Origin: Kiritimatiellia bacterium
GTDB lineage: Bacteria > Verrucomicrobiota > Kiritimatiellia > CAIQIC01 > Lenti-01
Length of the DNA stretch: 32,434 nucleotides
Reading direction: 5' to 3'
Assembly (NCBI GenBank): GCA_017540905.1
Contig: JAFYAC010000087.1
Location: 1 to 32,434 of the forward strand
A program made the translations under genes and the position numbers. The first letter of the stretch is position 1, and every line of letters starts with the position of its first letter. Positions 1 to 32,434 of the stretch are shown here, one piece after another. The notes under the pieces are model-generated. The model searched no databases, was not told where the DNA came from, and was given only the letters and a program-made list of their open reading frames with translations.

Positions 1-200
1 CACCTTTCTCCACCATCTCCGGCGTCCGGTAGCGCAGGAACTCGGCCTCCATCGAGGTCTTCACGTCGCGGAAGCCCAGCTCGATTTCCCAGCGCATCCG
101 GTAGGCCTGCAGGATTTCCGCGGCAGGATAGGCGCCGGCGTTGGTGAGGGTGGTCAGCAGCCAGAGGTCCTCGTCGCGGAAGCCGCGGAGGGAACGGGGC
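1..200 (-). pseudogene. IS4-type transposase, C-terminal fragment (runs off the left edge)
   Basis: Read on the minus strand from about 200 down to 1, an open frame encodes FRDEDLWLLTTL, then YPAAEILQAYRMRWEIE, then GFRDVKTSMEAEFLRYRTPEMVEKG. This is the YREK-like region of IS4-family DDE transposases: Y-x2-R-W-x-I-E with the catalytic Glu, followed by F-x-D-x-K. The family normally has several hundred residues upstream holding the two catalytic Asp residues. Those are absent. Similarity stops near 190-200, where the DNA turns into dispersed-repeat sequence (a GCAAATCTGC motif also found near 2419). I infer a 5'-truncated, inactive remnant. The rest of its 3' end lies outside the window, so I cannot say whether a terminal repeat survives. 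Confidence 0.65.
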
Positions 201-369
201 CAGGCCGCAAATCTGCAACGGATGGAGAGCGAAAGGGGTGCGCTCCTCTTCTGTTCAGTCATTGGTTTCGCGGCCGGACGCCCTGTCCACACGCCGCCCT
301 TCATCTCGATACTCGCGTTCCTCCCGTAAATCTTTCACCTCCCTGCGAAAGAATCCACTCTCCGAGCCT

Positions 370-425
370 CTGTGTGGACTTCGCGGTGCCCGAAGGCTTC
401 GAAATCGACCTGGCGGCGGAGTGGG
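370..425 (+). repeat. Dispersed repeat, copy 1 (second copy at 2432-2607)
   Basis: The stretch GTGTGGACTTCGCGGTGCCC (374-393) recurs as GTGTGAACTTCGCGGTGCCC at 2437-2456. TTCGAAATCGACCTGGCGGC (398-417) recurs at 2577-2596 with one substitution. In the second copy the two blocks are separated by about 120 bp of extra DNA. Both copies lie a few hundred bases before the composite hairpin repeat, so they probably belong to one larger decayed unit. Confidence 0.55.
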
Positions 426-514
426 CGGACGGCGGAACGGAGCTTTGCAAAATCAAATCCGCGATGTCCTTTTCCCGCTCCCCGGAGCGGGTTATGTTAT
501 TCTGTGGCTCTTCA

Positions 515-551
515 GACGTTTCCCCACAACAAGGTCGCGCGGAAGCGCGAC
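515..551. repeat. Hairpin repeat GACGTTTCCCCA...GGTCGCGCGGAAGCGCGACC, copy 1
   Basis: An 8-bp stem GGTCGCGC/GCGCGACC closes a GGAA loop at 532-551. Just downstream (577-596) is a matching stem, GGACGCGC/GCGCGTCC, with a TTCC loop. The GACGTTTCCCC lead-in and the first hairpin recur at 10264-10301, so this is a mobile or dispersed element rather than a local terminator. Confidence 0.6.
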
Positions 552-590
552 CCTCCCGGTGGGCTCTCCACGGGGAGGGACGCGCTTCCG

Positions 591-690
591 CGCGTCCGCG
601 GTGGTTGGGAAACGCCCTGTGCGGTGCGGCTTTCAGCAGCGCCATGGACTTGGGCATGTGGCGCGGCAAGATGCCGCACCCCCGGAAGTG
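591..690. repeat. Composite palindromic repeat (GGTGCGGC...GCCGCGCC family), copy 1
   Basis: The unit runs from CGCGTCCGCGGTGGTTGG through GGTGCGGCTTTCAGCAGCGCC and CATGGACTTGGGCATGTGGC to GCCGCACCCCCGGAAG. A near-identical unit is at 2611-2702. Shorter relatives are at 15962-16030, 30601-30650 and 31058-31108. The core is an inverted repeat able to form a hairpin in either strand. Confidence 0.7.
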
Positions 691-802
691 GAGCATGACC
701 TTCTGAACAAGCATCGCACAACTTCCTTTTTCTCCCGCGCTCCATCCGTCAGGGCTCGGCTGAAAGCCACTCCGCCATTTCCATACGACCGCCGTCAACG
801 AA

Positions 803-845
803 ACAGGGCGCAAATCGGGAATTGCACGTTCGTTTTGCGCCCTGT
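803..845. other. 12-bp perfect stem, 19-nt loop
   Basis: ACAGGGCGCAAA (803-814) pairs perfectly with TTTGCGCCCTGT (834-845). No T-run follows on the plus strand, and no gene ends nearby. It may be a relic of a terminator or another dispersed palindrome. No second copy was seen in this window. Confidence 0.4.
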
Positions 846-1017
846 CTGGCACTTCATGGCCCCACCCCCCCGAGGCCGAGGCACCGTGCGTTGTCTATGA
901 CGGTGAGTCCCTGGTGTTTTCCGGCGGTCTCCGCGCCCGGATTTTCCACGACTTCGCAAGGGATCCCCTTGACCAATCCCCACAATCATGACCAACGGGA
1001 CCACTACGCCGACGCCA

Positions 1018-1090
1018 GTGTCCCCGCATCCGCCGCCCTCCGCAGGCCGCAGTGGCTTCCTCCTGCGATGCCCGTTTGCCGTGCCGGATT
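1018..1090 (+). pseudogene. Decayed copy of the 3' end of the AAA/DUF234-type ATPase gene
   Basis: The plus-strand frame here reads HYADASVPASAALRRPQW. The last residues of the ATPase encoded at 3000-4436 are GYFDAIVPASAVLRGPQ followed by stop. DNA similarity continues past the intact gene's stop into the 3' flank: GATGCCCGTTTGCCGTGCCGGA occurs at 1068-1089 and again at 4439-4460. I infer a duplicated gene end, or a repeat that has captured one. The rest of the gene copy is not recognisable upstream. Confidence 0.45.
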
Positions 1091-1094
1091 CAGC

Positions 1095-1201
1095 TTTTAT
1101 CATCAAATTATGAACTTTTTTCTTGCCATCTAAAATCCATTGCGTAAAATTACGCTGTCCATTGAGTAATTTCGGAATCCATTCCAATGTAAGGAAATAC
1201 A
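1095..1201 (+). promoter_or_regulatory. AT-rich leader of the AAA/DUF4143 ATPase gene, with a palindrome and RBS
   Basis: A sharp drop in GC content marks this stretch, as expected for a promoter region. It contains the palindrome GCGTAAAATTACGC (1142-1155) and a Shine-Dalgarno-like TAAGGAAA that ends just before the ATG at 1202. I do not see a convincing -35/-10 pair, so the exact promoter is unassigned. Confidence 0.45.
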
Positions 1202-2389
1202 ATGCACAAACGAGCCATCGCAAAACTTCTGTTGGAGCGCTTGAAAGAGCCGAGACGCTTCCTCCAGGTGCTCATGGGCCCCCGGCAGACGGGAAAGACC
1301 ACGCTCGTGAAGCAGGTGCTGTCCGAGGCGGGCATTCCGTTCGCCTACCACAGCGCCGACGCCGTGCCGGGGGACGGCCTCGCGTGGCTGGGCAACGTCT
1401 GGGAAACCGCGCGGGCCGTCCGGCGGGCGAACCGCCATGCGGAGTTCCTGCTGGTCGTGGACGAAATCCAGAAAATCCGCGGGTGGAGCGAGGCCGTCAA
1501 GCGGGAATGGGACGCCGACTCCTTTGCTGACCGCCCCATCAAGGTGGTGTTGCTCGGCTCGTCGCGCGTGTTGCTCGAACGGGGCCTCGCCGACTCGATG
1601 ATGGGCCGTTTCGAGGTCATCCGCGTGCCCCACTGGTCCTGGCCGGAAATGCGCGACGCCTTCGGTTGGACGCCCGAGCAATACGTCTGGTTCGGGGGCT
1701 TTCCCGGCGCCGCGCCCCTCGTGGCCGACCCCGAGCGCTGGTCTCAATACATCGGCGCAGCCATCATCGACGCCACGCTCAACAAGGACATCCTCGTCGA
1801 TGCCCCCGTCGGCAAACCCGCGCTCCTGCGCCAGACCTTCGAACTCGCCGCCGCCTACTCCGGCAAGGAACTGTCCCTCACCAAGATGGTCGGTTCCCTC
1901 CGCGACGCGGGCAACACCACCACCCTTTCGGGCTATCTCGCGCTGCTTGACGCTTCCGGGCTCGTCGCCGGGCTCCGGAAATACGCCAACGACACCGCGC
2001 GGCGCCGCGCTTCCGTCCCCAAAATGCAAGTCCACGACAACGCCCTCCGCTCCCACCACGCCAACCGCTCTTTCGCCGACGCCCTGGCCGACCCCGCCGA
2101 ATGGGGGCGGTGCGTCGAATCCGCCGTGGGCGCCCATCTTCTCTCCCGCGCGGCCGTCGGCGGATACGAAGTCCTCTACTGGCGCGAGAGCAACCTCGAA
2201 GTCGATTACGTTCTCCACCGGCGCGGACGCCTGGCGGCCATCGAAGTCAAAACCAGCGCCGAATCCGCCACGGAAGGACTTGCCGCCTTCCGCCGGCGCT
2301 TCTCCCCCGCCGTCGCGCTGGTCGTCGGCCCTGCCGGGCTCCCGCTCACCGAATTTCTTTCCACAGACCCATCGGAGTTCCTCCGCTGA
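1202..2389 (+). CDS. ATP-binding protein, AAA_14 plus DUF4143
   Basis: A 395-residue protein of the widespread bacterial and archaeal AAA/DUF4143 family; the biological role of these ATPases is largely unassigned. Visible motifs are the Walker A GPRQTGKT at residues 26-33, the Walker B LLVVDEI at 83-89, a sensor-like VVLLGSS near 115-121, and from about 180 onward a C-terminal DUF4143 domain. That domain ends with E-x-DYV and AIEVKTS (333-351), a PD-(D/E)xK nuclease-like signature. Length is normal for the family. The ATG is chosen because an AAGGA ribosome site sits 6-7 nt upstream and the conserved N-terminus begins at once. It stands alone, with repeats on both sides, and is not in an operon. 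Some relatives lie in accessory islands; the transposase remnant and repeats here fit that, but this is context only. Confidence 0.9.
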   Translation: MHKRAIAKLLLERLKEPRRFLQVLMGPRQTGKTTLVKQVLSEAGIPFAYHSADAVPGDGLAWLGNVWETARAVRRANRHAEFLLVVDEIQKIRGWSEAVKREWDADSFADRPIKVVLLGSSRVLLERGLADSMMGRFEVIRVPHWSWPEMRDAFGWTPEQYVWFGGFPGAAPLVADPERWSQYIGAAIIDATLNKDILVDAPVGKPALLRQTFELAAAYSGKELSLTKMVGSLRDAGNTTTLSGYLALLDASGLVAGLRKYANDTARRRASVPKMQVHDNALRSHHANRSFADALADPAEWGRCVESAVGAHLLSRAAVGGYEVLYWRESNLEVDYVLHRRGRLAAIEVKTSAESATEGLAAFRRRFSPAVALVVGPAGLPLTEFLSTDPSEFLR

Positions 2390-2720
2390 CGCCGGATGGA
2401 GGAAAAGAGGGCAGACCGCAAATCTGCACGTGCCTCCGTGTGAACTTCGCGGTGCCCGTTGGGGGGGGCAGGCGCCCGGACGGGAGAATATTTCAAGTCC
2501 GGCTTGGAATTTGTTCCGGAAGAGGACCAACGCCGGACGGGAGCCGGACATCCACTTCCTGCGAACCTACAAAGGGTTCGAAATCGACCTAGCGGCGGAG
2601 TGGGCATCCGTGCGTCCGCGGTGGTTGGAAAACGCCCTGAGAGGTGCGGCTTTCAGCCGCGCCATGGACTTGGGCATGTGGCGCGGGGGGATGCCGCGCC
2701 TGCCAAAAATCGAAAGTACG
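2390..2720. repeat. Repeat block between the two ATPase genes (second copy of the 370-690 unit)
   Basis: About 330 bp with no credible gene. It holds the GTGTGAACTTCGCGGTGCCC block (2437-2456), the TTCGAAATCGACCTAGCGGC block (2577-2596) and the composite hairpin unit (2611-2702). All three have counterparts in the same order at 370-690, left of the other ATPase gene. The composite unit is about 90 percent identical to the first copy by eye. Confidence 0.6.
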
Positions 2721-2843
2721 ATCTCTTAAACTGCGATATGTGATCTGGGAACATCAAAAGAATGCCGACGTTTTATACAATCTCATGCAAATATACGCGG
2801 TTTCGGGGAACTCTCCCTCCCTTCCCGCTCCCGCCCCATGCAT

Positions 2844-2878
2844 GGGCGGATTATTTGCGAATCGCACATTATCCGCCC
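2844..2878. promoter_or_regulatory. 35-bp imperfect palindrome upstream of the AAA/DUF234-type ATPase gene
   Basis: Arms GGGCGGATTATTTGCGA (2844-2860) and TCGCACATTATCCGCCC (2862-2878) match at 15 of 17 positions around one central base. It lies in the AT-richer leader (about 2720-2999) and 122 bp before the chosen ATG. A regulator-binding site or an RNA hairpin are both possible. A TATACAAT-like box is at 2775-2782. Confidence 0.4.
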
Positions 2879-2999
2879 TAAATAACATCGATGAGACGTG
2901 CGCGTTTTCTGCAATCAGCCGATTTTCCGCTATTTTTGTCTTGCTTTGTTCCCGTTCTTCCCCACAATGGCGGTGGCTTTGCAAACGGAAGGAGTCCCG

Positions 3000-4436
3000 A
3001 TGTTCCATGGTCGAGAAGAGGAATTGGCCCGCTTGGCGGAATTGTGGAAGAAACCCGTCGCGTCGCTCGTCACGTGCCGGGGGCGCCGCCGCATCGGAAA
3101 AAGCACGCTTGTCGCCGAATTCGCCAAACGCAGCGGCGCGCGTTTCCTTTCGTTTGAAGGCCGCCCGCCGCGTCCGGGCATCTCGAACGCCGCACAGCTG
3201 GAAGCCTTTGCCGAGCGCTACGCCGTCCTCTTCGGGGGGCCCGTCCCGTTGTTCCGCAATTGGACCGAGGCTTTCCACCACCTCGCCGCCGCCGTCCGCG
3301 ACACCTGGCGCACCGTCATCCTCCTCGACGAAATCTCCTGGATGGGCGGCGCCGCCCCGGATTTTCCCGGCGACCTCAAGACGGCCTGGGACGTGGAGTT
3401 CAAGTCCCATCCCAAACTCGTCCTGGTCTTGTGCGGCTCGGTCTCGGCATGGATTTCCGACAACATCCTCCACGGCACCGGATTCGCCGGACGCCGTTCC
3501 CTCGACCTCGTTCTGGGCGAGCTCCCCTTGGCCGACTGCGTCAAGTTCTGGGGAAAGGCCGCAGCCCGCGTCTCCGCCGGCGAAATCCTCGACGTTCTCT
3601 CCGTCACCGGCGGCGTTCCGCGCTACCTCGAAGAACTGGACCCGTCCCTTTCCGCCGACGAAAACATCCGCCGGATGGCCTTCCTCCCCGGCGGCATCCT
3701 GCACGACGACCTGGAACGCATTTTCGGCGATGTTTTCGGCCGTTCCGCAACCGCACGGCGCGCCCTCCTTTCCGCACTTGCCGACGGCCCCCAAAGTGCC
3801 GAAGACCTTGCCCGGAAAGCGGGCAAAACCTCCAACGGACACCTCTCCCGGACCCTCGAAGAACTTGCCGAAGCCGGTTTCATCGCCGCCGATTCCGGCC
3901 TGAATCCCGCCACCGGCCGCCCCGCCGGCATCATCCGCTACCGCATCCGCGACAACTACGCCCGCTTCTACCTCCGCTGCATCGCCCCCCGCCTGGAAGC
4001 CATCGATGCGGGCACCTTCCGTTTCCATTCCCGTGAGCAACTGCCCGGATGGGAAATCCTTCTCGGTGTCCAGTTCGAAGCGCTGGTCCTCAACCACGCC
4101 GCAGAATTCCTCCCCCCGCTGGGCCTCGACCGCGCCCTCGTCCTCTCCGCCGCCCCGTGGCGGCAATCCCCGGGGACCCGGCGGCGCGGCTGCCAGATCG
4201 ACCTCCTCCTCCAAACCCGCCGCGCCGCCATGATTGTCGAAATCAAGCGCCGCCGCGAAATCGGCCGCGAAATCATCTCCGAGACCGAACAAAAGGCGGA
4301 CGCCCTGCAAATCAAAAAAGGACTTACCCTCCGCACCGCCCTCGTCTACGCCGGACATCTCTCCCCAGGGGTCGAAGCCGACGGCTACTTCGACGCTATT
4401 GTCCCCGCCTCCGCCGTCCTCCGCGGGCCGCAGTGA
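3000..4436 (+). CDS. ATP-binding protein, archaeal-ATPase type with DUF234-like C-terminus
   Basis: A 478-residue STAND/AAA-type ATPase. It begins FHGREEELARLAEL, the entry motif of the ATPase_2 family. Walker A GRRRIGKST is at 28-36, Walker B VILLDEIS at 106-113, and a VTGGVPRYL motif at 202-210 is typical of the family. A winged-helix segment lies at about 252-298. The C-terminal domain has C-Q-I-D (D401) followed by IVEIK (E414, K416), the DUF234/PD-(D/E)xK-like core. The open frame extends upstream to 2898, but I choose ATG 3000 because AAGGAG lies 5 nt before it and family homology starts there. It follows the DUF4143 gene by 610 bp and probably has its own promoter. Its last codons and 3' flank are duplicated at 1018-1090. 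Cellular function is unknown. Confidence 0.88.
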   Translation: MFHGREEELARLAELWKKPVASLVTCRGRRRIGKSTLVAEFAKRSGARFLSFEGRPPRPGISNAAQLEAFAERYAVLFGGPVPLFRNWTEAFHHLAAAVRDTWRTVILLDEISWMGGAAPDFPGDLKTAWDVEFKSHPKLVLVLCGSVSAWISDNILHGTGFAGRRSLDLVLGELPLADCVKFWGKAAARVSAGEILDVLSVTGGVPRYLEELDPSLSADENIRRMAFLPGGILHDDLERIFGDVFGRSATARRALLSALADGPQSAEDLARKAGKTSNGHLSRTLEELAEAGFIAADSGLNPATGRPAGIIRYRIRDNYARFYLRCIAPRLEAIDAGTFRFHSREQLPGWEILLGVQFEALVLNHAAEFLPPLGLDRALVLSAAPWRQSPGTRRRGCQIDLLLQTRRAAMIVEIKRRREIGREIISETEQKADALQIKKGLTLRTALVYAGHLSPGVEADGYFDAIVPASAVLRGPQ

Positions 4437-4778
4437 CCGATGCCCGTTTGCCGTGCCGGATGCCCTCGTCCGGTCCACGTCGCCGTCCTGTCGGGGGGCC
4501 GTGCAACAAGGCATTTGGGGTGCCACCGTGGCAACATCCGGGCCGCTTTTGCCCGCACGGAAACACAGAGGCACGGAGCTTTTGCCTGGCGGCAAATCCG
4601 CGTGGGAACGATTCCATCGCCGTGCTTTTGTGCCCCGACGTGTCCGGCAAATCCGCAACGTCGTTGCGGATTTGCCGTTGGCATTCCTTGGGGCCTCCCA
4701 TAGATTTCCTGGCAGAAAGGAAGTCCGGCCATGTTGTTTCCCCGAGATCTCGCGGGCGCCGTCCGCGAATACCCCGCC
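4437..4778. other. Gene-free region between convergent genes
   Basis: This 342-bp stretch separates the plus-strand ATPase from the minus-strand Cys-rich gene. It starts with the GCCCGTTTGCCGTGCCGG repeat (other copy at 1071). It also contains AACACAGAGGCACGGAG (4561-4577), a short motif like those in the CACGCAGAG repeat near 31181, and ends with a strong hairpin. No coding sequence is supported. Confidence 0.55.
4646..4676. terminator. Perfect 14-bp hairpin between convergent genes, possible bidirectional terminator
   Basis: GGCAAATCCGCAAC (4646-4659) pairs perfectly with GTTGCGGATTTGCC (4663-4676) around a GTC loop. Its position between two converging genes suits a terminator. Against a classical intrinsic terminator, there is no T-run on either side. 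The arm resembles the GCAAATCTGC words at 208 and 2419, so it may instead be a dispersed palindrome. Confidence 0.4.
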
Positions 4779-5090
4779 CTAGTGCTCGTGGTGTCCGCCG
4801 GGGGAGAAGGGGCAGGAGCCGAAGGAGGGGGAGCCGCAGAAGCGGCATTTGCCGCGGCCGAAGCCGTGTTCGTGCTTTCCGTGAGGGGAGAGGGAGCAGG
4901 AGCCGTAGGAGGACGAGCCGCAGAACATGCACTTGTCCGCCCCGAAGTCGGTGTGCTTGTGGCACTTGGCGTACGGACACGATCCGTAGCCGGACGAGCC
5001 GCAGTAGGAGCAGGTGGCGCTTGCGGCGGAAGGAAGGGCGAAGGCCAGCGCGGCGGCCAGCAGGAGAGCGTGGGGAATGGATGGTTTCAT
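4779..5090 (-). CDS. Small secreted Cys/His-rich protein with three tandem repeats
   Basis: A 103-residue protein with an N-terminal signal peptide: basic start, LLLAAALAFALP core, cleavage probably after SAASA. The mature part is three repeats of about 27 residues, each containing C-x2-C-G-S-x3-G-S-C followed by a His-rich tail (KHEH, HHEH). The cysteines are at 27/30/38, 54/57/65 and 82/85/93, plus C43. The regular Cys and His spacing suggests metal binding or a disulfide-stabilised repeat; this is inference. The frame stays open upstream, but ATG 5090 is chosen because the signal peptide starts there; no clear ribosome site precedes it. It lies 69 bp downstream of the FGE protein on the same strand, so it is probably co-transcribed with the kinase operon. 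I know no assigned function for this motif. Confidence 0.7.
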   Translation of the reverse strand: MKPSIPHALLLAAALAFALPSAASATCSYCGSSGYGSCPYAKCHKHTDFGADKCMFCGSSSYGSCSLSPHGKHEHGFGRGKCRFCGSPSFGSCPFSPGGHHEH

Positions 5091-5159
5091 GGTGCCGTCG
5101 AAGGTACCGCACAACCCGGCCCGGGGCAAGAACCCAAGAACGGAGGAAAGAACCCCTTG

Positions 5160-5948
5160 TCACTCGTCCGGCTCGGGCACGGGGGTGAGGCAGACGCGGA
5201 AGCCGACGTTGTTGTAGCGGCAGGCGGGGGGGAGGGAGAGGCGTTCCTCGCGGAGGCGCTGGGTGAACCACTCGTCGCCGCACCAGTTGCCGCCGCACAC
5301 CACGCGCTCGGTGCCGGTGGCGGGGCCGGCGTAGTTCGCCGCGGGGGCCTTCGGCCACGGGGCGAACCAGTCCTCGCACCACTCGCTGACGTTGCCGTCC
5401 ATGTCGAAGAGGCCCCATTCCAGCGCATCCGGCCGCCCCGCAGGGTGGGTATGGCCGCCGCTGTTCTCGGCCGTCCAGGTCCGCGGGGAACGCCACCGGG
5501 CGGCTTGCTGCGCCAGGAGCCATTCCATTTCCGTCGGGAGGCGCAATCCCGTACGGCGGCAGAACTCCATGGCGTCGTCCCAGGTTACGCATTCGACCGG
5601 CAACTCCGCCCGCCGGGAGGCCGCGGACAGCTCCTCGCCGCGGAAATGGGACGGATTGGTCCCCATCACGCCCGTCCACTGCTTCTGGGTCACCTCGCAG
5701 ACGCCGATCCAAAAGCCGTCCACCGGCACCCGGCGGGAGGATTTCTTCTCCCCGGTGGGAACCTCGCCCGACTCCATCCAAGTCAGCACCAGCTCCGCGC
5801 CGCCGGGCAGCGCGACCGTCCGTTTTTCGAATGGTCCCTTTCCCGGCGGCAGGGTGCAGGGACCCTCCGGCGGCGCGGCAAGGGCCGCCGACGCCACGAA
5901 GAACGCCGCCAGGGCCACGAACAGCCATCTCCACGCGCGTTTCACCAT
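5160..5948 (-). CDS. Secreted FGE-sulfatase (SUMF1) domain protein
   Basis: A 262-residue protein. Residues 1-24 are a signal peptide (MVKRAWRWLF, hydrophobic core, ALA cleavage). The rest is one formylglycine-generating-enzyme fold: PVDGFWIGVCEVTQKQW (75-91), TNPSHF, LPVECVTWDDAMEFC (116-130), GLRLPTEMEW (134-143), LFDMDGNVSEWCEDW (180-194), CGGNWC (218-223), and a final VGFRV. In true FGE two cysteines, spaced C-x4-C just after GG-S, do catalysis. Here CGGNWC is not followed by the second Cys at that spacing, so I infer a non-catalytic, ligand-binding use of the fold. The ATG overlaps the kinase stop (ATGGTGA) and is preceded by GAAGAGGGA, which implies translational coupling to the kinase. 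Confidence 0.88.
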   Translation of the reverse strand: MVKRAWRWLFVALAAFFVASAALAAPPEGPCTLPPGKGPFEKRTVALPGGAELVLTWMESGEVPTGEKKSSRRVPVDGFWIGVCEVTQKQWTGVMGTNPSHFRGEELSAASRRAELPVECVTWDDAMEFCRRTGLRLPTEMEWLLAQQAARWRSPRTWTAENSGGHTHPAGRPDALEWGLFDMDGNVSEWCEDWFAPWPKAPAANYAGPATGTERVVCGGNWCGDEWFTQRLREERLSLPPACRYNNVGFRVCLTPVPEPDE

Positions 5949-7831
5949 CTTCCCTCTTCCCTGGCCTCGTTTTCCCAGTGCGCGATGGCGTTCTTCAGCG
6001 CTTGTTTGGCGGGATCTTCGGGAGGGTTGCGCGGCTCCGCCCACAGGCGGAAGCCGATTTCGCCGGGGGCGGGGCAGACCGCGTACGGGTAGTCGCTGGG
6101 GAGCGTGCCGGGGCCGGGGACGGCATGGTCGTAACGCTCCATGTGCCGCCGGACGAACCGGGGCTGCTCCAACACCGTCCGCGGAACGCCCTCCCCCGCG
6201 GCGGAATCCGCCCAACTCCCGCCCATGCACAGGAAGCCTTCCTTCCCGTTCGCCTCGCCCCACGAGCACGTCAGTTCGCGGACGTTCCCGAACAGGTCGG
6301 CGCAGGGGGCGTCCGCCGCCTTTTCGCCGACCGGATGCGTCCGGCCGCCGGCATTCTCCGCAAACCAACCCGCGGCCAGACGGCCATCGGGGGCCGCGTC
6401 TTCCGCCAGCTCCTCCCACTCCCGTGCCATCGGCAAACGGAACTTCAGGTCTTCCTCCTTGGCGATGGAGGTCGCGTTGAGGCGTTCCAGGAACTCCAGG
6501 CACGCCCCCGGGGTCAGGGAATCCACGGGCAGGTCGTCGCCCTTGAATCGCGAAGGGTTGCCGTCCATCAGGGCCGACCACTGCCTTTGGGTGACCTCGT
6601 GGCGGCCGCACCGGTATGGAATCCAGTCTTTCATGCCCGGGGCGTTCTTTTGCATGTCGTCCACCAGCGAGAGGATGGCATCCTTTCTCCACTCCTCGGC
6701 CTCGAAGCGCGCCAAGGCGGCCGCCCGCTCCGTAGTGGCGCCTTGCGGGTGGACACCCGGGGCAGGCGGTGCCGCGGGTTCGGGCGTGGCGATGGCTTCA
6801 GGGGGGGCTGGGGCTTCGGGGGCTGCCGGAAGCTCCGGAGTCTCCGGAGGTTCTGGGGTTTCCGGAGGGGCCGGGGGCTCGGGGGCAACCGTTGCGGGCA
6901 GCGCTTCCTCCCGCCACGCGCGCCACAGCCACGCGCCCGGGGCCGCCGCCAGCACGAGCGCCAGCAGCGCCCACGTCCAATTCCGTCCCCGGTGCCGCCG
7001 ACGTATGGCCCGGAGCATCGGCGCCACGTCCGGGTAGCGCTGGCGGGGCAGCGCGGCGGTCGCCCGCCGGATGATTTTCTCCCACGCGCGCGGCGGCTGG
7101 CCATCAAAACACTCCTCGGCCAGCATCCCCAGGGCGTAGACGTCCGCCGCGGGCGTCGCGCCGCCGCCCGCGAACTGCTCCGGCGAAGAATAACCCGGCG
7201 TCCCCACGCCCACTTCCTTTCCGCCCACCACCGACGGCGACTGCCGTTCCGCCGCCGCGTCGGCGGGTGCGTCGCCCGTGCCGACGGCCTTCAGCAGGCC
7301 GAAATCCGCCAGTACGGCGTGGCCGTCCGCGCGCCGCAGGATGTTCCCGGGCTTGATGTCGCGGTGGAGCCAGCCGCGGGCATGCAGGGTCGCCACGCCC
7401 TCCCCGACGTCGAGCAGGTAGCGCGCCACCCCGCGGTCATCCGAGGGCGGAGGGAACTCGTCGAGCAGCTCCATCGCCACCCACGGGCGGCCGTCCTCCA
7501 TCCCCGCGCCGTAAAACGCGGGGAACGACGGCCCGGGGTTGCCCATCATGAAGCGCGACTCCTTGTCGAACCGCGCCCGCGGCCCCTCCCCGTCGCGCCA
7601 GAGGACCTTCAGCGCGGCCCGCGTGTCCAGCCGCCGGTGCTTCGCGCAATAGACCTCGGAGCCGCCCCCGCGCGAGAGGAACCCCGTGACCGTCCACTCG
7701 CCGACCTCCCGTCCGTCCTCCCACAGGCGCGGCGGGGTTTCCTCGGCCAGGTCTTCCTCGCCGAATTCGGCGAGGTACGACGCCAGCAGTTCGTCGCTGT
7801 CATGGAAGCCCGGCGGCATCCTTTCAGACAC
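5942..7831 (-). CDS. Membrane Ser/Thr protein kinase with extracytoplasmic FGE-sulfatase domain
   Basis: A 629-residue protein. The Hanks-type kinase domain spans about 45-275: glycine loop LSRGGGSEVY (52-61), ATP lysine K75 in RAALK, catalytic HRDIKPGN (156-163, D158) and DFG (176-178), all intact. A basic stretch (RRRHRGRN) leads into one membrane span at about 285-305, so the kinase should face the cytoplasm. A Pro/Glu/Ala-rich linker (312-360) then leads to a SUMF1/FGE-like domain (about 405-597: HEVTQRQW, MGGSWAD, IGFRL). The kinase-FGE arrangement resembles Pkn1 of chlamydiae. I choose GTG 7831 because GGAG lies 4 nt before it. The internal ATG 7819 has GAAAGG directly abutting it, which is too close. 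It is the first gene of a minus-strand operon with the secreted FGE and Cys-rich proteins. Confidence 0.9.
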   Translation of the reverse strand: MSERMPPGFHDSDELLASYLAEFGEEDLAEETPPRLWEDGREVGEWTVTGFLSRGGGSEVYCAKHRRLDTRAALKVLWRDGEGPRARFDKESRFMMGNPGPSFPAFYGAGMEDGRPWVAMELLDEFPPPSDDRGVARYLLDVGEGVATLHARGWLHRDIKPGNILRRADGHAVLADFGLLKAVGTGDAPADAAAERQSPSVVGGKEVGVGTPGYSSPEQFAGGGATPAADVYALGMLAEECFDGQPPRAWEKIIRRATAALPRQRYPDVAPMLRAIRRRHRGRNWTWALLALVLAAAPGAWLWRAWREEALPATVAPEPPAPPETPEPPETPELPAAPEAPAPPEAIATPEPAAPPAPGVHPQGATTERAAALARFEAEEWRKDAILSLVDDMQKNAPGMKDWIPYRCGRHEVTQRQWSALMDGNPSRFKGDDLPVDSLTPGACLEFLERLNATSIAKEEDLKFRLPMAREWEELAEDAAPDGRLAAGWFAENAGGRTHPVGEKAADAPCADLFGNVRELTCSWGEANGKEGFLCMGGSWADSAAGEGVPRTVLEQPRFVRRHMERYDHAVPGPGTLPSDYPYAVCPAPGEIGFRLWAEPRNPPEDPAKQALKNAIAHWENEAREEGRW

Positions 7832-8284
7832 TCCGCTCCACGAAACCGCGCGGACGGCATACCATCCGCGGCTTCGTCAAATCCGCCCCCGCTCCCGCGG
7901 CGAAACGGCGGCTTCCCGCCCAAGCGGAAGCGTTTTGTCGGCCATGATCGTCCATTCCAATCGGCGCCGGACCCGCCGCGGCATCCGGGACCACCCCGGC
8001 GCCGCCGCCCGACACCGCCGACAGCATGGCACAACGGCGGCGCAACGCCAGCGAAAAACGGCCGCGCGGGGCAAGTTTTGCGGTGGCGCCCACTCGTCAC
8101 TATTCACTTGTCACTGTCCCCCCGGCCGGTGCAGACTCCGCGCATGGGTGCCAAGCCACGGCGCCTCCAACCCGAGGAGACCTTCGATGAAAACACCTTC
8201 CACCGCCCCTTCCGCAAGGCGTGCCGCCGACTCCAGCAGCCGCCAGGGCATTGGCGCGCACAAGTGATCACGGAGGAGTTCGCC
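7832..8284. other. Divergent intergenic region between the kinase operon and pepD
   Basis: A 453-bp stretch that must hold the promoters for both directions, although I cannot pick convincing -35/-10 boxes. Near 8094-8117 there is a direct repeat of TCACT/TGTCACT words. The only candidate coding element is the short frame at 8187-8267. Confidence 0.4.
8187..8267 (+). CDS. Possible 26-codon leader peptide upstream of pepD
   Basis: A short frame begins with ATG at 8187, 7 nt after a strong GAGGAG ribosome site. It encodes MKTPSTAPSARRAADSSSR plus seven more residues and stops at TGA 8265-8267, 17 nt before the pepD start. The good ribosome site and closeness suggest a leader or coupling peptide. 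There is only one His codon and no repeated codon run, so classical amino-acid attenuation is not supported. It may be chance. Confidence 0.3.
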   Translation: MKTPSTAPSARRAADSSSRQGIGAHK

Positions 8285-9772
8285 ATGGAACGCACATTGG
8301 CAACCGCGAAGGCGGCGGAACGGACGGACGACGCGGCGGCGCTCGCGGATTTCCTGGAAAACTTCCGCCTTCTCTGCTCCGTGCCGCACCCCTCGGGACA
8401 CGAAAAAGCCCTCTGCGACCTCCTCCAGGCCTGGGCCGAGGGCCACGGATTCGCGGTACGCCGCAACGCAGTGGGCAACCTCCTCTTCGAAGTCCCCGCC
8501 ACGGCGGGCCTCGGGCATCTGCCGCTCGTTGCCTTGCAGGCCCACCTCGACATGGTCTGCGTCGCGCGCGGGGGGACACCCTTCGACCCGCTGGCCGATC
8601 CAATCGTCCCGGTGCTGGATGCCGAAGCGGGCGTGCTGACAGCCTCCGGCACCTCGCTGGGCGCGGACGACGGGGCGGGCGTCGCCCTCACCATGTCCAT
8701 CGCCAAGGGGCTGATGCCCCACGGCCCGCTCCGCATCCTCTGGACCACGGACGAAGAAGTCGGCATGACCGGCGCGGAAGCCGTCACCGCCGCCGACCTC
8801 GCCGGCGTCAAATACCTCCTCAACATCGACAGCGAAGAAAGCGACACCGTCATCGTCAGCTCCGCCGCGGCCGCCCTCATCGTCGCCACCGCCGCGCCGC
8901 GCATGGAGCCCCCCGCCGGGGACGCGGCGCTCGCCGTGACCCTCTCGGGCCTGCGCGGGGGCCATTCGGGGATGGAGATCGGCGCGGGCCGCTGCAACGC
9001 CATCATCGCCCTGGCCCGGGTGCTCGCGGAGATGCGCAAAACCATCCCCTTCGCCCTGGCATCCTTCACTGGCGGCACCGCGGACAACGCCATCCCGGCA
9101 AAGGCCGCCGCGCAAATCACGCTCGCCGCGAAAGACCGCGCCGCCGCCGAGGCGTTCCTCGCGGACATGGAGCGCACCCTGCGCTCCCGCTACGGCGACC
9201 GCGAACCCTCCCTGGCGCTTTCCACCGAAGAAACGACCCTCCCCCCCGCCGTTTTCGCCCAAACTCAGGCGGACGCCATCCTCGCATACGTGACGGAATC
9301 CATGGACGGCGTGCACACCATGTCGCCCGACGCCGAAGGCCTCGTCGAAAGCTCCTCCAACCTCGGCCTCGTCGCGGCCGGCCCGGACGGCGTGGAAATC
9401 CGCCAGATGCCGCGCAGCTCCGTGGCCGCGCGCCTGGAGGAAATCGAGACCCGCCAGCGCGCCCTCGGCGCGGAATGCGGACTCGCGGTCGCGGTGGAGG
9501 AAAAATCGTGTCCCTGGCCCGTCAAGCCGGGGAGCCGCCTGGTGTCGGCCATCGCCGACGCCTACCGCCGCGTCAACGGGACGCCCATGAAGGTCTCCGC
9601 CATCCACGCCGGCCTCGAATGCGGCGCCTTCGCGGCCCTCTCGGCGGACCTGGACATCGCCAGCATCGGCCCCGACATCCTGGGCGCCCACTCCCCCGGC
9701 GAAACCCTCCTCCTCCCCTCCGTCGCGAAAACCTGGCGCCTCCTCGAAACCCTCCTCCCGTCGCTCGGATAG
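8285..9772 (+). CDS. pepD: Aminoacyl-histidine dipeptidase (beta-Ala-His dipeptidase), M20 family
   Basis: A 495-residue cytosolic metallopeptidase that hydrolyses Xaa-His dipeptides such as carnosine; family length is about 480-490. Metal and catalytic motifs of clan MH/M20 are visible: ALQAHLDMVC (His, Asp), GADDGAGVAL (bridging Asp), TTDEEVGMTGA (catalytic and metal Glu), LNIDSEE (metal Asp), and near the C-terminus IHAGLECGAF (metal His region). LSGLRGGHSG and NAIP are also typical of PepD. The upstream frame is open for more than 2 kb because it is antisense to the kinase operon. I choose ATG 8285 for the GGAGGAG ribosome site 6 nt before it and because family homology begins about 15-20 residues later. 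It is transcribed alone, divergently from the kinase operon. Confidence 0.93.
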   Translation: MERTLATAKAAERTDDAAALADFLENFRLLCSVPHPSGHEKALCDLLQAWAEGHGFAVRRNAVGNLLFEVPATAGLGHLPLVALQAHLDMVCVARGGTPFDPLADPIVPVLDAEAGVLTASGTSLGADDGAGVALTMSIAKGLMPHGPLRILWTTDEEVGMTGAEAVTAADLAGVKYLLNIDSEESDTVIVSSAAAALIVATAAPRMEPPAGDAALAVTLSGLRGGHSGMEIGAGRCNAIIALARVLAEMRKTIPFALASFTGGTADNAIPAKAAAQITLAAKDRAAAEAFLADMERTLRSRYGDREPSLALSTEETTLPPAVFAQTQADAILAYVTESMDGVHTMSPDAEGLVESSSNLGLVAAGPDGVEIRQMPRSSVAARLEEIETRQRALGAECGLAVAVEEKSCPWPVKPGSRLVSAIADAYRRVNGTPMKVSAIHAGLECGAFAALSADLDIASIGPDILGAHSPGETLLLPSVAKTWRLLETLLPSLG

Positions 9773-9888
9773 AGCGGGATGGAGCGGATTGCGTTTTCCA
9801 GCAACTTTCCAGGCGCTCCGGGGGCATTTTGTGGAACCACACATGGAACTCCACGAATGCAAGGAGCAAGAAGGGCGACAGGAACTCG

Positions 9889-9994
9889 CCCCCCTCCGAG
9901 AGGGGGGTGGCGCGGCCATGAATGGAAGGCGGATGCATGGCAAAAGACAAGCGGCAGGGGCCGCGACGGGGGAAGTACTGCGCTCGGCCGTCGC
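9889..9994 (-). repeat. CCCCCCTCTCGGAGGGGGG element, copy 1 (inverted)
   Basis: On the minus strand the order is GACGGCC, then CGCAGTACT and CCCCCG, about 82 bp of poorly conserved sequence, then CCCCCCTCTCGGAGGGGGG (9889-9907 in reverse) and GGGGCGA. The same order and almost the same internal distance occur in the copies at 10067 and 15201. It faces copy 2, creating a large inverted repeat. Confidence 0.65.
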
Positions 9995-10066
9995 GGCAAG
10001 CACGACCTTCCACCGCCAACAAAAGAAACAATCCCTCTGCGGATGGCCCCTACGGAAGCCTGCATC

Positions 10067-10255
10067 GACGGCCATCCGCAGTACTCCCCCGCCGCCCTTT
10101 CCTTCCGCTCCGCAATCGCAGTCCACAAGCCCTCTTCCTTCGGGCGGCACCCCCCTCTCGGAGGGGGGCGAATGCTGGCGCACTCTCCATTCTCCAAATA
10201 TCGCGCCACGATCTCCCGGCAATCCTCCCCGTCCACCATAATTCCCGAAGAACCA
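10067..10255 (+). repeat. CCCCCCTCTCGGAGGGGGG element, copy 2
   Basis: Blocks in order are GACGGCCATCCGCAGTACTC (10067-10086), CGGGCGGC, the hairpin CCCCCCTCTCGGAGGGGGG (10150-10168), CTCTCCATTCTCCAA, ATCTCCCGGCAATC and CCACCATAATTCCC. The copy at 15201-15386 shares all of them. The constant blocks and variable interior look like a non-autonomous mobile or REP-type element. No terminal target duplication was recognised. Confidence 0.7.
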
Positions 10256-10263
10256 GCTTCCCG

Positions 10264-10301
10264 GACGTTTCCCCAGCACATGGTCGTGCGGAAGCGCGAC
10301 C
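10264..10301. repeat. Hairpin repeat GACGTTTCCCCA..., copy 2
   Basis: It begins GACGTTTCCCCAGCACATGG and ends in GGTCGTGCGGAAGCGCGACC. It matches 515-551 at all but a few positions. The stem GGTCGTGC/GCGCGACC with a GGAA loop has one G-T pair. Confidence 0.6.
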
Positions 10302-10349
10302 ATGCCCCTGCCGCGTTGCGGGACATCCCCGCGGGTGCAAGACGGATTT

Positions 10350-10794
10350 GTGACTTTGGATGCAACAGTCCAAGGGTGGGCGCATTTGTGCCCGCCGGGG
10401 AGAAAGAACAAACTCCGATTCGTCCGATGCCTGCGCTAACGCTCCGGCGATGCGTTTCAAACGCTTCTTCTTCATGCTCCAATGTGCGCAAGGACGGATG
10501 CCCCGGGGGAGGGGCATCCGTCCTTGCGCACGCCTTGAAGATTTTTTCGATTCGGGGTAATCAAGCGTTGGGACAACTCCGCACACGATTCCGCGAATGC
10601 CCGGGAATCAAAATGGGGAAAATGTCCACCGTGCGGGCAGCGAAGGAGGCCACGGACACGGGGCATCCGCCGTTGCCCGCGTTGTTGGGAGACCATGGGA
10701 CCAGCCATTGGGAAGCATCGCCGGAGCGTTAGCGCAGGCATCGGACAAATCGGAGTTTCTCCCCCTCTTTGCCTACCGTTATATCCAAAGTCAC
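10350..10794. repeat. Nested inverted-repeat element (~445 bp) upstream of the TetR gene
   Basis: The left arm 10410-10453 (AAACTCCGATTCGTCCGATG...CGGCGATGC) matches the reverse complement of 10715-10758 at 43 of 44 positions. Further out, GTGACTTTGGAT (10350-10361) pairs perfectly with ATCCAAAGTCAC (10783-10794). The arms thus extend over about 80-105 bp with a diverged middle. A 21-bp perfect hairpin (10484-10531) sits inside. No transposase is present. This looks like a non-autonomous element or paired dispersed repeats inserted head-to-head. Confidence 0.75.
10484..10531. repeat. Perfect 21-bp hairpin
   Basis: The left arm 10484-10504 begins GTGCGCAAGGACGGATG. The right arm 10511-10531 is its exact reverse complement; the loop is GGGGGA. 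A T6 run follows 12 nt later (10543-10548), too far for a standard intrinsic terminator. Being nested inside a larger inverted repeat, it is more likely part of that element. Confidence 0.7.
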
Positions 10795-10827
10795 TGTTTT
10801 GTCCTATACCCCATCCCTGCGCACGCT

Positions 10828-10852
10828 GACCGAAAGTCATTGACTTCGGGTC
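10828..10852. promoter_or_regulatory. Imperfect palindrome before the TetR gene, candidate autoregulatory operator
   Basis: GACCGAAAGTCA (10828-10839) and TGACTTCGGGTC (10841-10852) are related as inverted repeats at 10 of 12 positions around one base. The site ends 38 bp before the TetR ATG and overlaps a TTGACT hexamer (10840-10845) that could serve as a -35 box; the -10 is poor. TetR-family genes are often autoregulated through such sites, so this is a reasonable but untested operator. Confidence 0.45.
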
Positions 10853-10889
10853 GGCGGAATGGGAGACTGGCGGGGAAGGAACGAGGACC

Positions 10890-11510
10890 ATGACCCAGCG
10901 GCAGCAGGCGGCGCTTGAAACGCGCCGGAAGATCACGGAAGCGGGGCTCGCGCTCGTGCGGCGGGGCGGCTTCGCGGGGGCGTCCGTCGAGGCGATCACG
11001 CGCGCGGCCGGGGTGGCCAAGGGGACGTTCTACGTGCATTTCCCCACGAAGGAGCACCTGGCGGCGGAGCTGTGCCGCGAACCGTACGAAGCCCTTTCGC
11101 GGGAGGTGCTGGCGTCGGCGGGGCCGCTGCGGCGGCGTCTGGGGAGGCTCTTCCGCGGGTGGGCGGGGATCGCGGAGGCGTCGGGGGTGGAGATCGCCCG
11201 GGAATGGTTCCGCATCGCGGTGCGCCCGGCGGAGGCGGCGGAGCTCGGGCTGGTCTTCTTCGACCGCGACCGCGCGGTGGTCCGCACGCTGCTGCGCGAC
11301 GCGGTGGCGGCGGGCGAGCTGCACCGCGGCGCGCCGGTCGGGTCGCTGGCCGACGCGCTCTCCGCCCAGATGCAGGGGCTGGCCGCCGTCTGGTGCATGG
11401 CGTCCGCCCCCGCCGCACGGCTGCTGCCCGCGGTGGAACGGTTCCTGCGCGACCATCTTCCGGCGCTTCTCGCGCCGCATCTCACGCAACCCACGAAACG
11501 AAAGGAATGA
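10890..11510 (+). CDS. TetR/AcrR family transcriptional regulator
   Basis: A 206-residue regulator. The N-terminal domain is canonical: TRRKITEAGLALVRRGGF (11-28), then the helix-turn-helix ASVEAITRAAGVAKGTFYVHF (31-51) and TKEHL. The remaining alpha-helical part is the ligand and dimer domain, too variable to predict a ligand. AGGAACGAGGA lies just before ATG 10890. The gene ends 3 nt before the flavodoxin-family gene, forming a two-gene operon, so it most likely controls its own operon via the palindrome at 10828-10852. Codons end mostly in G, in contrast to the mostly C-ending codons of the following gene. Confidence 0.92.
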   Translation: MTQRQQAALETRRKITEAGLALVRRGGFAGASVEAITRAAGVAKGTFYVHFPTKEHLAAELCREPYEALSREVLASAGPLRRRLGRLFRGWAGIAEASGVEIAREWFRIAVRPAEAAELGLVFFDRDRAVVRTLLRDAVAAGELHRGAPVGSLADALSAQMQGLAAVWCMASAPAARLLPAVERFLRDHLPALLAPHLTQPTKRKE

Positions 11511-11513
11511 CCC

Positions 11514-12185
11514 ATGAAAAAGACCCTCCTCATCGTCGACGGCGGCCCCCGCCGGAACATGAACACCGCCGCGCTCTGCGACGCCTTCGAGGAAGGCGCA
11601 CGCGCGGCCTCGCCCGACATCGACGTCGCGCGCGTCCGCCTCTACGACCTGCCGCCGTTCCGCGGCTGCGTCTCCTGCCTCGCCTGCAAGCTCAAGGGGC
11701 GCGAGACCGGCCTGTGCGCCGTGCGCGACAGCCTCGCCGACACCCTGCGGGCCGTCAACGAAGCGGACGGCTTCGTCCTCGCCTCGCCCATCTACTTCAG
11801 CGAATGGACGGCGGTGGCGCGGGCCTTCCTGGAGCGCCTCGTCTTCCCGTGGCTGCGCTACACGGACTTCTCCTGCGCCGCGCCCAAGAAGATGCCGCTC
11901 GCGTGGATTTACACGATGAACGCGCCCAAGTCGATGATGCCGGGCATCCGCCAGCACCTGTCCATCCTCGAAGGCGCCGTCGCGCGCGCCCTCGGCGACC
12001 CGGAGCCGCAGTTCGTCGAGGCGCACTCCACCGTGCAGGTCAAGGACTACTCCCGCTACGCCATGGACGGTCTCGACCCCGCCGCCCACCTCGCCTGGCG
12101 CGAAGCCCACTGGGACGCCGACCTCGCCGCCGCCCGCGCCGCCGGTCGCGCGATGGCGGAAAAAGCGCTTGCGGCAAAGCGCTAG
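11514..12185 (+). CDS. Flavodoxin-family / NADPH-dependent FMN reductase-like protein
   Basis: A 223-residue protein with a flavodoxin fold. It begins KKTLLIVDGGPRRNMNTAAL, the phosphate-binding loop that holds FMN. This is followed by GCVSCLACKLKGRETGLCAV (about 49-68) and DGFVLASPIYFSEWTA (about 84-99), the classic second flavin-contact motif. The cysteine pattern C-x2-C-x2-C-x9-C resembles the [4Fe-4S] motif of iron-sulfur flavoproteins, but the last gap is longer than usual, so a cluster is uncertain. The likely role is reduction of quinones, nitro compounds or similar electrophiles using a flavin. The ATG follows the TetR stop by 3 nt, with AAAGGAA before it. Co-transcription with a TetR gene suggests induction by its substrate. 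Confidence 0.85.
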   Translation: MKKTLLIVDGGPRRNMNTAALCDAFEEGARAASPDIDVARVRLYDLPPFRGCVSCLACKLKGRETGLCAVRDSLADTLRAVNEADGFVLASPIYFSEWTAVARAFLERLVFPWLRYTDFSCAAPKKMPLAWIYTMNAPKSMMPGIRQHLSILEGAVARALGDPEPQFVEAHSTVQVKDYSRYAMDGLDPAAHLAWREAHWDADLAAARAAGRAMAEKALAAKR

Positions 12186-12189
12186 GAAA

Positions 12190-12245
12190 CTAGAATCCTA
12201 GGTATCTAGGTATCTAGGTGTCTAGGTTTCTAGGTTTCTAGATTG
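12190..12245. repeat. CTAG octamer array 1 (7 units of 8 bp)
   Basis: Seven consecutive 8-bp units start with CTAG: CTAGAATC, CTAGGTAT twice, CTAGGTGT, CTAGGTTT twice, CTAGATTG. The array lies 4 nt after the flavodoxin gene and ends 30 nt before the CDF ATG. Compared with arrays 2 and 3 it is in the opposite sense (CTAGGTAT is the complement of the CTAGATAC phase). CTAG is a rare tetramer in most bacteria, so the cluster is distinctive. Confidence 0.85.
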
Positions 12246-12275
12246 CAGGCCCCCAAAACCAACCCCAAATCCCCC

Positions 12276-13415
12276 ATGAACCCATCCCCCACACCGGCCC
12301 CACCCGCCATCGCCGACCCCGCCGCGCGCGAGCGGCGCATCACCCGGACGAGCTTCCTCGGCATCGGCGCGAACCTCCTGCTGGCGGGGTTCAAGGCCGC
12401 GGTGGGGGTGCTGGCCAACTCCGTCGCCATCGTCCTCGACGCGGTGAACAACCTCTCCGACGCCCTGAGCTCGGTCCTCACGATCCTTGGTGTCAAGCTC
12501 GCGCGCCGCCCGCCCACCGCGAAGCACCCGTTCGGGTTCGGCCGCATCGAATACTTCAGCGCGGTCGCCATCTCCGTGCTCGTCATCGCGGCGGGCGCGG
12601 GTTCGCTGGAGGAGTCCGCCAAGAAAATCGCCGATCCCGGCACGCCCGAATACGGCGCGGTCACGCTGGCCATCGTCGCGGTCGCGGTGGTGGCGAAGTT
12701 CCTGCTCGGCCGCTACGTCTCCGCGCAGGGCCGCGCGTGCAATTCCGACGCGCTCGTCGCCTCCGGCGCGGACGCCACGCTCGACGCGCTGATCTCGCTT
12801 TCCACCCTCGTCGGCGCGGTCGTGTTCCTCGTCTTCGGGCTCAACCTCGACGGATGGATCGGCGCGGCGATTTCCCTGTTCATCCTCAAGGCGGGCGTCG
12901 AAATGCTGCTCGGCGCCATCGCCAGCGTGATGGGCCGCCGGCCCGACGCCGAAATCACCCGCCGCATCCGCGAGACGGTCAACGCCGTGCCGGGCGTCCT
13001 CGGCGCCTACGACCTCGTGCTGCACAACTACGGTCCCAACTCGGCAATCGGCTCCATCCACGTCGAAATCGACACCTCCCTCGACGCCGCGTCCATCCAC
13101 CACCTCACGCGCGCCGTGCAGGGGGCGGTGCTCGAAAAGTTCCGCGTCTTCCTGACCGTCGGCATATACGCGGTGGACCCCGCCCGCCGCGCCGACCGCG
13201 AAAAGATCGCGGAAACCGCGCGCCGCCATCCCGGCGTACTGGGCATCCATGGCGTCTTCTTCGACGACGCGGCGTCCGCCGGCTCCTTCGACATCGTCGT
13301 CGATTTCACCGTCCGCGACCGCCCCGCCCTGCGCGACGCCCTCCTCGCCGAGCTCGCGCCGCTCTTCCCGGGGCGCCGGTTCGCCATCAACTTCGACACC
13401 AACTACACCGACTGA
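12276..13415 (+). CDS. Cation diffusion facilitator (CDF) family metal transporter
   Basis: A 379-residue integral membrane protein that exports a divalent metal using the proton gradient. It has about six membrane spans, then a cytoplasmic C-terminal domain (VNAVPGVLGAYDLVLHNYG, IGSIHVEID). KHPFGFGRIEY between spans 2 and 3 is a family hallmark. The metal-site residues appear to be N-x3-D in span 2 (LDAVNNLSDALSS) and D-x3-D in span 5 (GADATLDAL), rather than the His-containing set of Zn exporters; this hints at Mn2+ or another metal and is inference. The C-terminus carries a second ferredoxin-like repeat (HPGVLGIHGVFFDD), longer than the common 300 residues. I choose ATG 12276 since upstream TTG 12243 lies in the repeat; no clear ribosome site is visible. 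Confidence 0.9.
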   Translation: MNPSPTPAPPAIADPAARERRITRTSFLGIGANLLLAGFKAAVGVLANSVAIVLDAVNNLSDALSSVLTILGVKLARRPPTAKHPFGFGRIEYFSAVAISVLVIAAGAGSLEESAKKIADPGTPEYGAVTLAIVAVAVVAKFLLGRYVSAQGRACNSDALVASGADATLDALISLSTLVGAVVFLVFGLNLDGWIGAAISLFILKAGVEMLLGAIASVMGRRPDAEITRRIRETVNAVPGVLGAYDLVLHNYGPNSAIGSIHVEIDTSLDAASIHHLTRAVQGAVLEKFRVFLTVGIYAVDPARRADREKIAETARRHPGVLGIHGVFFDDAASAGSFDIVVDFTVRDRPALRDALLAELAPLFPGRRFAINFDTNYTD

Positions 13416-13424
13416 GACCAAGCC

Positions 13425-13452
13425 CTAGATACCTAGATATCTAGATATCTAG
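13425..13452. repeat. CTAG octamer array 2
   Basis: Units CTAGATAC, CTAGATAT, CTAGATAT and a final CTAG. It starts 10 nt after the CDF stop and ends 34 nt before the next ATG. The spacer carries GAAAGCCCCCCAAAAAA, similar to the spacer after array 3. Confidence 0.85.
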
Positions 13453-13486
13453 GAGAAATCCCCCCACGAAAGCCCCCCAAAAAACC

Positions 13487-14173
13487 ATGCCCCGCATCCT
13501 CAAGAACCAAACCCACTGGGAAGGCCTCTACTACTACCGCAAGAGCGTGGTCCTCTACCAGATGACGGTCGCCTTCTGCCGCCGCTTCCTGCCGGCGCGC
13601 GGCGACCGGACGGTCGACCAGATGGTGCAGGCGGCGCGGAGCGGGAAGCAGAACATCGTCGAGGGGCTGGCCGACGGCGTCACGTCGACGGAGATGGAAC
13701 TCAAGCTCCTGAACGTCGCCCGCGCCAGCCTCAAGGAACTCCGGGAAGACTACCTCGACTACCTGGCCGCCCACTCCCTTCCCCGCTGGGAGCCGGGCCA
13801 TCCGCGCTACGACGCCCTCCTCGCCTTCTGCCGCGCACACAACGACCTGGCCGACTACGAGCCGCACTTCGCCGCCTGGACCGACGAAGAAACCGCCAAC
13901 TGCGCCGTCACCCTCTGCCACATGGTGGACAAGATGCTCACCACCGTCCTCGCCCGGAAAGAACGCGACTTCGCCGAAAACGGCGGCATCCGCGAACGCA
14001 TGACCGCCGCCCGCCTCGGCCGCCGCCAGACCCAGAACGAAGAAATCGCCGCCCTCCGCACCCGCATCGCCGCCCTCGAAGCCGAAAACGCCGCCCTCAG
14101 GGCCCAGCTTGAAAAATGCAACCCCCACCAACCCCAACCCCAACCCCAACCCCCTAGATACCTAGATATCTAG
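13487..14173 (+). CDS. Four-helix-bundle suffix-domain protein with C-terminal coiled coil
   Basis: A 228-residue protein of the four-helix-bundle family related to proteins encoded in 23S rRNA intervening sequences. It has [20 protein letters not shown] (5-24), [17 protein letters not shown] (44-60) and [15 protein letters not shown] (71-85), then about 160 residues in that style. These features fit the 'four helix bundle suffix domain' group. Residues 180-211 form a clear leucine-zipper-like heptad pattern ([22 protein letters not shown]). The C-terminus is a Pro-Gln repeat (from ACCCCA-type repeats), and the last residues RYLDI plus the TAG stop are read from CTAG array 3. The true C-terminus has therefore been set or moved by the repeat. 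No convincing ribosome site precedes the ATG. Molecular function is unknown; relatives may bind RNA or protein partners. Confidence 0.82.
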
Positions 14174-14181
14174 ATACCTAG
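14154..14181. repeat. CTAG octamer array 3, supplying a stop codon
   Basis: Units CTAGATAC, CTAGATAT, CTAGATAC and a final CTAG. The array overlaps the end of the four-helix-bundle gene, whose TAG stop is at 14171-14173. It ends 20 nt before the MBL gene's ATG, with GAAAGGCCCCAAAAAA in the spacer. Confidence 0.85.
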
Positions 14182-14201
14182 AAAAGAAAGGCCCCAAAAA
14201 A

Positions 14202-15143
14202 ATGCCCTCCATCAAAATCCTCCCCGTCCGCTTCACCGAAAACGGATTCATGACGCAGCCCTTCGCCCTGGGCGGCGAAGGCGCCGACGGCCTCGATCCG
14301 GCCGTCAAGTACCGCTCCTGCCTCCAGAACTGGCTTCTCGACACCGGAAGCGAGGTCATCCTCGTCGACACCGGCCTGCCCGCCGAGTTTCCCGAGGCCG
14401 CGCCGACACCCGACACGACGATCCACGTCGGCACCAAGATCAAGACCTACCTCGAAGCCCTCGCCGACCTCGGCTACAAGCCCGAACAGGTCTCCAAGAT
14501 CCTCATCACCCACAAACACTCCGACCACACCGGCGAACTGCGCGCCTTCCCCAACGCGCAGATCATCTGCTCCGCCGCCGAGGCCGAAGCCGACGAAATC
14601 AAGCCATACCACCCCACCGTCGCGACCTTCGCCGACGGCCCCTACCACGAATTCCCGGCCTCCCAGCGCATCGCCGACGGCGTCTGGTACCTGCCCGCGC
14701 CCGGCCACACCAAGGGCAACTGCGCCGTCGCCGTCGAGAGCGACGGCCTGACGTGGCTCATCCACGGCGACATCACCTACACCGACGTCGCCCTCTACGA
14801 AAACAAACTCTCCGTCGTGTACGAAGACCGTGCCGCCGCGCGCGAAACCCTCGACCGCGTCCGCGCCTTCTGCGCCGCCCGCCCCACCGTCTGGCTCGGC
14901 ACCCACACCCCCGAAGCCCTCGAAAGCCTCGAAGCGAAGCGCGTCGTGGACCTCGCGAACCCGCCCGCCGTCATCCCGCCCGGCGACATCGTCTTCAAGA
15001 CCCCGACCGGCAAATACGTCTGCTCCGTCTGCGGCTACGTCTACGACCCCGCCGAGCACGGCGGCGTCCCCTTCGAAGACCTCCCCGCCGACTGGCGCTG
15101 CCCCCGCTGCCGCCAGCCCAAGGACAAATTCAACCGCGCCTAG
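14202..15143 (+). CDS. Metallo-beta-lactamase fold hydrolase fused to rubredoxin
   Basis: A 313-residue fusion. Residues 1-250 are an MBL domain: [14 protein letters not shown] gives the H-x-H-x-D-H zinc motif (H104, H106, D108, H109), PAPGHTKG gives H169, IHGD gives D190 and GTH gives H235. Residues 270-313 are a complete rubredoxin: C-x2-C-GYVYDP (C274, C277), [11 protein letters not shown] (C300, C303). Flavodiiron proteins also combine an MBL domain with rubredoxin, but they carry a flavodoxin domain and an H-x-E-x-D site, neither seen here. This is therefore a hydrolase-type MBL with an attached one-electron carrier. Its reaction is unknown; a redox-linked hydrolase or thiol/sulfur enzyme is conceivable. 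AAAGG precedes the ATG. A flavodoxin-family gene lies three genes upstream. Confidence 0.9.
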
Positions 15144-15200
15144 GGCCGCCCCCGCGGGCCGGCCGGGCCTTTGCGGATCGACCATGCGGAAACATGCCAC

Positions 15201-15386
15201 GACGGCCACCCGCAGTACTCTCCCCGCCGCCCTTCCCACCCACTCCAAATGTGCTCTCTTTCAACCGTCTTCCACCGGGCGGCCCCCCCCCTCTCGGAGG
15301 GGGGAGCGAATGCTTGCGCGCCCTCCATTCTCCAATACATCTCCCCGCAATCTCCCGGCAATCATCCCCATCCACCTAATTCCCCA
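15201..15386 (+). repeat. CCCCCCTCTCGGAGGGGGG element, copy 3
   Basis: The same blocks as 10067-10255 appear in the same order: GACGGCCACCCGCAGTACTC (15201-15220), CGGGCGGC, CCCCCCTCTCGGAGGGGGG (15286-15304), CCCTCCATTCTCCAA, AATCTCCCGGCAATC and a closing CCTAATTCCC. The distance from the first block to the hairpin is 85 bp, against 83 bp in copy 2. Confidence 0.7.
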
Positions 15387-15436
15387 AGGAACCGTATAGC
15401 CGTATCCCGGGAGGGCCCGGCTTCGTCCGGGGCGTC

Positions 15437-15502
15437 TCCACAGGGCGCTTCGGGGACATGACAGGAACACCCCGTCCGCGCAGCCGCGACAAAGCGCGGC
15501 CC
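15437..15502. repeat. CGACAAAGCGCGGCC repeat, copy 1
   Basis: About 65 bp containing CTTCGGGGACATG, CCGTCCGCGCAGCCGCGAC and AAAGCGCGGCCC. It matches 16030-16099 along its length. The end can form a GCCGCG...CGCGGC hairpin. Confidence 0.6.
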
Positions 15503-15706
15503 TCCCACGACGGTTGCATCACGTTCTGGCGGAGGCAGCGGACCAATGTTGGAAGTTTCCGCCCCCCGGACGGCCTCCGTTTTCATGGGGGGAACAATTC
15601 AGAATAACCGAAGGAAACAAGCGATTTTCCAGTAATCTCACGACTGGTTTCCGTGCTTCCCTGCATGGGCCGTCCGCGGGGGGCGGCCCCCTCCCGGCCC
15701 GAAACA

Positions 15707-15811
15707 TTTTTCCAATCATTGGAAAACCGACGAGAATTTTTTCCAATCATTGGAAAAAACGGTACATTTTTTCCAACCATTGGAAAAAAATTTTCCAATC
15801 ATTGGAAAACT
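15707..15811. repeat. Four-palindrome array 1 (TTTTCCAATCATTGGAAAA type)
   Basis: Four palindromes with core CCAATCATTGG start at 15712, 15743, 15773 and 15795 (spacings 31, 30, 22). Each is flanked by A/T runs, so each can form a stem of 8 bp or more. The third unit is CCAACCATTGG, the others CCAATCATTGG. It lies 312 bp beyond the 3' end of the giant gene. The same design occurs at 31962-32068. Confidence 0.9.
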
Positions 15812-15961
15812 CCCGCTTTCCCGGCGAGCGACCGGATTGTGCCCCCCCCACCCTCCCCAAGGCACCGTGGCGGCGGCCCGTGGGCCCGAGCGGGACGTCA
15901 GGGAAACGGCCCGCGGCGCGAAACACGGCGGGAACGGAGGAAGGGGCCACGGAGGGTTTTG

Positions 15962-16030
15962 GGAGGTGCGGCTTTCAGCCGCGCCATGGACTTGGAGAAG
16001 CGGCGCGGCAGGATGCCACGCCCCCGGAAT
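15962..16030. repeat. Composite palindromic repeat (GGTGCGGC...GCCGCGCC family), copy 3
   Basis: GGAGGTGCGGCTTTCAGCCG followed by CGCCATGGACTTGGAGAAGC and GGCGCGGCAGGATGCC. It is closest to the copies at 591-690 and 2611-2702. Confidence 0.65.
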
Positions 16031-16099
16031 CCACAAGGCGCGTCGGGGACATGCCCGGAACGCTCCGTCCGCGCGGCCGCGACAAAGCGCGGCCCGCCC
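16030..16099. repeat. CGACAAAGCGCGGCC repeat, copy 2
   Basis: Matches 15437-15502: GTCGGGGACATG, CTCCGTCCGCGCGGCCGCGA, CAAAGCGCGGCCC. It lies just past the giant gene's stop codon and its hairpin could act as that gene's terminator. Confidence 0.55.
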
Positions 16100-16122
16100 C
16101 GCGGCCCCCCCCGGTCGCGCCG

Positions 16123-19100
16123 CTACGGGGCGGTTTCGAGGAAGTAGAAGCGGATGGAGTCGGGGGTGGAGGTGCCGGTGTCGAAGGGGACGGTGAGGGT
16201 GGCGGTGGCGCCGGAGCGGGTGCGGGTGGCGGTGTGGGGGACGGTGGCAGCGGGGGCGTCGTCGAGGAGGGAGGTGCGGGTGCGGATGGTGAGTTTCTGG
16301 AGGGCGGCGTCGAGTTCTTCGGGGGTGTCGGCGGTGACGGTGAAGGTCACGGCGCCGCTGGAAGGATCGTAGGTGAGGCTCGAGGGGACGACGCTCAGCG
16401 GGGAGGCGCCGCCCGGCGCGGCCACGGCGCGGCGGACCGCCGCGGTGGAGCCGCCCGCGACGGCGGCGTCCCAGGTGGCGCCGCCGGCGGTGAAGGTGTA
16501 GTCGCCGTCGGGGAGCCAGAGGAAGACGTTTCCGAAGGCGTCGGCGACGATGGAGCCGGTGCCGTAGGATGCGGGGAGATCGCTGAAGGCGACGGGGGCG
16601 TTGGACGCCAGGCCGGTGACGGTGACGCTGTAGACGGGTTCGCCGGCGGCGTTGGTGGGGGCGGCGCCGAGGAGGGAGAGGTCGAGGGCGTGGCTGCCGG
16701 AGCCAGCGAGTTCGCCGAGGGAGCCGCCGGTGATGGCCAGGGTGCCGTTGGCGCCGGTGGAGTCGGCGCCGCGGCCGATGGAGTACGGGACGGGACTGGA
16801 GGTGAATTGGCGGAGGAGGAGGGTGCCGCCGGAAATCGCGATGTCGCCGCCGTCGCCGCCGTCGCCGCCGCCGATGCACGCGGCTCCGCGTCCCCGACTG
16901 AGTTGGAGGATGCCGCTTTGGATGGCCACGGCGCCGCAGCCGTTGGTGTTCCATCCGCCGATGCCCGCGCCCCCGTAGCCGCCGCGGGCTTCGAGGATGC
17001 CGTCGCCGCCGACGGTCAGGGCGGTGCCGGCGGGGACGCCGACGGCCGCGCTGAATTGCGCGCCCCACAGGGTGTTGCTGCCGGCGAGGTGGAGGGTGGC
17101 GGCGATGCCGTCGCCGAGACGGACGGGGATGTAGGGAGGCCCCAGGATGGAGGAAGGGTGGAGGCAGAGGTTGGAGAGGGTGACGGCGCAGTCGGCGGCG
17201 ACGAGGACGGTGACGGCGCCGGATTCGGTGCCGCCGGAGAGGACGCAGTCGGCGGTGAGGGTGAGTTGTTTGGCCGTGGCGTCGTAGAACCAGCCGGGGC
17301 CGGCGAGGCGGCCGACGTCGGTGCCGTCGACGGCGACGCCGCGCGGGGTGTAGGGTTCGGCGGTGGCGTAGGCGCCGTCGACGCGGACGAGGTATTCGGT
17401 GCCGTCGGCGGTGAAGGAGTAGGTGCCGTCGGGCAGCCAGAGGTAGATGTTGCCGGAGGCGTCGGCGTGGATTTCGGAGACGTCGTAGCCGTCGGGGAGA
17501 CCTTCGAGGGCGACGGGGGCGTAGGCGCCGAAGCCGCCGGCGGTGACGCGCCCGACGTCGCGGGTGCCGTCGGTGGCGTGTTCGTTGCCGAAGACGCTGC
17601 CGTAGACGGAGCCGCCGCGGATGACGGGGCGGGGGGACATATAGCCGCCGCCGAACGAGAAGGTGCCGCTTTCGATGGTGGCCTGGGCGCCGCTGCCGCC
17701 CCAGATGGCGTAGTCGCCGACGGCCTTCATGCTGTTGAAGCCGATGCCGCGCAGGGTCGCGCGGGCGCCCGGGTCGAGGACGACGGTGGAGCCGGACGTG
17801 ATTGCGAGGTTGGAGCAGGTGACGCGGGAGTCGTTGGCGAGGTGGAGGTGGATGCGTCGGGCGGTGTTGCTGCCGGAGATGGTGCAGGCGCCCTCGACGG
17901 CGAGCTCGCCGTTGGTGGCGGTGAAGGTCCAGTTGGCGCCGTGGCGGTACATCAGGTCGATGCCGTCGGCGAGGACGCCGACGGGGTCGCCGGCGGGCTC
18001 CGCGGTGTCGCCGGCGTCGTGGACGCTGGCGACGTAGGCGGTGCCGCCGACGTCGAGGTCGTAGAAGCCGTTGGGGAGCCAGAGGACGATCTTGCCAGCG
18101 GGGTCGGCGACGATGCCGTCGGTGCCGTAGGAGCCGGGCGAAACGGCGAGGGCGACGGGGGCGACGGGGGTCAGGCCCTCGACGGTGACGGGCCAGACGG
18201 CCTGGCCGACGGTGTTGGAGGGGGCGGGGACGACGGCGTCGCGGTCGACGACGACGGAGCCGCCGGTGAAGTGGACGAAGCCGCCGGAGTAGGACTGGGC
18301 GCCGCGGCCGATGGCGGGGGCGCTTTCGCCCGCGACGGGGAAGATGGTTCCGCCGGAGAGGGTGATGCGTCCGCAGGTGTTCATGGAGCGCCCGCCGATG
18401 GCGGCGCCGTGGTAGCCGCCGGTGGCGGCGAGGGTGCCGGTGCCCTCGACGGTGAGGGAGGCGTAGAGGGGAACTTCGACGGCGGCGTTGTATTTGCCGC
18501 CGCGGAGGGAGTTCTCGCCGTGGAGCCGGAGGGTGGCGGTGGCGTTGGGCCGGACCACGAGGGCCGGCCGCTCGGTCTCGGCGCCGACGGCAAGGGTCAG
18601 ATTGCTGACAGCGAGGGTGGTGGTGTTGGTGACGGCTACGGAGACGCGCCCGGCGGTGTTGGAGCCGGAGACGACGTGGTCACCGTTGGAGACGACGAGC
18701 CAGCCCGTTATGAAGTTGTAGCTCCAGCCGTCGCCGGAAGCGGCCTGGACGTCGGTGCCGTCCACGAATACGCCGGTCGGCAGGTCGAGGAGGGCGGTGG
18801 TCGGGGCGTCCTCGACATGGGCCCAGAAGGCGGTGCCGTCGACGGTGCCGGTGTAGGTGCCGTTGGGGAGCCAGAGGACGACGGTTCCGGCGGCGTCGGC
18901 GACGATGCCGGAGGTGCCGTAGGCGGCGGGCGCGCCGTCGCGCTCGAAGTCCGCGAAGGCGACGGTGGCGCCGGGGGCCAGGCCCGCGAAGGTGACGGGC
19001 CAGACGGTGACGCCCGCCGCGTCGGTGGCGCCGCCCTGCATCTTGGCGACGTTGGTGACGACGACGGAGCCGCCGGCGATGACGTTGGTGCCGGGGCCGA

Positions 19101-22100
19101 GGGGCGCATAGTCCGGGAAGTAGCCGCTGCCGACGGCGAAGGGCGGCGCGATGGCGGGGCCGAAGTCGGTGAAGACGACGGTGCCGCCGGTGACGGTGAT
19201 GTGCGCGGCCGCGCCGAAGCTCCCGCCGCCGATGCCCGCGCTGTCGCCGACGCCCGTGCCGTCGGGGACCCCGGCCGAGACGGAGACGAGGCCGCCGGAG
19301 ATTTCCACCTTGCCGCCCGCGCCGCCGGGGATGCTCATCGCCCAATCGCCGCTGCCGCCGCCGATGCCCGCGCCAAAGCGGGAAATGGCGGTGACGGTGC
19401 CGCCGGAGATGGCGGCTTCCCCGCCGTCGGCCCTGTGGCCGCCGCCGATGCCCGCGCCGGACCAGGACCGGGCGGCGACGGTGCCGGAGGCGATTTCAAT
19501 GCGTCCGGCGGCTTCCTTCTCGTTGCCGCCGATGGCGGCGCCGGCGTTGGCGGCCTCCGCGAGGAGGGAGCCGTCGCCCGAGATGGAGAGCGAAGTGCCG
19601 GACGGCACGTTGACGGCGGCGTCCATCCCGATGGCGTGGAGCGAGTTGGACCCTTCGAGCGCCAGCGACGCGGAAACGCCGGGGGCAAGCGCGATGACGG
19701 GATGGGACGCGGAGGCGAGGTTCGTGAAGGCGAGGACGAGGTCGCTCGCGGTGAGGGCCATGTCGTTGGAGAGGACGACCCAGACGCGGCCTTCGGTGTT
19801 GGTGCCGGAGAGGACGCGGGCGTCGCCGGAAAGGACGAGCCGCCGGATGCCCCACTCGTAGGTCCAGCCTTCGCCGGAGAGTTCGCTGACGTCGTGCCCG
19901 TCGACGAGGACGCCGTAGGGAACGATGCGCTCGGCGGTGGCCGACGCGCCGTCGACATAGGCGCCGTAGGGGACGCCGTCGATTTCGAAGAGGTGGGTGC
20001 CGTCGGGGAGCCAGAGGTAGATTTGGCCCGCGGCGTCGGCGACGATGCCGTCGGTGTTGTAGTCCGGGAGGCCCGCGATGCCGGTGACGGCGGCGTCCGG
20101 CGCCAAGCCGGGGACGGTGACGCACCAGACGCGCGCGGTGCCGTTGGAGGGAATCGGGGCCACGCTCTCGCCCATGGCGTGGATGCTGCCGCCGGTGAAG
20201 AGCGTCGAGCCGCATTCCTCCGCGCGTTCGTGGCCGATGTCCTGGGCGTTGCTGCCGCCTTGGGCCACCACGGTGCCGCCGGAGATGGCGATGGTGTCGA
20301 CGGTGCCCCCCTGCCCGTAGAGGTCGACCTTGCCGCCGCCGATGCCCGCGCCGTCGCTGCCGCCCGTCGCGGTGACGATGCCGCCGGAGATGGCGATGGC
20401 GCCGACGGTGCCGCCGGGGCCGCCGCCGATGCCCGCGCCGCTGTTGCCGCCCGTCGCGGTGACGGTGCCGCCGCTGACGGTGATGGAATCGACCGTTCCG
20501 CCCAGGCCGCCGCCGATGCCCGCCGCGCTGCCGATGGTGTCGGCCACCACGGTGCCGCCGGTGACGGAAATCGTGCCGCCGCCTTTGGAACCGCCGATGC
20601 CCGCGGCGGTGCTGCCGCCGTGGGCGGTCACGGTGCCGCCGGAAACCACGACGGTGCCGTTCGCTGCTCCTTCGGCGCCGCCGCCGCCGATGCCCGCAGA
20701 GTACATGCCGCCGGTCGCGTTGACGGTGCCGCCGGATATGACGACGGTGCCGGACATCTCGGTGGCGTCGCCGCCGATGCCCGCGCCGTAGTGGCCCCCG
20801 GTCGCGTCGAGGGCTCCGTCGCCGGCGATTTCCAGCGAAGCGCCGGCGGGGACTCTGACGCCGGGCTGCTCGCGGCCGCCGAAGAGGGTGTTCTGCCCTT
20901 CGAGCAGCAGGGTGGCGGCGACGCCGGGGGAAACGGCGATGGCCGCCTTCAACCTCGCGGCATTGAGGGTCAGGCCGCTGGCGGTCAGCGTCATGTCCGC
21001 CGCGACGGTGACGTTCACGCGCCCTTCGGTGTTGGAGCCGGAAACGACGGGGGCGCCGGAGGAGAAGACGAGGTTCGACGCCATGAAATCGTACGTCCAT
21101 CCCGGGCCGAGGCCGGCGCAGACGTCCGTGCCGTCCACGGTGACGCCGGTGGGGTTCGAGGGGTCGATGCGGATGGCGGTGGCGGGGCCGCCTTCGACGC
21201 GGACGACGTAGTCGAGGGAGTTGGCCTTGAAGGCGTAGTCCCCGTCGGCCACGTAGAAGAAGTAGCGGCCTTCCGAATCGGCCGTGGAGACCAGGTTGGT
21301 CGTCACGGCCTGGATTTCGAGGGTCACCTCCGCGCCGGGTTCGAGCCCGGGGACGGTGACGCGGTGGAGGATGTTGGTGTCGGAGGGGTCGGACGGGGGG
21401 AGGTCGCCGGGCGGGACGTCGCTGCCGCCGTCGGCCGCGAAGTCCGTGTCGTGCCCGTACAGCGGGCGGACGGTGGTGTTGGTGTAGGGATAGGGGGTGG
21501 TGAAGTACTGCCCGCCCGCCACGACGACGTGCGCCTTGTTCGTGGCGGCCAGCCAGATGCAGACGAGGCCGTTGGCGTCGGCGACGATGCCGTCGGTGGA
21601 GTAACCGGCGGGGAGGTCGTCGCAGGAGACGTCGACTTCCGCGAACGGCTCGAAGCCGCCCATGAGGACGCGGTAGAGGAGGTTGCTTTCCGCGTCCACG
21701 GGCCGCGGCGCGGCGTTGGTGATCCCGGCGGGCACGACGCTGCCGCCCGTGATGACGGTCGACTTGTACGTGCCGTCGCCCGTCGTGGACAGCGTGTTGC
21801 CCTGCGAATCCACGAAGTCGCTCCAGCTCTGCGCCCCCATGATGTTCCCCGACGAGGGTTTGTCGGCGTTGCCGTAGGCCCAGACCGAACCGCCGGAAAC
21901 CTTGAGCGCCCCGTCCGGCACCAGGATGGACTTGCCGTGCCCCGCGCCGATGCCCGCCGCGCCGGCGCCGCCGTGGCCCTCGAGGATGCCGCCGCGCACG
22001 ACGATCGCGTCGTTGGTCTTGAGGTTCGAGCTGAGCCCGCCGCCGATGCCGGCGGCCTGCTCGCCGCCCCATCCCGCGACGTGGCCCGACTCGAGGATGA

Positions 22101-25100
22101 TTTGCCCCGGAGGCTGGACGCCGCCGCGCGAGCCGACGCCGGCCGCGCCCTTGCCGCCGCGGGCGACGAGCGTGCCGTCGCCCTTGAAGGTGACGACGGC
22201 GTTGCTCGCCACTTCGATGCCCGCCGCGTATTTCCCGCGCCCCGCGACCCAGTTCGTCCGCGTGCCGCCCTCCACCTTGAGGGTGCAGGTGTTGGAGACG
22301 GTGATTGCCGACCAGAATTGGTTGCTCTTCGCCGCCAGCGTCAACGCTTCGAGCGTGACGCTCGACGAGCCGCCCGCCGGAATGGCGATGCGGTGCCCGC
22401 CGTTGGTCGAAACGCCCTGCACGTTGGGGGTGCCGCCGGTCAGCGTCAGGAGCTTGTCCGCGTTGACGTAGTTCCACCCGCTTCCGCTCTGGTCGCGGCC
22501 TTCGATCACGAACGTCCCGTTGACGACGAGGTTGTCCACGACGTGGATTCCGCCGCCTTCGTCGACGCGGATGCAGAAGTAGCGGACGGTGCCGTCCTCC
22601 ATCGTCACCGCGATCTCATACACGTTCACGCTGGACGGCAGCCAGATCACGAGCTTCCCGTTTTCGTCCGTGTACATGTCCTGATCCCCGTAGGAGTACC
22701 TGATGGAGTACCCGCTGTTGGTCGCCACGACGGAGATGTCCATCGAACTGACCTTGTTCGTCAGCACGCCGATGTCCAGCTCCACGGGGAAGACTTTCGC
22801 CGGCGTGGAGTTGGACGGGGCGAACGCGACCGTGTCCAGCGCCGCGTGGATGGAGCCGCCGGTGAAGGTGACGGGGACGCCGAACATGGCGCTCATGCCG
22901 CCGATGCGGGCGGGGGAACCGCTCGTCCGGTAGATGGTGCCGCCGGAGACGCGGACGTACCCGATGCGCCCGAAGTCGCTGCTGCCGATGTCCGCCGCGT
23001 TGGCGCCGCCCGTGGCGCGGATGACGCCACCCTCGATGGTGATGGTGTCCCCGAGCGTCCTCTGGCTCCCCTGGTCGCCGGAGCCGATGCCCGGCGCGTA
23101 CGTCCCGCCGCCGGCCGCCGTCACGGTGCCGGAGGCGATGAGGATGGCGTGCTGGTCGGCGTCCTTGCCGCCGCCGATGCCCGCCGCGCTGGTGCCGCCC
23201 GTCGCCATCACGGCGCCGCCGGAGATGGCGATGGTCCAGTTGCGCCCGTCTTTGCCGCTGCCGATGCCCGCGCCGTTGCTGCCGCCCTGGGCGGTGACCG
23301 TGCCGCCGGAGACCGTGACGGTTCCGTTCGTCCCTCTTTCGCCGCCGCCGATGCCCGCGGCCAGCCCGCCGCCCGTCGCCGTGACGTTGGCGTCGCCGGA
23401 AATCGTGACCGTTGCGGCGCCCGTTGCGCCGCCGCCGATGCCCGCCGAGCAGTAGCCGCCGGTCGCCGTGACGTTGGCGTCGCCGGAAATGGAGATGGTG
23501 CCGCCGCCGCCGGAATCGCCGCCGCCGATGCCCGCGCCGCCGCCGGCGTCGCCCTTGGCCGTCACGGTGCCGCCGGTAATGGTCACGGTTCCGTTCGTCC
23601 CTCTTTCGCCGCCGCCGATGCCCGCGGCGAATTTGCCGCCCGTCGCCGTGACGGTCGCGTCGCCGGATATCGCGATGGTGCCGCCATCGCCGTCGTAGCC
23701 GCCGCCGATGCCCGCGCCGCCGCCGAAGGAAGACTCGCCGGGGCCGCCCTTGGCGGTGACGGTGCCGCCCGTGATGGTGATGGTGCCGCCCGCGCCCTGG
23801 AAGCCGCCGCCGATGCCCGCGCCGCAGCCGGTGCCCGTCGCAACGACCGTGCCGCCGGAAACCGCGATGCTGCCGCCCGGCGCGTACGAGCCGCCGCCGA
23901 TACCCGCGCCCGTGCCGCCGCTGCCGCCCGTCGCCGTCACGTCGCCACCGGAGATGGTGACGGAGCCGCCCGTCCCGCGGGAACCGTTGCCGATGCCCGG
24001 ACCGTTCGCGCCGCCGGTCGCCGCCACCGTGCCCGCGGAGATGGCGATTCCGCCACTCCCGCCACCGATCCCGCCGCCGATGCCGGCCGCGCCGCCGCCG
24101 CCGTTGGCCGTGACGGTGCCGCCGGTGATGGTGATGGTTCCGGTCGCGTTGTCGCCCCCGCCGCCAATGCCCGCCGCGCAACCGCCGCCGGTCGCGGTGA
24201 CGACGGTCGCGTCGCCGGAAATCGCGATGGTGCCGCCCGCCGAGTCCTGGCCGCCGCCGATGCCCGCCCCTTCCTCTCCACCGGTCGCGGTGACGTTGCC
24301 GCCGGTGATGGTGATGGTGCCGCCGGCGCCGTTCTGGCCGCCGCCGATGCCCGCCGACCAATTGCCGCCCTCCGCGATGACCGTGCCGCCGGCAATCGTG
24401 ATGTCGCCGGCCGAGTTGCTGTAGGGGCCGGAGCCGATGCCCGCCCCGTATTCGCCGCCCCGGGCGGTGAGGGTGCCGTCGCCCGAGATGGTGAGCGCCT
24501 CGCCGGTGGACAGGAACACGCCCGACCCGTTTTCGCCCGCCGCGAAGAAGTTGGTCCCTTCGATCGCCAGCGTGACGCTGCGGTTCGATTCGAGCTTGAA
24601 GGCGCTCGGCCCGTACGGCGCGTTCGTGAGGTCGATGGTCACGTCCGTGACCGTGACGTCGCAGTCGGCGTCGGCCAACACCCAGAAGCTGGTGCTGGTG
24701 CCGGCGATGGCGTAGTCCATCTCGTTGGTGAGGGAGACGCGGCGGGTCGCCCAGTCCATGTTCCAGCCGGGGCCGAAGAAGTGCGCGACGTCGCGGCCGT
24801 TGACGGAGAAGCCGGTCTGCCAGACTTCGGCGGTCGTCGCCGCGTCCGAGACGGTGGCGCGGTACGGGGTGTCGTTGGCGAGGAAGGCGTATTCGCCGTT
24901 GGGCAGCCACAGGCGCAGGAGGCCGCTCTCGGAGGGGTAGAGGTCGTTGGTCCCGTAGCCGTCCGGCAGGTTGTGGAACGCGACCAGCTCGTCGGGGTCC
25001 CACGTCTCCAGCTGCACGTCCACCGCCCAGACGTACGTGAAGTCGAGGTTCTTCGGCGTGGGGATCACGTTCGTGGGGCCCGCGAGGATGTTGCCGCCCT

Positions 25101-28100
25101 GGAAGGCGACGAGGCCCGCCTGGCCCCCGATGCCGCCGCTTCCGTCCGAACCCGCACCGATGTCCGAGAGCGACCATCCCTTCGCCACGACCGTACCGCC
25201 CGAGATGAGGATGGTGCCCATCGTGCCGTCGAACGCCGGGCCGATGCCTGGAGCGCGTCCTCCGCCCTCCGCCTCGATCCGCCCGCCGAGGATCGCGACC
25301 GCCCCGCCCCGGCAGCCCGAGCCGAAGCCGATGCCCGCGCCCTGCCACGAGCCGCGGGCTTGGATTGTTCCGCCGAAGATTTCGACCGTCCCGTTCTGCC
25401 CGTCGCGCCCCATGCCGATGCCGGTCGTCTCGTCCTGCGGGCTCTTGGGGACGGTGACCGTGCCGTCCTTGATGCGCACCGTGACGCTCTCGCCGCCGCA
25501 ACCGCCGCCGATGCCCGCGCCGCCCCGGCCGGCCGTGGCCGTGACGGTGCCGCCGTGGATGTTGACGTCCCCCCCGCGGCCCGAACTCCCGCCGCCGATG
25601 CCTGCGCCGAAGTCGAACCCCTGGTCGCCGTCCCGGAAGGAGACGGCCTCCACCGTGGTGCCCGAATTCGTGATCGTGATCGTGCCCGCCCCGCCGCCGG
25701 GGCCGCCGCCGATGCCCGCGCCGCCCTGGGACCCGGTCGCGAAAACCGTGCCGCCCTCGATGGTGATCGTCCCCGCCGCGGCCCCGGTGTTGCCGCCGAT
25801 GCCCGCCGCGCTGCGCCAGGCCGTCGCCGAAATCGGCGCCCCGCCGTCCTTGATGGTGAGGGAGGCGTTGTTCGACGCGCAGACCGCGATGCCCGCCCAG
25901 CCCCATCCCGAAATGAACGTGTTCGTGCCATCCCCCGCTCCCTGCAACTCGACCTTGGCGCCGTTTCCGCCGATGGCGAACGCGGCGCGGTCGTGCGGAT
26001 GCAGGTAGAGGTTGCTCGCCGTGACGCGGCAGCCCGTCAGCGCCGTCACGCCGTACACCTCCGAGGTGCCGGACAAGGTGTAGTGCAGGGGGAGGGTGAG
26101 GAACACGGAGTTCCCGCCGTCGCACCACCAGCCGTCGCCTCCGAGGTAGGCCACGTCCCGGCCGTTGACGGTCAGCCCGACGGGCACGAAGACGTTCGCC
26201 ACCGTGTCCGCCCCGGCCACCCGCGCCACGTATTCCACCGCGCTGCCGCCGTCCACCGCGACCGTGAAGCTGTAGACGCCGTCCGGGAACCAGAAGTAGA
26301 TTTTGCCGTTCTCGTCGGCCCAGATGTCATGGAAGCCGTAGCGGTAAATGTCGGTGGGTCCCACGGGGGTGGTGAAGGCGGTCAACTCGCCCCCCGGCGG
26401 CAGCCCGCCGACCTCCACGCGCCAGACGCGCGCGCCGCCGAGGCCCGTCGGGGCGTTGGTCACGGCGGCGGAGGCCACCGCCACCGAGCCGCCCGTGAAG
26501 CTGACCGGCCCGCCCTGGGAGTGCGAACCGTAGCCCAACCCCACGTCGAAGGGCGCACCGTTCCCGCCTTTGGGGACGACCGTGCCGCCGGTGACGGTGA
26601 CGGTCGCATTCTCGCCGTTGGAGCCGCCGCCGAGCCCCGGTGCGTAGTTGCCGCCCGTCGCATGGACCAGGCCGCCCGAAATCGCGATCGTCCCGCCCGC
26701 CCCGATGTTCCCGCCGCCGATGCCCGCGGCGTCGCCCCCGCCCTGGGCCGTGACGGTGCCGCCCGCGATGGTGCAGCTGCCGCCGGAGCGGTTCATCCCG
26801 CCGCCGAGGCCCGCCGCGCCGAAGCCGGCCGTCGCCGTCACCGTGCCGTTCGAGATGACGATCGTCCCGCCGTTCCCGTAGCTGCCGCCGCCGATGCCCG
26901 CGCCGCCGTCCGCCCCGCCCTGCGCCGTCACGGTGCCGCCCAGGATGGTGCAGCTGACGGCCGCGCCCTGGTGGCCGCCGCCGATGCCCGCGCCGTATTT
27001 GCCGCCGGTGGCCGCCACCTCGCCGCCCGAGATGACGATCGTCCCGCCGGTGCCCTCGTAGCTGCCGCCGCCGATGCCCGCGCCGCCGCTCGCCCCACCC
27101 TGCGCCGTCACCTTCCCGCCCGCGATGGTGCAGCTCCCGCCCGAGCCCCCGCGTTCGCCGGGGGTGCCGCCGCCGCCGATGCCCGCCGCGCTCCATCCGC
27201 CGGTCGCCGAGACCGTGCCGTTCGAGACCGTGACCGACCCCGACGTCTCCGCCCGGGCGCCGCCGATGCCCGCGCCGTAGTCGCCGCCGGCCGCCGCGAG
27301 CGCCCCGTCGCCGTCGATGGCCAGCGAGCCGGCGGCCGGCACCCGGATGCCCGCCGCGTTGGCGCCGCCCCGGAGCGCGTTCGTCCCCGCAAGCGTCAGC
27401 GCGACGCTGCGGCCCCCCTCGAGCGCGAAGGCGGACACCCCGTTCGCGGCGCTTGCGTCGAACAGCGCGTTCGAGAGCGTTACCGCGCAATCCGCCGCCG
27501 CCACCAGCCCCACGTTCGAGATCGACCCCGACACCGTGAACGGCCCCGGCCCCGACAGCTCCAGGCGGCTTCCCAGGTCGTACGTCCACCCCTCGCCCGA
27601 CAGCGCCGCGATATCCACCCCGTTGACCTCCAGCCCCGACACCCACGGCACCGCCACCGTCCCCGCGTCCGCCACCTCCGCGCGGTAGACCGTGCCCGCC
27701 GCCGCGAACACGTGGGCCCCGTTCGCGAGCCACAGATACACCCGTCCCTGCGCGTCCGGGTAGATATCGTTCGTCCCGTAGCCCGCGGGGAGCGCCCGGA
27801 ACGCCACCGGCGCATTCGTGTCCGTCCCCTCCGGCAGCGGCACCGTCACCGGCCAGACCGTCTGGCTGGCCCGGTTCGTCGCCGCCGGCACCACGTCCGC
27901 CGCGCCCGCCGCCACGCTCCCGCCCGTGAACGCCACCCCGCACGTCGCCCCGTACGATTGCGACCGCCCGAAGCCCACCAGGTTCCCCGGATCCGTCCCC
28001 CGCACCGCCGGCACCACCGTGCCGCCCGTGATCGAAATCTCCAGCCCCGTCGATGCCGACGCCCCGCCGATGCCCGCCCCGCCGTCGTTTCCGCCCGTCG

Positions 28101-30357
28101 CCCACACCCGTCCCCCCGTGATGCTCACCCGGCAATCCCGCGAAAGCCCCGACAGCCCGATGCCCGCCCCGTCCTGGCGGCCCGCCGCCACCACCGTCCC
28201 GCCCGAAATCTCCACCACCGTCCCCACGCTCGCCCGGCCGCCGCCGATGCCCGCGGCGGACGTCCCGTAGCCCGTCGCCACCTCGCCGCCCGAAATCCGC
28301 ACCACCGCGTTCGTCCCGCGCCCGCCGCCGCCGATGCACGCCGCCTGGTAGCCGCCCGCCGACAGGATCCGCCCGCCCGAAACGACCACCTCCGGCCCCG
28401 TGCTGGCCTCCCCGCCGCCGATGCCGGCGCCCCATGACCCGCCATCCGCCTGCTCCACCAGCGCCCCGTCCTCCACCGAAACCGCCCCCCCCTGGCCGTA
28501 TTTCCCCGACCCGATGGCCGCCCCGGACGCCCCCCCGTAGGCCGCGACCGTCCCCCCCGCCAGCGCGATCGACCCCGCCCCTTGCCCGTTGCCCCCGCCG
28601 ATGCCCGCCGCGTTGTTTCCGCCCCGCGCTTCCAGCCGCCCCGCGTTGGGCTCCTGCCCCTCCGCATCCACGATCCGCAGCGACCGCCCGTCCCCGACCT
28701 GCACCCCCGCCGCCCCGCTGCCGCCCCGGAGCACGTTCGTCCCCGCCAGCGCCAGCGTCGCCGAGACCCCCGATCCGAGCTCCAGCGCGGCCGCCCCGTC
28801 CACCCCGCGAACGTCCAGCGAGAGGTTGCTCACGGCCACCGTGCACGACGCCGCCACCCGCACGTACAACCCCGACGCCGCCCCCGTCAGCGCAAACGGC
28901 CCGCTCCCCGACAGCTCCACCAGATGCGCCCCGTCGTACGACCACCCCGGCCCCGCGCCCATCGCCACGTCATCCCCGTTCACCAACAGCCCCATGCCGT
29001 CCTGCGCCGCCGTCTCCACCGCCGCCCCGTCGACCACCGCCGCCACGTACCGCACCTCGCCGCCCGACACCGCCTTGAACCGGTACGACCCGTCCGGCAG
29101 CCAGAGATACACCTTCCCGTCCCCGTCCGCCACGATCCCCTCCGTCCCGTACCCCGCCAGCAGCCCCGCGATCCCCGTCACCGGCTCGTCCGCCGCGAAC
29201 CCCGAAACCGCCACCCGCCACACCGCCGCCCCCGCCGTATTCACCGGCGCCTCGCGGATTTCATCCGCCACCGTCCCGACCGACCCGCCCGACAACGTCA
29301 CCCGGTACTCGCAGCTGTCCGAGGACCCCGGGCCGATGTTCCAGCCGTATCCGCCGGCCACGGGGCGCACCGTCCCGCCCGAGATGGCGATGGCGGCCGT
29401 GCTCCCGTAACCCGTCGTATTCCCGCCCCCGCCGATGCCCGCCCCGTCCCCGGTCCCCTTCGCCACCACCAACCCGCCCCGGATCGAGACATCGCACCCC
29501 ACCGTGCGGTATCCCCCGCCGATGCCCGCCGAATTCCCCCCGCCGGTCGCCGTCACCGTCCCGCCCGAAATCACCACCGACCCGCCGCGCACCGCGGTCG
29601 TCCCGCTGCCGATGCCCGCCCCGCCCTCGCCCCAGCCCGACCCGCCGGTCGCCGACACCGTCCCGCCCGAAATCGTGACATCCCCCGCCTTGCCTTGGTA
29701 CCCCCCGCCGATGCCCGCCCCGTAGGAGACCCCCGTCGCCGACACAGTCCCGCCCGAAATCGCAACCGTCCCCCCATTGCCCTTGTACCCCCCGCCGATG
29801 CCCGCGCTGGAGGCCCCCGCCTGCGCCGTGACCCTCCCCCCCTCGATCGTGACGCTCCCCGCGTTCGTGTACGCCCCGGCGCCGATGCCCGCGCCCCAGC
29901 TACCGCCCGTCGCCGTCAGCGCCCCGTCGCCCCGGATCGTGATCGACCGCCCCTCCAGCACCCCCAGCCCCGCGCAGTCGCCGCCGCCCGAGAACGAATT
30001 CGTCCCGGCCAGCTCCAGCACCGGCGAATACCCGTTGTAGACCGACACCGGCGTCCCGCCCGACAGCGTCAGGTTGCTGGCGACCATCGTGCAATTCGCC
30101 ATGATGACGATCCGCACGCTGCCGCCGGACGCCGTCCCGTCCACGACATACGTCATCCCGTTCCGCTGGAGGATCACCTCCTCCCCGTTGCGCGACCACC
30201 CGTCCCCGCTCCCGGCCGAAACGTCGGTCCCGTTGACCCGCACCCCGGCATCCTGGGCCCAGGCCACACCCCCGCCCGCCGCCGCGAAGGCCCAAAGCGC
30301 GGCCCCCGCCGCCCACGCCGCGACCCACCGTCCAAACCGATTGTTCGTGCAACTCAT
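16123..30357 (-). CDS. Giant exported repeat protein, eleven beta-solenoid-like modules (4744 aa)
   Basis: A signal peptide (residues 1-35, ending AWAQ) is followed by eleven modules. Each opens with V-(N/D)-G-x-D-V followed by G-x-G-W-x-Y; the starts are near residues 37, 456, 907, 1391, 1847, 2607, 3069, 3481, 3862, 4124 and 4338. Each has a core of ISGGTVTATGG-AGIGGG repeats and closes with a linker GYGT-x2-I-x-AD-x2-G-x-(V/I)-YLWLPDG. Lengths run from about 210 to 760 residues; module 5 is the largest. A distinct C-terminal domain of about 100 residues ends SIRFYFLETAP. The Gly/Val/Thr/Ser-rich short repeats suggest a right-handed beta-helix, as in surface carbohydrate-binding or adhesin-like proteins. 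No autotransporter barrel, sortase motif or PEP-CTERM tail is visible, so anchoring is unknown. ATG 30357 follows GGAGTAA by 7 nt. It appears monocistronic. Confidence 0.9.
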   Translation of the reverse strand: MSCTNNRFGRWVAAWAAGAALWAFAAAGGGVAWAQDAGVRVNGTDVSAGSGDGWSRNGEEVILQRNGMTYVVDGTASGGSVRIVIMANCTMVASNLTLSGGTPVSVYNGYSPVLELAGTNSFSGGGDCAGLGVLEGRSITIRGDGALTATGGSWGAGIGAGAYTNAGSVTIEGGRVTAQAGASSAGIGGGYKGNGGTVAISGGTVSATGVSYGAGIGGGYQGKAGDVTISGGTVSATGGSGWGEGGAGIGSGTTAVRGGSVVISGGTVTATGGGNSAGIGGGYRTVGCDVSIRGGLVVAKGTGDGAGIGGGGNTTGYGSTAAIAISGGTVRPVAGGYGWNIGPGSSDSCEYRVTLSGGSVGTVADEIREAPVNTAGAAVWRVAVSGFAADEPVTGIAGLLAGYGTEGIVADGDGKVYLWLPDGSYRFKAVSGGEVRYVAAVVDGAAVETAAQDGMGLLVNGDDVAMGAGPGWSYDGAHLVELSGSGPFALTGAASGLYVRVAASCTVAVSNLSLDVRGVDGAAALELGSGVSATLALAGTNVLRGGSGAAGVQVGDGRSLRIVDAEGQEPNAGRLEARGGNNAAGIGGGNGQGAGSIALAGGTVAAYGGASGAAIGSGKYGQGGAVSVEDGALVEQADGGSWGAGIGGGEASTGPEVVVSGGRILSAGGYQAACIGGGGRGTNAVVRISGGEVATGYGTSAAGIGGGRASVGTVVEISGGTVVAAGRQDGAGIGLSGLSRDCRVSITGGRVWATGGNDGGAGIGGASASTGLEISITGGTVVPAVRGTDPGNLVGFGRSQSYGATCGVAFTGGSVAAGAADVVPAATNRASQTVWPVTVPLPEGTDTNAPVAFRALPAGYGTNDIYPDAQGRVYLWLANGAHVFAAAGTVYRAEVADAGTVAVPWVSGLEVNGVDIAALSGEGWTYDLGSRLELSGPGPFTVSGSISNVGLVAAADCAVTLSNALFDASAANGVSAFALEGGRSVALTLAGTNALRGGANAAGIRVPAAGSLAIDGDGALAAAGGDYGAGIGGARAETSGSVTVSNGTVSATGGWSAAGIGGGGTPGERGGSGGSCTIAGGKVTAQGGASGGAGIGGGSYEGTGGTIVISGGEVAATGGKYGAGIGGGHQGAAVSCTILGGTVTAQGGADGGAGIGGGSYGNGGTIVISNGTVTATAGFGAAGLGGGMNRSGGSCTIAGGTVTAQGGGDAAGIGGGNIGAGGTIAISGGLVHATGGNYAPGLGGGSNGENATVTVTGGTVVPKGGNGAPFDVGLGYGSHSQGGPVSFTGGSVAVASAAVTNAPTGLGGARVWRVEVGGLPPGGELTAFTTPVGPTDIYRYGFHDIWADENGKIYFWFPDGVYSFTVAVDGGSAVEYVARVAGADTVANVFVPVGLTVNGRDVAYLGGDGWWCDGGNSVFLTLPLHYTLSGTSEVYGVTALTGCRVTASNLYLHPHDRAAFAIGGNGAKVELQGAGDGTNTFISGWGWAGIAVCASNNASLTIKDGGAPISATAWRSAAGIGGNTGAAAGTITIEGGTVFATGSQGGAGIGGGPGGGAGTITITNSGTTVEAVSFRDGDQGFDFGAGIGGGSSGRGGDVNIHGGTVTATAGRGGAGIGGGCGGESVTVRIKDGTVTVPKSPQDETTGIGMGRDGQNGTVEIFGGTIQARGSWQGAGIGFGSGCRGGAVAILGGRIEAEGGGRAPGIGPAFDGTMGTILISGGTVVAKGWSLSDIGAGSDGSGGIGGQAGLVAFQGGNILAGPTNVIPTPKNLDFTYVWAVDVQLETWDPDELVAFHNLPDGYGTNDLYPSESGLLRLWLPNGEYAFLANDTPYRATVSDAATTAEVWQTGFSVNGRDVAHFFGPGWNMDWATRRVSLTNEMDYAIAGTSTSFWVLADADCDVTVTDVTIDLTNAPYGPSAFKLESNRSVTLAIEGTNFFAAGENGSGVFLSTGEALTISGDGTLTARGGEYGAGIGSGPYSNSAGDITIAGGTVIAEGGNWSAGIGGGQNGAGGTITITGGNVTATGGEEGAGIGGGQDSAGGTIAISGDATVVTATGGGCAAGIGGGGDNATGTITITGGTVTANGGGGAAGIGGGIGGGSGGIAISAGTVAATGGANGPGIGNGSRGTGGSVTISGGDVTATGGSGGTGAGIGGGSYAPGGSIAVSGGTVVATGTGCGAGIGGGFQGAGGTITITGGTVTAKGGPGESSFGGGAGIGGGYDGDGGTIAISGDATVTATGGKFAAGIGGGERGTNGTVTITGGTVTAKGDAGGGAGIGGGDSGGGGTISISGDANVTATGGYCSAGIGGGATGAATVTISGDANVTATGGGLAAGIGGGERGTNGTVTVSGGTVTAQGGSNGAGIGSGKDGRNWTIAISGGAVMATGGTSAAGIGGGKDADQHAILIASGTVTAAGGGTYAPGIGSGDQGSQRTLGDTITIEGGVIRATGGANAADIGSSDFGRIGYVRVSGGTIYRTSGSPARIGGMSAMFGVPVTFTGGSIHAALDTVAFAPSNSTPAKVFPVELDIGVLTNKVSSMDISVVATNSGYSIRYSYGDQDMYTDENGKLVIWLPSSVNVYEIAVTMEDGTVRYFCIRVDEGGGIHVVDNLVVNGTFVIEGRDQSGSGWNYVNADKLLTLTGGTPNVQGVSTNGGHRIAIPAGGSSSVTLEALTLAAKSNQFWSAITVSNTCTLKVEGGTRTNWVAGRGKYAAGIEVASNAVVTFKGDGTLVARGGKGAAGVGSRGGVQPPGQIILESGHVAGWGGEQAAGIGGGLSSNLKTNDAIVVRGGILEGHGGAGAAGIGAGHGKSILVPDGALKVSGGSVWAYGNADKPSSGNIMGAQSWSDFVDSQGNTLSTTGDGTYKSTVITGGSVVPAGITNAAPRPVDAESNLLYRVLMGGFEPFAEVDVSCDDLPAGYSTDGIVADANGLVCIWLAATNKAHVVVAGGQYFTTPYPYTNTTVRPLYGHDTDFAADGGSDVPPGDLPPSDPSDTNILHRVTVPGLEPGAEVTLEIQAVTTNLVSTADSEGRYFFYVADGDYAFKANSLDYVVRVEGGPATAIRIDPSNPTGVTVDGTDVCAGLGPGWTYDFMASNLVFSSGAPVVSGSNTEGRVNVTVAADMTLTASGLTLNAARLKAAIAVSPGVAATLLLEGQNTLFGGREQPGVRVPAGASLEIAGDGALDATGGHYGAGIGGDATEMSGTVVISGGTVNATGGMYSAGIGGGGAEGAANGTVVVSGGTVTAHGGSTAAGIGGSKGGGTISVTGGTVVADTIGSAAGIGGGLGGTVDSITVSGGTVTATGGNSGAGIGGGPGGTVGAIAISGGIVTATGGSDGAGIGGGKVDLYGQGGTVDTIAISGGTVVAQGGSNAQDIGHERAEECGSTLFTGGSIHAMGESVAPIPSNGTARVWCVTVPGLAPDAAVTGIAGLPDYNTDGIVADAAGQIYLWLPDGTHLFEIDGVPYGAYVDGASATAERIVPYGVLVDGHDVSELSGEGWTYEWGIRRLVLSGDARVLSGTNTEGRVWVVLSNDMALTASDLVLAFTNLASASHPVIALAPGVSASLALEGSNSLHAIGMDAAVNVPSGTSLSISGDGSLLAEAANAGAAIGGNEKEAAGRIEIASGTVAARSWSGAGIGGGHRADGGEAAISGGTVTAISRFGAGIGGGSGDWAMSIPGGAGGKVEISGGLVSVSAGVPDGTGVGDSAGIGGGSFGAAAHITVTGGTVVFTDFGPAIAPPFAVGSGYFPDYAPLGPGTNVIAGGSVVVTNVAKMQGGATDAAGVTVWPVTFAGLAPGATVAFADFERDGAPAAYGTSGIVADAAGTVVLWLPNGTYTGTVDGTAFWAHVEDAPTTALLDLPTGVFVDGTDVQAASGDGWSYNFITGWLVVSNGDHVVSGSNTAGRVSVAVTNTTTLAVSNLTLAVGAETERPALVVRPNATATLRLHGENSLRGGKYNAAVEVPLYASLTVEGTGTLAATGGYHGAAIGGRSMNTCGRITLSGGTIFPVAGESAPAIGRGAQSYSGGFVHFTGGSVVVDRDAVVPAPSNTVGQAVWPVTVEGLTPVAPVALAVSPGSYGTDGIVADPAGKIVLWLPNGFYDLDVGGTAYVASVHDAGDTAEPAGDPVGVLADGIDLMYRHGANWTFTATNGELAVEGACTISGSNTARRIHLHLANDSRVTCSNLAITSGSTVVLDPGARATLRGIGFNSMKAVGDYAIWGGSGAQATIESGTFSFGGGYMSPRPVIRGGSVYGSVFGNEHATDGTRDVGRVTAGGFGAYAPVALEGLPDGYDVSEIHADASGNIYLWLPDGTYSFTADGTEYLVRVDGAYATAEPYTPRGVAVDGTDVGRLAGPGWFYDATAKQLTLTADCVLSGGTESGAVTVLVAADCAVTLSNLCLHPSSILGPPYIPVRLGDGIAATLHLAGSNTLWGAQFSAAVGVPAGTALTVGGDGILEARGGYGGAGIGGWNTNGCGAVAIQSGILQLSRGRGAACIGGGDGGDGGDIAISGGTLLLRQFTSSPVPYSIGRGADSTGANGTLAITGGSLGELAGSGSHALDLSLLGAAPTNAAGEPVYSVTVTGLASNAPVAFSDLPASYGTGSIVADAFGNVFLWLPDGDYTFTAGGATWDAAVAGGSTAAVRRAVAAPGGASPLSVVPSSLTYDPSSGAVTFTVTADTPEELDAALQKLTIRTRTSLLDDAPAATVPHTATRTRSGATATLTVPFDTGTSTPDSIRFYFLETAP

Positions 30358-30396
30358 CGTCAGTTACTCCATCTTCGCCCGCCACTCTACCCCCCT

Positions 30397-30412
30397 TCGC
30401 ACGCGCGTGCGA
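30397..30412. promoter_or_regulatory. Perfect palindrome 40 bp upstream of the giant gene
   Basis: TCGCACGCGCGTGCGA is a perfect 16-bp palindrome. On the minus strand it lies between an AT-rich stretch (TTTTGTGTATGTTTTAGC, a possible promoter core) and the ribosome site. It could be an operator or a 5'-leader hairpin. Confidence 0.4.
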
Positions 30413-30480
30413 GCTAAAACATACACAAAACCCGCAAAACCCACCCGCCCCGTCCCTCGCCGTCCCCCCCCTCTCCCCCC

Positions 30481-30540
30481 CGTCCCGTCCGTCCCGTTTG
30501 TCCCGTCCCACCCCCCTCCCACCCCCCTCCCACCCCCCAT
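30481..30540. repeat. GTCCC-rich simple repeat, copy 1
   Basis: CGTCCCGTCCGTCCCG followed by TTTGTCCCGTCCC and three CACCCCCCTCC units. A related tract is at 32141-32180 before the lipoprotein gene. Both lie roughly 75-185 bp upstream of a start codon, but in opposite orientation relative to the gene. Confidence 0.6.
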
Positions 30541-30600
30541 CCACCCCGCCGCCCCAAGCAGCCCCCCCACCTGCCCCCTCCGCCCCGCTCCCTGAAACAC

Positions 30601-30710
30601 TTCCGCGCCACTTCCGGAGGTGCGGCATCCTGCCGCGCCATGGCGTATGAAGCGCGGGAGGAACGCGCAAGAATCCCTCACGCCAAGTCCGCCAAGCCCG
30701 CCCAAGGAGC
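30601..30710. repeat. Composite hairpin plus CGCCAAGTCCGCCAAG repeat, copy 1
   Basis: Blocks are TTCCGCGCCACTTCCGGAGG, TGCGGCATCCTGCCGCGCCA, and GCGCAAGAATCCCTCACGCC followed by AAGTCCGCCAAGCCCGCC. The same blocks occur at 31058-31151 with one short gap. The hairpin is GTGCGGCATCCTGCCGCGCC. Confidence 0.7.
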
Positions 30711-30730
30711 TGGAGGACCGCTGAAGGACC

Positions 30731-30830
30731 GCGGATGCGCAGTCGGACCGCGGGCGGCCCGCCCGCGAAGCTTCCGAAAAGCGGAAACCAAGCGAAAAGC
30801 CCAATGTTTTCTGTAATCTCGCGCCCCGTT
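30731..30830 (+). repeat. CGGGCGGCCCGCCCGCG repeat, copy 1 of 3
   Basis: GCGGGCGGCCCGCCCGCGAA is followed by GCTTCCGAAAAGCGGAAACC, AAGCGAAAAGCCCAATGTTT and TCTGTAATCTCGCGCC. GCGGGCGGCCCGCCCGC and CTTCCGAAAAGCGGAAACC can both form hairpins. An adjoining GGTGCGACTTTCCAGTCGCG at 30843 is a variant hairpin. Confidence 0.7.
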
Positions 30831-30903
30831 GCTCACCCAAGAGGTGCGACTTTCCAGTCGCGCCCCACCGGCTGGAGAGCGGAAGGGATGCGGGAGGGAG
30901 GAC

Positions 30904-31011
30904 TGCGGCTGTGCCGTCGGGGCGCGGGCGGCCCGCCCGCGAAGCTTCCGAAAAGCGAAAACCAAGCGGAAATCCCAATGTTTTCTGCAATCTCACATCC
31001 AGCTGCGCGCC
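30904..31011 (+). repeat. CGGGCGGCCCGCCCGCG repeat, copy 2 of 3
   Basis: Same block order as copy 1: GCGGGCGGCCCGCCCGCGAA, CTTCCGAAAAGCGAAAACCA, CCCAATGTTTTCTGCAATCT, ending GCTGCGCGCC. Confidence 0.7.
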
Positions 31012-31057
31012 AGGACGCCGCCCCGCCTCCGAACGCCCGCGCTGCCCGTTCCCCAGC

Positions 31058-31151
31058 TTCCGCGCCACTTCCGGAGGTGCGGCATCCTGCCGCGCCATGG
31101 CGGATGTGGGGCGCAAGAATCCCTCACGCAAAGTCCGCCAAGGCCGCCAAG
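31058..31151. repeat. Composite hairpin plus CGCAAAGTCCGCCAAG repeat, copy 2
   Basis: Begins TTCCGCGCCACTTCCGGAGG and contains TGCGGCATCCTGCCGCGCCA, then GCGCAAGAATCCCTCACGCA and AAGTCCGCCAAGGCCGCCAA. Second copy of 30601-30710. Confidence 0.7.
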
Positions 31152-31180
31152 TGTGCGGGAGGGGAGCGAGAGGGAAGAAC

Positions 31181-31208
31181 TCACGCAGAGGCGCAGAGAC
31201 GCAGAGGG
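31181..31208. repeat. CACGCAGAGGCGCAGAG repeat
   Basis: TCACGCAGAGGCGCAGAGAC followed by GCAGAGGG. This is a (GCAGAG)n-type word set that I recall as a dispersed repeat in several unrelated bacterial phyla. It lies 30 bp after the related CACGCAAAGTCCGCC word in the preceding repeat. Confidence 0.5.
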
Positions 31209-31224
31209 CTTGCAGGACGCTTTT

Positions 31225-31315
31225 GCACAAAAGGGCAAAAAGGAAACAAAAGGGCGGCTGGAGTGCAGAAGGGGGTCCATCATTGAAAACCAAGAAAACC
31301 GCTTTGCGGACATGG
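31225..31315 (+). repeat. AAAAAGG...GGCTGGAGTGC...AAAACCGC repeat, copy 1
   Basis: Blocks AAAAAGGAAACAAAAGGGCG, GCTGGAGTGCAGAAGGGGG, ATTGAAAACCAAGAAAACCG and GCGGACATGG. An inverted copy is at 31846-31925. Confidence 0.65.
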
Positions 31316-31329
31316 AAAGCGGGAGGACG

Positions 31330-31435
31330 GCGGATGCATAGTCGGGCCGCGGGCGTCCCGCCCGCGAAGCTTCCGAAAAGCAAAAAACAAGCGAAAACAC
31401 CAATGCTTTTTGTAATCTCGCGCCAAGCTACGCGC
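31330..31435 (+). repeat. CGGGCGGCCCGCCCGCG repeat, copy 3 of 3
   Basis: Begins CGGATGCATAGTCGGGCCGC, like copy 1 (CGGATGCGCAGTCGGACCGC), then GGGCGTCCCGCCCGCGAAGC and TTCCGAAAAGCAAAAAACAA. It ends TGTAATCTCGCGCC, as copy 1 does, then GCTACGCGCC. Confidence 0.7.
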
Positions 31436-31570
31436 CTGGAAGCCCCCCTCCCGGACTTCCCGCGATGCTTCCTTACAAGCTTCCGCGCCCCTTCCGAATG
31501 CGAGCCCGAAAGCCGCCCCGCAAACTCGTCTCTCGTCACTCGCCAGAAGGCGCGCCACCGCATCTTGAAT

Positions 31571-31612
31571 GATTCGATGATTGGATTGACGCGATTGGAT
31601 TGATTTGATTGG
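31571..31612. repeat. Degenerate GATTG tract
   Basis: The stretch is built of GATT, GATTG and GATTTG words (GATTCGATGATTGGATTGAC, then GCGATTGGATTGATTTGATT). It looks like a low-complexity tract. No function is evident. Confidence 0.5.
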
Positions 31613-31845
31613 AGAGCCGTCGTTGATACGCCATGCCGGTTTTGTGCTGCATGCCAGGAAACCCAACAACACCGAAACCGCCTACGCCGGCGACTATCTC
31701 CATTACGAACTGGTACCATGACGCAATAAAAGAGGCCGCATCCCGTGTCCCTTCCGCCGGGCGGAGTTGTCCGCCCGGCGACTTTGAAAACGATGTCCCG
31801 AGTTGCCCAAGTTGTCTCCCCCATCCGCTCTCCAAGCGCGTTCCT

Positions 31846-31925
31846 GTCCGCGAGGCGGTTTTCATGGTTTTCAATGTAGACATCCCTCCCGCACTCCAGC
31901 CGCTCATTTTGTTCCCTTTTTGACC
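31846..31925 (-). repeat. AAAAAGG...GGCTGGAGTGC...AAAACCGC repeat, copy 2 (inverted)
   Basis: On the minus strand it reads AAAAAGGGAACAAAATGAGC, GGCTGGAGTGCGGGAGGG, ATTGAAAACCATGAAAACCG and CGCGGACAGGAA, matching 31225-31315. The inverted pair encloses about 530 bp that include the third CGGGCGG repeat and the GATTG tract. Confidence 0.65.
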
Positions 31926-31961
31926 TGTTTGTTTTTCCTCTCCAGCCCTTTTCACCCGAAA

Positions 31962-32068
31962 ATTTTTTCCAATCATTGGAAAACGCCCGAAAAATTTTTC
32001 CAATCATTGGAAAAACCGCCCCGTTTTTCCAACCATTGGAAAACTTTTTTCCAATCATTGGAAAATCC
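31962..32068. repeat. Four-palindrome array 2 (TTTTCCAATCATTGGAAAA type)
   Basis: Palindromes start at 31969, 32000, 32029 and 32051 (spacings 31, 29, 22). The third is CCAACCATTGG, the rest CCAATCATTGG, as in array 1. Flanks are also similar: CCCGAAAA before, and GCGGATTGCGCGCCCC (32089-32104) after, against CCGGATTGTGCCCCCC (15832-15847) after array 1. It lies between the giant gene's upstream region and the lipoprotein gene. Confidence 0.9.
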
Positions 32069-32140
32069 GCCATCCCCCCGCGGGCCAGCGGATTGCGCGC
32101 CCCTTCGGGGCAACATGCGCCACGTCCTCCCGTTCGCCCC

Positions 32141-32180
32141 CCGTCCCGTTCGTCCCGTCCGTCCCGGTTGTCCCGTCCCC
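32141..32180. repeat. GTCCC-rich simple repeat, copy 2
   Basis: CCGTCCCGTTCGTCCCGTCC followed by GTCCCGGTTGTCCCGTCCCC. It lies about 75 bp upstream of the lipoprotein start and resembles 30481-30512. Confidence 0.6.
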
Positions 32181-32253
32181 CCGCCCCCCCCAATCCGCCC
32201 CCCCGCGGAGATTCCGCTTGCAGGCGCACGAAAAGAGGGGAAAATATCCCCCG

Positions 32254-32434
32254 ATGAATGCTCCTTTCCAATCGTTTCTCGCCGCGTGCGCGGCGCTTGC
32301 CGCGTTCGCGCTGGCGGGTTGCGGGGGTGCCCCGGACGGCCCGGCCGACGCCGCGGACGCCCGCGACGACGGCCCCCTGGTGCTCGCCTTCATGCCCGAC
32401 ATCCCGCCCTACGCCTGCCAGGACCGCGAGACGG
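32254..32434 (+). CDS. Lipoprotein, N-terminal part; possible solute-binding protein (cut by window edge)
   Basis: The first 60 codons of a gene that continues beyond the window. The N-terminus is a lipoprotein signal: hydrophobic LAACAALAAFA followed by the lipobox LAGC, so the mature protein should be lipid-anchored by that Cys (residue 22). An Asp/Ala/Pro-rich linker follows, then PLVLAFMPDIPPYACQD. The pattern of a beta strand plus P-D-x-P-P-Y resembles the start of family 3 extracellular solute-binding proteins, which have similar D-Y-P-P-F/Y motifs; with so little sequence this is tentative. The ATG is preceded by a purine-rich GAGGGGAAAA about 11 nt upstream. It reads away from the giant gene and the second four-palindrome array. 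Confidence 0.65.
   Translation, partial: MNAPFQSFLAACAALAAFALAGCGGAPDGPADAADARDDGPLVLAFMPDIPPYACQDRET

Follow-up and report, generated by a model that had tools for sequence, protein, structure and literature searches.

The palindromic word dispersed through the intergenic DNA of this Kiritimatiellia genome is probably a docking site for a putative protein, and the arrays that it forms are, in the reading that we hold with moderate confidence, phased intergenic sites for a putative protein dimer with a general architectural or insulating role. A sequence-specific protein is predicted because the word is invariant, its centres are lineage-specific and its spacing is near-helical. The window, i.e., the whole stretch of 32,434 nucleotides analysed here, holds two such arrays. 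When it was searched with up to three mismatches, 17 matches were found, 16 of which are the eight units counted once per strand, whereas shuffled sequence gave a mean of 0.49 and a maximum of 3; likewise, the 15-mer has 464 exact copies in its own 3.5-Mb genome and its reversed control has none. Thus, a chance origin of the units in the window is excluded.

Arrays in the window

As the first-pass annotation had described, each array is composed of four TTTTCCAAYCATTGGAAAA palindromes, a design confirmed by direct reading and by a repeat search of the window, with the mismatch search recovering the same units. Array 1 (15698..15839 including its flanking words, forward strand) has its units at 15708..15726, 15739..15757, 15769..15787 and 15791..15809, with start-to-start steps of 31, 30 and 22 bp. 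Array 2 (31955..32095, also forward) has them at 31965..31983, 31996..32014, 32025..32043 and 32047..32065, with steps of 31, 29 and 22 bp. In both, the third unit is CCAACCATTGG (CCAACC, the C form), the other three belonging to the T form. The flanking words said to be common to both arrays were confirmed in position: CCCGAAA precedes them at 15698-15704 and 31955-31961, and GGATTG follows at 15834-15839 and 32090-32095, in each case 26 nt beyond the final 15-bp core. Array 1 is embedded in a repeat-rich intergenic kilobase (15165..16122, no strand assigned), and the space between the arrays is largely taken up by a giant open frame on the reverse strand (16123..30357), which encodes 4744 aa from its first start, our own caller placing the start at 30177.

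Copy number and spacing grammar

That the arrays might simply be frequent in this genome had been considered from the beginning, and this is the case: besides the 464 exact copies of the word, about 140 arrays are estimated, or one per about 25 kb, by scaling up from a sample of 32 own-genome arrays with 104 exact units, so that a pair of arrays separated by 16 kb is nothing unusual and not special to the giant gene. In 32 sampled own-genome arrays, the 85 neighbouring pairs stand 21-22 or 29-31 bp apart and at no other distance (one own-genome pair at 102 bp shows up with other detector settings), and 68 of them follow three combinations of unit and spacing, namely T-31-T, T-29/30-C and C-22-T. 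This upholds the idea of a composite unit whose order and spacing are fixed, as opposed to palindromes in random numbers and at random spacings. The rule that the third unit is the variant holds in both window arrays but not in general, since arrays contain from one to seven units and the C unit is tied to the place directly before the 22-bp step. Across the genus of the window, 101 distinct arrays hold 465 units, of which 451 belong to three unit forms (the detector allowing at most two mismatches); in these array loci, all 245 TTCCAATNATTGGAA words have C or G as their centre base. The letters of the spacers vary, the 79 T-30-C pairs having 75 different spacers, and spacers of one class have a partial consensus in common.

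Distribution across the class

The word of the window is the version, in its lineage, of a unit that occurs across the class, TTTCCAA-NNN-TTGGAAA. This unit was found in 56 of 146 class genomes, with up to 1,108 sites, and its centre triplet differs between lineages. A phylum scan with TTCCAAYCATTGGAA matched 32 of 288 genomes, among them four from outside the class, each of these with a single hit. Steps of 31-32 bp are found in G018, G019, G020, G021, G044, G056 and G330, with rarer values of 22, 42, 62 and 63 bp. The 23 distinct spacings fit a period of 10.15 bp best (R 0.88, compared with 0.83 at 10.5 bp) and, since most lineages use a single spacing, this phasing is carried by the rarer values. 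Copy number is labile: within genus g41 it goes from 0 (G354) and 2 (G097, G129) up to 336 (G192), and none of the seven genomes from the same-family genera g4, g6 and g7 had units in the 146-genome class scan. The search for decayed relics in array-less genera, run with 32-bp pairs only, is a weak test, finding 1, 0 and 3 pairs in G000, G002 and G001, respectively, and thus hardly detecting arrays even within the genus of the window. Lability counts against an architectural role, because an essential system should not vanish so easily, and the absence of array 2 from G002 and the lone units of G021 (15 of 49 clusters) weigh in the same direction.

Position relative to genes

According to our own codon-usage caller, only two of 109 arrays lie within confident genes, and there is a peak directly behind stop codons: 22 of 73 arrays lie 0-30 bp past a stop, and the distance to a stop is at most 60 bp for 31 of 61, against 16.7 expected from random placement in the same gap. 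In G021, 21 of 36 arrays are found 0-20 bp past a stop, and 8 of 49 clusters fall inside called genes. Orientation was counted for the 52 of 109 arrays with two confident neighbours and a gap of 100-1200 bp, of which 14 occupy convergent gaps (compared with 29 of 187 gaps without arrays) and seven divergent ones; in G021, eight of 16 divergent gaps hold arrays. The 20 neighbours named with Pfam form a varied set, including T2SSE, S1, W/Y tRNA synthetase, EF-G and G3P acyltransferase, among others. It is this intergenic position beside unrelated genes in all orientations that suggests a general role in architecture or insulation.

Replication polarity, a candidate prompted by the orientations in G084, was rejected, the strands looking mixed by eye in the 100 places listed out of 107. 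Array 1 had no match in a plasmid search, and a search of viral contigs returned one contig.

Constraint on the units

In 11 pairs of arrays from related genomes, units changed at six of 780 nt and spacers at 37 of 438, i.e., about tenfold less in the units, a comparison in which conserved units are favoured by a detector that needs near-perfect ones. Five of the six unit changes fall at positions 7 or 9. These pairs remained of 16 candidates; the five left out were L073/window, which had been mispaired with array 1, L112/L069, which depended on two other pairs, and L037/L055, L092/L114 and L039/L091, which had no arrays of the same shape. None of the 16 units with two mismatches carried a compensated stem mismatch, and compensation by the neighbouring unit was found for none of 92 stem mismatches; what is conserved thus appears to be sequence rather than pairing. 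Dispersed palindromes of bacteria are in many known cases related to transposons, and their stems drift with compensation.

A proposed phased protein-binding array

Fixed spacing and constrained, uncompensated units support the multi-site protein-binding array that had been listed among the candidate functions. Each palindrome, here with the centre TCA, CCA or TCG, would most likely bind a protein dimer, and neighbouring sites are separated by two or three turns of the helix (21-22 or 30-32, more rarely 42 or 62-63 bp). The bound dimers would then share one face of the DNA and could touch each other or wrap the DNA, much as Lrp-type octamers do on phased 15-bp palindromes. In the grammar of the window's genus (T-31-T, T-30-C and C-22-T), the C unit turns its altered half-site towards the three-turn side and its intact half towards the two-turn side. 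As a point against this reading, tandem copying could partly pass on the fixed spacing, since spacers have a partial consensus and orthologous arrays differ by the gain or loss of one 31-bp unit.

A more specific proposal, which we advance tentatively, is that in this one class of bacteria a dedicated DNA-binding protein, or a re-targeted Lrp-type octamer, coats or wraps intergenic DNA at hundreds of phased arrays, forming a chromatin-like punctuation placed mostly behind genes and written in a lineage-specific spacing code of two- and three-turn steps with a matched half-site change. The predicted protein could be fished out with one DNA bait and, if found, would make intergenic architecture on the scale of a genome tractable in the Kiritimatiellae, a little-studied group for which the near-absence of the arrays in some members of one genus provides natural comparisons. 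Among the matches listed, literature searches gave no description of this palindrome family, and those with CCAATCATTGG, CCAAGCCTTGG/CCAAGGCTTGG and FSNHWK gave nothing on bacterial genome repeats. The palindrome passages seen in the Kiritimatiell literature concern CRISPR or HigA, and the portions of PMC7356697 and PMC12306157 covered by term look-ups contain no mention.

Alternative explanations

The alternative that survives best, possible although clearly less probable than protein-binding sites, is a selfish palindrome of the REP/BIME kind, copied by some enzyme and tolerated in intergenic DNA, in which case the spacings would be those of a copied module. Passages of PMC2817692 and PMC3733652 describe REP/BIME elements as many short intergenic palindromes, often behind genes, organized in mosaics of unit and spacer and bound by proteins. 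The family described here likewise has tens to thousands of short, mostly intergenic palindromes, hundreds of them in the genome of the window, with modules of unit plus spacer and a place behind stop codons. The shifts in copy number within genera and the partial spacer consensus also fit, as do the "long form" copies with a shared downstream word, mostly 26 nt off (8 of 22 own arrays and 12 of 69 others, against 0 of 91 in a control span), and a site at which G001 carries an array and G000 another repeat. However, GTAG or CTAC was found within 16 nt of none of 32 arrays (CGTC and GACG being near three each), and a RAYT-driven origin was rejected, since RAYT presence is uncorrelated with arrays in 57 genomes: PF01797 occurs in 49 of them, and G042 has 36 exact words and no PF01797. 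REP-like elements would also be at odds with near-helical spacing and with invariant units that are constrained in place and whose stems are uncompensated. Moreover, the loss of array 2 from G002 was an ordinary small deletion that removed about 50 bp of flank and left the right half of unit 4 as a scar, not an excision at the ends of an element. The REP-like element of the first-pass annotation agrees with copy number and position, but neither its GTAG tag nor a RAYT transposase that follows the arrays was found.

It is unlikely that the arrays are the operators of an ordinary regulon: a strict 15-bp palindrome and clustered sites are indeed typical of operators, but the estimated 140 arrays adjoin unrelated genes and prefer stop codons and convergent gaps over promoters. 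Even less probable is an RNA element at 3' ends, whose transcribed hairpins would stop transcription or protect messages. The peak right behind stop codons speaks for it, as does the folding of array 1, which is better than that of shuffles on both strands (z -3.9 and -5.3), as would be expected of palindromes. In G021, the centres of 14 of 51 pairs are reverse-complementary, the shuffled mean being 7.1 and the largest value in 1000 shuffles 15. In the genus of the window, by contrast, one of 85 pairs has a second centre reverse-complementary to the first, so that pairing between neighbouring units, with a weak preference in G021 and none in the genus, was discarded as an explanation. The arrays between divergent genes argue against transcribed hairpins too, as does the lack of an Rfam match for the window at gathering scores, and RNA has no need of a helical period. 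The structured RNA suggested earlier is disfavoured by stems without compensatory changes, and sites for a dimeric DNA-binding protein fit better than an RNA hairpin. Finally, a mobile or duplicated 16-kb segment bounded by the two arrays, as their like shape and orientation on either side of the giant gene and the interrupted synteny near array 1 (homology with G001 and G002 ends near 15165 and picks up at 16127 in G002, on other contigs) might indicate, is largely contradicted already and hardly credible, given the many similar arrays elsewhere in the genome, the occupation of the array 2 site in G001, the deletion in G002 and, in this same genome, a giant-gene ortholog with zero arrays in the 19.9 kb read around it, which places the giant gene outside the array system.

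Candidate proteins

As for the protein dimer predicted by the favoured explanation, several families come into question. The NrpR operator is GGAA-N6-TTCC, and an NrpR-type gene adjoins an array in L110; nevertheless, NrpR was rejected as the factor, being without a match in the array genomes G002 and G021 and present in the array-less G005, G007 and G010. Fur/PerR boxes are 15-bp palindromes of 7-1-7 design, as is the unit described here, whose centre triplet varies between lineages; the PerR box, which we take to be TTATAATNATTATAA, differs from TTCCAATNATTGGAA at two positions per half. ParB/Noc and other chromosome-organising families also have dispersed strict palindromes, bound by proteins that spread or cluster, but we know of no ParB/Noc-type sites in phased arrays of this kind.

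In layout there is a likeness to the sites of Lrp/AsnC proteins, for which the passages of PMC10201364 on BarR describe octamers that bind 15-bp semipalindromes separated by two or three turns of the helix, with the DNA wrapped. Rows of several 15-bp palindromes at such distances are common to both, whereas the Lrp/AsnC operators presented there serve single intergenic regions and the sites described here are genome-wide. PF01037 (Lrp/AsnC) was found in all 56 genomes with exact units and also in 67 of 90 without, the lists being compared by eye and 20 listed negatives checked; G341, with two loose 32-bp pairs, gave no Lrp match. In an alignment of 20 Lrp/AsnC proteins (15 from array genomes, five from genomes without), zero columns separate the two groups. 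Divergence is much greater over the N-terminal 62 columns than elsewhere, with 37 of 62 against 87 of 97 columns matching between G000 and G007, and 51 of 62 against 89 of 97 between G192 and G097. In the DNA covered around the Lrp gene, no unit with up to one mismatch lies within 900 bp of the Lrp open stretch in 13 of the 15 array genomes (in G000, the upstream DNA ends after about 400 bp). In the other two, a one-mismatch unit is located 32 bp before the Lrp open stretch (G081), and two exact units are located inside it, the start codon not being assigned (G330).

Two arrays of common design

Array 1 (15708-15809) and array 2 (31965-32065), located by direct reading and a repeat search beyond each end of the giant gene (open frame 16123..30357, minus strand), each consist of four 19-bp palindromes, with start spacings of 31-30-22 and 31-29-22, respectively. 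In both, CCAACC replaces CCAATC in unit 3, and the flanking words CCCGAAA (before) and GGATTG (after) stand at equal distance. The identical design and shared flanks described in the first-pass annotation are thus seen again, with 17 palindrome matches in the window, 16 of them within the arrays, against a mean of 0.49 in shuffled sequence. No called stop codon is close to array 1 (311 and 562 bp away, own gene caller), and the giant gene starts 1,785 bp left of array 2. Beside array 1 lie two dispersed repeats of about 200 bp (15169-15375) and 130 bp (15394-15521), the former with several copies in the same-genus genomes G001 and G002 and the latter with at least one match in G001, among the matches listed.

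Abundance and order of the units

Exact copies of the 15-mer TTCCAAYCATTGGAA number 464 in the window's genome (reversed control, 0) and 375 and 414 in G001 and G002. Since 104 exact units form 32 arrays in 21 own-genome stretches picked for holding arrays (353,843 bases in total), about 140 arrays are estimated for the genome, in agreement with the earlier suggestion that they may simply be frequent. A composite unit of conserved order and spacing had also been proposed, and is borne out by the 85 neighbouring pairs of these 32 arrays, all spaced at 21-22 or 29-31 bp. Denoting units by their centres (T, TCA; C, CCA), the pairs comprise 29 C-22-T, 19 T-31-T, 16 T-30-C, 4 T-29-C and 17 others; a C unit therefore usually stands about 30 bp after the preceding unit and 22 bp before the next, at whatever place in the array. 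The variant core is third in both window arrays, as first noted, but across the sampled arrays it is usually tied to this spacing context and not to the third place. A larger set, adding 72 loci of G001, G002 and RGIG3480 retrieved through a C-22-T pattern, repeats these preferences (137 C-22-T, 90 T-31-T, 79 T-30-C), with few pairs at 23, 32, 40 and 51 bp.

Among 465 units in 101 distinct arrays, 238 have the centre TCA, 174 CCA and 39 TCG (G form), the remaining 14 being departures inside the detector's limit of two mismatches; spacers hold their lengths but follow no more than a loose consensus in their letters. In the genus arrays, one minus-strand frame of the T unit contains TGA, which is missing from the C and G forms; the permitted centre changes thus also take away that stop codon.

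In 11 equal-shape array pairs at matching flanks, the units show 6 differences in 780 positions, five of them at positions 7 and 9, where change is permitted; the spacers show 37 in 438. Decayed arrays are under-represented in this comparison because the detector demands near-perfect units. Between orthologous arrays a complete 31-bp unit may also be present in one and missing from the other (L037/L055), or T and C units may be exchanged (L068/L088), and an array of G001 is absent in the genome of the window, where another tandem repeat stands. That G001 array has six units between two genes (L071:6555-6725); its counterpart is a tandem palindrome of TATCTAG repeats (L119:17530-17610).

Distribution across the class

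The arrays are a real, ordered, class-wide element family. The general unit, TTTCCAA-NNN-TTGGAAA, is found in 56 of 146 class genomes, with 1,108 copies in G330, 1,010 in G018, 712 in G021 (2.5 Mb) and 508 in the genome of the window. Units paired at 32 bp (up to three mismatches) occur in 62 of the 146; the reversed control matched in three (G100, G205 and G312), probably through shifted readings of the same arrays. A phylum scan with TTCCAAYCATTGGAA matched 32 of 288 genomes, including four from other parts of the phylum that gave a single hit apiece. In G018 and G021, which belong to the order of the window's genome, 17 of 21 clusters around rare TTCCAAYCATTGGAA words contain more units (up to three mismatches). 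Most of these stand 31-33 bp from one another, and many have the centres GCC or GGC, which predominate in both genomes; TCA/TGA predominates in G330. Adjacent spacings, sampled up to 110 bp, are 31-32 bp in G019, G021, G044, G056 (with one of 42) and G018 (also 62-63), 31 bp in G020 and 32 bp in G330 (with single 22 and 33), regular 22- and 30-bp steps being confined, among sampled genomes, to the genus of the window. No description of this family was found among the papers searched.

Nature of the element

A protein-bound phased array is the most likely reading of the family and, in our judgement, a somewhat probable one; a selfish REP-like element ranks second and is rather unlikely. The latter draws on a GGATTG-like word that trails 8 of the 22 own arrays with at least three units and 12 of 69 at other loci, exactly 26 nt past the last core in 14 of 20 cases (range 15-39), and that is found in none of 91 equal spans before the first unit. 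This shared word favours some copying of whole modules, the best sign of a REP-like origin; both window arrays are of this long form. The two readings overlap, as REP-like origin and present protein binding may both apply.

As to RNA, array 1 folds well when either strand is taken alone, as expected of any palindrome. Among mismatched units in phase with a perfect one (73 with one mismatch, 16 with two), stem compensation was found in 0 of 16 two-mismatch units, and compensation by a neighbouring unit in 0 of 92 cases. Reverse-complementary centres occur in 14 of 51 pairs in G021 (shuffled mean 7.1) and in 1 of 85 in the genus of the window. The 23 distinct spacings fit a period of 10.15 bp best (R 0.88; R 0.83 at 10.5 bp), a phase argument that depends on few values other than 31-32. 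Absent stem compensation and near-helical-turn spacing together favour double-stranded sites of a putative dimeric protein over RNA.

Candidate binding proteins

Lrp/AsnC proteins offer the closest working analogy for such putative protein-bound arrays: passages of PMC10201364 describe BarR-type Lrp octamers bound to 15-bp semipalindromes that stand in rows at intervals of two or three turns. An Lrp/AsnC match is present in 56 of 56 genomes with exact units and also in 67 of 90 without; units regularly flanking the gene were not found, and none of the columns of 20 aligned proteins separates array from array-less genomes. In this alignment the N-terminal 62 columns vary much faster than the rest (for example, 37/62 identical between the genome of the window and array-less G007, versus 87/97), so a shift in binding specificity between genomes is possible. 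Such fast divergence of the N-terminal DNA-binding part among related genomes is unusual for a near-universal, mostly single-copy class protein (genes in L273-L292).

Neither Y1/RAYT transposase nor NrpR presence separates array from array-less genomes. G056 has 63 weak Y1_Tnp matches (232 candidates at first look), far above any other of 57 relatives. Unit counts within genus g41 (G084, G097, G129, G162, G192, G253, G271, G354, G357), range from 0 to 336, a natural contrast for finding the binding factor.

Genomic position

By our home-made gene caller, 2 of 109 arrays in the genus of the window lie inside confident genes. The 52 between two confident genes occupy 31 co-directional, 14 convergent and 7 divergent gaps, compared with 123, 29 and 35 among 187 gaps without arrays. 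Arrays tend to follow stop codons, 22 of 73 at 0-30 bp and 31 of 61 within 60 bp (16.7 expected from random placement in the same gaps). In G021, 21 of 36 follow a stop at a distance of 0-20 bp, called genes enclose 8 of 49 clusters, and a cluster is present in 8 of 16 divergent gaps. Pfam names of 20 array neighbours gave no common pathway.

In the window's genome, arrays stand 133-176 bp ahead of the called starts of two EF-G-type genes (L117:5025-7046, L122:12231-14330), one array per gene. On an IMG/VR contig (IMGVR_UViG_3300035698_006241, L103:3188-3580), three unit-like words are read through in frame (FPVVGK..FSNHWK..FQSLEK) inside a 130-aa open frame with an HTH-like start by eye and no Pfam match.

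The giant gene

There is no sign of the giant gene being moved by the arrays, and the idea that they delimit a mobile or duplicated segment was not upheld, as G002 keeps the gene without arrays in the stretch covered and G001 carries array 2 at the same site. The G002 ortholog lies on a single contig, which matches window 16127-22247 (89%), 32142-32434 (95%) and further pieces, with no arrays in the 19.9 kb covered. Array 2 was lost there through a deletion of about 148 bp, the sequence jumping from the left flank into the last unit, whose right half, TTGGAAAA, is kept. In both G001 and G002 the genes left of array 1 are found on separate contigs, and homology ends near 15165, which places array 1 within a rearranged, repeat-rich kilobase. 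Further left, a TetR-type regulator stands directly upstream of an FMN-reductase-like gene (10890-12185).
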